Source: Lantana camara (lineage: Eukaryota > Streptophyta > Magnoliopsida > Lamiales > Verbenaceae). From it: DNA of 64,000 nucleotides. The notes beneath the pieces are model-generated. The model saw only the letters and a list, made by a program, of their open reading frames with translations, did not search any database and was not told where the DNA came from. Both the position numbers and the translations under genes were made by a program. Positions 1 through 64,000 of this stretch are shown here, piece by piece; position 1 is the first letter of the stretch; every line of letters begins with the position of its first letter. The stretch covers positions 5,281,001 through 5,345,000 of the forward strand of contig CM074865.1 of NCBI GenBank assembly GCA_037501455.1. The letters run 5' to 3'.

Positions 1-112
1 TTAGGGATCTCAATCGAAACAGTATTTATAGGGACTAATCCGTAATTTCCGGAAGTGGAGGGATTAATTTGTAATTATGCCAAACCTCAGGGGACCTTGG
101 TGTAATTTGCCC
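1..112. repeat. Right half of a Mutator-like MITE, cut by the window edge
   Basis: The sequence ends in CTCAGGGG...GTAATTTGCCC, matching the right end of the complete MITE at 50450-50683. The following 9 bases (113-121) resemble that element's flanking duplication. Only the right arm is inside the window. Confidence 0.6.
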
Positions 113-1730
113 TTCTAATATTTTTTTGAATTGCTTGATTTCTCTTAGTAGTTTGTAAAGATAAGTTAAGGAGAAAATTACAATTTTAGTCCCGTAAGAC
201 ATAAGTTGAGTTTTTTTTGGTCCCATTGTTTTTAAAATGTCCCATTCGTTTGTTTTTTCGACAATTTTAGTCCCAAACACCAAAACTTGCACTTTTAGTC
301 CCAAATTCTATTAACTCCGTTAGTATGTTGATAAATACATATTTATAATTCTTCTTTTCTTTTTCTGAAAAGCACATACTAAATATTAGAAAAATGTCAT
401 TTAAGTGATCTTTAGAAATAAAATTCTTTTCTTTTTCTGAAAAATACATATTAAATATTAGAAAAAATGTCATTTAAGTGATCTTTAAAACTAAAAATTC
501 AAAATGAATACCAACAAGATGGAAAATTTAAAATTGAATTCCTAATTAGACTAAAAAAACTAAATCAATCAAATTCTTAATTTAGATTAAAATCAAATTT
601 AAATTAATTAAAACAAAATAATAAAGAAAAGGTAAAAGAATTGGACCACCACTGCCATTGCTGTCTTCATACCGCCACCATCACCCGCACAAAATCGCAG
701 CACCACCACCATGATGTGTACCAGAATCGCACCACCACCGCCTCTCGCATCAAATTGCACAACCTCCGCCGCGAAATCAGACTAAATCACGCACCGATAA
801 CGCACAAAATTGCAAAAAATCACTAATATTAAACCCCAGTCAGAAAACCCAGCAGAAGCTCAAACATAACAAATTAGTTACCAGCAATGGTATCATCAAT
901 TACACAAAGAACAAAGAATCTATAATGCAATAACATCATTACAACACAAAATTGTTTCAAACTTTTTGAGAGAACTTACAAATATCATCACTAATGTCCT
1001 GCACCTCCTTCCTCAAGCTTCCTGCAGTTAAAAAAAAAAAAAAAAAAGAAGCTTTCTACAATAAGCTTGGAGCACCATGACTAAATCCCTCATATGCGCC
1101 TGAATTGTGACAACAACAGAAGTCGGGTGCCTTGAATTCCTCGGGCCCGTAAAATTTCTCCAACAGTAAAGCCCTTGAAGGCGATGAGGTGGCGGAGGTG
1201 GGTGGTGGTGAGAAGGAGGATTTGAGGGAGAGGGAGGTGGACGCGGCGGAGGACGACGGAGGAAATTAAAGCAGAGTGGAATCTGAAGAGAGTGGCGATG
1301 CTTCCGCGGATGAATTGGGGAAGAAATGGTTGAGATTTTTTTTTAAAATATATTTATTAATTAATAAAAACATTTTATTAGATATAAATTTTTTTTATTT
1401 GGCACACAAACACCGTTCAAATTTTCGTTAAATTTTTAACGCTTGGGACTAAAATTGTCTAAAAAACAAACGAATGGGACATTTTAAAAACAATAGGACA
1501 AAAAAAAACTCAACTTATGTCCTACGGGACTAAAATTGTAATTTTCTCTAAGTTATTTCATTTCCACTTGTACCATGACATCAATTGATAGCTTCTGTTA
1601 AATTACTATTTCCGACTATTATTAATTGGTGTTGAATATATATTGTATCTTTTTATCACTCTAATAAATTTTTAAATCTCCATGTATAATTACAATACAA
1701 CACAATAAAATGATACCATTAGAAATGTTT
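113..1730 (+). other. 3' flank of an off-window B-type small gene, split by a transposon
   Basis: Bases 113-170 and 1549-1730 align in order with the 3' flank of the B-type gene at 31619-31810. Shared landmarks are a TGATTT-TCTTA-AGTATGTAAA-like stretch, TTTCCACTTGT, a GATATCTTCTAATTAA-like stretch and ATTGGTGTTGAATA. Bases 171-1548 are a later insertion. This places a family member just left of the window. Confidence 0.6.
171..1548. mobile_element. Non-autonomous Mutator-like element, possible Pack-MULE
   Basis: The ends are long terminal inverted repeats of at least 95 bp, starting GAGAAAATTACAATTTTAG on the left and matching the reverse complement on the right almost base for base. Flanks TAAGTTAAG (162-170) and TAAGTTATT (1549-1557) are a 7/9 match, fitting the 9-bp duplication of Mutator elements. 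There is no transposase. The interior (about 640-1330) is more GC-rich than its surroundings, with His/Thr-coding and Gly/Glu-coding triplet-rich stretches, as expected if host DNA had been captured. I could not name a source gene. The 61-codon frame at 641-826 is low complexity and not called. Confidence 0.65.
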
Positions 1731-3024
1731 GTTTATTATAGGATACAATAATAACATACTTCTAGAAATATTCATATTGACTTCGCGAGCCTTCAAGCAA
1801 AAATGGTTTGGTTCAAGTTTGGTTCGAAAACCTTTGATCCGGGCTCGATTGAGCCCAATCTTTTATGGAGTGGTCGCATTAGGCTCACCTACAAATCATG
1901 ATGTGGGTCCCACAACTAATGTGGCCTTATCTTCTTTCCTTTTTTATTTTTTCCATCTAGACACTCAATTGAGAGTGAAAAACTGATCTCTCGAGGTACA
2001 AGACACTTTTTATAGGGATCTCTTCTACTATAATTTTTTATATTCATAAAGCTCGAATCGGGACCTCACCTAAGTGAATCCAAATACTTTTCATTTAAAT
2101 CAACTGTCCGTGGATATGTGACCCGATTTTTCATTTGTGTATGCAGAAATTAACATGTACTTTACCAAAAAAACAAAAAAGAAAAAGAAATTAACATGTA
2201 AGAAATTTCCACATGAAGAAAGGGAACGTGATGAAAAGATTAATCATAGGTAATTGGATTAGATTGGATTATTGGCCACCAATTAAAAGTGCATGATAAT
2301 TGGCTTAACATTAATTTAAACTACTTTTCTTAATGTGCCTATTTATGGGCGTTCTTGCATCCCATTTGACTGTATTTTTTTTTTTTGAAACAAATCATTT
2401 GACTGTATTAATTGTGCCTGCTTTCTTCATATGATCGCCCAATTCTTTCTACGTGGAATTTGTATGTATTCGTTGAAAATATAACTGTACTTCGGTTTCA
2501 CACTTGTGACAACTCACAAATATCGTTACCAACCATATATTATTATATTATTCAACCTTATTATTATTATTATTCATATATATATATATACAGATAGGTC
2601 TAAATCATATAATTAAGGTAAGGTATTTGGATCTATACCAACTCCACAAAATCAGATTCAAACTGAAAATTTTCTTGGATTTATTAATCATCGGGATAGA
2701 AATAAATAAATAATTAAATTCGATTTTAAGGTTTAATATAGTATAAAAGCATGCGCAAGTGTGCTCGATCGATGAGCAGGTCAAACTGGCGCAAAGCTTG
2801 GCCCGTGTGTGTGTCGGAAATACAAAATGCAGTGGGATGTAACGATCTGAATAAGTATGATTTTAGTCGGAATTATTAAAATATTATGACCAATATTCCT
2901 TACATGAAATATTTTAAAAAAAATTGCGTAACCATGTCGTTATAATTTTGTGTTCATATCTTCGTATTCTTGTATCATTGCATCATATATCAATTATCAA
3001 GAACCAAATCCAAGAGCAAAGTTG
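1731..3024 (+). other. Upstream flank of gene A (duplicated unit)
   Basis: No gene is visible. The stretch at about 2209-2290 (GGGAACGTGATGAAAAGATT and following) reappears nearly unchanged at 37750-37830 upstream of gene C, showing that genes A and C lie in duplicated units. The region also holds an AT-dinucleotide run near 2576. Confidence 0.6.
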
Positions 3025-3210
3025 TGACGTAGATCACGTTTCCATTTCACAACGTTGGATTACAGCTGTTCTCTTATCACCACGCGGGTATTTAACAAAA
3101 ATTTGTTCCCAAGTCTACTTTATTTTAATCCTACGAAGTAAATAAAAGATAACACGGCTCTGTCTCTCTCTTTCTCACACTATCACTTTCACTCCCTCTA
3201 TATATATTAA
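3025..3210 (+). promoter_or_regulatory. Putative promoter of small gene A
   Basis: A TGACG motif (3025-3029) and a CACG half-site just downstream precede a TATA box, TATATATATTAA (3199-3210), which lies 70 bases before the start codon at 3280. The same arrangement stands before copies C and D. TGACG is the core recognised by TGA-class bZIP factors; regulation is inferred from motifs only. Confidence 0.5.
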
Positions 3211-3279
3211 ATAGTTTAATTCGCGGAGTGCCAAATTAATCAATTCGTTACCTGACTTACAGAGAGAAGGAACAAGAAA

Positions 3280-3498
3280 ATGGTGGCGCCACCTGAGGAA
3301 CACGGCGGAGCTGCGGCGGCGGCGGCGTTCAAGCCCAAGAAAGGGAGTGTTTTCCCGGCGCGGAGGAAACTGGTCAAGACTATGGTGTTTCTTTCGATTG
3401 TTGAGTCCATAGTTTCCTGCTTCGGAAAAGGTGACCAGCCAAACAGAGCCTTACCCGCCAAGAAGAAGAAGCAGAGTCTTCTATTTCCGGTCACCTGA
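3280..3498 (+). CDS. Small basic protein, KGSVFP family, copy A
   Basis: This is a 72-residue single-exon gene. The product has an N-terminal APPEEHGG stretch, an alanine run (residues about 11-16), and a basic core reading KPKKGSVFPARRK. An amphipathic or hydrophobic segment (MVFLSIVESIVSCF) follows, then a NRALP motif, a lysine run and a terminal LLFP. I see no signal peptide or transmembrane helix. It is one of five related genes here; copy C at 39033 is the closest, sharing promoter and flanks. The first ATG follows a TATA box at normal plant spacing. Conservation of the core across copies with silent and conservative changes argues that it is coding. I do not recognise the function; the lysine and arginine content suggests binding to a nucleic acid, membrane or acidic partner, which is inference. 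Confidence 0.75.
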   Translation: MVAPPEEHGGAAAAAAFKPKKGSVFPARRKLVKTMVFLSIVESIVSCFGKGDQPNRALPAKKKKQSLLFPVT

Positions 3499-4344
3499 AA
3501 ATACCATGTAATTAATATTTTTATTTCTCATTTTATGACATATTAATTGCTATATGTATTTTTTAAATTAATTGTCACTTTGATTTATTGTAATACATAT
3601 CTTCCACTAAAAGGGCTGTTTGTAAATTAGACCATTATGTAATTTAACTACCATTATTATGACATCATACGTTCATATCGATTATTTCATATTGGATGTT
3701 AGCTGTTTATTTAAAAATTTTGAAGAAAAATTCATATCGAAATGTTTGTATCGTTGGTGTCCCGATTTACAAGTGTTTGTATATATACAATGAAACGTGG
3801 TTCAAAGAAAAATATGATTTAAATATAGAATTAAATTATTTTATATATATATATATAATAACTTGCTACTCAAGGATATGTAAAAGTGGGATCTATATAA
3901 ACTTTGAAGTATAAACTCTGAATTTTGACTGATTGAACGTCAGTTGGACTTCAAACTTACGGTCAAATCTCAAAAGGTACATTAACAATCATATTCAATT
4001 CCTAATTTCCTCGGGTTATAATCTCTAATCTCTTATAATATCCATACTTTTATTCATCTTATTCCAAAATATTTCATGCAATATAATTAAATCGAATATT
4101 AAACCAATTATTAAGCATAATCTTTTTTCTTTAATATGTAGCTATATATATGATTAATAAAATAAAATAATATTTTGAAATTTTCAATGGGAGGCCAAAT
4201 ATATGGGATACGTGGCTAAGACACAGAGGATCCTTGAGGTTTTGTATTTTTGTTGCTTAGCCCACTACCCAATTAATTTAATTAAATGGGTCCCTGCCCA
4301 AAAATATATTATACGAATAAAAGGGAAGAAACTTTATATTGAGT
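3499..4344 (+). other. 3' flank of gene A, duplicated downstream of gene C
   Basis: No gene is visible. The flank aligns in order with 39252-40290 and more loosely with 52461-53650. Shared landmarks are GACTGATTGAACGTCA, CACAGAGGATC and AGCCCACTACCCAATTAAT. The alignment breaks at 4345, where the hAT element begins. Confidence 0.65.
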
Positions 4345-4817
4345 TAGGGCCGTAAATGGATATTCGAAAATTCGATATCCGTCCGTATCCGAATTCGTTT
4401 ACAGAGGATATTATTTGAATTCGTTTCAAGAGGATATTATCCGTATCCGATTATAGACATTCGAATTATAAACGGATAAGGATATGGTAATAAGACATCC
4501 GATCCGTTTCATTATCCGTTATCCGATTTATCCATAATCCGTATCCGATAAATAACATGTTATATTAAAATATATACACACAACTGTGTATGTATGATAG
4601 TCGATAGATTAAGCACATTTATTAAAGAAAAACCTTAGATTATATTAGTAACCATATGTTCACTTCAACATTTATATAGAGATAATATAATTAAAATATA
4701 TTATGTTATTAATAAAAGTATTATATTTTAAATTAATTATATGATAAAATTTATAGTTTCACCATATTTATACATTTACTAAAAAATAAAAATGATATAT
4801 ATATATATATATATATA

Positions 4818-4843
4818 TATGTTATAATAAATTCCTTAGAGTT
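4818..4843 (+). repeat. Left copy of 26-bp terminal direct repeat of the provirus
   Basis: The 26 bases from TATGTTATAATAA to CCTTAGAGTT are identical to 11999-12024. They lie where an (AT)n run of the hAT element ends and viral sequence begins, and mark the left junction. Confidence 0.8.
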
Positions 4844-4874
4844 GGTAGAAGAAGAGCTAGAAACTCTCCTAGCA

Positions 4875-5472
4875 ATGGATACATCCCCAGACCAGTTAAT
4901 TTTTGTTTCCTCTTCTCTTTTCCTTCCTAGTCACTCTACCAGTAAAATAGAAAACCTTGTTTGAATATTCCATTATCCCAGAAAATGCTATAATAGAACA
5001 AACTGTTCCACCCCTTGTTAGTCCTTACAATATTTACAGAAAAAGAGGTTCGTTGAGAGGAATCAAATCTTTGATTTCCTCTAATAGACCACAAACAAAA
5101 GAGTTTGTCCAATCCTCTAGGTTGGATAAGTGCGACCTGCCATACTCCAAAAGAGAACATTATGTTACTCTTTCAATTCCTCCAGAATTCATATCCTCTT
5201 GGAAACGAGAAGGATACACACATCTCCACTTCGGGGCAGTCCGTCTTGTTCTCTCTTACCAAGGGAGAAAAGGTCTTCCAGTAACAGCCAGATTGGCCTT
5301 ACTGGACACCAGATATTTGAAGTATGAAGATGCAATCATCGGAACAGTGGTGACTACGCTCAACAGTGGAAGTGCAGTCCTGACATATTTTCCCAATTTC
5401 GCTATGTTTTTGGGAGATTCAAATATTCCTACTACCTTGAAAGTCCAAATTCAAATCACTAGAGCTGAATAG
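4875..5472 (+). pseudogene. Pararetrovirus movement protein remnant
   Basis: An ATG at 4875 opens about 27 codons before a stop in that frame. The rest of the domain continues in another frame up to a TAG at 5470-5472, so there is at least one frameshift near 4955. The second part (about 170 codons) shows the caulimovirid movement-protein signature: a HFGAVRL stretch, a glycine-leucine-proline turn, LLDTRY, and a PNFAMFLGD-like strand near the C-terminus. The 30K-superfamily product would act at plasmodesmata in an intact virus. This copy is broken. Confidence 0.75.
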
Positions 5473-6235
5473 GTAGCTACGGCAGTAACAACTACCCTCC
5501 ATCACCAGCTTGTCTACAGGTTGCAGAACCATGGCCTTGATCTACAGGATCTCCTGATGCCTTAATGATTCTTGCAAACTCTGGATCTGATATTCCCACC
5601 ATAGTTCAGGTTCCTAGGCAGATTCCAAGAAAGGAACTGGAGAGATTGATGCCAACCGAGTGGATCACTAACTATGAGTCACTCCAACAATCTCATGAAC
5701 CCATCAGATCTACACACTATGAGTTTCAAAAATGTCAGATGGTAGAACTAAAACCATCTTCAAGCAACCTCAAGAAGAAACCCCATCTTCTTCAAACCCA
5801 ATTTTCAAGCAACTGATGATTCAGCCGGTGATTCCAACAAGCATAGAAACATACCCAATCCTTGGGTATCTTCCAGTAAACTTCTTCTTCCCTGATGGAA
5901 AAGAAGTTTACATTGACAAAGTCGATGGCTATTTCTTATGGGATGCTGATCCATCCATGTGTGACCCAGGTTGTTCTTGCGGATAAGAATCAAACTCCGA
6001 CAACGATGATAAAAGTGAAGCCAGTCGAAGACGAAGACGTAGAAAAGCAAGAAAGAAAAGTCTTCCTTGTAGGACCTTTGAACCAGAGGAACAAGAACCA
6101 GATCCACCATCCTCCGCACAGCCTTTATCTTGTTATGATAAGGCCTTGGCCATCCTTAAAACTGAGAGATAGAAGAGTTGCAGGGAAGAATTTCCTTCAA
6201 GCAATCCACCACCAGCACTACCTTATCCACCTTGC
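5473..6235 (+). pseudogene. Degraded viral region between movement protein and coiled-coil
   Basis: Several short frames in different phases (about 5565-5816, 5732-5986, 5895-6239) overlap with no long open frame. The composition matches the neighbouring viral genes, so I read it as one coding stretch broken by indels. I recognise no domain. A Cys-rich GCSCG-like end near 5970 precedes a stop. Confidence 0.5.
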
Positions 6236-6757
6236 ATGATGCTACACAGCTATGGTAACGACTTTCCACATTTGGAAAGAAAGACAGAAAACAAGGTGAC
6301 AATTCGTCCATACATTCAGACTACTACAGTCCATCCAGACGGAGGAACAACTTCCTCTCTTTCCCAAGGAGAAGAAGTTCTGAACTGGCAAACCACAAAT
6401 GCTAGAGCTCAGAATAAAGCTTTAATTCAACTCGATTCTAAGGTTGATAAGGTTTTATCTCATGTTCAAGATAACAACCAGAAAGTGGATGCTATCACTC
6501 AGGAGCTTGATCAGATGTACAAGAGATTAGTTGCCAGAATTGAACTTCTTGATAAAGAACTCAGGCAACTTATTTCTCTAAGAAAGACAGGTCGAGAATT
6601 TGATCAAAAGGAAGCAGAAATCAGGCAGCTCAAAAAGGATCTCGAATACATGGAACAAGATAGGAAAAGGAGTTCAATTCCTAAACTTCATTTTTTCCCT
6701 ACAGCTGTTTCTTCTTCTCTTTATGATCCGCCTACTTCTCCTGATTACTCAAAATAA
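6236..6757 (+). pseudogene. Pararetrovirus coiled-coil protein remnant
   Basis: This is an open frame of 173 codons. Residues about 60-150 are a long heptad-type coiled coil with spaced leucines, isoleucines and valines, rich in Asp, Glu, Lys and Gln. Position between movement and capsid regions matches the virion-associated or assembly segment of other caulimovirids. It ends in a stop at 6755-6757 followed by further viral coding in another frame. Assignment is by position and coiled-coil character, not by sequence match. Confidence 0.5.
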
Positions 6758-6880
6758 TTTTTCATGGTGTCTGATATTCCTCTTAAACCATCTCTTCCAA
6801 AGTCCAAGCCAAAAAGAGTCACTTCTTCCTCAAAAGAGAAAAACAAAGAAAAGATTGAATAACAACCCTCTTCTACATTA

Positions 6881-7956
6881 ATGATTAGAAACCTTTCTAA
6901 TCTTAATATTCAGGAAGAGTCAGAAAGATCTGAAGATACCTCTTCAGAAGAATCCTTTTCTCAATACACTGAAAGTGATGATGAAATTGCTGATATTTCC
7001 CAGATTCTTATGGCTGATGATCCAGCCTCAGGATCTCATCAAGACCAGCAACCAATTGGAGAGGAAGAAGGAATAATAGAAGATCCTCAAGAATTTCAAT
7101 CTACAGATTCTGGAACTTCTAAACCAACCAATGGTCCTTGGTTCACTTTTGATGATATTCTAAATGGAAAAAGGTGAGAAAGGCTACAATCTTTTGCTGC
7201 ATGGATTGATCTTCAAAGAACCAAAGAATCACATGTTCCTACAATCTTAAAAGAATTTGCTTCCAGATTTACAGGGATATTGAGATAATGGTTCCAATCT
7301 CTGGGAGAATACAGACAAATCCAATTTATCCAGACAACCGCTCCACAGGCACTAGGAGTCATCCACCAAGAATTCATTGGAGATAACACTCTCTACAATA
7401 AAATGGTTCCACAAAGCTATTTTTCCATGAAGTGCTGTTCTTTGAAGCAAGCAGATCTGGATTTTCATTTTAAGAGAATGGTAGAATTTTATTATACCCT
7501 TAATGGGTATAATGATCCGAATCTCAAACATGTGTACATTGCTTCTCTTCCTCAAGAAATCCAGCCTGAACTCCACAGAGCTATAACAACCTCAAGAAGG
7601 GATATTCCTCAAATTTCTCTTGGAGAAATCCATCAGATGGCCATTGCCACGATTGACAAACTCTGTGAACAACAAACCATGTTCAAATCTCTGGCAGAAA
7701 ACAAATCAGTTCTCAAGAAGGCTTGTAAGAAATCTCATCTCAAGATTAAATGCAAATCAAAAACAGAATGCAAGTGTTCTCGTCCAAAGCATAAGAAAAA
7801 AAAGGATTTGTTGAAAAAGGCCTAAAGAGAAAAGGTCGTCTCAGATTCTTCAAAAGGAAGCCTTTTAGAAATAAAAGAACTGATCGATGCTTTGTCTGCA
7901 AAAAGAAAGGACATTTTGCAAAAAATTATCCTCAAAACCGTGAAAAGTCTGCTTGA
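6881..7956 (+). pseudogene. Pararetrovirus capsid and zinc-knuckle region remnant
   Basis: An acidic Ser/Glu-rich segment (6881-7177) leads to a WFTFDDI-type motif typical of capsid entry, then a stop. The capsid core continues through at least one more stop near 7287 into the open frame 7403-7825, which ends in a Lys/Arg-rich tail with a CKSKTECKC-like cluster. In another frame at about 7885-7935 lies a CCHC zinc knuckle in which the last Cys reads Tyr (TAT). The knuckle normally binds the viral RNA. Multiple lesions make it non-functional. Confidence 0.7.
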
Positions 7957-8394
7957 ATGATTTCTCATATTCTACAAAATGTAGAAACAAAACTTGATGA
8001 AACAGATGTGGAATCATTGTTCTCAGAACAAGAAGAACAAAACGAAGAAACCATCTTTGTTATTAAAGATGAAACTACAGACGATGATCCATGTTCCGAT
8101 GCAGAAGATCAAACTCTACCTATCTTTCAGTCAGAGTGCATCAGTCAAGAAATCATTCCTTCTCCTCATTTCCAGATCCATATACTTCCCTCGAAGTATG
8201 ACAGGCCAATCAAAGCAATTGGATTTATGGATGCAGGAGCTATGAAGTCCATGATGAATCCAGGTATTCTACCAAAAGAAGTATGGGCAACCCATTATGA
8301 GTATTTTCAGGCAGCAGATGGTCAGCAATTCAAAACATCGTTGATTACTAAACATCCTATCGGGATACGATTCTTTCCAGATTGTATCGTATGA
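7957..8394 (+). pseudogene. Pararetrovirus aspartic protease remnant
   Basis: This is an open frame of 145 codons: an acidic N-terminal part, then a retropepsin-like fold start. The active-site position reads FMDAGAMKS where D-T/S-G is expected, so the catalytic Asp is kept but its neighbour is Ala. The frame stops at 8392-8394, while protease-like coding appears to continue beyond it. In an intact virus this enzyme processes the polyprotein. Confidence 0.65.
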
Positions 8395-9408
8395 ATGAAA
8401 GTTATTAGAAGCAAGTTACACGGGAAAGATCTTCTCATTGGCTTTGATCTTTACCACAAAGCCAAAAGGTTAACTATTCTTCCTAACGGAATCAAGTATA
8501 AGAGAAATTTTCAACCTTATACTACTCTTTAGAAGATCTATGCCTTGTCAGAAGCTTCAAAGGAGTTTTATGATCTTGTATTCAAACTGAAAAGTTATTG
8601 TGCTGAATCTCATTCGGATTTTTCTCATCCACATCCTTTGTGGAAGAACTCAGATTTTTTCATTCAGCTACCCTTCAAAAAGAATGAAGATGTAAATCCG
8701 ACAAAAGCTACTCATCCAGGGAGGACCCTGATGACGAAAAGCTTGCTATTGCTGAATGTGCTCAACTTCAAGAACTTGGGCTGATTGAACCCACAATATC
8801 CAATTGGGCTTGCCAGACATTCTATGTCAACAAAAGGGCTGAACAAGTAAGGAGAAAAAAGAGACTTGTCATTGATTATAAGCCTCTCAACCATTTTCTT
8901 GCAGATGATAAATTCCCATTACCTCGAGCCCACATGCTCTTTTCCCATATAACCCAGGCCCAAATCTTTTCCAACTTTCATCTCAAAGCTGGGTTTTGGC
9001 AATTGGGTATTGATCCGAAAGACATATACAAAACAACCTTCTGTATACCAAAAGCCCAATACCAATGGAATGTCATGCCTTTCGGTCTTAAAGTGACCCC
9101 ATCACTATTCCAAAAAGTCATGACCAGAATCTTCGAGCCCATCCTTCACAGTGCTTTGATTTACATTGATGACATTCACCTTTTTTCTGAAAATGAGAAA
9201 TTTCATAAAGCACTACTTTCAGATTTTTATCAAATGGTCCAAAAATACGGAATCATGCTCTCAGAAAAGAAAAGTGCGGTTGGACAATCTTCTATTGAGT
9301 TCCTTGGAATGAAGTTCTCAGAAGGAAAATACAAGCCAGGTCCACATATTGCTCAAGAGCTGCTCAAATTTCCAGATGATAATTTGACTACCAAAGAAAT
9401 TTAACAAT
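8395..9408 (+). pseudogene. Pararetrovirus reverse transcriptase remnant
   Basis: Two main open blocks are seen. Bases about 8730-8930 hold the fingers region with a LVIDYKPLN-like motif; 8934-9404 hold the palm with FHLKAGFWQ, MPFGLK and the catalytic YIDD. A connection motif (IEFLGM) follows. There are frameshifts near 8780 and 8930 and a TAA at 9402-9404. The reading then meets the MITE at 9418, which separates this domain from RNase H. Family identity is secure from the motifs. The YIDD box is intact but the gene is not. Confidence 0.85.
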
Positions 9409-9417
9409 TCTTGGGAA

Positions 9418-9703
9418 CGGGGAATCCCAAAAACTCCCCATATGATAAGTCCAATTCCTTTTAGCTCCCCATTTTAAAAAATGATGTATTAAAACTCAAG
9501 AATCGCGTATCTAAAACCCCAAATGATGTATTTGAAATACAAGGAAAAAATCATGAATCTAAATCCCAGAATCAAGTATTTAAATCCCAGAATCGCGTAT
9601 CTAAATCCCAGAATCGCGTATCTAAAACCCCAAATGATGTATTTGAAAATGGGAAGCTAAAAGAAAGTTTTCAAACCCATTGGGAGTTTTCAAAAATTTC
9701 CCC
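9418..9703. mobile_element. 286-bp Mutator-like MITE inserted in the viral polymerase
   Basis: A 9-bp duplication TCTTGGGAA flanks it exactly (9409-9417 and 9704-9712). The ends are imperfect inverted repeats: GGGGAA plus AAAACTCCC near both tips, and CTTTTAGCT-CCCATTTT about 40 bases inside each end. The middle has tandem copies of an AATCGCGTATCTAAA unit, alternating with CCCCAAATGATGTATTTG. It has no coding capacity. The 9-bp duplication and long inverted repeats point to Mutator-type mobilisation after the virus had integrated. Confidence 0.85.
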
Positions 9704-9712
9704 TCTTGGGAA

Positions 9713-10500
9713 TAGTCAATTACATTAAGGATTTTCTTTCTCAATGCTCCAAGGATACAAGTCAGCTTTCCAAAATGCTCAGAAAAGGAGCCCCTACTTG
9801 GGGAAAAGAATAGACGAAAGTTGTCAAGCAATTGAAACAAATCTGCTAAGCCCCTCCACCTTTAAAGATTCCAAACAAAGGTGAAAGAATCCTCCAGACA
9901 GATGCCAGTGACGAATACTGGGGAGCAATCCTGATTGAAAAGGCTGATGGAAAAGAATACTACTATGGACATGCAAGTGGACAGTTCAGTAATGTTGAAA
10001 AACATTATCACACAGTCTAGAAAGAAATCTTGGCTGTCAATAATGGAATCAAGGAATTTGAATTCCATCTCATTGGACATCATTTCACATTGGTTATGGA
10101 CAACTCATCTTTTCCGAAGATCCTAGAATTCAAAAACAAAGAACCTCCAGAATTACAGCTGTTGAGCCTGAAAGACTGGTTTGCCAAATACCAGTTTTCT
10201 GTGAAGCATATAAAAAGAGACCACAACCTCATTCCTGATCTCCTATCCAGACCAAAACAGATCCATCTCATCTCATCAGTTAAACCAATTCCCTTGATAT
10301 ACATGATGGCCTCTTCGTCACAAATACCTGCCATAACAGCTGAGCCAGTTTTTCCAGAATTCCCACCAACAACATTTCCATTGACCAATCCTGATGAAAT
10401 CAAAACCTTTGCCATAAATTACATCTTTTACTATCAGCCATCAGGCAAAATTTCTCCTTGCTTTAGGACTCACTCTAGAGTCAGGAAAATTTTATCCTGA
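9713..10500 (+). pseudogene. Pararetrovirus RNase H remnant
   Basis: Coding resumes right after the MITE with a connection-domain segment. The RNase H1 fold follows: a DAS motif near 9900, YYYGHASGQ, an E-x-L-A-V helix after a stop near 10018, and a MDNSSF strand. A KHIKRDHN and DLLSRP end (to about 10250) is typical of caulimovirid and LTR-element RNase H. Stops and phase changes occur at about 9815, 9850 and 10018. The last open frame runs to 10500. The enzyme would remove template RNA in an intact virus. Confidence 0.8.
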
Positions 10501-11137
10501 TAATCCGTTCTTACCAGTTTTTACTCTGATCGATAGGGTTACTCTTCCAGCAGAAGGATACTGGTATTTCTGGTGTATAGGTATTTCCAACTGGTTTGCT
10601 TTAGAAGTTGATCCAAGGATTCTGCTCAATTCTATCAGAATCAATGATTGTAACTCCAATCTTACAAAATTTCTTTATGGATACTGGACCAGAAAAGAAT
10701 GGATCACATATCTGATAAAGATTGAGAAGAAGAATGAGTATTTAAAGAAACCGCTAACTGTCCTCATAATGCATAGGCCTTATTTCTTTTCACAAGAAAA
10801 ACTCATTCCTCTTGCATATTGTTATGATTTTACCACTACTAATGGTGGTATTGCTAAACATCCTGAGAAAGCTACTGAGTTATACAATCATCTCTGTACC
10901 AAGAACCATGTCCCTGCCATAACTTACATGTCGCCTTTCAAAAAGAAGTCTTATTGCACCTCAAATGTCTTCTTAACAGAAGATTTCTCTGATGGAGATC
11001 CTTATGCCAAATCTATGATCCAAAGTCTCAAAAAAACAACTTTACAAGGTGAAGAAATTCCAGATACTACTCAAGAATATCTAGAGGGAGAACCAGATGA
11101 TTTCCGCAGCTACACTTATCCAGCAGGATACAGCTAA
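10501..11137 (+). pseudogene. Pararetrovirus C-terminal region, unidentified
   Basis: Beyond RNase H the viral composition continues in broken frames, ending in an open frame of 122 codons (10769-11137). That frame has an acidic tail and finishes PAGYS. I do not recognise a domain. Its position after RNase H and before the promoter makes it either the end of a single polyprotein or a separate last gene. Confidence 0.45.
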
Positions 11138-11384
11138 AATCCGTGGGAATACTAGACTGCCTCAATTTTCAAAAGTAGTGGACCCCCAGATTCCTTTGGA
11201 ATCTTTTAATTTCTTTGTTGGCCATTTGTTTTGGCTTTAGTCTTTACTTTATGTCTTTGTCAGTCGGCCATTGTTTAGGCCTGCTTTCTTGTGAGTCCTA
11301 TAGAGCTGAAAAGAAGACAATAATTTGAGACGATGGGGCCCATTGAGCACCCGCTCTATTATTGTTCTTCTAAGTCGTACGCAA

Positions 11385-11497
11385 TGACGTCATGGACGTC
11401 AGAGCTTTCTTAGTTTGTTGTATATTCGCCTTAAGTCCGCTCTCTATATAAGACGAATGAGCATCATGTTTTAGTCATTCTGAATTGAAGAAATAAA
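11385..11497 (+). promoter_or_regulatory. 35S-like pararetrovirus promoter and polyadenylation signal
   Basis: Two TGACG-type sites form an as-1-like pair (TGACGTCA at 11385-11392 and GACGTCA at 11395-11401). A TATA box TATATAAG follows at 11445-11452. An AATAAA at 11492-11497 lies soon after the expected start of transcription. Such an order is usual for caulimovirid pregenomic RNA promoters. Activity of this copy is unknown. Confidence 0.7.
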
Positions 11498-11560
11498 ATC
11501 CTATGTCTTCTTCTATCATCCAAGCTTAAAGCCTTCTTTCTAGTTCTTCAATACCCTCAA

Positions 11561-11806
11561 ATGGTTTATTATAATATACTCTTATACATCTTTAAGATTT
11601 TCTCTGTTCTTGCCAAAATGCGAAAAGTATATCTTCTTTACCAGAAAAGATATAATCAGCTCCTCAGAGAACAGGCGAAACTTGAGGCCATTGATTTGTG
11701 GTTCGGAGAATTTCAACAACAACAGAGGAGACTTGCTAGGCTCGTGATAATAAGCTATCACTTGAAATATCTCTTTGTTTGCCTTAAGAAGATAACAGTG
11801 GCATGA
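11561..11806 (+). other. Small open frame in the viral RNA leader
   Basis: An 81-codon ATG frame lies between the viral TATA box and the primer site. The product would be rich in Leu, Tyr, Gln and Arg. Leaders of this virus family usually hold short frames, so it may be only that. I see no domain. Confidence 0.25.
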
Positions 11807-11944
11807 AATCGATTTGCTACGGTCCCTGAATTTCTGTTATATGTTCTGAAGAAAAGTTGTACGTCCCGCTTAGGCAGGAAGCCGCTAGGGCTATTCTTTT
11901 CTTTTAGCATGTTTCTTAGAGATTATAGGGCTCCCAATCGGTGA

Positions 11945-11957
11945 TGGTATCAGAGCC
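11945..11957 (+). other. Primer-binding site for initiator tRNA-Met
   Basis: TGGTATCAGAGCC is complementary to the 3' end of plant initiator tRNA-Met, the primer for minus-strand DNA synthesis in caulimovirids. It lies about 500 bases after the TATA box, in the leader. Confidence 0.85.
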
Positions 11958-11998
11958 ATGTTTTTCTTAAGAGTGGGGTATCATGTGTTTAATGTGAG

Positions 11999-12024
11999 TA
12001 TGTTATAATAAATTCCTTAGAGTT
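11999..12024 (+). repeat. Right copy of 26-bp terminal direct repeat of the provirus
   Basis: It is identical to 4818-4843. After it the ATCCG-rich sequence of the hAT element resumes, marking the right junction. Confidence 0.8.
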
Positions 12025-12306
12025 AAATAATTTATCTATAAATGCATAGCTGATAATCTGATTAAAATTCGAAGATATATAGTTAAATAATTTATGTCAA
12101 ATTTTGAATAGTTGAAAATCCGATTAAAATCCAAATCCGTTCGAATCCGCCTTGTATCCGTATAAAAAGAATATTATGCGAATTCGATTTAAAAGGATAT
12201 TATCCATATCTATCCGAATTATAAACGGATAAAAATATGGTAATCATACATCCAATCCATTTGGTATCCGTTTACACCCCCATATTGAGTATTGACGCTG
12301 TTTGTC

Positions 12307-13440
12307 GGGAAAATTGCAATTTTAGTCCCATTGGATTCAAACCGTTGCAATAAAGGTCCCATTGGTTTGAAATATCCAAAACACATCCCATTGGATTCTA
12401 AAAGGTTGCAATAAAGGTCCCATTGGTTTAAAAATCCAAAATACATCCCATTTGATTCTAAAACATTGCAAGATTAGTCTCATGTTTGATCAACTAACAA
12501 AATAATTAGATGTTTCGATAGTGTAAAAGATTTTTTTTTTTTTTTTTTTTTGGGAAATCACCATTTTTTTTTTCTAAAATATTTTATTTTCACCCATATT
12601 TATTTGAATTTTTAATATTTTATTTTCCCCCATATTTCTCCTAATTTCCACCTCATTTATGTCATTTTATTAAAGATTTTTTTTAAAAAAATTAATTATT
12701 TACTTCCCTATATCTTTTGATTTCCACCAAAATTTTCTATTTTTTTTATTATGAGTATTTTTTTTTTAAAATTTCTATAATGCACTATGGATTACAATGA
12801 AATAAATAACTCCTATCGTAAGTAATTCAAAAGGAGATTTTCATTTCTCACATCAAAAGTATCATATATATATAAATGTGCCAAACAATGTTTTCATTTA
12901 TAAGGGGGAAAAAGGTAATTTTTTTAAAAAAGAACTCTTTAATAAAATGATAGAAAAATACTCTTAATAAAAATTAAAAATACTCATAACAATAAATAAA
13001 TAAATAAATAAGTCCTCTAACGAGTAATCGAAAAGAAGATTTTCATTTCTTACTTAAAAAAAATCATATAAATGTGCCAAACAATATTTTTTATTTCCTC
13101 CCCTATAAATAAAAATATCGAAAAATTCAAAGTTCTTTTTAATTTTTATTAAGAGTAATGTAGAATTTGCAAAAAAGAAAATACTCTTAATAAAAAGGTG
13201 AAATTATAAAAATAGTATCACTTTCTAAAAGCTTTGTAAAAGTGGTATAGATTTATATTCTTTTTTAGTCTTAGTGTAAGACGTGTACCTATTCAGCGTC
13301 TTTATCGTTGCTTTTGGGTGAAATTTTACTTTTGGTGTACTGTTCATCGGCATAGTTTAAAATTGGTGTAATTTCGTGGGATAGTGTAAGTTTAGTGTAA
13401 AACAGGTATGGGAAAAACGTCTTTGAAGACGTTTTTCCAG
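12307..13440. repeat. Left long terminal inverted repeat of the Mutator-like element
   Basis: The outer ~230 bases and the inner part (about 13300-13440, with GTACTGTTCATCGG and GTGGGATAGTGTAAG) match the reverse complement of 20345-20849. The middle (about 12760-13300) has no partner on the right, so this arm has gained about 550 bases of AT-rich DNA, including an internal near-duplication of a CATTTCTCACATCAAAAG-like stretch. Confidence 0.75.
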
Positions 13441-13615
13441 AAAACGTCTTCAACAGGTTTTCCGTTGACCACAGATAAGCCGCTGACTGCCAAAATATGA
13501 TGAAGACGTTTTCCGAGAAAACGTCTTTAAAGACGTTTTTCTGGAAATCTTCTTTAAAGATGTTTTCCCGGAAAACGTTTTCTTAGGAAGATTTTCTGGA
13601 AAACGTCATGATTAT
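13415..13615. repeat. Palindromic GACGTTTT motif cluster 1
   Basis: Several copies of AAAACGTCTT-x-AAGACGTTTT, each a near-perfect palindrome, are joined by CCGGAAAA-type spacers. The cluster lies just 3' of the transposase gene. Clusters 2 and 3 share the motif. Confidence 0.75.
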
Positions 13616-13828
13616 CTTCATCAGAAAATGCCATTTTCAGAGTTTCAGTCCTGGACGCGTGACCTCCTTATATAGAATGTTGTTTTTTTTTTCCGAAATA
13701 AATGTGATTTGTAAAATATCATTCAATCCAACCATAAGTTTATTATGAGTCGTAGACTGGCCAATTTTAGGTGGTCGGGTATGAAAATGTTACATTAGCA
13801 CGCAAGTTTACAAAAGTCGGAAATACGT

Positions 13829-16598
13829 TCAACGTTTATTTATTGACAGAAAGACAACCGTAGGTACACATAACAGTGAACTACAATCAACGACCACCAC
13901 GTCTTGAAGTACTTGCTCTCGCACGAGCTTGTGCACGATCCATCTCCATAGGAAATCGAGTTGTACGGCCCCGACCGGCATTCCCCTCCTCCCGCCCCGT
14001 CTCCTTGGCCTTTCTTCGTTGGTATTGACTAGGATTAGAGAAGCCTCTGGCCAGTAATCTTCATCCAATATCGGGGCGAAACCTCCCGCGTAAGTTTGAA
14101 GGTATCGTTCGATTTCGTAAAACCAGGCTACGAAGTTTGATGGCGGAATACCAAATGAAATGGCTGCCTTAATAACATGAGAACAAGGGATGCCGTGTCG
14201 CTGCCAGAAACCACATGAACATGTCTTACTGTTCAATTGGACGATATGTTTTCTCGAGCGTCCACCTGAGGCCGGATTATGGGTAATTACTTCAGCCCTG
14301 TATTCTCGTTGGTCAAACAGGCTTACCTCATGGAGGCCACAGTTCTCGATATTCATCTCGAAAATTGCCCAAGCATAATCCGTCCAGGCGTGGCAGAGTG
14401 ACTTTGTGTGCATGCCACTTTTCTGTCTGTCGACGAAGTATTGTGCCGTGCGTTTTAATGTGGCTTCAACGATTGGCACGATCGGCAACCGACGAATATT
14501 TCTAAGAACACCGTTGAAGCATTCCGACAAGTTGGTCGTCATCGTTCCGTACCGCATGCCACCATCGTGTGAGGCAGCCCACATTTCCGGTTCCAACCCG
14601 TCAAACCAGGTTATTGCTCGCAAGTCACTTGTAGCTATTCTCTTCATTATCCTGTCGTAGGTTACTTGCTCCATTGCATCCCCGGCTTCCCAACATAGAT
14701 CTTTCAAGCGTTGATCGTGACAGAACTTGTAAAAGTTGGAGCATATGTGTCGCAGGCAGTATCTGTGGCACCCAGCTGGTTCGTTGAATTCTGGAGTAGA
14801 TCGGACCCCGGATATGATCGCACGGTGTCTATCGGAGATTAGACAGACACGTCGCTCTGGTTGACAGAAGTTCTTCGCAAGGTGAAACAGAAAGAATTTC
14901 CACGATACGTCAGTCTCTTCATCCACCAAGGCATACGCCAATGGAAGTACGTTCTGATTTGCATCTACTCCCACCGCAAGCAACAGTTTGTATCGATATT
15001 TGGTGTACAAATGCGTACCATCGACACTGATAACCGGACGCATATGTCGGAGTGCATCAATGCATGGCTTGAATGCCCAGAAGACGTGTTGCAGCATGCA
15101 TGTATTTGGATCTGGAGACCTGAACTGTCTATTATGCAACCACTCGACGACAGTACCTATGATACAATAACGAGGCTTGTAAAATGGGAATATGTTCTAT
15201 GAAATAATTTTCGAAATCTATGTTTCAGAGGGTACCTGGATTCCATCTTTGAACTGCACTGAAGAACCGAGGTAATTTGGGCACAGAAGTCTCCCACGTA
15301 CCGTACTCTATGGCTCGTGCCTTTTTCAGTCCTTGCCATGCCTTCGAATATGAGACATTAATTGCGTATGTTGCGTGAACCTGAGTTTGTACGTTGCTTA
15401 CTTTGTACCCATAATCATTTTTAACGAAAGGCAGGATTAAGCTTGCTATGAATGCAGAACTCAAATTTGCATGATCGTTAGTGTTCTGGTTAGGTAGACA
15501 GTAATGCCGAGGCGACAGTTTCGTAACTCTCCAAAATCCCTTGTTTGCCTTTGCGCTGGCACGAAGTTTCCAGTTGCAATTTATGTCTTTACATTTGATT
15601 TTCCACATACGTGGTCTGCTCTCCACGACATTATATTCGCGCTTACTCCATTTAATGCAGTGATCCTTAACAGCTGCAATCACATGTGCTTTGTCTTTGA
15701 ACGTCATACCCTCCGATAATACACCCGTGTTGCGATTGTAGCATAGTTCTCCCCGGACCGTTGGCACATCGACGGAGTCAGCAACAACCTCCGGGAACAT
15801 AGCTGCCAAGTATGGACTCACAATTCTAAGAACCAGGGTTCCTGTTTCGGCCGCCACATTAGGAGTGGATGGCTGGTGCAAAGCTTCATGCATCTCATTT
15901 ATTAAGTTATCCTCCTCTTGTTCCACCTGGGTGAGGTCACCTTCTTCTTCCGAAGCAAGAAGCTCTGCAACCTCATCGTCCTCTTCTTCTTCCGAACTAG
16001 CAAGCTCTTCAGCCATAAATGAGTTACTTGTTGGATCCGGGAACTGTGAAGGCCTCAGTGATGGTGGTTGCAATTGTTGGGCGTCGACCTCAGGCATGAA
16101 AGTACTGTCGTCAGGTAATATCTCCGGGTAGTACGGAATATTCAGATCCATCGGAGGTTGAGAAGACGAAGCACCGTTGTGCTCATCAACCGTCATGGTG
16201 TTGAGACCTTGTGTTATCTCTTCTACGTAATTGAAGTTCTCATGTGAGAGCATTGAAGTGTAAGTTCCCATTTCTGGCCCATACTCCGATTGAACGTATA
16301 TGGGGACACATTCCAGACCTCTCGCCGGGTCTACGAAGTACCATAGATCTGTGTCGTTGGAAATTTCAAAGAGTTTTTCCATCGGAGGGTCTCGTGAGAT
16401 TAGACAAGCAGCTAATATTTTTAGTTTGTATAGCTCTTCATGGAGGTTGAGGCAAGCATATACTTCGGAAAGAAAATCAGAGAACGAGGAAGAGCGTGAA
16501 ATACTTAACAAACAAACGGGTGACATGGAGCAATGTATGGTGTAATTTGCCTCTCTAACATTACCACCATGATGGACCAGAAAGCCTACTGTTTCCAT
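13829..16598 (-). CDS. Mutator-like (MuDR family) transposase, two exons
   Basis: Exon 1 spans 16598-15236 and exon 2 15156-13829, joined by a 79-base GT-AG intron (15157-15235). Splicing restores one frame of 896 residues. The N-terminus is PB1-like and followed by an acidic Glu/Ser stretch. Next is the MuDR zinc-binding domain (FKDKAHVIAAVKDHC and CNWKLRAS motifs, about residues 285-370). The MULE DDE domain follows, with VDGTHL and ISDRHRAI supplying the two Asp and LSECFNG the Glu. A SWIM finger (CSCGFWQRHGIPCSH) closes the core. The enzyme would cut and insert elements bearing matching ends. The final ~70 residues look atypical. The overlapping frame ending at 13887 reads a more typical basic tail (RFPMEMDR), suggesting a one-base loss near 14045. 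Confidence 0.88.
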
Positions 16599-16799
16599 GA
16601 AGAAGAAAAGCGGGGAGAAATAGTAATGGCTTTACGAATTATTTGGGAGATTGATTGGTTTGATAGCATATTATTGGTAGCAGTATATATGCATGTACAT
16701 CTGACGAAGTTTGAAAAGTTTCGCGAGAAGGTGTCACTTTAAAGCCGCAAAAAGGTGGTCAGCCCCTTCCAGCGTCTGTTATGCTTTTAACACGTATAC

Positions 16800-16925
16800 T
16801 GAAGGCGTTTTCCAGAAAAACGTCTTTAAAGACGTTTTTAAGATGTTTTTCCGGAAATCGTCTTTAAAGACGTTTTCTGAAAAAACGTCTTCAAAGACGT
16901 TTTCCTGGAAAACGTCTTCAATAGG
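16800..16925. repeat. Palindromic GACGTTTT motif cluster 2
   Basis: At least three copies of the AAAACGTCTT/AAGACGTTTT palindrome lie between the transposase 5' end and the plant-mobile-domain 3' end. They may act in transcription of the transposase or be internal binding sites for it; both are inference. Confidence 0.75.
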
Positions 16926-17072
16926 AGATCAGAAAAAAAAACTTGCCATTTGCAGAACCCCAAAATCTAAAACAACCACCAATGTAATATTGCGTGCATT
17001 ACAAAACAGACTGTCGAATATAATAATTGAAAGCCTACCAATGACAATAACTGAAAGCCTACCAATGACATG

Positions 17073-19670
17073 CTAACAATGCCCTAAATGACCATCGGTA
17101 CCACACTCACGGGCACGTCTGCGCCGATTACCTCTTCGCACGTAGTATGCCGGTTGTTGAGTTGTAGGCACCAACTCAGTTCCCGCATCTGCATCGACAT
17201 CTTCGATCCGCTCATCAAATTGAGTCACGGGTGCTCGATGATCATACAATTGAGGCGTTAGTTGATCGATGCCATATGGATGTTGCTGACTTGCAGGGGT
17301 TGCAAACTGCTCCGGGAAATAGGGCGATTGCAAAGGGACATCTCCTTGTCCGAAGCTGTATGATGATGTGCCAAGCTGGCATGCAGAGCTCGTCTCTGCT
17401 GCCTCTACGTGTTGTTCATGGACTTGCATGTTGTCGGGCTAAAATGACTCTTCAATATTCTCCTCTGCTTGAGGTTGCTCTTCATCATTTCGCCGCACAC
17501 CTCCTCGGATCCCTCTTCGACGGCGACGGCCCACAGGTGGAGGCGGCGCATCAGGATCCGTAAATTCAGAACGGTGTACACGCTGCGTGGGTTGCGTGTC
17601 AGTTTGTGACCCAAACAACAAATGCCTTTCGTCCATCCTTATAGATTGCCGCGTCATTTCAAGCAACATTTGGGTGTCATGCATAATGTTCTGTCGGTAC
17701 GTCTGAAAAACTGTTGGATCATTGTAATCAGAAATCGTCAAAGATTGTTCCAACATTCGTGATGCTATGTCATCCTGGATATTATAAAAACAAGGTCACG
17801 ATCAGCGCATAGTCCAGTAGGAAAATATGACTTCAAATGGAAGAGAAAAAGAATGAGCAAGTAATATATCATCCTTTGACAAAATAGAAGAACTTACCAC
17901 ACCATAAGCAAAATATACATCTGGGGGATGGTAGCCCTCTAACTGCTGTACCGAACCCGGATCTGTCAACTCGTGGAGAAACAATGGTGGTGCGATCAAT
18001 TTCCTAGTTATCTGCCCATACCAATTCCAATAATCCCGATTCACGTGAACGCCAACACCATTGCTGAAACGCACTAAGGAATTTTCTTTATCATCCCATA
18101 GTTGGATGTAATTTCGGTGTATACTCAGCCATGACCTACCCACCATCCCTCTTCTCCCGGCAAAAGAGTGCAAATCATCGGTCATCCGTTGATCTACCTC
18201 CAAAGGAATGCCCTGCACGTACCCAAATTGTCGGGAAACCCTATCTGGATAATGCCACTCGACACACACCCAATTTATTAGGGGTACTCTACAATGCCAA
18301 TTTCCACTACCAACATAAGCGGGTAGCCCACCGTACTCAACTTGGCTTTCGTCATACGGCCGCCAAATAAACTACACAAATTGCAAATTAGACGATATAT
18401 TAAAATTGCAACCATGTCATCCAAATAACAACTTGTAACTAAACTATGACAATAACCTCGTTCTCCCTCATCTGGTCAAGCATCTGTCTGAATAGTTTGA
18501 CGTTGTGCGAGACAGTGTTAACCCAGCTATTATAATGCAGCCAACTGCGTGACCAAAAAATAAAAAAATATATTAAAAAAAAAACATTAAAAAAAAATTG
18601 CATCCTCACAAGTTCTAACTATATCTCACACCATGCTAAATAAGACAATTTTGATACTTACTGTGCTCCATATGGAGCCGGATGCAGCTGGCGCCCAAGT
18701 ACAATCCTTGGTCCAACATAGACCTTCTCTTCTGTCCACGTTGGAGCAAGACGTGGCATCCTACTCAGCGCCCAAACCTGCGAGAGAAGTAGATAACAAG
18801 ATTGAGCTCTATCAAAAATTGCATTCAAACAACACAGCAACGAACACAAATTTCACCTGCAACAACTGTAATGGGCCTCCTATATTCTTCTTTCCCTTTT
18901 TCGCTGCATTGCAAAGGGACCGGTATAATGACGCCAGTACGGCACTGCCCCAGCTATAGCTTCTAACCTCCTGCAGCACCGACTTCACATCCTCAACAAA
19001 AACCTCTTGCGGGTCCTCTGGGGAGGCCTTGTATCCAAGATTGAACAAGTATACCAAGGAGATAGTGTTCCCCGTGCCATCTGGCCACATCATTGTTCCC
19101 ATCATAAGCAGGATAGTGCAACGAGCCCATCGCAGTACTTCTTGATCCGAACTATGATCCCCGATTGGATGTTGTTGCATGTACTGACGGAGCTCTCTAA
19201 GTCTCAGCTTGGCACCTTCGACATTAGGGGCAAAACCTAGATGTCTTACGCAAGCATCCACCCAATCAATACTCGCACTGTCATTACCTACTACTGCTCT
19301 CCCATTAATCGGGAGGCCCCACAAATGGCGACATCCTCGAGTGTCACCGTCGCCTCCCCTACGGTCAGATGAAAGGTATGTGTCTCCGGCCTCCACCTCT
19401 CCACCAAAGCAGTGATCATAAAGTGGTCCACCTCCATCTCCCCTACTCTGTGCAACCCGTAGAATCTCATCTCATATAGAAATGCCAGGACACGATCATG
19501 CATTTCCAAATAGAAAGTACTATCATCCCTGGCGAGAACCCTGGCTTCCCATTACGCACTTGCAAGCAATCGTCCAATTCTCCCGATTTAATATCCTTTA
19601 AACTCTCACTCCGATGTGAGGCTTGCGCGTACAACACGCTAGGATTCCGAGGTCCATAGTAACGATCCAT
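17073..19670 (-). pseudogene. Plant mobile domain (MAIN-like) gene carried by the Mutator-like element
   Basis: The inferred start is an ATG at 19670, with exons about 19670-18857, 18777-18662, 18371-17898 and 17774-17439, plus a tail to 17073. Introns have GT-AG ends. The core matches the plant mobile domain: FYGLHRVGEMEVDHFMITAL, ALVERWRPETHTFHL, LWGLPINGRAV, and further on WRPYD and VEWHYPDRVSRQFG. The C-terminal tail is Arg/Gly-rich and ends GTDGHLGHC. Frame changes near 19530 and 19327 and a stop near 17440 break it. The domain is known both from nuclear proteins (MAIN, MAIL1) that guard silencing and from transposons. It lies upstream of the transposase on the same strand. Confidence 0.8.
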
Positions 19671-20244
19671 CGACAATCTACAAAGCACCAACAACCAAAA
19701 TCACATTACCACATCATTCGACAATGCACATACTTCAAATCAAAATTAACACAACTATGGATAAAAAACAATTATACATACATTTTATTCCAAATTAATA
19801 TTTTCATTACACATACGAGCATCTATTCAGTCTACGGAATAATGACGAATAGGAACTATGGAAACTACCAACCTAATATTCATTGATAGAACAATTTGTG
19901 CAAAATTTATTTGTTTTGATTTGTGCAAAATCAACAATTAACATGCTCTCTACCGATAACCATCACTCTACAATTTCAGATTCCACAAGAACAAATGACC
20001 AAGTAAAGCCAATTCTTTCACATACTCGAAATTTTAAATTCTTGCCCAAACACAAAAAAGGAAATAAAAAAGAAAAAGGAAAACAAGGAAGAACTAACCT
20101 TGATAGCAACAACACTCTAACCGAACGACCCACGTCACGGAGTTGGTCGCCGCTTGATTCCGCCGGAATTCGCCAGCTGCGTCGCCCCCTCTCTGTCTTT
20201 TTTCTACTGATAGGGTTCTCTGCAGAGAGAACCCAGAAGGCGTT

Positions 20245-20375
20245 TTTTTTTAACCGTCTTCAATTGAAGACGTTTTCCAGAAAAATTCATCAGGTTTGTA
20301 TCGGTCAGCCACTTAATTTGATCAACGGCAAACGACGATGAAGACGTTTTTCACATAAACGTCTTCAAAGACGTT
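20245..20375. repeat. Palindromic GACGTTTT motif cluster 3
   Basis: Copies of the same palindrome lie 5' of the plant-mobile-domain gene and reach into the right terminal repeat (GACGTTTTTCCCATACCC). Confidence 0.75.
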
Positions 20376-20849
20376 TTTCCCATACCCATTTTACACTAAA
20401 CTTACGCTATCCCACGAATTTACACCATTTTTACACTATACCGATGAACAGTACTCCAAAATTAAAATTTCACCTAATAAAAAGATAGAAAATTTTGATG
20501 GAAATCAAGAGATATGGGGGTGGAAATAATTAATTTTTTAAAAAAGAACTCCTTAATGAGACCGTAGAAATGGGGTGAAAAATAGGAAAAATATGAACGA
20601 AAATAAAATATTGAAACTAAGAGAAATACGAGTGAAAATAAAATATTTTATAAAAAAAAGATGATTTCCCAATAAAATAAGCAAAAAATATAGACACTTA
20701 TGAAATAGGTAATTATTTTATTAGTTAATCAAATATGGAACTAATTTTGCAATGTTTTAGAATCAAATGGGATGTATTTTGGATATTTCAAACCAATGAA
20801 CCTTTATCGCAACGGTTTGAATCTAATGGGACTAAAATTGTAATTTTCC
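20345..20849. repeat. Right long terminal inverted repeat of the Mutator-like element
   Basis: About 500 bases that match, inverted, the outer and inner parts of 12307-13440. It ends ATTTTCC at the 9-bp duplication. Confidence 0.8.
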
Positions 20850-21476
20850 CTGTTTGTCGAAGTCTCGACTCTTGAGAAAACAAAAATGGTAGACAAAAAT
20901 GGCTAAGATACAGAGGATCCTGGAATTAAACTGAAAACCCATCTTCAAGAACAACCCCTTATTATCAAAACTCCCATTTCTGATCAAATTTCTCTCATTT
21001 CTCCAGCTCTCCTGCCTCTTCACGGTAACTCTTTGGTGCAAGACTTGATTTTTACTCAATTTCTCTTCAAGGGTTTGGTTGTTTTCAACCTTATGATGCT
21101 CGACGAGGTCTTTTAAAGAGAGTTCATACGAGGATTCCGGCATGTTCTTGACCATCTCCATGAGCTCCCTCTGCCCTCTAGCAATGGCCTGTATTCTTGA
21201 ATTTGGGGATAGTAATGATCGGTGGATCTGGTGTCTGAGGAGAGGCTGAGATGGGCTCGTCGATGGGCTCGAGGCGGCGGGGCTCTTCCATAGCGGCGGC
21301 GAACATGGGCCGGAATCATCACCTTCCGGTGATTCTTGATTCTGAGGTATTGGTCTGAATTGGAGGGTGTCTTCATCATTATCATCAGCCAAGATTGTGG
21401 ATGTTTCACTGTTTTCATGATTTGTGTGATGATTGTGATCATCTTTGTGGGGGAATTGAGTTCTTGGATTGTACAT
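20832..21476 (-). CDS. Conserved uncharacterised plant protein with a replaced 3' end
   Basis: This is a 214-residue single-exon frame from an ATG at 21474-21476. The N-terminal half is low complexity (His, Asn, Asp, then Pro/Ser). The conserved block reads SPNSRIQAIARGQRELMEMV followed by NMPESSYELSLKDLVE, which I recognise from uncharacterised plant proteins. A GLFLKMGF motif follows near residue 175. The last ~35 residues are encoded by array-derived DNA (20851-20925), and the final codons and TAG stop come from the terminal repeat of the Mutator-like element. The natural C-terminus therefore appears to be lost. It may be a functional gene with a new tail or a decaying one. Confidence 0.65.
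   Translation of the reverse strand: MYNPRTQFPHKDDHNHHTNHENSETSTILADDNDEDTLQFRPIPQNQESPEGDDSGPCSPPLWKSPAASSPSTSPSQPLLRHQIHRSLLSPNSRIQAIARGQRELMEMVKNMPESSYELSLKDLVEHHKVENNQTLEEKLSKNQVLHQRVTVKRQESWRNERNLIRNGSFDNKGLFLKMGFQFNSRILCILAIFVYHFCFLKSRDFDKQGKLQF
20850..20925 (+). other. Displaced end of array unit 1, fused to single-copy DNA
   Basis: CTTGAGAAAACAAAAATGG-TAGACA matches the flank of gene C at 40307-40335. GGCTAAGATACAGAGGATCC (20903-20922) repeats a landmark also at 4211 and about 40183. Right of about 20925 the array similarity ends, so this is a rearrangement breakpoint. Confidence 0.6.
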
Positions 21477-21947
21477 TGTGTGAATTTTGAGTGGAAATTG
21501 AGAGGGGGAGAGGAAATTAGGGGGGTTTTGGGCGGTGGTTGTAGGTGGGATTGTACGTTAATCAATGTGTGTAGGTCCATAGTCACCTTAGTTATAATGA
21601 CAACAACAAAAAATTTGTGGGGGGTGGTTGTTTTGGCAATTTACGTGTTGTGATTATCTGTTGAGTTTAGTATTTGCATAATTGATGCAGAAGAGCATGA
21701 TCTTTCTCTGCCAAGAACAAGGATGAAGTTTAAGAATCTTGACATCAAGGGGCAAGACTAGATTTTCACAAACTATAAAGGCTAATTCTCGTGCTTTCTT
21801 GTGGTGAAAGTTTCGATTTTACTGCAAATATACATGTAATCTGGTTTTATGTGGTTCTTAGACTAGTATACCGAGATTTGCAACCATTTGTAACAATTTG
21901 CCATGATTTCTTGATTTCATACTGTAATGATCCTGATATCAGTGCAG

Positions 21948-22423
21948 ATGAGCCGTTCTCCCGTCTTCAGGGCCATGCTCGAGAACGAAATGGATGAAAG
22001 CATAAGCAGGACCATCAAAATCAGTGATGACTGATGTGTAATACGATGCCCTTCGCGCATTTGTTAACTATCTGTACACAGCTGAAGCTTGCCTTGATGA
22101 ACACATGGCCTGTGATCTGTTAGTATTGGCTGAAAAATACCAAGTAAAGCATCTCAAGACTTATTGTGAGAAGTATCTCATGTCCAGATTGAATTGGGAG
22201 AATTTCGCTCGCTTACTACGCTTTTGCTTACCAGCACGGCTCGAAGAGCTTACTCGATGCAGCATTGTCTTTGATAATGGACAATATGGACAAACTCAAT
22301 AAGCAGGAAGAGTATATCGAGCTCGTGGAGAAGGACCCTCGTGTCGTGGTGGAGATTTACGAAGCTTATCTGTCGAAACAGGTGAATACCGCTGCAAGTA
22401 AAGATTCAACTGTGAAATCGTAG
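21948..22423 (+). pseudogene. BTB/POZ domain protein fragment (At4g08455-like)
   Basis: A splice-acceptor-like GTGCAG at 21942-21947 opens an exon-like region reading MSRSPVFRAMLENEMDES, then KISD. After a frameshift near 22028 it continues through the LYTAEACLDEHMACDLL and AEKYQVKHLKTYCEKYL motifs of BTB proteins. A second shift near 22203 leads to LAYYAFAYQHGSKSLLDAAL and EIYEAYLSKQVNTAA before a TAG at 22421. The sequence closely follows the C-terminal two thirds of At4g08455-type proteins, which adapt substrates to cullin-3 ligases. The first exon with the BTB start is not seen nearby. Two frameshifts and the missing 5' part make it a pseudogene. Confidence 0.75.
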
Positions 22424-23033
22424 CTTATAACTTGTTACGGAAAGAGGGCTTCTGAGAAATTTCGGTTGGAGTTGGGATTTTGACTGATTGTAGAGATTCT
22501 TGGCATGTAATTGAACTGAAGCAAGCAGTGTGCTACTGCAACTGCTATATGTATTTCAATCCATCTTTTGATTTATTTTGCCAAGATTTCGCTGTTAAGT
22601 TCGATTCGAAAGCTCTGTTTTCTCGTGGCTCGTTCGTTCGTCGATTTCATGTTCTTGGTTTTGAAGGTTTTTGTTACAGCATAAACAATCAGGGGCTCTT
22701 CTTGCCCCCAATGTCCAGATGCACAAGATGAAGTCTTCATGCATAAGAATGATTGAGAAATCATCTGAGAGCACAAATTATAAGTTTAAAATGTGAATCA
22801 GATAGTTTATGCACACACAAATCACAAAAAACTAAATCAAACAAAAGAAGATATTATTCGAGTCAAACTAAACCAAGAAAAAGACTCTGACTCAATCAAA
22901 CTCAAAACTACACTCGTATCTGGATTGCAACCGAAATTATACCTAAAACCTCATAATCTCACAGCAATCTCACACATCCAAAAACAAAAAAACACACACA
23001 CAATACAAAAACTACAAGAAATTTACAAAGCAT

Positions 23034-23504
23034 TCAAGATTGTCCTGTGAGCAGCATCATATCCTTAAACTCCTCAAAATCAACCAATCCATCCGAATTA
23101 GTATCATAAACCTCAATCATATGTCTGCAATCCCCTCCACACTCATCCAACAACCCTAATCTTGAAAGAGCAATCTGCAGCTCCTCACATGAAATGAAAC
23201 CATCCCCATTCAAATCAAAAACCCCGAAAGCCTTCCGAAGATCCCTCTCGAAGCTTTCATCTCCATCTCCTTCGCTCTTTTCCTGCTTGAAAACATCCCC
23301 CTTCATCAGACTCTCGTAAAAGAACACGAAGTTCGCATAATCCAGCTCCCCGTCTCCCACCAGCAGCTCAAGCTCCTCTCGTCTACCGGAAAAACCAATC
23401 ATGTCTAGAACCGAACCGAGCTCGTCCACCGTGACACGGCCGTCGCCATTTCTATCGAGCTTGTCGAAGATTCTTTGCAAGTAAACCGTGCTTAAAGAAG
23501 CCAT
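23034..23504 (-). CDS. Calmodulin-like calcium-binding protein
   Basis: This is a complete intronless gene of 156 residues, normal for plant CML proteins. EF-hand loops are DRNGDGRVTVDE (residues about 17-28), DLNGDGFISCEE (about 97-108) and DTNSDGLVDFEE (about 134-145), all with acidic ligands at positions 1, 3, 5 and 12. The second hand is degenerate (VGDGELDYANF), as in CML44/CML43-like proteins. It would bind three calcium ions and relay signals to targets in the cytosol or nucleus. A TATA box lies about 80 bases upstream. It is the clearest ordinary gene in the window. Confidence 0.92.
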   Translation of the reverse strand: MASLSTVYLQRIFDKLDRNGDGRVTVDELGSVLDMIGFSGRREELELLVGDGELDYANFVFFYESLMKGDVFKQEKSEGDGDESFERDLRKAFGVFDLNGDGFISCEELQIALSRLGLLDECGGDCRHMIEVYDTNSDGLVDFEEFKDMMLLTGQS

Positions 23505-23579
23505 TGTTTTTCTGTTTCTTGGAATACTATTTGATCAGTTGTTGCATGTATGTATGAACTCACAAGCCAAGAATAAGCG

Positions 23580-23592
23580 CATATATATAGAG
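23580..23592 (-). promoter_or_regulatory. TATA box of the calmodulin-like gene
   Basis: CTATATATATG on the minus strand lies about 80 bases before the start codon, a usual plant TATA distance once a short leader is allowed for. Confidence 0.6.
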
Positions 23593-23599
23593 AATGAGA

Positions 23600-25268
23600 A
23601 GGTCTTGTCATTATTTGTCCTCTAATTCTTGTTTATTATTAATCACATATTTTTTTATACTAAGTACATGCCTGTACGGCTTCGTGAAAGGACGACAGTG
23701 ACACTTGTGGCTGAGATTTTACAACTAGGGTTTAAGGAAACTTCCTGGAAATCTGATGTAATAAAAATAAGGTTAGGATATTCTTGTTTTTTTCTATTTT
23801 TCGAACAAGAACAGAAGAAGGGGTTTTCAATTTTCGTGGTGATCTGATAGGTATGATTTGGTGGTTGTTTTTATTTGGGGAGAGAAGAAGAAGGGTTCAT
23901 GTTGATCTGATAAGTATAATCCTTCATTCTTGTTTTTATTTGAGAATTATGGAGGTTGCCATACCTTCATGAATTGTGTAGATTTCTCCTTTTTGTCTTA
24001 TTAAATTTTTTGAGGTTATGTTTCAATGGGAGTTTATAGAATATCTTGGTGGTAGTTGTTAAATAAAAATTTAATTTTTGTAAAATGAACTGTATTTTTT
24101 ATTTTGAGGGAAACTTTAAAAATAACATTTTCTCGTAAAGTGTAGGATATATGTTTTGAAAAAAATAGTAAAATTGTAAATTTGACATACCAATTCAATC
24201 AATTCAGTGTTTTTGGTATTCGGGGATAAAATAGGATCGTATCTAAAAATGCACTTTTTGACCGAAATCCAGTTTTTTCCGCTAGAAACCCGACTTGATT
24301 TTACACGTGATGAAATTCTTGCAGGCAAAATTAGTTTAAGGTAAAAATGTGGATTAAATTGCTTAATTTTAAAGATACAGTCCTATTTTATTACCGAAAA
24401 ATAAAATATACCAAAAATGTTGAACTAATTGAGTTAGTATACCAAACTTGTAATTTCCCCCGTAAAAAATAAAACAAAATTATGTGTATTTTCGTATTAA
24501 TATTTTGTACGTTGTAGAGGAAAAAACAAATTGACCCCTGTATTATGGCCGATTTCTTTAACTTTTTATCCGAGCTTTCAAATGTTTTTAATATTATCAT
24601 CTTTACTTTGTTAAAATTTTCATCTCAGTCATTTAGGTATTAACACGTGTCTCATTTGTTAGAAATGAGACACGTGTTAACACCTAAATGATCGAAATGA
24701 CAATTCAAAATTTTTTATAAAATACATATAACAATCTAAAAACATTTAAAAGTTCACATTAAAAATTAAAAAAACGATCATAATATAAAGGTAAGTTATA
24801 TTTTCGTATGAGTAAGTTCATGCAAGCTGATGTTACGTAAAAGGACCTTCCCCGAAGCTGGTTGCAAAAGAACAAATCTTGCAAGTTAACACCTATAATA
24901 CGGCTTTCTAAGATCAGAACAGACAGAATTCAGCCTCAAATGACAGCTTCTTAACTATAAATTATTTTTATGGTAAATACTTGGAAGATTAACATCTGGG
25001 TAATTCTAATCGAGGGGGCGAGTGTTTTACACTTGCCGCGTGGTTGGTGGAAAATTTAGGGAGAGTGACCAATAACATAGCAAGTGTAATTCACTTGCCT
25101 TTTTAATTGGTTGGGTTCGGCCAAGCCGAGTCTGAGCTAAAATTTTCCTTAACATTTGACATTCGTGTTTGTGGTGATGCTTGAACTTACTCAAATTAGC
25201 TTAATGTTTGAAGGTGAATTACATTAAAAATGTTTTTCAAAAAATGTAATATATATATATAGATATGC
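23600..25268. other. AT-rich intergenic DNA
   Basis: No gene is supported; the frames seen are short and of low complexity. A foldback element lies at about 24525-24800. A stretch near 25010-25110 (CGAGTGTTTTACACTTGCC) recurs loosely at 40495-40590. Confidence 0.5.
24525..24800. repeat. Foldback (MITE-like) element
   Basis: The centre is a near-perfect inverted repeat of about 30 bases per arm (ATTAACACGTGTCTCATTT and its inverse) with a short loop at about 24660. Weaker inverted similarity continues outward (AAATGTTTTTA on both arms). Target duplication not resolved. Confidence 0.65.
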
Positions 25269-25284
25269 ATACATATGAAAATAT

Positions 25285-27677
25285 TCGTTCTACAAGAAAT
25301 TCTTCACACATTACACCGGTCGAACGACAGACGCGCTGGGATGATTCTAAAGCTTGATTTAGAGAAAGCGTATGATAAAATTCGGTGGGATTTCTTAGCG
25401 GAAACTCTGGAATTTTTTGAGTTCTCTCAAATTACGATTAAACTCATCATGAATGCGATCAAGTGCATCGAGCCGGAAATCCTTTGGAATGGGGCGCCTA
25501 CGGAGGGGATCAAAACCTCCTGCGGGATACGGCAAGGAGACCCTCTCTCTCCATATCTATTTGTTCTTTGTTTGGAACGATTAACATATCTCATTGAGGA
25601 AGCGGTGATAAAGGGCGACTGGCAGCCAATCAGAGCGAGCAAGAACGGAGTCGAAATTTCACACCTTTTGTTCGCGGACGACATCATATTGGGAGCAAAG
25701 GCCACGGTTAAAGATGCTATATGTGTGAAGCAGGTCATCCAAACTTTCTGCATGGCCTCGGGACTAACTCTCAACAACAGAAAGTCTCAAGTTCTGTTTG
25801 GGCAGCGAGTTCCCTTGGAAGTGCAATAACAGATCTGTAGTGTTCTTGAGATAGCTAGCACAGATAATCTCGGAAAATACTTGGGTGTTAAGTTTAACTT
25901 CGGCAGGAACCAACGGGATGTTTTTGGGTCGGTAATCGAGAAGGTGGAAACGAGGTTGTCAGGATGGAAATCTCGCACTTTGAATCTCGCGGGGAGAGTT
26001 ACGCTCATCAAGTCAGTAACTAATGCAATCCCGGTTTACCAGATGCATACCAATTGGTTCCCTAACTATGTTTGCGAGAAACTTGATCGGTTAAATCGAA
26101 GCTTCCTTTGGGCTACGGATTCAACCAAGAAACGAACACATCTAGTCAGGTGGGAGACGGTTGTGAAGCGGAAGGAGGATGGTGGGCTTGGCATCAAAGA
26201 AGCTCGCAAAATGAATATCGCCTTGTTGGCTAAGACGGGCTGGCGTCTGATCCGGGGTGAGAATACAACTTGGGGTCGGATTTTCCAAGAAAAATATCTG
26301 AAAGGGGAAGATATCCTAGAGCATACACCGAAAATTACAGCCTCGAAAACATGGAAAGGTATCACACGCAGCATAAGGGAACTAGAACCTTGCTGCCGCT
26401 GGCGAGTTGGAAGAGGAGATAACATTTGGCTTTGGGACTATAGATGGCTTTCGAAGGAGACCCTAAGGAACCGATTGGGTGGAATGATAGATACTATTGA
26501 TGAAGATAGAGTGGTAAGCGATATTATCAACTCAACAAGGGATTGGGACCTTAAGGACCTGAGCACTACATTGCCGGACCAGGTAAAGAAGGAGATCATG
26601 GCAATGCCGATACCTTCCAGAGATGGTGACGATAGGCTGATTTGGACGGGCTGCAGCTCGGGTAAGTTCTCAGTTAAGTCTGCATATGCAATGCTGCTAC
26701 CGAGAACTACTAATAGGGACGAGGCTTGGAAAAAACTTTGGAAAATCCCATGTCCAGAGAAGATCAGATTATTCCTTTGGCTGTTCAAACACAATAGTCT
26801 CCTCACCAATGCTCTGAAGTCCGATAGGAGATTTGGGAACTCAGACAGGTGCTCTAGGTGCCAAAGTGATCGGGAAGACACGGTACACCTTTTGAAAAAT
26901 TGTCATTATGCAGCGAGGATTTGGGAGCTATGTGTCGACCACTCTACATACATGAAGATTATGAGTATGGGACAGGCAGATTGGTTGGAAAAACTTATCC
27001 AGGCAGACTGTAAACACAGGCTAAACTCTAATCTGCCTTGGTGGGTAATTGTGCTGGCGGTGGTGTGGAATATATGGAAGGCGCGCAACAGTTTCGAGTA
27101 TCAACAAGCCACCTTACCTCGCAACGTCGTTTTCAATAATATAAAGCAGCTTGCCACGAATATAATGGGAACTTTGGATACGAAGGCGAGTCAAATGAGT
27201 AATGAGAGGGGGAAGATGACGTGGCACGCTCCGGCCTCAGGTTGGGTTAAGCTAAATGTAGATGACAGCTTTTTCGAGAGCAAGCAGCATGCATCCGCAG
27301 GAGGATTGATCAGGAATTCAAACGGGGAGTGGATCATTGGCTACGCTCTAAAGCTGGGTTGTATCCCGATTAATCTAGCAGAATTGCTTGGCCTTCGCAA
27401 AGGGCTTGAGATAGCTTGGGAGAGAAGATTTCATAAGATTGAAGTTGAAATTGATTCGGCCACGGTACTGAATTGGGTGACAACTGAAGAGATGGAAGAT
27501 CATCCATGGAGGAACATTATCGAGGACTGTCGTCGGCTCATTCACATGCCTTGGGATATCAAAATCCATCATATCTATAGAGAGAAGAATGAGAGTGCTG
27601 ATCGGCTTGCTAAGATGGGTCACTCAATTGAGAATGATTGCATGATTTGGGAGGATCCGCCAGCTCTGTTTGTTTAG
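25285..27677 (+). pseudogene. LINE ORF2 remnant: reverse transcriptase, zf-RVT and RNase H
   Basis: One frame runs throughout with a single TAA at 25827-25829. The reverse transcriptase starts mid-domain (DLEKAYDKIRWDFL), with GIRQGDPLSPYLF and the catalytic FADD box. Next come the thumb region (KYLGVKF, GRVTLIKSV, WGTD-like) and the zf-RVT domain (KIRLFLWLF, CSRCQSDREDTVHLLKNC). RNase H follows (LNVDDSFF, ELLGLRKGLE, IDSATVLNW, ESADRLAKMG). The usual VDGS motif reads VDDS. The few lesions suggest a fairly recent insertion. It cannot move itself, lacking the endonuclease part. Confidence 0.88.
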
Positions 27678-27763
27678 GGAGTCTGCCCTGTTCTTGTTTT
27701 TTTTTTGGGTTTTGTTCTTTTGTTTTGTGCCCGTTCTTGGGCCTCTGTCCGACCAAAAAAAAA
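25285..27763 (+). mobile_element. 5'-truncated L1-type LINE with poly(A) tail
   Basis: A 16-bp duplication, ATACATA(T/C)GAAAATAT, flanks it (25269-25284 and 27764-27779, one mismatch). The 3' end is a run of nine to ten A. The 5' part, including the endonuclease domain, is missing, the usual result of incomplete target-primed reverse transcription. Confidence 0.9.
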
Positions 27764-27779
27764 ATACATACGAAAATAT

Positions 27780-29270
27780 GAGATTGATTCATGTTAATAT
27801 TGGATCACACTTATGAATTCGGCACGATAATTTTGTTAAAACGATATGTAGAATTGTACGGTTAAACTTTTCGACAAGATCACCTGAATAGTTCGTCGAA
27901 TCACCCCATAAAAAGCGTGACAAATGCTTCTTAGTAGTCATAACTAGAATTCATAGTTTTCTTCAAGGATTGGGAAGAAAAATTATCTTGATTGAGTTTA
28001 CTAGATTTTATTTGAAATAACACTGGAATTCATGCGGTTTTGTTTAAATAAATTAGAGAAATTTGTATCTGACTACCATATATTTCAGTTTAATTAGAAC
28101 GCAATTCATCTAAATTGAGAAATTATATTTTCGTCCCTACAAGTCTTGTTTGGTTTGAGATCTCTAACTGAATTTTTAAAAGTACACTTATACCCCTGAC
28201 GGTTTATATGAGTATTACACTGAATATGCGACCAAAATTACAAAATCATCCATAAAATTTACAAATATTGACCTAACAATACTTATAAATTATGAATTTA
28301 ACAACACAGTCCGAAGAATCACAAATCAATTAAAAAGATCGGGGGTATTTTTGGAATGATATATCGGAACCCCAATAGACGTCAAAGACCACAAATGATT
28401 TTCAAAAGTAATAAACTAAAATATAATTTTTTGATTTAGATAGATTATATTATAATTAGACCTAAATACGCACAGTAGTTAGATGTAAATTTTCCGGTAA
28501 ATTACTATCAAAGTGCATTTAATTAATTTTTGGTACAATCACATACTCCATTTGGTCAATATCAAATTGGCCCATTAAAACTTGCAAAATGCTACAGTGG
28601 CCCCAGATGTTGTTGGGCCGATTAAAGATCCTTTAATTTGCTCCATTATTGGAAAGAATCTTACGACAATCGAATCTTATTATAGATATTCTTTAGGACT
28701 TAGATCATTACAATCAATCTTATTTTAGATATTCTATAAGACTTACATCATTAATATCAAATTCAAATCCAATGAAGATTCGAGAACTCAATTAAATGTT
28801 GGAACTAAGTCACATTTCTATGTATAATATTTGAATGTTCGAATACGAGTACATCGTATCTTTATAAGGTTACATCATATAGCAACTATTTTGGTCAAAT
28901 TTTTAATAGTTAATCAAAATTTTATGAAGTTAATTAGCATCAAGAACGAGTACATCGTATCTTGATACAATTATATCACATAACAACTATTTTGGTCAAA
29001 TTTTTAATAGTTAATCAAATATTTATAAAGTTTGAATTAGCATCAAGAATTCTATAAATTTCAAAACGTGCAAACCTAAACATATGGAACATACTCTACT
29101 CCTTCATGCATTAATATTTTATATATAAACTTTATCAACATAAAAAATAATATCAACAATATTATTCCGCGGTATTACCCTAATCTTTCCGAAACCCGTT
29201 GTTGTTGTGGCTCTTACTTTCGTCTTAATTCACAATTTTCTTCCAATTTTATCGTTATCTTTCTCAACGA
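27780..29270. other. AT-rich intergenic DNA with a foldback element
   Basis: No gene is supported. Bases about 28060-28500 have degenerate inverted ends (TTTGTATCTGACTACC and inverse TTTACATCTAACTACT) and flanks sharing TAAATTA, so may be a decayed MITE. Direct near-repeats of a TTTTGGTCAAATTTTTAATA stretch lie at about 28890 and 28995. Confidence 0.45.
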
Positions 29271-29274
29271 CTCC

Positions 29275-29590
29275 AAATCAGCTCAGATGACTTATGACCA
29301 GACTCAAGATTCAGCAATCAGCCCAACACGTAGATAAGGTCGGAATCCCAAACCATGAACAGATAAGTTCTTGGGAGTTTGAGAAGATAAGGCAAACTAG
29401 AGAAGAAGGAAGATCGTAGCAACTCCCCAAATTCCCCTAAGTCCCCATATTTTATAAATACTACCTTGAGATATGACGAATTAACCTTTTCGTCTGATCT
29501 CTTGATTAATCTTTCTGAAACCCTGAGAAAAAAGAGATTAATTTTTAAGGATTTTGGGCTGGATGGTCAATATATATATACACACTCCAA
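29275..29590. repeat. Diverged copy of a copia-type LTR
   Basis: This resembles, in order, the outer solo LTR at 32312-32510 and 37554-37714: GATAAGGTCGGAA, AACAGATAAGTT-TTGGGA, GAAGGAAGAT, CCTTGAGATATGACGAA and the GATTAAT...TTGGGCTGG ending. Ends and target duplication are not clear. Confidence 0.55.
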
Positions 29591-29599
29591 AATAGTTAG

Positions 29600-30690
29600 A
29601 GAGATTCAAATTTGGATTATTATCCTGGAAAAAGAACCCTTTAGTTTTAAAGACACTCATTTTTATTTTTATTTTGTTCAAGAGTTTGGTGATGGGGATT
29701 AAATTCATAGAGTTCACACTTCACACCTAGACTAATAGTGTTCACACTTGTATACATATATAGTTTGTGACGACAAAATCTGTCAAAGATTCCTAGCCAA
29801 CTTGCCAACATTCCCAAATTTCTCAAGTTTGAATTTCTTTTGGGCCTTTGGCATTATCAGAATTCAAACTAGACAACCCTTTCAACAAGTATCACTTCTG
29901 TCCTACTATTATGGTGGTACGTTTTTTTATAATATCATTTTACCATGTTATATCATATCGAATACTTATTATCAGACACTCCTCACATGAAAAATCAAAA
30001 AATAATTTGCCGTGTTGTATCATGTCCAATACTCGTTGTCTGACACTACTCACGTGAAAAATTTAAGAAAAAATTCATATTATCATATATATGTTGTATT
30101 ATATCCGTGTTGTCGTGTCTGTATCAGTACATTATAGCTGTCTAACTATTTATTATTCTTAAATTTTTAATGAATAACCCAAAAAGAAGAGGATAATATT
30201 GAGATGATTCTCATATCTCAATCCCATTGTGGGATTCAAAATCCAAGGAGTCATTTCTTGTCTCATTTGGATTTAGTCCAACGCGTTTCTACATGACCAT
30301 AGCTAATTAATTCTACAAGCTAGTAATATGTATCATTATTACTTATAATTCTGAGTTCCAACCTATCAAACTATCTAAGTATAAAGCTTTGTATATCAAT
30401 GATAAATGTATTATTAAAGATTTAAATATAAAATCTTTATAATAACGAATTACTAACCTATCTCACTTTATACTAGTTATTAATAATATATGTTCATTAC
30501 AATAACCCAGAAAGAAAATGGCCATATATAAAGGCCAATATAAGACTTGCTAATATATATATATCTATCAAGTAGTTCTTACTAATATCTTTACAAAAAA
30601 AAGTAATTGGTCGAAAAGGATGACACGTTAGATTTCTTAAATAAGATCTAGATCTAAATTAATAGTATCTTTATATTTACACCTTATGTG
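29600..30690. other. AT-rich upstream flank of gene B unit
   Basis: No gene is seen. Parts (TTGAGATGATTCTC, ATATATGTTCATTACAA, TGGCCATATATAA) recur in the same order at 46480-46600, upstream of the deleted copy F, showing unit duplication. A CACGTGAAAAATTTAAGAAAAA-like dispersed repeat near 29990-30130 is also seen near 41300 and 55850. Confidence 0.5.
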
Positions 30691-30694
30691 ATCG

Positions 30695-31125
30695 ATTGGG
30701 TAATTATAATTCGTACTCCCTTACATCAAAATATTACATAACCTATCCTTTCAAGTTTAAAAATTTACAAATGAATCCATTCTGGTAGGCTTTTTCACAA
30801 AATTCCTTGTATTATATTAACTATATTTCACCACTAATGAGTTCCTCTCAACAATCCACACATCATTCTCAAGTGGCAAACAAGTAAGTTATGAAGGTGT
30901 TTTTTGAGAGTCAACGCATGATTCGTTTGTAAATTGACATTCATGATTATTTTTTTTTTTCTCTCAATTAGCTGTGGAGAACTAATTAGTGGTGAAATAT
31001 AGTCAATTCAAGAATGATTTTGTAAAAATCCAACCCGAATGGATTCATCTGTAATTTTTCAAACTTAAAAGGATAAGTTTTGTAATATTTTCATTAAAGG
31101 AATACGAGTCGTAATTACTCAATCT
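30695..31125. repeat. Foldback MITE of about 430 bp
   Basis: The arms (about 170 bases) are inverted copies at roughly 85% identity: GATTGGGTAATTATAATTCG on the left against GATTGAGTAATTACGACTCG read from the right. Both arms share AATCCATTC and ATATTTCACCACTAAT. It is non-coding. Flanking duplication not resolved. Confidence 0.7.
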
Positions 31126-31241
31126 CACATGTTGCTTAAACTTAAGCAACCCATTAATTAATTCATAATATATTGTAATTAATGCCACAATTAAAAATTT
31201 AGTAGGACCCAAAAATAAACAATTAAAAATTAAGTTGAGAA

Positions 31242-31339
31242 TGACGTATGCATTATTACGTCATGTTCCAGCCATTCATATGATGCCACGTGTACAACTT
31301 CTAGACCTCTTTCATTAATAGTTAAAGTACCTATTTAAG
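31242..31339 (+). promoter_or_regulatory. Putative promoter of small gene B
   Basis: An as-1-like pair (TGACG at 31242-31246, ACGTCA at 31258-31263) and a CACGTG G-box (31287-31292) precede TATTTAAG (31332-31339), about 60 bases before the ATG at 31400. The as-1-like pair also survives before deleted copies F and G. Confidence 0.55.
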
Positions 31340-31399
31340 TAGCCTTCGCGTGCTTCAACAACACTTGCTTCTTTAATCAGAGAATATAACAGGAAATTA

Positions 31400-31618
31400 A
31401 TGGTGGCGGAAACAGAGGACCACGGCGGAGCACCGGCGGCGGTGGCGGCGTTCCCGCCGTTCAAGGCGAAGAAAGGGAGCGTTTTTCCGGCGAGGAGGAA
31501 GTTGGTGAAGACAATGATCTTTCATTCGATTGTTTCATTTTTCTTCAAGAAAGCTGATCAGCCAAACAGAGCCTTACCGATCAAGAAGAAGAAGAAAGCT
31601 CTATTTCCACTCCCTTGA
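31400..31618 (+). CDS. Small basic protein, KGSVFP family, copy B
   Basis: This is a 72-residue single-exon gene. Its order of parts matches copy A: an EDHGG start, an Ala/Pro stretch, KAKKGSVFPARRK, a hydrophobic segment (IFHSIVSFFF), a DQPNRALP motif, lysines and a terminal LFPLP. It differs from A, C, D and E in the N-terminus (VAETE in place of APPE) and in the middle, so it is a distinct B-type paralogue. Remnants of B-type genes stand before copies D and E too. No known domain, signal peptide or clear membrane helix is visible. Function unknown. Confidence 0.75.
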   Translation: MVAETEDHGGAPAAVAAFPPFKAKKGSVFPARRKLVKTMIFHSIVSFFFKKADQPNRALPIKKKKKALFPLP

Positions 31619-32306
31619 AAAATTATTTGTAATATTTCCCATTTTAATTATTTTTGTATAAATTGTTTGATTTTTCTTAATAGTATGTAAAAATTCATAT
31701 ATTTCATTGAATCATTTCCACTTGTTGTACTATTGATATCTTCTAATTAATTAATTCCTACTTCTACTACTATATTAATTGATAAATTTCATTATTGGTG
31801 TTGAATACAGTTATATAAAGTGTCTCTAGACCACATGGATATAAAGATATTTTTTATTTAAAAAAAAAAAAAGTTGATATTCATAAATATTCGACATAAA
31901 AATATAATTTTTTTAAAAGCGTTACCCTCGAAAAAATAATGCGTGGGTAATTTCTTATCGGTTAAGACTTAAGACCGTTCAAAGAATTATATTTATGTAA
32001 GGTGGAGGCATAAATTATTGTGGGGCCTATTTCTAAATATTTTAATCAAAAGGATGGATTGATAGACTTGTTTTGTTGAGGAGACGAAATATCCATTTTA
32101 TAAACTTTACATACCTAAATAAAGAATTACAAAGTATTATAGACACATGTACATAAAAAAATAATTATTTATCAAAATATAAAATCTCATGACCGGTTCA
32201 TGAACTTCCGAACATGAATGATTCGGCTCGAGTTTGGTTTCAAAACTTTACGAGCGAATCTCAATCGAACTCAAATTTCTGTCAAGTTAACTGCTCGTTA
32301 AGGATG
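31619..32306 (+). other. 3' flank of gene B
   Basis: No gene is seen. Bases 31619-31810 match the flanks at 113-170/1549-1730, 47300-47409/48087-48150 and 50690-50730, defining the B-type 3' flank. Confidence 0.55.
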
Positions 32307-33207
32307 GGTACTGTTGGGGACATACCTACCTAACTCAAGGTTCAGCCCACTACGTGGATAAGGTCGGAAGCTCAAATCACTAAATGAAGGAGAACAAATA
32401 AGTTATTGGGAATTTGAGCAGATAAGGCAAGCTAGGGAGGAAGGAAGATTGTAACAACTCCAATATGAAGAGATAATTCGCATCTTTTTATAAGAAATAA
32501 CGTGAATAAGTGACACCTTTGAGGGGTGGACTGGTACTTCGAACAATTTCTGGTATTCATCCTTTACAACGCAATTCACGGTAAGATAGATAAGCTACAC
32601 TAACTTGTCTACCTTACAACTCATACAAAAGAAAGGTATTACCTAGTGTCTGGAACTAATAGAAGAAAGTATCAGACAGTGTTATCCAGACTCTAGAACT
32701 AACAGAAGAAAGTACCAGAGATTACAAAACGCACAAAGCTAATAACTGGAACGCCCGGTACCAGTACCACGGTCAAGTCCATTGGAACGCCCGGTAACAA
32801 CTGTACCACGAGTCAAGCCCCACACGAACGCCTGATACTAACACCACGGTCAAGTTCCAGAGAAGCGAACGTACAGGGAAAAACACCCAAAAGAGTGGAC
32901 GCCTCAGCGTGCATTGCTCCTTTTAATTGCTTGAATATATAGCCAACACTTTAGGGTTTCCTTCCAGCATATAATTAAATACTTTCCTTTGGACTTGTGA
33001 TCATTATCCTTCCATGCTTGATTCCAGATCATTCAAATATTGTTAATTGATATTTTTCTTTTTCTTTGAGAACATATCCTTGTCATAATTGACTCCTTCT
33101 GAAAATAATACAAGTACACACAAGGAAATCAAATCACGTAGATTAATTGAGGTTAATTCAAATCTATTTTCATCAAAGGAAACTAAATCATAAAGGATAT
33201 GTCAACA

Positions 33208-33222
33208 ATCTCCCCTTTTTTT
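33208..33222 (-). other. Polypurine tract of the miniature LTR element
   Basis: On the minus strand AAAAAAAGGGGAGAT directly precedes the TGTTGACA start of the 3' LTR, the normal place for plus-strand priming. Confidence 0.8.
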
Positions 33223-33460
33223 GTTGATGAAAATCATGAGTTGTCTTTATCTCCCCCTGTCTCAAGTATTGAGGCACTTAAGCTCCCCCTATCAATATGC
33301 TATAACTTTGTGTGCGAATGGTGCAACCTGCAAGAAGAGCTTGATAACAAATCATAGCAACATAGTTTAATAAAAGATAAGCAAGTTCAGAACATATTCC
33401 ACTTTAGCAATGAAATTTTGGATCAAAAAACAAGTGGTTAAACCTTGTGTTTTTGAAAAA

Positions 33461-33477
33461 CCTGCTCTAATACCAAT
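33461..33477 (-). other. Primer-binding site of the miniature LTR element
   Basis: On the minus strand TTGGTATTAGAGCAGG directly follows the LTR end. It matches the initiator tRNA-Met complement (TGGTATCAGAGC) with one change. Confidence 0.75.
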
Positions 33478-33543
33478 TGACACCTTTGAGGGGTGGACTG
33501 GTACTTCGAACAATTTCTGGTATTTGATAAAACAAAGTACCAG

Positions 33544-36500
33544 TGTAACACCCGTGACGATAGGCGTCACATCCCCCGCACTACAAGTCTAGTCCACACG
33601 TGAAATTTAAAATCTAGCATGAACAGGACTCATAGCGAACGGGTGACAAAATAAAAAGATCAACCTGGCTAGGCGGAGTCTAACCCTGTACCAATTAAAT
33701 TACAATGCTAAAACAAGGTGCGGAAGCAATAATTAAGCATGACTTTCAAAAATGGCTATAAGCCCAATAATTCCATACATAATTAAATTCCATCATGAAT
33801 CCTAGCAACGGTTTCAGCTAATCACACAACCTGTCCCGAATCAATATTCAATAATTCATAACTCATGAGTTGGCACACAGGCCTGTTAAATAAAAGATAC
33901 AATAATACGCAATCCTACTCAAGTGTACAAGTGAGACTCGAGACAACCACTAAGACTTGACTCCCGCCTAGCAAAACCTGCAAAGAACTGGAAAAGTGGG
34001 AAAGAGGGTCAGTCTCTAGAAGACTGAGTGAGCAGGAGCGAAACATATATATAGAACATGCACAGGCAAGCCATAAATCCCGAGCAAGGTTTTATGTGAA
34101 GTTAGTTCCCGCGAGGGGCAAGAAGATAGATAAGCAATGCTTGGACTTTATGACTAATTCATATTAAATCCTTTAAGTTCATAATTCATGATAATCATAA
34201 TAGCTCGGTGAGTGAGCGTACATAATTCTCCAACCAAACTCTGACCGTGTACAATGAACATGACTTAATACTTTGAATACGTGATCATGCAATACATAAT
34301 AATACACACGAGCAATAAACATGAGACTTCATCGTTTGGGCAATCCGTGTCCCGGCCTTCCCGCACGGTGCATAACATAATAACATGAACATAATCTTAA
34401 TCATGAAAATAAGTTCCAACCTTCTCCCTCCATAATGGTCGGGCCTGCAGACCCGGACCATTTAATAATAACAATATCGAGACGGGGGCTTATGACTCCT
34501 ACCCGCTCCTTCGATGGGTTAACAATCGGCTCAAGAATAACTCACCTTCCACACTACACGGTCGCGTGAGAGATTCTCAATGAGTACTTTGTGCAATGGC
34601 TTAGCTATACGTCGACCCGATGCCGAACCGGTCTCCATTCACACATTTCCTCGGGGCCCAATACATGTGCATGATCAATGTACATAATATCACAAAAACA
34701 TTTCAAGTCATGAGAATCATAATACGTTTCATTTCATAATTCTTAAGAAAAGGCTTACTCGATAAGAATTTACTCAGAGACTTTACGTTGAAAACAATAC
34801 GTATATATACATTAGGTTTTTGGCCAAAACTTATCATATAAGGTTGTAGGGTTTGATACATAGCTAGAACGAGAACACCCTCACCTGGAAGATGGCGAAA
34901 CAAGGATACGAGTTATACCGGGTGCCTATGTGAACATGATATCTCCGTCCTGGAGATAAACTGTACAAGAAGGGAAACAATGTGTACTCGTGAGCAAAAT
35001 GACTCAATATGAGACCAAATAAGACGCACGACATTAGTATGAGGTGATATAACATGTGTGACATTCAATTAACATATAAGAGATGCAATTAAACTCAAAG
35101 AGGTTATGTATTCATGTCATTTAATCAAATGAATTCATTTCATGTAAGGCACAGAATTAACAATCAAGTTTAAACAATTAAAGATCAAAGAGTGTCAAAT
35201 AATAACATAAATATTAATTAAGCAAGTATATAATTCATACAATTCACATACGGGAGCCAAGGAAGCGAAAGGATTGCAATATGAGGGGTTTTGGTGAAGT
35301 TTGGCAAAAACGGACAATTTCGGAAATGCGCAAGCTGTAGGAAAATGGGTATATCTTGAGCCTGAGAAGTGGGAATTGGGTTTTGTTTCTTGGATATGAA
35401 AGTAGACACATAGACCTTTAAAATTATATATGGCTTGAATCATGGTTCAAAGCGAGGAGGAAATGGCGTAGGTCCGAAGTTGAAGGAGTGCAGATTTCTG
35501 GTAAAGTGGCGACACCAAATTAAAATGATTATAAATCACAAGATAGAAATGATATTGAGGTGATTCTAATTGGATAATATTCTAGACTTCAAGGGGTTTC
35601 TGTGGGTTCAAAAATCAGGTCAATTAGAGTTCGTATGAGGGAGAAAAGGCATTTACAAAATAGCCTGGAAACCCAAACGGGAGTTTGGAATTTGAACTGG
35701 GCGGCCACACGGGCGTTTGGGAAGGCTCGGGTTGAGGCAGTAGGTTTATAAACGGGCGTTTGGTGATTGAACTAAGGGCCCAAACGGGCGTTTTGGAAGC
35801 CGCTGGGCGAAAAATAACATGGGAAAACAGGGGGGTTCACGGGAATGGCTCCCAAACACACTTCAACACCAAACCAAAGCATCAAACACACTAAAAACAA
35901 TCACATAACATGTATATAACTCAAATACATCAATTAGGTAATATTTAAGCCAAAGAAACATGCATTAATTCATCAAAGTTTACTCAAGAAATCCCAAAAT
36001 GAAAAGTGATCATCCAAGCTCAAATCCTCATGAATCTCAAAATATATATGCATCATCAAGCTTATAATTAACACATAACTTCATATTAGTTCATGAATTC
36101 ATTATAAATCATAAAACCCTAACAAACCCTTAAGATATCAATCCCACACCCAACAAACCATACCTTGGAAATGGAAGAAAATGATGGGGAATGAGAGAAT
36201 GAAGTGTAAAGCTTGAGTTCTTGATGATGATGGATGAAAACTTGATCTCCTAGCTTCATTGTATAAACCGAGATGGAGAGCTAGGAAGAGAAAGAGAAAG
36301 TGTTTGTGTCTTGTTCTTGAGAGAAAAATGAAGAAGGAAGTATGTGTATAGGTATATGTATGTATATCGTGAAAAGGGAGGGGGAGAAAAGGAAAAATTG
36401 CAACTTGGTCCTTCAAGAATTTAAGTAATTGAATTATAGTGCCAAGATTTGATAGGTTGGCAATTTGGTCTAAAGTCAAAGTTTAAAAAGAGTCCAAGGA

Positions 36501-36717
36501 TTTCATATAATTTCAAATAAGTACACGAATGAAATAAAACATTTAATTAGCAAATAAACATATTATAAACGAATTTAAATAACATACTCAATTAAATCAT
36601 ATAAGTCACATAATAAAAATTAAAATTAAATACACATACAAAGGAAAAGAAGGTTCCTAACCCTCAAACTCTCACGTGTGGCGTGTGTACCTGTACGACA
36701 AAACACGGGGCGTTACA
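33544..36717. mobile_element. Solo LTR, Ty3/gypsy-type, about 3.2 kb
   Basis: It begins TGTAACACCCGTGACG and ends CACGGGGCGTTACA, flanked exactly by ACCAG (33539-33543 and 36718-36722). Such TGTAACACCC ends and lengths over 3 kb are usual for some chromovirus LTRs; that assignment is inference. No internal coding remains, so recombination between two LTRs probably removed the body. Confidence 0.8.
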
Positions 36718-37719
36718 ACCAGTGCACAAGAAATAAAGATAAAATGGAATAAAAACTGAAAAACTAAAATGCAAGAGCGATTTATACAGGTTCGGTACCA
36801 AGAGTGTAATGTACCTACATCATGTCCCCAAGTTATTAGCTTGGGAGTTATCAAAAAGATTTTCATTAAGCACTTGGAGATCACAAACAAAACTTTGTGA
36901 CCCTTTACAACTCAATTCACGGTAGGATAGATAAGCTACACTAACTTGTCTACCTTACAGCTCACACAAAAGAAAGGTATTACCTAGTGTCTGGAACTAA
37001 CAGAAGAAAGTACCAGACAGTGTTATCCAGACTCTGGAACTAACAGAAGAAAATACCAGAGATTACAAAACGCACAAAGCTAATAACTGGAACGCCCGGT
37101 ACCAGTACCACTGTCAAGTCCATTGGAACGCCCGGCAACAACTGTACCACGAGTCAAGCCCCACACGAACGCCTGATACTAACACCACGGTCAAGTTCCA
37201 GAGAAGCGAACGTACAGGGAAAAACACCCAAAAGAGTGGATGCCTCAGCGTGCATTGCTCCTTGTAATTGCTTGAATATATAGCCAACATTTTAGGGTTT
37301 CCTTCCAGCATATAATTAAATAATTTCCTTTGGACTTGTGATCATGATCCTTGCATGCTTGATTCCAGATCATTCAAATATTGTTGATTGATATTTTTCT
37401 TTTTCTTTGAGAATAAATCCTTGTCATAATTGACTCCTTCTGAAAATAATACAAGTGCACACAAGGAAATCAAATCACGTAGATTAATTGAGGTTAATTC
37501 AAATCTATTTTCATCAAAGGAAACTAAATCATAAAGGATATGTCAACAATAAGTAAAACCCTAAGTCCCTGAAAAATACGATCCTTGAGATATGACAAAC
37601 CAAGTTTTTTGTCTAATCTCTTAATTAATCTCTCCGAGACCTTGGTTTACTTCCATAAAAATCTTAAAGAAAGAGGGATTAATCTTAAGAATCTTGGGGC
37701 CGGTGGATGTATCAGGTAT

Positions 37720-38770
37720 GAACCACAACTTTAGGGATAGCAAGAATTTTCCACATGAAGAAAGGGAACGTGATGAAAAGATTAACCATAGGTAATTGGA
37801 TTAGATTGGATTATTGGCCACTAATATTAATTTAACTAATTTTATTAATGTGCCTATTTATGGGCATTCTTGCACCCTATCTGACTTTATTAATTGTGCT
37901 GGCTTTCTTGATTTTGATGGCTCAATTCTTTCTATGTGGAATTAAATCGCATTCGTTGAAATATACTTGCACTTCGGTGTTCACACTTGTGACAAAGTCA
38001 CAAATATGGCTACCAACCATATATTATTCAACCTTATTATTATTATCATTCATATATATCTATCTATATAGTGGTCTAAATCATATAATAAAGGGGATGT
38101 ATTTGATCTAATACGAATTTCACAAAATGGGATTCAAATTAAATTTTTACTGGATTTATTATTCATCGAGATAGAAATAAATAAATAGTTCAATTCGATT
38201 TTGAAGTTTAATACAGTGTAAAAGCATGCACAAGTATATGCATGATGTTAATTTACCTAAATCTTTTCATATAACCTCAATAGTATAGCGTTCGCTTCAG
38301 AGTAGGTCAAGCTGATACAAAGTCTGTCCTGAGGGGACGTCAGGTGTACAAAGTGCAATGGAATGTAACGATCTAATTGATGATCACTAAGTATATGTAA
38401 TTTTAGTCAAACAAAATTTTCGAATAAGCCTTTCTTGTATCATTTAGGCGATGATTAGACTCCCCCACTCTACAATCTGAATTTTCAATTATGTTTTTAA
38501 TATTTTTAACATGTCTCTAATATTTCTTACATATTAGAATATGCCGATCAAAACAATAGAGGATTATATATACCATCAAGATTATTAAGGAAAATGTTAT
38601 TATAAACCCGACTTGATCGAATTCAGCCAATTAAAAGAACAAATGTATCATTCTTTTAAATTTTATATCAATCACACGACAAGTGTAATACAATTATCTC
38701 CTCGTTACATCGATTTAATCAAGTAACCGGACTATAATTTCTCTATCATCAACCAAATCCAAGTGGAAAG
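37720..38770 (+). other. Upstream flank of gene C, duplicate of the gene A flank
   Basis: Bases 37745-38360 match 2205-2860 in order (GGGAACGTGATGAAAAGATT, TGTGCCTATTTATGGGC, the AACCTTATTATTATTAT run). No gene is seen. Confidence 0.65.
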
Positions 38771-38773
38771 TTG

Positions 38774-38963
38774 TGACGTTGGATCAGGTCTGCATCTTAC
38801 AACGTTGGATTACAGCTACTCTCGTATTGCCACGTGGTATTTACTGTTTACAAAAACTTTGTTCCCAAGTCTACTTTATTTTAATCCTACGAAGTAAATA
38901 AAAGATAACACGGCTCTGTGTGTCTCTCTCTCTCACTATCACTCTCACTCACTCTATATTAAA
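38774..38963 (+). promoter_or_regulatory. Putative promoter of small gene C
   Basis: TGACG (38774-38778), a CACGTG G-box (38831-38836) and a TATATTAAA box (38955-38963) precede the ATG at 39033. The G-box is intact here but altered (CCACGCGG) in copy A. Confidence 0.55.
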
Positions 38964-39032
38964 TAGTTCAATTCCCGGAGTGCCATATTTATCAATTCGT
39001 TACTTGACTTGCAGAGAGAAGGAACAAGAAAA

Positions 39033-39251
39033 ATGGTGGCGCCACCTGAGGAACACGGCGGAGCTGCGGCGGTTTTCAAGCCCAAGAAAGGGAGTGTTTT
39101 TCCGGCGCGGAGGAGACTGGTGAAGACTATGGTGTTTCTTTCGATTGTTGAGTCCGTACTGTCGTGCTTCGGAAAAGGTGATCAGCCAAACAGAGCCTTA
39201 CCCGCCAAGAACAAGAACAAGAAGAAGAGTCTTCTATTTCCCGACCCATGA
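39033..39251 (+). CDS. Small basic protein, KGSVFP family, copy C
   Basis: This 72-residue single-exon gene is the nearest relative of copy A. It has the same MVAPPEEHGG start, a shorter alanine run, the KPKKGSVFPARRRLVKTMVF core, SCFGKGDQPNRALPAK, a Lys/Asn run and terminal LLFPDP. An upstream in-frame alternative start exists at 39009 but is not ATG; the ATG at 39033 aligns with the starts of the other copies. Changes relative to A are mostly conservative. Function unknown. Confidence 0.75.
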   Translation: MVAPPEEHGGAAAVFKPKKGSVFPARRRLVKTMVFLSIVESVLSCFGKGDQPNRALPAKNKNKKKSLLFPDP

Positions 39252-41770
39252 AAATATCATGTAATTAACATTTCATTTCTTATTTTATAACTTATTGTTA
39301 TATGTATTTTTTAAAAATTAATTGTCACTTTTGATTTATTGTTATATACATGTATCATCTTCCACTGTTTTTAATATGTGTAAACCATCCGAACTTAGGG
39401 ATGTTTGTAAATTAGACCATTATGTAATTTATCGATCATTGTTATGACATCTACATTCATATCGATTATTTCATATTTATATCTAGGTGTTTGTATTGTT
39501 GGTGTCCCGATTGATGAGTGTTTGTATTCGTTAAAATATTATATATGATTTGATGAAAAATATGATTTAAATATAGAATTAAATTATTATATATATATAT
39601 ATATATAACTTGCTACTTAAGGATGTATAAAAGTGGTTGCAAGTATACAGTATAAACTCTGAATTTTGAGTTTTGACTGATTGAACGTCACTTGGACTTT
39701 CAAACTTACGGTCAAAAGGTACACAACCAATCATATTCAATGCTTCGGTTTATGATCTTTTATAATATCCACACTTTTATTCATCTTATTCCATAAATAT
39801 TTCATGCAATATATAGATAGGTTAATCTATTATCGTTAGAAAGTGCTAGTTATGGTGGATGTATAAGTCGTTAATCATGTGATATTAGGTTATTTTTGGA
39901 TCATCTAATCACCGGGCCGTGTTAAAATTGCTATTAAAATTAGTCAACCTCTATTACGAATCAAGGAGAGTGAGTGTGATTAGGTGAAACTACAATTCAT
40001 TGAAAGTAAATGTAACTCAATTTATCGAAATATTTTTCATAAATACAAGATTATTTGTCGAATACTTATGTCTATATAAAACTTAATTTTAACTAACAAT
40101 CCGGATAAAGATAAACTCTAATAATAAAATGAAATTATATTTTAAAATTTTGTGTAGAAGGTTGAGAGGCCAAGTGTCTAAGATACAGAGGATCGTTGAG
40201 ATTTTGCTTTAGCCCACTACCCAATTAATTTAATAAAATGGGTCCTATCCCAAAAATATATATACGAATAAAAGGCAGGAAACTTTATTTTGACGCTGAC
40301 TGTCAAAGTCTTGAGAAACAAAAATGGTAGACAGATCAAAGCCAGCTAATTTTGGGTGATTCCATTCATTAAAATTACTACTTTTCTCATTCAATGTTAC
40401 CTTATTTTATGTAAACATATAGTTTCTATACCTACACATAATATATAGAAAAATTCTATCCTCAGTTTGGTTTGACCAAACCAATATAACGAGAGGACGA
40501 GTATTTTATAAGTATCTTGTGGTTGGTGCAAAATTTAAGGAGAATGACAAATCAAATAACAAGTGTAATACACTTACCTTTTAATCGGGTTTGAGATAGA
40601 ATGTTTCTAATATATAGATATAGTGTTTATTAAACATGTTTATGTCCCTCTAACAATTTTATTTTGTTTCTTTAATCTCTTCTATTACGGGTCGGGCCGA
40701 TGTCATATAAGCAGGTTTCTAATTGTCTATATAGACGTCCTATCAAAAATTAGTTGTTTATTGCTAACATGTTTTACGGAGGAAAAGAAATAAACCACGT
40801 GTTAGTTATAAATGTTTGACGATTCTCACCTTATCAACTAACTTTCTAGGTAAAATGGATCGAACACATACATTCACAAGTTATTAGAGTTTAGTTATAC
40901 AAATCATGTGTTAGTTAAATATTTGATAATTCTCATATCATCGCCTAACTTTTAAAATAATTTAAGTCGAACACATATTTTCACATTTTCAATTATTCGA
41001 ACAATAGCTCACCGATTAAACTAAAATAGTGTCCAACATTTGAAAAAAAAAACAAAACAAAACAAAAAACCAAAAAAAAAAAAAAAAACTAGGTTTTTGA
41101 CCTCTCGATGCGGGGAGAGGCATGCAATTTCTAGTATAATTTTCTGTCTTGATAGGTATAGTAATGGGAAAATTACACTTTTCGTTCCATTAGACTAACT
41201 CGATACCACATTTGGTTCTATATAATTTTTTGTTTACACATTGAGTCCTATAAAAATAATTTTGAACACATTGAACCATAACCGTTAACTTTTGACCTAT
41301 GATGCACGGACACTTCTAAAAATATTATTTTACCGTATCGTGTCGTGTCGGACACTCGTGTCTGACATTCCTCATATGGGAAATTTAAGAAAAAATCCGT
41401 GTCTCCATATCCGTATCGTATCTTGTTCGTATCGCCGTGCGCCCGTGTCTATACATCATAACTTTTGACTCTAAAATTGAAAAAAAAAAAAAAAAACCTT
41501 AATGTTAAAATAAAAGTGGAATCTAAAATAAAATTAATGTATTTACTGAAATTTATACATCCAAAGTATACAATACGTAAAATTGAGTGGCGGCCCATAT
41601 ATTTGTCAGATGCATTTGTCGGAGGCCCGAAGTGACAGAATTCACTATTCAGACAAACTCAATTAGAGACCCACGTGTCACTAATATTTCGTACTATGCG
41701 CGTGCTTGGTAATTAAAATGTGGGCCCCTTCCACCTTAACTAATCCCAAAACAAAACTTAGTTCTCATTC
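39252..41770 (+). other. Intergenic DNA between genes C and Y1
   Basis: Bases 39252-40380 match the gene A flank and form an approximate empty site for the hAT and Mutator-like insertions near 40280-40335. Further on are short microsatellites (AAAAC near 41041), a half Mutator-like terminal repeat near 41167-41280 (GGGAAAATTACACTTTTCG) and a CGTGTCGTGTCGGACACTCG-type dispersed repeat near 41335. No gene is supported. Confidence 0.5.
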
Positions 41771-41827
41771 TATCACCTATTTAATATCCCATATTTCCTT
41801 CTCAGTACCATACCCAAATAATTAAAT

Positions 41828-42061
41828 ATGAGCACATTTGGATATTTCAGTACTGCAGCCGCTCAAGAAAACCCAACCGCCGCTGCTGCCGGCGGCGGTG
41901 GGGGAGGCGGACGAGGTGGGCAGACGAATACTGCAGCGGCAGCGGCGGCGGCGGCGGCGGCGGAAGCAGGGAAGGGGCGGGTGCCGCCGAAGAGAGGAGG
42001 CGTGATGAAAAGAATCGTGGCGGATTTTACCGGAAAGGGGCTTCTAAGTTCTAACTCTTGA
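41828..42061 (+). CDS. Small Ala/Gly-rich basic protein, Y family, copy Y1
   Basis: This 77-residue single-exon gene starts MSTFGYFSTA, then has a glycine run, GGQTNT, a run of ten alanines, and a basic C-terminal block KGRVPPKRGGVMKRIVADFTGK. A TATTTAAT box lies about 50 bases upstream in a promoter stretch (TTCTCATTCTATCACC) shared with copy Y2. The block K-G-x-V-x-P-x-R-x-x-x-x-K is spaced as in the KGSVFP genes next to it. No signal peptide or known domain is visible. The homopolymer runs arise from GCG and GGC triplets, which may vary in length. Function unknown. Confidence 0.75.
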   Translation: MSTFGYFSTAAAQENPTAAAAGGGGGGGRGGQTNTAAAAAAAAAAEAGKGRVPPKRGGVMKRIVADFTGKGLLSSNS

Positions 42062-42756
42062 TCTATGGTTGATTGATTGATGATCAATTTGATTAAGCTA
42101 TCTGTGTTGATTAGAATAATAATGTTTGTTGTGTTTCACTGTGTCATGTATGGTTGATCCTATGTTTAATTAATTATTAACATATATAAGTGATGTTTAT
42201 TATCTAATTAATCATATGGCTGTTGGGGATGTTATTATTAATGATTTTTAGTTTGGGTAAATTTTCTTTCTTTCTTTCTTTATTTATTTTTCATTTTTTA
42301 TTCTTATAAATTTCATGTTGTCATGAGCTCTGATATTTATGTGGAATATAACAGTAATTAATTGACGATGTCAGCAAACCAGAGTACCAGACAAGTAAAT
42401 TCCGGTCCTAAAATTTATGGGAGGAGCCAAGATTTTAAAAATAAATAAATAAATAAAAATCATAAATTTTGACTAGCAAAGAAGGAAACTGTAATATTTT
42501 TTAATGCATAATTCATTTTGGGCAATTACAATTTAATTCTACATAAACTTTTAGGGGTAGGCCAAAATTAAGGGGGCGGCTGTCCCCAATGTGTCTCCTA
42601 TCTCGACCGCAGTTGAAATTGGAATGGAGATTAACTCGATTGCCCGATTAGGGTTAAGGTCAAGGGGATCGAGAACTTTTGAATCGAAAACTCCAAACAA
42701 AGAAAGAAGAAAAAACATGCTATCTACACCGATCATGGCCAATTAAAGCATTCCCA
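42062..42756 (+). other. 3' flank of Y1
   Basis: Bases 42062-42190 match the Y2 flank (GTGTCATGTAT, GTTGATCCT). The rest holds a TTTC microsatellite near 42267 and AT-rich DNA without a supported gene. Confidence 0.45.
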
Positions 42757-42987
42757 CTAAACTTTGCCACCCGGTGGGTTACTAAAACTATTCCGACCAT
42801 CATTCTTCGAAGGCATAATTTTCACCGAATGTGTGCCTTTGGACGGGGTTGAAGACGGCGTGGGCATCTTCTTAGGCAGCATTTGCTCCCATTTCGGCAC
42901 TCTCGATCCTTCAGACACGACAACGAGCGCAAGAAAACACGCAATAATCAGCCAATTGAACTTCTTCCCAGAAATTGATGATGACAT
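42757..42987 (-). CDS. Candidate secreted peptide precursor
   Basis: This is a 76-residue single-exon frame from the ATG at 42985-42987. Residues 11-27 (WLIIACFLALVVVSEG) form a typical signal-peptide core with a probable cut after EGS. The mature part has no cysteines and is rich in Lys, Pro, Ser and Thr. It ends in SKNDGRNSFSNPPGGK, a conserved-looking short C-terminal block as in plant peptide hormones. A TATA box (ATATATAAAA on the minus strand, 43031-43040) lies about 45 bases upstream. The block does not match CLE, CEP, IDA, PSK, RGF or PIP families as I know them. A role in signalling is inference. Confidence 0.6.
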   Translation of the reverse strand: MSSSISGKKFNWLIIACFLALVVVSEGSRVPKWEQMLPKKMPTPSSTPSKGTHSVKIMPSKNDGRNSFSNPPGGKV

Positions 42988-43030
42988 GATCAATTGAGTA
43001 CGTTGTGCAACAACTTCTAATTAATGCAGT

Positions 43031-43040
43031 TTTTATATAT
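43031..43040 (-). promoter_or_regulatory. TATA box of the candidate peptide gene
   Basis: ATATATAAAA on the minus strand, 45-55 bases before the start codon. Confidence 0.55.
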
Positions 43041-44620
43041 GAACCTTTAGTTATGATGTAATTGGGTTTTATATGTGGACTATTGCAGCAGACATCCAGA
43101 CATGTTTGAGCAATTCAAGGATTGTTGTAGCTGAAAAGGATGAAGAGTTTGGTGTGGTAACATAGTCTTGTCATTGTTGTTGCTGCTTTGGTTGTCTTGG
43201 CTTGTTATTCCTGGAAAAGAGGGAACTGTTTTAGTTGAATTAGTTGATTTTAGAATTGTTTCTTGACAATTAGAAAGGGGACAAAAAAGTGGTTCTAAAG
43301 GGGCGAAATGTGTGCTAGGGAGTTGTCAATAGGCAAGTCTATCATATTCCATGGCAATAGGTACTCACTTGAGCAACTATTCCTTCACTTCAAAGCGCAA
43401 AACTTCCACCGACGATGAATCCACGTACAGATCGGAGTGGGGGTGTTGAACCCTGAGTTAGAAAGTATATTTACATGTGTAGTAATGGAGAGTGGGATTG
43501 CTCGATTATTTGAGAGTCCCTAACTATCAAGAAGTGACCCTCTGACTCTGAGATCCTGACTCCGCCACTGATTATTGTAATTTTGTAAATCTGATAAAGT
43601 AATTAAATTAACTTTAACCATGCAAGTAGGAAAAAGAAAGAATCAAAAGTCATGATTAAACAAGATTTGGTTTGAATGCATGAACACAACATATGTTGAA
43701 AGAGGCCTTAGTAGACAATGAAGAGTTGGACCAAGGTGGAAGGATAGATTGGGACTTTCTTCCCAAAAGTGGTGGGCCGAAATTTAATATTCAAAGAATG
43801 TCGGGTTTGTTGGGCAATTATTTAGATTTCATGTGCTGCTTTTGGAATTTTTAATAAAGTAAGCTAATGATAGAAAGTTCGCCGCACGGGGACTAATATT
43901 TTAAATTCTCATGTCATTAGGTCATTATTATAATTTTTAATAAAATAAATCATGGGCCATGGGCCAAGTGAGCCTAATGGGCTTTGCCTGTTATTTTGGG
44001 CCTTTTTGTGTATTAGTTGTATTGGGCCAAAGGTTGCCCCAAATTTGGGCTCTTTCAGTCCTTCCCTCTAGGCCTATGAACGGGTTGGCTTCGCACTAGA
44101 TCGGGAGATTCTGGATTCGAATCCAATAAGAAAACTCGGTAACCAGATCCGAATCAAAATCCTATAGGATTCGGATTCATTGTTTTTGAATCCATGCATA
44201 ATCAGGTTGAATTAGATCCGAATTGATCAATAATAAAATCTAATTGTTTAAATAACAAATTTAATGTAATAAATAAAATGTACTTATATAATTTCTAATA
44301 AATAATTTAATTATTTGATGTTTTTATTTATATTTATTTAAAACAGATTAATTTAAACTTATTAATAAAAGAAAATATATACTTCTAGAGTAAAAAATTT
44401 AAATTTTATTATTGTTTAAAGTGATAAATATTTAAAATTTTTAATTTTAATTATTTTACTTAATATTATGTACTACTAAATAACTTATTAAATTAAATAT
44501 CATATATAAAATCGGATTCAGATTATTAACGGATTGGATTCCTTAGTTCCATATTCGGTGCATTTATTTCGGATAATAATTATTTATAATCGGATATAAT
44601 CCATCAAACATTTTTATCAG
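43041..44620. other. Intergenic DNA
   Basis: No gene is supported. At about 44100-44640 an ATCCGAAT/GGATTC-rich stretch resembles the hAT-type repeats but clear ends are not seen. Confidence 0.4.
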
Positions 44621-44639
44621 ACAAGAATTCAAACCTGAT

Positions 44640-45790
44640 TTGGATTAATATTTATAATTCCTTTATATGAACTTTTGCACCTTCTGTGACAATCTCCTAC
44701 AAATCATAATCAATAGAGATGAAATACTCCTCAATTCGATTTTTCAATGTAGCATAGTTAGAGCCATCAAGCAGCGGAGGTCGAGTGTGTGACACTCCCT
44801 CCGAGTATGTCTCATCTTGAGACTCGGGAAGTGTCTCAGAATGTTCATTCAAATTAATAGCCACAACACAAGGCTTCTCAATCTCATTCAAGCATATTAA
44901 TGTAAAGGTATAATAGCTTTGTTGACTATCAATGATTTTAGCTCCAAACAATACTTGTGCAGTTTATAGGTAGTAGCCTTAGTGAGCAATCTTGAGCACA
45001 GACAATTGACAAGATAGTTTCTCAATCTTGTTCTTTCAGTAGTATAAGCTTTGACCCACTTAATGTAATATTCCAACCAAACACAGCTTCAAATCTTGGT
45101 AAATGATTATTTCAAAAGTCACAAAGCTTTAACCAAGATGTTTCGTCCACAGAGTATTCGTATGTTCCAGTAGCTCAAACACAAGCTAATGATATCGACC
45201 AAAACATATCACATGGAATGCTAGAAGCGCAGATAACAGCTCAAATAAGATCTCGATAAGTCTCAAACAATGATAAAGAGATTGATAAACAAGAGACAAG
45301 GGATTTAGAGAGGTTTGACCCTAATGATTGTGAAAAGCACGAACCAAAAGGATTAATCATCTACCTAAGTTGTTAGACTTAGGATTTTTGAACGAGTCAC
45401 TAAAATGTATGAGAGATTACAAGATACAACACAAATGGAGCTCGTACAGCACAACAGTAACCACGACTGGTATAAAACAGACCAAACTCTAGGATCCCCA
45501 AACTTCTTGCAAACACTACCCATCAGAGATTACACAACACTCTCTATATGGTGTACACAAAATAGCAGCAAACAAAGCTTGTAAAAGTATCAGTTCAAGT
45601 GCTGGAAATGAATCCCCTTTTATAGCCTCAGAGTATGACCGTTGCCATGTTTGAAATTCAAAATGGGTTGCTCTCCCAATGAGCTTGTAGAGCAGGTACA
45701 ATCCCAACAACTCTTTTCTTTAGTCGATAGTGGAGGCAAGTGGGAGAGAGAGTATCAGAATTTATCAAGACTTTTTTCTGATGAGTTCTT
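44640..45790 (-). mobile_element. Copia-type retrotransposon remnant (gag start and leader)
   Basis: On the minus strand the frame 44951-44697 ends with PPLLDGSNYATLKNRIEEYF followed by SIDYDL, the typical N-terminal gag signature of Ty1/copia elements. Upstream (to about 45790) lies non-coding DNA with a TATA-like CTATAAAAGGGG near 45615, as in an LTR and leader. Downstream the element is cut off. No second LTR or duplication was found. Confidence 0.6.
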
Positions 45791-45794
45791 GTTC

Positions 45795-47220
45795 AAAAAA
45801 GATATTTCAAGTTAATATTTATTTTAAGAATAATATTATTTGATTTCCTTGAAACCTGTGCAGCTCTTTTTAAGTTGATTGTTCTTGGAAGTGACGAGGG
45901 AATAATTTGTTTCAGTGAGGATTTCAGAGATGAAGACCTGCAACACTTTTTGTTGATCAATTCAAAACCTTGGATGTTTAACAATAAATAATCAAAAAGT
46001 CACGATTAAGGAAGGTATATTTGAAATTTGAATATATGCACAAGAAGACAGAAACATATGTTGAAAGCGACTTTTCTTCTTGAACAAAAAAAAAAAAAAA
46101 AAAAACTCTCATTACTAATAGGCTAAAGATAGAAAGTTGGGTCGGACCTAAAACTCTCTTTACCAATAAAAACTACATACTTAAGGCTCAAATACAAGAT
46201 CTCTTGCTAAAATAGCGCATCACAAAATCGTTAAGTTACACAACACCACTCGATATATAGTTTTCATTCTCATGTTATTTTTCATTTATCATTATTAGAA
46301 TTTTTCATAAATAAAGAATGGGCATCGGCCACGTGATTTCTATGCTTGATTTCCCTTTTAACATTTATCAGAATTGACTCGGTAAAGCTTCTTGATAATT
46401 GGGCAACCTTTTCAACTAGTATCACTTATATTCTTTTTTTTTTTTTTTGAATGAATTTATTCTTATAATTCTTAATGAATATATTGAGATGATTCTCGTT
46501 CCCCTTGGGGAATTCAAATCATTAATGATAATGTTAGTAACAATATATGTTCATTACAAGAACCATAAAAGCAAATTGGCCATATATAAGACTTGCTAAA
46601 GATTATGACAAAACATTTTTCATTTATTACAAAAATGATTGCCGTATTATTATTAGTAGAAAATAGTATTTAATTAATTAGTTACTATTATTATTCACTG
46701 GTATACTAAATATCACTTGGTCTAAGGGGATGAGATGTCAGAACCCCTCAAACAAGATTAGGTTCAAATGTTAACCTTGTAAATGAAGTTGGATTTGTAA
46801 ATGAAGGGGATGAGAGGATACTGCTATGTACGAATTATTATTAAAAAAAAAAAAAAAAATGAAGCGGAAAACTAAATTAAAAACCCACTTTTTGTATTAA
46901 CCAAAGACGAAACTATAGGACGGATTAGTTGGGACTTGGGATTACCCAGCCCTAAATATTTTTTTCAAGAAAAAAAAACTATGGTTTTAGGTATGCCCAA
47001 ACTCTAATCTCTTACTCAAAATTCTGATTACAATCAATAATCGCCAGTAATAATTAATAATTTATTATAAAATAGATATTTTTGGAAATTAATATTTTGT
47101 GATAATATTAAATTTAATGTACCATTTGTCAAAACTTTGAACTTACTATTTATTTTTCTCACCACCTCAGTTTCCTTATAATAATTGTAAGAATATCACA
47201 ATTAAAAATTCAGTTGAGGA
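45795..47220. other. Intergenic DNA and upstream flank of deleted copy F
   Basis: Bases about 46380-46600 match the gene B upstream flank at 29830-30560. At about 46705-46860 a stretch with tRNA-like boxes (TGGTCTAAGGGGATGAG, AGGTTCAAATG) ends in 17 A, as in a SINE, but no target duplication is clear. No gene is supported. Confidence 0.45.
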
Positions 47221-47301
47221 TGACGTAATCTAGTATACGTCATATTGTAGTCATCCCGGATGAAGAAGGAGAAGAGGAGTCCACTTTTTCCACTCCCATG
47301 A
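47221..47301 (+). pseudogene. Deleted B-type small gene, copy F
   Basis: The as-1-like pair (TGACG at 47221, ACGTCA at 47237) is followed directly by the last codons of a B-type gene. A 13-codon frame (47260-47301) ends SPLFPLP, the same terminus as gene B. G-box, TATA box and almost all coding sequence are gone. The 3' flank continues as in gene B. One internal deletion explains it. Confidence 0.7.
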
Positions 47302-47409
47302 AAATCATTACTAGTATTTCCATTTTAATTTTTTTATAATTTTTTTTTTTATTTTCTTAATAACTTGTAAAAATACATTATCTTTCGTTTGTATTTGTAC
47401 TACTATGAT

Positions 47410-48078
47410 TAGGGGTGGGCGTTTCGGATCGGGTATCGGGTACCCGATCCGACCCGATCGGGTAAAACCCGATCGGATCGGGTTTTCTTGCTAAGTTCGG
47501 ATATCGGGTCGGGTACCCGATACCCGATATAATATATCGGATCGGGTTCGGGTAGTATTTTACTACCCGAATTACCCGAATTTTTTTATTTTTTTTTTAT
47601 TTTTAATATATATAAATATAATATAATATATGTACATATATATTATATATCTTACGGTATGTCTAATATTATATATATATAATATAATATATGTATATAT
47701 ATTATTTATATTACACAATGTATAATAATAATATATATATATATATATATATAATATAATATATGTATATATTATATACTACAATATGTATAATATTATC
47801 ATTATATGCATATATATATTATATAATATATGTAAATATTCTTTTAAAACAATCAAAAAAAATAAGCAAAAAAAAAAAAAAAAAAAAAAAAAAAGAAGTG
47901 GAAATTAATCGGGTACCCGAACCCGACCCGACCGGATACCCGAAAAAATCGGGTACCCGATTGTCGGGTACCCGACTATTTCGGATCGGGTTCGGGTAGC
48001 AAAATATGCTACCCGACATTTCGGGTACCCGATCCGAAAAACCCGAAACCCGAAAAACCCGACCCGCGCCCACCCCTA
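47410..48078. mobile_element. Non-autonomous hAT element (669 bp)
   Basis: The ends are TAGGGGTGGGCGTTTCGG and its inverse, flanked exactly by ACTATGAT (47402-47409 and 48079-48086). Subterminal CGGGTACCCGA repeats and an AT core are typical of plant hAT MITEs. An A/T homopolymer near 47870 lets a spurious lysine-rich frame appear. It lies in the 3' flank of copy F. Confidence 0.85.
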
Positions 48079-48348
48079 ACTATGATATATCAATTGATAG
48101 CTTCTAATAAATTTTTACTTCGGCTATAATAGCTTCAAAATTCAAATAAATATCTACCACATGGGGTGTTGAGAATACAAAGTATGATGGGATGTAATGA
48201 TTCACTAAAACTATATAATTTTAGTCTGAATTTTTCCGGATAAACATTTCTTGTACCATCTACTCGGCAACTAGAGTCTCCCACTCTACAAAGTAACTTT
48301 TAAATTATGTTTTTAATAACTTTTACAAGTTTAAATTGTTGCTATTAG

Positions 48349-49053
48349 TAAGGGTGTAAACGGATAATAAATGGAGCGGATATGCAGTATCCGAATCCGA
48401 ATCCGTTTAGCATATCCGTATCCGTTATCCGACGGATAATGAAAATGCTATCCGTATTCGAATTCGACGGATATGATCCGAATATCGGATTATCCGTATC
48501 CGTGAGGATATCCGATTAGTGAGTTATCCGATATCCGAATTCGAATCCGTTTTTCTATTTTACATATATTTTTTAATAAAAAATAATAGATTGAAATTTC
48601 ATAACACAATTAAATATTAATATAACTAACTATAAATCTATTAAATCTATACACTATAACTCATAAGTATAATATATAATTGATAATATATGTTTACAAT
48701 AATTAATGGAGTTTATTATTATAAAGAATATGATATACATTTACTGTTATTTTTTTTATAATTCTCAAATAATTATATAATGTGTAAATTAATATATGTT
48801 TCATAAAGGTATAAAAAATATATAGATATATATGTTATCGGATACGGATTACGGATAATGGATATATCTAACGGATGTACAAACGGATCGGATGTGTCAT
48901 TACCATATGTCCATATCCTTATCCGTTTATAATTCGGATGTCTATAATCGGATACGGATAATATCCTCTTTGAATTGATACGGATAATATCATCTTTAAA
49001 CGAATTCGGATGCGAACGTATATCGGATTTTCGAATATCTATTTACGGCCCTG
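48349..49053. mobile_element. Non-autonomous hAT element (705 bp), relative of the provirus host
   Basis: The left end reads TAAGGGTGTAAACGGATA and the right end, inverted, CAGGGCCGTAAATAGATA. The 8-bp duplication is GCTATTAG (48341-48348 and 49054-49061). Its ATCCG-rich arms match 4345-4817 and 12025-12282, without any viral sequence. Confidence 0.85.
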
Positions 49054-49451
49054 GCTATTAGTAATTATTCATAAGAATATGACACTAAAACCAATTAGGG
49101 ATTATACCATCACGTCATGATAACCAAATCCAAAGTGCAAATTTGTGACGTGCGTAGATCCTATTCCCATATTCCTGCTGTAAAAAAGGTGGGGGAAAAA
49201 AAAAAAAAAAAAGATCACGTTCCCATCTTACAACATGGGATTACAGCCATTCAAGTATTGCCACGTGGGCTTCTAGAAGTACTTTGGTTCCAAGTCTACT
49301 TATTTTAATCCCATATAATACAAGGAATCTCTCTCTCTCTCTCTCTTCCTCTATATATATTAAATAATTCAATTCCCGCAGTGCGATATTAATCAATTCG
49401 TTACTCGTTAGCATCAGTACTACCTGAATTGGAGAGAGAAGGAACAAGACA

Positions 49452-49604
49452 ATGGTGGCGCCACCTGAGGATCACGGCGGAGCAGCGGCGGTGTACAAGG
49501 CGAAGGAAGGGAGTGTTTCTCCGGTGCGGAGGAAACGGGTGAAGACTATGATGTTTCGTCGGATTGTTGATTCCATAGTCTCCTGCTTCGAGAAGAAGAA
49601 GTAG
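49452..49604 (+). pseudogene. Small basic protein, KGSVFP family, truncated copy D
   Basis: This frame has 50 codons and then TAG (49602-49604). The start MVAPPEDHGGAAA matches the family. The core reads KAKEGSVSPVRRKRVKTMMF, with charge changes (K to E, F to S, L to R). The segment encoding GDQPNRALP is deleted in frame. Beyond the TAG the same frame still reads KSLLFPDS and a TGA, so the loss of the tail rests on a single codon. TGACG (49146-49150), G-box (49262-49267) and TATA box (about 49352-49364) remain. It may be a recent pseudogene or a shortened active copy. Confidence 0.65.
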
Positions 49605-50360
49605 AAGAGTCTTCTATTTCCCGACTCCTGAAAATATCACGTAGTCAATATTTTCGTTTCTTATTTTATATGACATATTGTTATATGTATTTTCTAGAGT
49701 AATTGTCACTTTGATGTATTGTGTTATAAATATATATATACATGATTTAGCCAGGGATAAACAGAGACCTGGTCTACTCGATATACTGAGGCTACATTTT
49801 GCTTCGACGATCGATCTATTGGAGTTTGCATCGGTGGAAAAACAAATTGAAAATTAGAAATTAAAATATACGTCCACATTATTTTAGAAAAAAAAAATAT
49901 ATATATGTATAACATTAGACGTATTTTAAAATTGAAATGCTTCCGGAGAAGTATGCATACTAGAGATTGAGAAATATACAACTCTCAACATACACGCAGA
50001 TGATACTTTAGTTAAACGAAAGAATTCAGAGAAATGGAAATCAATATTTCATTTTAAAAACCAAAATTAGGAACACTTATCGACTAAAGATAAATGATTG
50101 AAAAAGAAAAATAATCGAAATTGATACACAACGAAAACAAAAGAAATTTAGAGATGAAGATATAATATAAAAAGGAACTAGAAATGATTCCAAGTAAAAC
50201 TTGGAGATGAAGGGATGATATAAAAAGGAACTATAAATGATTCTAAGCACCCGATTCTTCATTTCTTGTTTTGGCATTTGTTGCATTAGTGAGGTTTTGC
50301 TGTAGAAAATAGGAGCCGGGAGGAATTTTTTAAGCGTTTTAGCGAGGGCATTTTAGTAAA
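49605..50360 (+). other. 3' flank of copy D
   Basis: The first ~130 bases match the flanks of genes A and C. The rest is AT-rich, with a tandem near-repeat near 50155-50240 (GATATAAAAAGGAACTA-AAATGATTC). No gene is seen. Confidence 0.45.
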
Positions 50361-50449
50361 TTCAGTCGAGGATGATGTAATCTAGTATACGTCATATTGT
50401 AGTCATCATTCCTATAATGATACATGAAAACAAAACTAAATTACTACTA
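50361..50449 (+). pseudogene. Deleted B-type small gene, copy G (promoter remnant)
   Basis: GATGATGTAATCTAGTATAC and GTCATATTGTAGTCATC match copy F, including the point where F loses its promoter and coding part. The coding tail is not preserved. A MITE at 50450 and then B-type 3' flank (50684-50730) follow. Confidence 0.6.
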
Positions 50450-50683
50450 GGGGAAATTACATCTACACCCCCTGAGGTTTGGCCTAATTACAAATCAGTC
50501 CCTCTTATTTCGTTTATTACATATTAACCCCTAAAAATACTGTTTCAATTACATTTTAACCCCTAAAGAGGGACTGATTTGTAATTAAAACAGTGTTTTT
50601 AGGGGTTGATATGTAATAAATAAAAAAGGAGGGACTGATTCGTAATTAGGACAAACCTCAGGGGGTGTAGATGTAATTTGCCC
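50450..50683. mobile_element. Mutator-like MITE (234 bp)
   Basis: The ends GGGGAAATTACATCTACACC and the inverse GGGCAAATTACATCTACACC continue inverted for most of the element (CCTGAGGTTTG, AATCAGTCCCTC). Flanks TTACTACTA and TTACTAATA are an 8/9 match. A related copy lies at the window start. Confidence 0.8.
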
Positions 50684-50692
50684 TTACTAATA

Positions 50693-51960
50693 TTTCCATT
50701 TTTTGTTTTTTTGATTTTCTTAATAGAAATGAAATATAATGTATTTTTTGTTTTGCATTCATTTGACTGTATTAATTGTGCTTGCTTTTGGTGCTTTAAC
50801 TTATCAAAATCACTCAATTCTGTTCTAATTGTGACACCAATAATATTTTTATTTTTTATTTTTTTTGTGTGTGACACCAATATATGTGAATGTTACAAAA
50901 ATCTGTTTTCAACTATTGACTAATAACTACCAATTGCGAAAGAAATTTCTATCAACTATGAATAATAGCTACCAATTGCAAAGAAATTTTTACTAATTAA
51001 ATAAATTTAAGTAACGGTATCACAATAAGAAATAATTGTTATTATTTTCATTGATATATATGGTTGGCTATGATTATATATTAAGCAAAAGATACTTCGA
51101 TGATTCCTAGTTTGAATAGAATCAGATTCCAAATAAAAATTTGCTTTTATCTATTTTCATCAAGATAAAAAGGATAATATATAGAAACTCGATTTTGAGG
51201 TTTAATATATTGTAACAGCTAGCTTATAAATCACGATTTCTAATCATTTGTAAATGATTTAATTTTAGATATAGATAATTATTCTTAAGATCATAAGAAT
51301 TAGGGGTGTACGTGGTAGGGTATATGAGCGACCCGAAGTATATGGGTTTATAAAAATAAAAATCATAAATACATAATTATTTTTTCAAATCGAACTTTTC
51401 AAGTTGAGCGGGTGTGGCTATATAGCGAGTGGATTGATGGTTTGACGGATTTTATAAATATATTTTAATAAAAATAATAATTTATACTCATAATTTTAAC
51501 AAAATAACCGAAAAGATATAAAGAATATGAGAATTTATTCTAATTTAATAGCATATTCCAACACTAATATATAATAATTTCAAAGTCGATGAATATATTT
51601 GTATAACATACATAACAATTATTATTATTTTTTTAGGCTAAACATAACAATTATATTGTGTATCATATATTTATATAACTATTATTATAAATAAAAAATA
51701 TAAATATATGTATATAGCAGTCGGGTTGCAGTTAGGAAAATTTAAATTCCTACTCAAAAATAGCAGATTGTAATATTTTTCAACCTTGATTTTTTTTTTT
51801 TAAATTTCAACCGATGATTTTTTGACGATTTGATGCGGTTTGAACGAATTTGACGGATTATACAGATTTATGTACACCAAGGATAGGAGTCATATGACAC
51901 TAGAGACGATTGGGGAATATACCATCAAGATACCAATCAAATCCATGTGAATCAATGGTG
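50693..51960 (+). other. Intergenic DNA before gene E
   Basis: The first bases match the B-type 3' flank. The rest is AT-rich with a GGGTTTAT/GCGGGT-type repeat near 51300-51870 that may be another decayed hAT MITE. No gene is seen. Confidence 0.4.
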
Positions 51961-51970
51961 TGACTTAGGC

Positions 51971-52154
51971 CACGTGGCCATGTACAACCGTCGGATATCG
52001 CCACGTCGCATATCAAAAACTTTGTTCCCATGTCTACCTAATTTAATCCTATTAAGCAAAAGGCCAAAAAAAAAAATAAATAATAATAATAATAACAAAA
52101 TAAGATCAAGTAAAAAAGCAACACGACTCTCTCTAATTCTCTCTGTATATTAAA
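51971..52154 (+). promoter_or_regulatory. Putative promoter of small gene E
   Basis: A CACGTG G-box (51971-51976) and a TATATTAAA box (about 52146-52154) precede the ATG at 52224. The TGACG of the other copies reads TGACT here. Confidence 0.5.
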
Positions 52155-52223
52155 TAGTTCAGTTAGCGACTTAGCGCAGTTACACATTAACTAATTCGTT
52201 AGAGAGAGAGAAAGAACAGGAAA

Positions 52224-52460
52224 ATGGCGGCGCCACCTGAGGATCACGGCGGAGCTGCGGCGGCGGCGGCGGTGTTCAAGCCGAAGAAAGGGAGTGTTTT
52301 TCCGGCGAGGAGGAAACTGGTGAAGACTTTGATGTTTCATGCGATGATTAAATCGATAATCTCGTGCTTCGGAAAAGGTGATTGGCCAAACAGAGCCTTA
52401 CCCAAGAAGAAGAAGAAGAAGAAGAAGAAGAAAAAGAGTCTTCTGTTTCCAGTCCCCTGA
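52224..52460 (+). CDS. Small basic protein, KGSVFP family, copy E
   Basis: This is a 78-residue single-exon gene. The layout matches copies A and C: MAAPPEDHGG, an alanine run, FKPKKGSVFPARRK, a segment LMFHAMIKSIISCF, GKGD-PNRALP, then eleven lysines in a row and a terminal LLFPVP. The lysine run is coded by AAG triplets (about 52408-52440) and is a microsatellite expansion relative to the 3-5 lysines elsewhere. The final LLFP is kept in frame. Function unknown. Confidence 0.75.
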   Translation: MAAPPEDHGGAAAAAAVFKPKKGSVFPARRKLVKTLMFHAMIKSIISCFGKGDWPNRALPKKKKKKKKKKKSLLFPVP

Positions 52461-54180
52461 AAATCTTTAATTAATATTTAATACTCTCATTTCTTATTTT
52501 TTTACGCATTGTTGTATTGTATTTTTTGAATTAATTGTCATTTTGATTATTTCAGAACAGATATGAATGTATCTTCCCCTGTTTTTAGTATGGGTAATTA
52601 CAACAAGAAAAATATTCTGTCAGCATGTTTGAGTTGTTTGTGTCATGTTTAACTTTTTTTTTTTGTTTAATACATCAAAATGGGATTCGATAATCCATTA
52701 ACCATTTGGACTAATTCTTATTCGCTTGTGTCATATTTAACTTGTTTGTTTATAGTGATTCGAGCCATATTTAACTTGTTTGTTTATAGTGATTCGAGCA
52801 ATTATATTGAATAACGTATAGTACATGCATTGAGAAATTTCAACGAAAAATTCATTTCAACCTGTCTGTGTTGTTCCTGTTCTGATCGGCGTATCTACTA
52901 GAAAAAGAAAAAAAAAAGTTAAAAAGTTGTATAATTTAATAGCAAATATGATTTAGATATACAGTTAAATTATTTTCAAAATGTAAATATTTGTGTACCT
53001 TGCTAATTAAGGGTATATATAAGTGCCATCAATACGAACTCTCTGAATTAATTTGACTGATTGAAAGTCACTTAAAAGACTAAAAGCCGGCATACTTTTG
53101 CTGAGATTATCGAGAATATGGATAAGTTTGCAAAAATGAGACATGATATCCCAGCGGACTTCATGGTGTGGGAGGCACCACCGGACGGCTTCTAATGGGG
53201 CTTTCCTTGTTTTCGTGTTGAGTCGACTATCGCATTTTTTGAAAAAAAAGAAAAGAAAAGAAAGTCACTTGGACTTCAAACTTATGGTCAAAGACTCAAA
53301 AGTTATATGAACAATTTTATTCAATTCTTCGGGACTAGCTCTTAGATTGTTAATACTTTTATTCATCTTTTAACTGTCATATTTTATGCAATATGGTTTA
53401 ATCTAATATTGTTGACAAATAATTTGACTATTAAACCAGTTATTGATAAATCTTTCCTCCCAATAAATGCTATCATTAATAATTTAATTTACATCCAATT
53501 CCTGTAGAAAGTTGAGAGGCCAATTAATATCTGGGATACGTGTCAAGATCCATAGTGGCCGGCCCCTTTTCTTGCTTATTATTATTCCGCTACCTAATTT
53601 ATTTAATAATAAGGGTCCCAAAAGTTTGTGAATAAAAATGAAAGCAACTTTACATAGACACTCTTTTGTCAAACAGTTGAGGGAAAAAATATAAAAATTG
53701 GTAGACAGAAAGCCAGCTAATTTTGGATGATTCATCTTAATTACTACTTCTCTTTATCAATTTTGGATCTTTCATTAAAGTAATTTCAAATGTACCTTAT
53801 TTTATGTATGTATGTATATGGTTTTTATACATACACATTATATAAATGTAGTGTTTATCAAGCATATCTATGTCCCTCTAACCATTTTCTTTTGTTTTTT
53901 CAGCTAACTCTTATGTTATGGGTCCGAACTGTTCTCATTAAAAGCAGGTTTCTGCTCATCTATATAGATGCCCTGTCAAAATTAACGGTTTATCTATTTA
54001 AACTAAAATAGTATCGAACAAATAAGCTAGGTTTTTAACCTCTCATTGCGGGAGAGCCCACGCAATTTGTAGTATAATTTTATGTCTTGATAGGTATATA
54101 ACAACATTGGAATGTAAAATAAATAAATACATGTGGGCCCTTTCCACCATAACTAATCCCACAAACAAAATTTAGTTCTC
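52461..54180 (+). other. Intergenic DNA between genes E and Y2
   Basis: It matches in order, with gaps, the flanks of A and C (GACTGATTGAAAGTCACTT, GAGAGGCCAA, TAGACAGAAAGCCAGC). A LINE fragment is inserted at 53074-53259. A CATTGCGGGAGAGCC stretch near 54045 also occurs near 41107. No gene is seen. Confidence 0.5.
53074..53259 (+). mobile_element. Very short 5'-truncated LINE copy
   Basis: An 11-bp duplication GAAAGTCACTT flanks it exactly (53063-53073 and 53260-53270). Copies A and C lack it at this point. It encodes an L1-type RNase H end (FMVWEAPPDGF then stop), similar to IWEDPPALF in the LINE at 27.6 kb, and ends in an A/G-rich tail. Confidence 0.8.
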
Positions 54181-54244
54181 ATTCTATCACCTATTTAATA
54201 TCCCATTTAATTTCCTGCTCACTACCATAGCCAAATAATTAAAA

Positions 54245-54454
54245 ATGAGTACATTTGGATATTTCAATTCTGCAAACGGAGCCACAGCCACTCAAGAAAA
54301 CGCCCGCGGCTGCGGCTGCGGCGGAGGCGAAAGAGGCGGGCGGACAAATACTGCGGCAGCGGTGGCGGACGGAGGGAAGGGGCAGCTGCCGCCGATGAGA
54401 GGAGGTGTGATGAAAAGAATCGTGGTGGATTTCACCGGAAAAAGGGGCTTCTAA
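54245..54454 (+). CDS. Small Ala/Gly-rich basic protein, Y family, copy Y2
   Basis: This 69-residue single-exon gene begins MSTFGYFNSA, followed by a Gly-rich stretch with two added cysteines (RGCGCGGG), GGRTNTAA, and a basic end KGQLPPMRGGVMKRIVVDFTGK. The alanine and glycine runs are shorter than in Y1. The promoter (TTCTCATTCTATCACC, TATTTAAT) and the first 5' bases match Y1. Preservation of the C-terminal block and frame, with indels only in multiples of three, supports coding. Function unknown. Confidence 0.75.
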   Translation: MSTFGYFNSANGATATQENARGCGCGGGERGGRTNTAAAVADGGKGQLPPMRGGVMKRIVVDFTGKRGF

Positions 54455-54572
54455 CGCTCTTGATCTATGGTTAATTGATGATGATCAATTTGATTAAGCT
54501 ATCTTTGTTATGATTAGAATAATAACGTTTATTGTGTTTCCATGTGTCATGTATCGTTGATCCTCTATTTAA

Positions 54573-55160
54573 GTAATTATTGTTGGATATTTTTTGGACA
54601 ACAAATAGCGTGATTTTACTATGATCATTGCAAAAGGTCGAGGCGAGAGTTCAACTCTCTTTCCTTAAGACGAAATTGTCCTGCTCAGGTGCTTACGGAT
54701 TAACGGCAATCATCTCCCAAGATACAACGGTCACTTCTCGTAATAGTAGCATTACAAATTACGAGATCAATGAACTCTAAGTGTTTAGAACTCTCTTAGA
54801 ACTTAAATGGTTTTAAGTGTATTTATATGTAATTCTAGAATTAGATGTATTGAATGTGTGAAATTCACAGTAGTGGGGTCTATTTATAGATATTTATGTA
54901 CCTCTTTAAAAGAGTATTTATCTATTCACTTTTTTTTTTTTTTTTTTTTTTTGGTCTGAAACGAACGCCAACCCACGTAGGGGTCAAACCAAAGAAAACA
55001 CCAAACTAACCAACGCCATCAGGCGGCATCTCCCAGACACCTATTCACTTTTAGTTATTAATTAATAAGATACATTTTCGGTTATTACCGAAAAAACATA
55101 AAGTTACAACACACCTTTTCGGATAAAGTAATAACTATTCATCACAACTATTAATTCCAA
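54573..55160. mobile_element. Possible solo LTR with a nested retroposon
   Basis: The flank shared with Y1 stops at about 54572, where TGTTGGATATTTTTTGGACA begins. A TATA-like CTATTTATAGATAT lies near 54882. The right end is uncertain (CATCACA near 55145 is one choice), and no 5-bp duplication was confirmed. Low confidence. Confidence 0.35.
54934..55040 (-). mobile_element. Short non-LTR retroposon with poly(A) tail
   Basis: A 12-bp duplication CTATTCACTTTT lies on both sides (54922-54933 and 55041-55052). On the minus strand the insert is about 85 bases ending in GTTTCAGACC and a run of about 18 A. It is a SINE or the 3' end of a LINE. Confidence 0.75.
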
Positions 55161-55199
55161 AGTTAAAACCCTAGACTGATTGGATCCTTCACATTCATC

Positions 55200-55425
55200 T
55201 TCACCATCATCGAATGCTTTGTCAATGCTACCTTCTTCACCAGCTACATCTCATTTAGCTTGCATAGGATACACCCAACGGAAATATCCACATTTACAAG
55301 AGTTGCAAGAGTAGTAAAGAAGGCCTTCGATTACAATTACAATTAGGAGTGGATGAGTAACGAACTTCAAGCTCAGATTTCATCTTCCTCAACCTCTTGT
55401 CCTCATACATCCTGGAGGAAGCCAT
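55200..55425 (-). pseudogene. GRF-type zinc-finger gene fragment
   Basis: From an ATG at 55425 the minus strand reads about 29 residues (MASSRMYEDKRLRKMKSELE and on), then NCNCNRRPSLL. In a neighbouring frame it continues CNSCKCGYFRWV, the second half of a GRF zinc finger (CxC ... CxxC ... F-x-W). The middle of the finger (NPGR, F-x-C) is missing, and a stop follows near 55255. The finger is common in small plant proteins and some transposons. Frame change and deletion make it a fragment. Confidence 0.45.
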
Positions 55426-55429
55426 TAAT

Positions 55430-56650
55430 GTGTACCTGCGCAAGCTAGAAGAAGGAGGCCACTAATATGAATTCAATTTTTGAAAATTAGATCTGAAAAT
55501 TAAAGGAATTACAGGAAGGGCATAATAGATGTTTCATACCCAAAAAGTGGCCGAAAACGCTATCATACTTGCAGTCAGCGCGCGTGAGTCGCACTTACTA
55601 GTTTCAAGATTTTTTGTGCATATTTTAAAAATCACAGGGTTTTTTAAGGTTTTTTTTTTCAGAGTTTTTCTTGATACTTTCCCTTAACACAGGATAGCTG
55701 GGTGACAATTTCACTTTTTTTTCCCTAACGTGGTAAAGAAATTTATTTTATTGGTTTATGACACTAACATTATTAAATTTATAAATGGACATACAATAAC
55801 AGATAATAAAGAAATTTATTGAAAAAAAATTAAGAATTACTGTTTAGCCCCGTATCTATGATGCAAAGATACGGACACAGCGTTACAAACACGATACGAC
55901 AATACAGATTTTTTCTTGGATTTTTTATGCGAGAAGCGTCCAATACAATGTCGGATTACAAGTATTCGACACGATATGATACAACAAAATAATATTGTTC
56001 ACAAATTAAGTTGAATATTCAACCAATTATTGATAAATCTTTTATCCCACAAAATGCTATGATTAATAATTTAATGAGCAAATTACATTTTTGGTCCCAT
56101 AGGATTGGTCAATTTGCAATTTTGGTCCCATTGTTTTAAAAAGTGACAATTTTGGTTCCAACCGTCCAATTTTGGACGGAAACCGTTAAATGCGTTTGGC
56201 GGTTAACGATCAAATAAAACCATTGACAAAAAAAGACAATGAATACGTTGGTGGCCAAGTGGTGGGGAACTTATCTTCCCTAATTGAGGTCCCGGGTTCA
56301 ACACCAACGGATTATTTGTAGCCACCGGTGTACGCTGTTCTTGTTGAGTGTTGGTACTACATACTGATTTAGATTATATTAATTTAAATGAATAATCAAT
56401 CAACTTCAACTTTCAAGTTTTATAGTTTCAAAGTGTTGAATTTTTTTGCTCAGATCAATATAAATTACATATTCATTTAGATGGATAATTCAATTAGCTT
56501 TTAGATTTTATAGTTTCAGGTGTTTGAAATTTTTTGTTCAGATCAATAGTAATATAAATACATAGTTTACACTAAAAATTATTTTTGTACTCAGGGACGG
56601 CGTGCACCGGTGGCTAGACACCTTAGAAGCGGTAAGAAAATCAGAAAATG
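55430..56650. other. Intergenic DNA with repeats
   Basis: Bases about 55845-56000 are a CGTATCGTGTCG-type dispersed repeat, also near 29990 and 41335. Bases about 56075-56215 look like one arm of a Mutator-like element (CAAATTACATTTTTGGTCCC). Bases about 56245-56340 hold tRNA-like boxes (TGGCCAAGTGGTGG, GGGTTCAACACC) and may be a SINE. No gene is seen. Confidence 0.45.
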
Positions 56651-56656
56651 TCTGAC

Positions 56657-56973
56657 CTCCAATATTTGAAGCTTAGCATCATGGTCATTTGGAAGTCCAC
56701 GAATTTCCTCAGACATTCTTAGAGCTTCAGCTAGACTTTCAGGAGAGAGAAAATCCAGTCCCAGCTGAACTGAGGACTGAAAATCGAAAGAATCAGAATT
56801 TTTAATCGAATATTCTTTGCACATTAACACACAGATACCAATAAATTTTCAAATATTATTAAGTTTTAATATTCAACAGTTGCTCACTCGAAGATATCTG
56901 ACTTGGACCAGACATCCAGCAGGGATGAATACAGCTTCGCCAACCTGCTGTTCAAATGACCAAGGCTCCACTC
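56657..56973 (-). pseudogene. JmjC histone demethylase gene fragment (JMJ25-like), two exons
   Basis: On the minus strand an acceptor-like TTTTTCTCAG leads to exon 56973-56888, which reads VEPWSFEQQVGEAVFIPAGC and on. After a GT-AG intron, exon about 56777-56657 reads LGLDFLSPESLAEALRMSEE and IRGLPNDHDAKLQILEV. Both follow the end of the JmjC domain of JMJ25/IBM1-type H3K9 demethylases. The usual CPHQVRN reads CLVQVRY, so an iron-binding His is lost. No upstream exons (RING, earlier JmjC) are seen. It is a truncated, inactive fragment. Confidence 0.7.
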
Positions 56974-56989
56974 CTGAGAAAAAGAAGTG

Positions 56990-58100
56990 CAGAACAACAT
57001 TTTTTGAGTCATTTTTTTAGGTTGGAACTCGCAGATAATTACTCTTTTGATCACTATTGTATGTTCAGTTTAGAGAAGAATATTCATTAAGGCAGATTTG
57101 GTGCTTCTTATCAATATTTTAGGTGTGTTTTTTGAACTCAGATCCAGCATCGCACTCGATCACCAGCTATAACCTTCGATCTTTGTCCCTTCACCACTCT
57201 GCCCCTGCTCTTCCTCGAGGTAAATTTCGTACAAACAAAATGCCACTCAGGTTTTTCCCTGTTCCTTTTTCTCAATTCATAGGGTCATATGTTTCAATCA
57301 TTGAATTGTTGCTATTACATCGGAAGATTTGATTCTGAGAACTAGGCTTACCTATACGACATAACTCTAAGGATTACTTAATTGTATTAACAGTAAAATC
57401 GCTATATAAGAGTTGTGCACACATATCCTAAGAACAGTCTTAATAAATCAAATATTATTGTCATGGCTTATCACTACACAATAAATTCGCTTTATAAGAG
57501 TTATGTATACATATCCAAAGAGCAAGGAAAATAAATCATATATTATTGTGAGATTCTTCGAGAAATAAATAACAACTAGGAGGAGCTTTATATAAATAAA
57601 TTCTATTTTCTACATGACCTATTGGGACAATTTTACCGCAGCTTAAATACTTTGGAGGTTTTTTCAAAAGAATCGTAAGAGTCCACACAAATTTACCGCA
57701 TCTTATATACTTTGGAGGGTTTTTTTTTTTTTTTTTTGAGACAATGTGTTTTCGGTTGCATCGCCCGGACATTTTTAGTCTTTGTTAAAATTTCATTTTT
57801 TAAGTAAATCTAACAATACTTATGGTTAATCAGTGAATGAAGTGGGTATCATAATTATTTTTAATAGGATTTTAAAACACACAAAATATACATCCAACTC
57901 AGTCAGACCACAGTTTTTTGCATGTATATACAAGACAAATCAACAGAAACTGCACCAAGTGAACAATTAAAACATACTTCAGAGCTTCAACTTTGAGGAT
58001 ATTTGCATTAGAAATTGCATCTGCATGACCATACTTATTTACATTACAAATATGCGGATGGACACCTAATAATCATAGAAGTCAGTTTAACGGTGGCCAT
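56990..58100. other. Intergenic DNA with local duplications
   Basis: Two direct near-repeats are seen: about 57380-57450 against 57480-57545 (ATCGCTATATAAGAGTT-TG), and about 57633-57662 against 57690-57720 (TTACCGCA-CTTA-ATACTTTGG). A 57123-57330 frame has no recognisable domain. No gene is supported. Confidence 0.4.
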
Positions 58101-58180
58101 AACCCCCAAATTAGACTAACCCCAACCCAGATTTACGACCCCGAACCCCAAACACGGCCACCGTAATTACCATTTCACCC

Positions 58181-58365
58181 CTACACGAAGGAGTGCTGCA
58201 CCCCAAAGCCATGTTTCCCATACACACAACCTGCAGGCCTGTTATAGTAGTAAGGAAGCCATGTTTCCTTTGCTTCCCAAATCTGCCCTTCAATTTCCAC
58301 GGCACCAATTCATCATCAACGTCATCCAAATCAACATCATCATCATCTTGATCATGATATTGCAT
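58181..58365 (-). pseudogene. Fragment of a conserved short plant protein
   Basis: From an ATG at 58363-58365 the frame reads an acidic stretch, then DELVPWKLKGRFGKQR. After a deletion and frame change it resumes as YYNRPAGCVYGKHGFGVQHS before TAG at 58181-58183. Both parts fit uncharacterised plant proteins that have ELVPW, GRQR and a PGCVxGKHGLG end, with a basic segment between them missing here. Function unknown. Confidence 0.5.
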
Positions 58366-59810
58366 TTTTTTTATTTGTATATATTTTTGTGTTTTTTACG
58401 TGTTTTTGTTATATTAAGATTAATTAGGGACTACACACACATCGGTTCATATTTTCTATTGGTTGTTGGTAGGCCTTTCCATTCCTATTTTATCATGTTG
58501 GTGTATTTTGTCCGAATATCATTCGTTAAGCCTTTGCTCTACAAATCACAATTTCTGAATTTTGTGATTCTTTTGTTTATTTCTTTATTTAAACTTATCC
58601 ACCAAATTTGATCGGAAGGGCCAACAAATTTATACACAAAATGTTTTGTTTCTCAATTTGTGCCTGATCTAGGTTGATTTCAAAGTAAGAAATCTAATAC
58701 AGAGCTGCGTGATTTTGGTCATGAACTTGATTAATTGCGGGCTTAACGCTATAGTAGGATACATACATATTTAGGTTTAATTTTGGATTACTTAAGAGAA
58801 ATTGTTTGTATTATGTTTGATTAATAGCCGGACTGAAGATTAATGGGTACGAAACTGTCTTCCAATTACCGAGTGTCTATGCATCTTATGTTTGCATACT
58901 AGGTAGTTTGAAGTGCTAACAAACATGATTATACTTAATTGTCTGTGATTTGTGGCTGGAAATGGACTTGCTTAATCATCTGTACTTTGTGGTTGGGTTA
59001 CATATGACTCTATACTCCACTGAATTGTTTTCATTTTTTTTTTCCAGATATTTTTATCTTCAAAAACTTATTCCAAGAATGGACAAAGAGAATTAAATTT
59101 GAAGAGCACTTCTTAGTTCTGGATGACAATTTAGACAGTTGCATTAAATACGTTTGAGATATTATGAATTTCTTATGTTGATATTAATATTTAGATGTAC
59201 CTAACCATCAACTTTTAATTGTATTGAATTAATTAGCTGGAGTGTTGTATTATTATTATTGTTGTTATTATTATTTGTCTACTACGATAAAAAATGATAC
59301 CCATATTTTAAAAATCGAAGAATGCTTCGGTGGTAGTTAAATTATAAGTACATGAATATTTTTAGTATGGATAAAAATAAAATATGCTACATGAACTGTC
59401 AGCCTTGGTTTTTTTTTTTTTTTTTGTTGTTGTTGTTGTATGATTATAACATAATTATACCAACACCCATGAGTCATTCTTAGAACTCAATGACTTATAT
59501 ATAACTCATAAATCAATCCTGTAGGTGCTCAAACTTGAAAGCCAATATAAACACATAAGTCAACATAGGCAAGACATCAATAAATGAAATGTTCCCAAAA
59601 ATATTTAATTGATTATTGACATTTATGTAAGACTATGAAAATGCTAAAAATCCAAAAGAAAATAGAAATTATCCGAGGTGGCTAGCTATTTTGATAATAC
59701 CGAAAACGTTTTATCCATAATTTAATATCACCCTAATATTTTTGAATAGGCTACATAGAAATGAGACCTTCTTAAAAGACATATGAATAAGGGATATTAC
59801 TGATTTTTGG
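58366..59810. other. Intergenic DNA
   Basis: No gene is seen. The Ile/Phe-rich frame at 58261-58611 overlaps the fragment above on the other strand and is not supported. Confidence 0.45.
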
Positions 59811-59814
59811 CATA

Positions 59815-60240
59815 TTAAAAACTTCCATCTTTGATTCTGGTGACTTCCCTTCACCTTCTTTAAGAATGATTATTATATTCTTAAGCCAAACAAAGCACCC
59901 ATTGTCTATTGAAAGTTTCAACCTTTGATTTTGGTGACTTGCCTTGACCTTTTTTAGAAATGATTATCATATTCTTAAGCCAAACAAATAACCGTTCTTA
60001 TAACTCAAATACAGTAAAGGCCAACCTCAATAATATAAAAATAACCTTAAAAATCTCTAGACATCAATAAGTAATATCTTCTTAAAATTTGAGCTTCGTT
60101 TTTCCACCTACGGGAGTATAAATTTATTGATGGGCTCTGTGATATCTTCTTACAATTTGAGCTTTGTTTCTCCACCTACAAGAGTACAAATTTATTGATG
60201 TGCTCTTTTTCTTCATCTATAGTTTTACAAAATTATTGAC
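59815..60240 (+). repeat. Two sets of tandem near-repeats before the Helitron gene
   Basis: Set 1 (about 59820-59900 and 59915-59995) shares TTTGATT-TGGTGACTT and TATTCTTAAGCCAAACAAA. Set 2 (about 60070-60140 and 60143-60212, period about 73) shares ATATCTTCTTA-AATTTGAGC and AATTTATTGATG. They lie just before the first Helitron exon and may be its 5' end or promoter region. Confidence 0.6.
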
Positions 60241-60252
60241 GAACTTCTAAAA

Positions 60253-63200
60253 ATGGAAAGACAAGATTCAGAAATGGAAATAGAGCTTATACGTAAAAGA
60301 AATCGTATACGTGCTAGGCAAAGAAATGAATCAGATGCTTCACCACAGGTCAATCGTGGACGAAGAAGAGAATTAGATCGCATCCGGGCAAGAGAAACAA
60401 GAGCATCAAGAACTCCTGAAGAACATGAAGCCCACTTTGCAAGAAGACGTTATTTGTACCACCTTCGAAGAGGAAACATCTCTATTCAAGGTTAAGATTA
60501 TGCATTTCCAAAATCTACTAAAACTGCTCAAGGTTTCAATATTTAAGGTAGTTTAAAGTTTATTTTATTTTTATTAATAAAAATTGAAATATCTACAGAA
60601 CAATTAATTTCCTATATTATATTTCAAATTTCTTTATTTATCTACAACTTACAATGATCTTGATATATTATGTTACTATGCAGAAGGAAACAACTCTAAT
60701 AGAAATCAGAGAGAAGTTCATCTAACTAATTCAGACCATCCTATTGAATCTGATATGCCAACATCAGGTTATTAAATACTTCACCACAATATGCATTTTT
60801 GGGGTAATTGGATGTCATAGCATGTAAAATCATTAAGTTTAAACATGAGATTTTTTTTTTTTTAACAGGTGATGTTTCAAATAGAAATAATGCAAATGTT
60901 TCTATTCGTCCAATTCCTTTACCAAATTTTGGCTCAATTTCTACTTATCATGAAGAGGCGTCAACCTCAATTGCTCCACCACCTAATAGAGTAGGTATGT
61001 AATATATTTTAATTTTTAATGATACGAGATATTTATTTCTTATTCTTATTTCCATTATCTATCGATGATGAACAAGATACTAGCTTGACAACATATATCA
61101 ATGCAGCTAGAAGTAATAATTTTCATAATTGTGCACGAAGTTGTTATCCAGCACGTCATGTTTTGAGATTACAACTCCCTCCTTCCACGATGTGCTCTCA
61201 TTGTCGCGCTAAGTTGTTTCGTCGGGAAACGAGAAACTTTTGCTGCAGCGGAGGAAGGATAAGGTTACCCAAAATACCTATTCATGTGGAGCTGATGGAT
61301 CTTTCCGTGAATCAGTCTTCGGAAGGGCGTTCATTTAGGCAGAATATACGTGGTTATAATCACGTATTTTCATTTACTTCTATGGGGGTATCTCTAGATG
61401 AAAATTTAGCTCCATTTGATCATGGAATTTATACTTTTAGGGCCCATAGTGTAATATATCATAGAATTGGTTCTTTATTGCCTCCTCCTGGAATTCGACC
61501 AAGGTATATACAGTTGTTCATCTATGATACAGAGCACGAGCTAGAAAACCGATTACAAGAAAATGGTGGCCTAGACCGAGCTATACTTGAGAAAATTAAA
61601 CGTATTTTAGATGGCTACAATCCATTTGTCAAAACACTTCGCCAACTTGGCCAACGATCAGATATTGGTGATTGTAGGATGCTAATTAAAGAAAAACCTT
61701 CTCCTAATTTGCAATATACTCTACCAACCGCCTCACAAGTAGCAGCAGTCTTGGTTGGAGGAGAAGAATCAATGGAAACAGATCATCGTGATATAGTTGT
61801 TCAAACAGTTGCAGGCCAACTTATGAACATAAAGGAATACACGGGCTATTATGATCCACTTCAATATCCACTTTTTCTGCCTTTCGGAACATATGGTTGG
61901 GATAGTGATTTTCGTTCATTCAAAGGAAATACGGTCACATGTTGTGACTACTATGCATATTTGATACAGGTAGTTCTACTCATCTATAAGTTTTTAATAA
62001 AATAAAATAAAAATTTTGACAAATCTTGACCTTTTTTTGGTATTTTTTCTTCAGATTCGTGGTGCTATCCCATCGATTTTACTGCATGCGGGTCGTTTAC
62101 TGCAACAATATGTTGTTGACAATTATGTCAAGATAGAGACTCAAAAACTGCGATGGATAAGATTTCATCAAAGTGAAATACGCGCGGAGTTGTATGAGGG
62201 ACTACAAGATTGTATGGATACGGGTGAAAATGATGCAGGCAAGCTTTAAATAAATTATATCTTAAAACTATTAAGTTTTTATCTATACCGTTTTATAGAA
62301 ATAATAATGTTTTAATTAAAAACCTAATAAATTATTCTCAGGAAATGTCGGACGACGTACAATCTTACCATCATCATTTGTTGGAAGTCCTCGCCATATG
62401 TACCAACGGTACCAGGATGCTATGGCAATAGTACAAAAATTTGGAAAGCCAGATATATTTGTTACAATGACGTGTAACCCTTCATGGGAAGAGATAAAAA
62501 GAGAACTACTCCCAGGACAGACGGCACAAGACCGTCCTGATTTACTAACCAGAATTTTTCGGGCAAAATGTGAAGAATTGAAAGAAGATATTATTCACAA
62601 ATGAGTGATTGGGAAAGTTATTGCACATGTACATGTCATTGAATTTCAGAAACGAAGATTACCACATGTACACATGTTGGTAATTTTCGACGAGGATGAC
62701 AAGTTGAACAATCCTGATGATTATGATAATATAGTACGGGTAGAAATACCGAACCACGATGAAGAGCCTGAGTTATATGTGGCTGTCCTTAAGCACATGA
62801 TACATGGACCATATGGACATACTAAACCAAACGCGCCCTGCATGAAGAATGAGAGTTGTAAAAAAGGGTTTCCTAAGCAATTTGTAGAACATACTAGGAA
62901 AGGCAATGACTCCTATCCAGTTTATCAGCGTCGAAATGATAATAGATCTATAGTTTTAGATGATGATGGGGACGTTGTTATTGATAATGGATGGGTGGTT
63001 CCATATAACCCATGGTTGCTGCTCAAATATGATTATCATATAAATGTTGAGGTCTGCAATAGCATTAAAAGTGTGAAGTATTTGTACAAATATGTATACA
63101 AAGGGCCAGACTGTGTAGTATTTGAGGTTCGCCCAGGACCTAATTATGATGAAATCAGCAAATATGTTGATGGGAGATAGATATGTGCACCCGAGGCTTT

Positions 63201-64000
63201 TTGGAGAGTATTCAAGTTTCCAATGAGCAGGATATATCCCTCAGTTGTACGATTACAAGTGCATCTTCCTAACAGGCAACAAGTTCGATTTTATAGTCAT
63301 CAATCGATTTCAGATGTGTTGGCTGATGATAGAAACTCAAGAACAATGTTAACTGAGTTTTTCAGAATATACAACGAGGGACGGGAGCCAAATAAATATT
63401 TATACAGTGAGTTTCCAAAATACTACAGATGGCTTTCACACGAAAGAGTTTGGGTAAAGAGAAGGACTAGCCAAAAGGTGATTGGGCGAGTATATGCTGC
63501 ATCACCAAATGAAGGAGAAAGATTTTATTTACGTCTTCTATTGAACCATGTTAGGGGTCCAAAATCATTTGAGGATCTATTAACCGTTGATGGAGTTCAT
63601 TATTTGACTTTTAAACAGGCAGCAGAAATACGAGGTTTTCTTGAGGAGGATAATAGCATTAGAGAGTGTTTGATTGAAGCTCAAAATTTCATAATGCCAT
63701 CAGCACTTCGAAGGTTGTTTGCCACGATTTTACTATACTGCGAACCGAGTGAAGTCAGAAGATTATGGGATGAAAACTACTCATTTATGATTGAAGACTA
63801 CCCATCTTCAAGTAACACGAATCAGTTTTATGTTTTGAACAAACTTCTTCATGATATAAATGGTATTCTTATGCAACAAAAGAGAAGTGTAAATGAGTTT
63901 GACTTGCCACGAATATCTGAAGGATTTCAAGATTTGGGGAATATCACCGGGTTACTGGAACATGAACTCTCAATTCCTAAATCAGATAGAGATGTTAACT
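60253..64000 (+). pseudogene. Helitron RepHel gene, 5' part, runs off the window
   Basis: Exons are about 60253-60490, 60684-60767, 60869-60994, 61077-61969, 62055-62238 and 62342 onward. The fourth intron is GT-AG; the fifth has a GC donor (62239). Exon 1 is Arg-rich. Exon 4 holds the Helitron N-terminal region (CSHCRAKLF, FTSMGVSLDE, IRPRYIQLFIYDTEHE, EYTGYYDPLQYPL, FPFGTYGW-like). Exon 6 holds the Rep domain: GKPDIFVTMTCNPSW, the HUH motif as LPHVHM (about 62662) and a two-tyrosine motif KYLYKYVYKG (about 63076). A TGA at 62602 and TAG at 63178 interrupt one continuous frame. Rep nicks and joins single strands in rolling-circle transposition; the helicase part lies beyond the edge. Confidence 0.85.

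What the first reader, a model, noticed from the sequence alone, without database searches (positions are those of the whole stretch)
3280..54454. Array of tiny basic-protein genes in a repeating B-A(-Y) unit
Seven coding copies (A, B, C, D, E, Y1, Y2) and two deleted copies (F, G) lie on one strand over 51 kb. B-type and A-type copies alternate: (off-window, A), (B, C, Y1), (F, D), (G, E, Y2). Flanks align in the same order in each unit. This suggests four rounds of duplication of a gene pair or triplet, with loss of the B gene in two units. I know no described family with this layout; a plant-specific small-protein cluster is the best candidate here for an undescribed system.
Basis: partly seen in the sequence, partly recalled or inferred. 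Interest (0 to 1): 0.8.

Follow-up and report, generated by a model that had tools for sequence, protein, structure and literature searches.

The report
Tandem array of tiny plant proteins
A stretch of plant DNA holds several copies, some intact and some broken, of genes for very small positively charged proteins; the main type is shared by many flowering plants and its function is unknown.

Summary
Five A/B-type frames (A-E) and two Y-type frames lie on the + strand of plant DNA; flanks align in the stated unit order, with few hits in reversed controls. F and G are real remnants of B-type copies. A/C and A/B show purifying selection (dN/dS 0.25, 0.29); other pairs are not significant or not tested.

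The novelty claim needs correcting. A profile search found 132 relatives (120 listed); each listed one bearing an organism name is a eudicot, none has a Pfam domain, and nine species carry two members on one contig under neighbouring locus tags. So such clusters are widespread, though unnamed in the papers searched. Y is not shown to be related.

A G-box (CACGTG) lies within 300 bp upstream of 5 of 7 frames. Best reading: a locally amplified cluster of G-box-controlled genes for small, probably nuclear, disordered one-helix adaptor proteins. Function is inferred, not shown.

The parts
1..162 (+). Unit 1: right part of a MITE-like palindrome and B-type 3' UTR (off-window B0, state unknown)
   Evidence: 17-151 matches 50588-50726; 105-162 matches B's 3' UTR 31634-31694
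3280..3498 (+). A: 72-aa basic protein, A-type, intact
   Evidence: 86% identical to C; aligned G-box position reads CACGCG
31286..31292 (+). G-box upstream of B (CCACGTG)
31400..31618 (+). B: 72-aa basic protein, B-type, intact
   Evidence: dN/dS A/B 0.29
38830..38837 (+). G-box upstream of C (CCACGTGG)
39033..39251 (+). C: 72-aa basic protein, A-type, intact
41671..41677 (+). G-box upstream of Y1
41828..42061 (+). Y1: 77-aa Ala/Gly-rich basic protein with GKGRVPPKRGGVMKRIVADFTGK; separate family
47198..47389 (+). F: B-type remnant (5' element joined to last codons and 3' UTR)
49261..49268 (+). G-box upstream of D (CCACGTGG)
49452..49604 (+). D: A-type copy truncated by an in-frame stop (50 aa); probably decaying
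   Evidence: S at the core F position and R at the core L position, each 0 of 124 domains in relatives
50358..50740 (+). G: B-type remnant without coding sequence, with a MITE-like palindrome in its 3' UTR
51970..51977 (+). G-box upstream of E (CCACGTGG)
52224..52460 (+). E: 78-aa basic protein, A-type, intact, expanded Lys run
54245..54454 (+). Y2: 69-aa Y-type protein; no CACGTG within 300 bp upstream

Best explanation
This is a local tandem array of intronless genes for a eudicot-wide, unnamed family of 65-120 aa basic proteins, made by repeated duplication of a B-A(-Y) block of several kb, with later loss of B in two blocks and decay of D (shown by sequence). The intact copies are probably expressed genes under a shared G-box promoter, hence likely responsive to stress, light or a hormone through bZIP or bHLH factors (inferred). 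The proteins have no recognisable enzyme domain: a basic core (FKPKKGSVFPx[KR]3LVKTM) runs into one helix of about 17 residues, followed by a variable linker and in many members a C-terminal [VI][FY]P tail. I think they act inside the cell, most likely in the nucleus, as short adaptor or inhibitor proteins that bind one conserved partner through the core and helix (inferred; not tested). Extra copies would mainly raise dose and diversify regulation.
For: 132 relatives at E<=0.1, 120 listed. In 124 domains of those 120 proteins the core P and V are unchanged in 124 of 124, K of VK in 122, M in 119. dN/dS A/C 0.25 (Fisher p 0.007) and A/B 0.29 (p 0.0004). Gaps among A, C and E are multiples of three in 6 of 6, against 10 of 61 in flanks. 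CACGTG in 5 of 7 upstream stretches; 6.1% of all 300-bp stretches have one. A PSORT-type 'pat7' nuclear-signal pattern (rule recalled) in 116 of 120 relatives against 23.6 expected in shuffles. AlphaFold2: one helix 30-46, block 31-40 pLDDT 85, the rest low. [VIL][FY]P in the tail of 29 of 89 against 2.5% in shuffles. Tree: the five window copies group (94/90), A+C+D+E 95/90, A+C 95/84.
Against: No transcript, localisation or partner could be examined. dN/dS of C/E (0.49, p 0.065) and Y1/Y2 (0.51, p 0.08) is not significant, and D pairs run 0.45-0.81. The G-box probability treats copies as independent although their promoters share descent; A and Y2 lack the site. The nuclear-signal pattern is just the basic core, so it is not independent evidence. 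Over all six A, B, C, E pairs only 15 of 23 coding gaps are multiples of three, the others all lying in alignments with B. The model is weak (mean pLDDT 63.7, pTM 0.30). Y may have nothing to do with A/B.
Confidence: 0.5

Rival explanations
1. Membrane-bound variant: the basic core and hydrophobic helix attach the protein to acidic membranes, where it works as a peripheral regulator.
For: Core helix is hydrophobic on average with basic residues at its start.
Against: The hydrophobic moment is no higher than in shuffles for the three helices tested (fractions 0.60, 0.72, 0.67), and the helix holds charged residues.
Confidence: 0.2
2. Docking-peptide variant: the [KR]-x-L-V core is a cyclin-type (RxL) or MAPK-type docking site, so the proteins are small stress-induced inhibitors or competitors of cell-cycle or MAP kinases.
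For: [KR]xL plus hydrophobic in 100 of 120 relatives against 30.3 expected in shuffles; motif rules recalled, from no call.
Against: The pattern follows from the conserved core and is not independent; 19 of 124 domains have S at the L position; no homology to known inhibitors was found (Pfam 0 families for A, B and C).
Confidence: 0.12
3. Relic array: most copies are non-functional leftovers, and selection acted on the ancestor or on one or two copies only.
For: B lost twice (F, G), D truncated, A has lost its G-box, C/E and Y1/Y2 not significantly constrained.
Against: A, B, C and E keep full frames, the core and the C-terminal LFP motif; A/C and A/B are under constraint.
Confidence: 0.15

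Closest known systems
Unnamed eudicot family (hypothetical proteins, e.g. Castilleja CASFOL_021846, Rosa RchiOBHm_Chr6g0297031, Prunus POPTR_0002s07700g-like)
   Same: Same core, size and charge; two members under neighbouring tags in nine species
   Different: Window copies have an Ala-rich N-terminus, a PNRALP element and long Lys runs; B-A-Y block order not examined elsewhere
DVL/ROTUNDIFOLIA small plant proteins (recalled)
   Same: Small, basic, plant-specific, multi-copy
   Different: No Pfam match for A, B or C
SIAMESE-type CDK inhibitors (recalled)
   Same: Small, stress-induced, short-motif proteins in plants
   Different: No Pfam match for A, B or C; core motif differs as far as I recall

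Membership tests
Unnamed eudicot KPKKGSVFP-LVKTM family | Core FKPKKGSVFPx[KR]3LVKTM | tested here: met
   A, B, C, E score 74.6-89.2 bits with a profile that includes them; D 51.7
Unnamed eudicot KPKKGSVFP-LVKTM family | Y1 and Y2 belong to it | tested here: inconclusive
   Y1 4.0 bits, reached by 3 of 3000 shuffles; its core alone by 25 of 3000; Y2 -1.8, reached by 498 of 3000; other window ORFs score up to 8.0. hhalign P 0.031, probability 1.6%
Unnamed eudicot KPKKGSVFP-LVKTM family | C-terminal [VI][FY]P tail | tested here: met
   LFP near the end of A, B, C, E; strict pattern in 29 of 89 relatives. D's stop comes before it
DVL/ROTUNDIFOLIA | DVL domain in Pfam | tested here: not met
   A, B, C: 0 families at E<=10; E and Y1: one sub-threshold unrelated match each
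SIAMESE-type CDK inhibitors | Cyclin/CDK binding | not testable with these tools
   needs a binding assay

The most novel reading that the evidence does not exclude
A widespread but undescribed class of eudicot regulators: G-box-driven, tandemly amplified micro-adaptors that carry a fixed basic core plus helix and a C-terminal [VI][FY]P motif, bind one conserved partner, and evolve by copy-number change in local arrays.
Probability: 0.3. Interest if true: 0.6.

Novelty: new member of a known kind. Interest (0 to 1): 0.42.

Why it matters
A short core kept nearly unchanged across eudicots, in proteins without a Pfam domain and absent under its motif strings from the papers searched, points to an important contact that nobody appears to have named. 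Tandem copies explain why single knock-outs could be silent. The array also gives a clear case of birth, loss and decay of very small genes, a class that annotation tends to miss.

Tried and rejected
Y as a distant A/B member: suggestive register in hhalign but not upheld by shuffles for Y2; left open. Amphipathic membrane helix: moment not above shuffles. An extra coding copy upstream of A and C (2200-2760 / 37742-38235): homologous but broken in all frames, so intergenic. Solved structures: none of 177635 distinct sequences at E<=1. Arabidopsis AT4G36500/AT2G18210 as relatives: recalled lead; 6 papers listed, none read, relation not checked, dropped. Motif strings and locus names in papers: none found; topical searches gave 0 papers and one bacterial paper, seen in the listing only. 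The plasmid collection gave one weak match (E 0.8). Own-genome copy count: not obtained.

A correction made on checking: my first count of 'never seen' residues in D used a pattern that forbade S at one of the two positions; it was redone with a profile built without the window's rows and the conclusion stood.

Full report
What is there. The window is plant DNA with many transposon-like frames. Five related frames (A, B, C, D, E) and two of another type (Y1, Y2) lie on the + strand. Protein identity by tblastn: A/C 86%, A/E 75%, A/B 67%, A/D 60%; Y1/Y2 62%. Sizes and charge: 50-78 aa, pI 10.0-10.9.

Units. Local alignments run in the same order in each block: A block with C block over 2200-4342 and 37742-40293; C-Y1 block with E-Y2 block over 37879-42178 and 50761-54581; B-C block with F-D block. 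Controls with the subject reversed gave 1, 6 and 1 hits against 6, 16 and 22; the best control hit had 50 bits, the best real one 984. Most unit 1 to unit 3/4 hits outside the genes are weak. F is a B-type copy of which only the last codons and the 3' UTR remain; G keeps only a B-type 5' element and a 3'UTR-like stretch with a palindromic insert between. The 50-bp 5' element of F and G is 96% identical, far more than the rest of the blocks; I cannot explain this. The window's first bases carry a similar palindrome at the same place of a B-type 3' UTR, although A and C, not A and E, are sisters; independent insertion or recombination between blocks would be needed.

Selection. Nei-Gojobori dN/dS: A/C 0.25, A/B 0.29, C/B 0.35, A/E 0.37, C/E 0.49, E/B 0.51, Y1/Y2 0.51; pairs with D 0.45-0.81. 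Fisher tests on rounded counts for five of the pairs: A/C p 0.007, A/B p 0.0004, C/E p 0.065, Y1/Y2 p 0.08, C/D p 0.44. D has a TAG in its Lys run, with the lost LFP tail still readable behind it, an S in place of the core F and an R in place of the core L; neither occurs in 124 domains of 120 relatives.

Family. A single-sequence search gave 8 proteins; a profile search gave 132 at E<=0.1, of which 120 are listed and only the 7985 best candidates were scored. Every listed row that carries an organism name is a eudicot, from Lamiales to Brassicaceae; names are of the hypothetical or uncharacterised kind; many rows have no name. Pfam is blank for all 120 listed. Two members on one contig with neighbouring locus tags occur in Rosa chinensis, Prunus campanulata, Fragaria x ananassa, Handroanthus, Camellia fascicularis, Punica, Quillaja, Populus x canadensis and Salix dunnii (nine species; adjacency is read from tag numbers and contig lengths, not from coordinates). 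The 120 proteins hold 124 core domains, so a few carry two. The window's five copies form one group (94/90) within Lamiales-like relatives in a tree of 29 rows with 13 of 26 inner branches open, so this array grew locally.

Y. One search with Y1 gave no relative at E<=0.1 among 114 candidates. Its GKGRVPPKRGGVMKRIV core recalls the A/B core in register (hhalign P 0.031, probability 1.6%), but the shuffle test supports this only for Y1 and not for Y2, and unrelated window ORFs score as high.

Control. CACGTG stands at -113 (B), -202 (C), -190 (D), -253 (E) and -156 (Y1); A has CACGCG at the aligned place and Y2 has none. 6.1% of 300-bp stretches in the window hold the site, giving P 1.6e-5 for 5 of 7 if copies were independent, which they are not. 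CCACGTG occurs 10 times (palindromic sites counted on both strands) against 2.06 expected. That G-boxes are bound by bZIP and bHLH factors is general knowledge.

Protein. AlphaFold2 on 43 aligned rows: one helix 30-46, mean pLDDT 63.7, pTM 0.30. No solved relative. Nuclear-signal pattern in 116 of 120. I commit to a nuclear micro-adaptor as the most likely mechanism, as inference.

Verdict. It is a lineage-grown cluster of a widespread uncharacterised family rather than an undescribed system.

Noticed in passing
42757-42987 (-): 76-aa precursor with a signal-peptide-like start and LPKKMPTPSSTPSKGTHS, resembling the IDA EPIP motif FGYLPKGVPIPPSAPSKRHNSFVNSLPH (passage of PMC6971993); a possible IDA-LIKE/PIP peptide gene right behind Y1.
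   Followed up: partly
23034-23504 (-): 156-aa protein with several EF hands (Pfam), calmodulin-like.
   Followed up: partly
5565-11137 (+): Broken frames that look like an endogenous pararetrovirus (recalled resemblance, ORF list only).
   Followed up: no
13829-16598 (-), 25275-27677 (+), 61019-63180 (+): Frames resembling a MULE transposase, a LINE reverse transcriptase/RNase H and a Helitron helicase (recalled resemblance).
   Followed up: no
47206-47255 and 50358-50407: 50-bp 5' element of F and G is 96% identical, much more than the blocks around it.
   Followed up: no
1-151 and 50438-50726: Same MITE-like palindrome at the same place of B-type 3' UTRs in units 1 and 4, at odds with A and C being sisters.
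   Followed up: partly
32561-33209 and 36902-37550: 649-bp direct repeats 97% identical, about 4.3 kb apart, between B and C: probably LTRs of a young retrotransposon that split unit 2.
   Followed up: no
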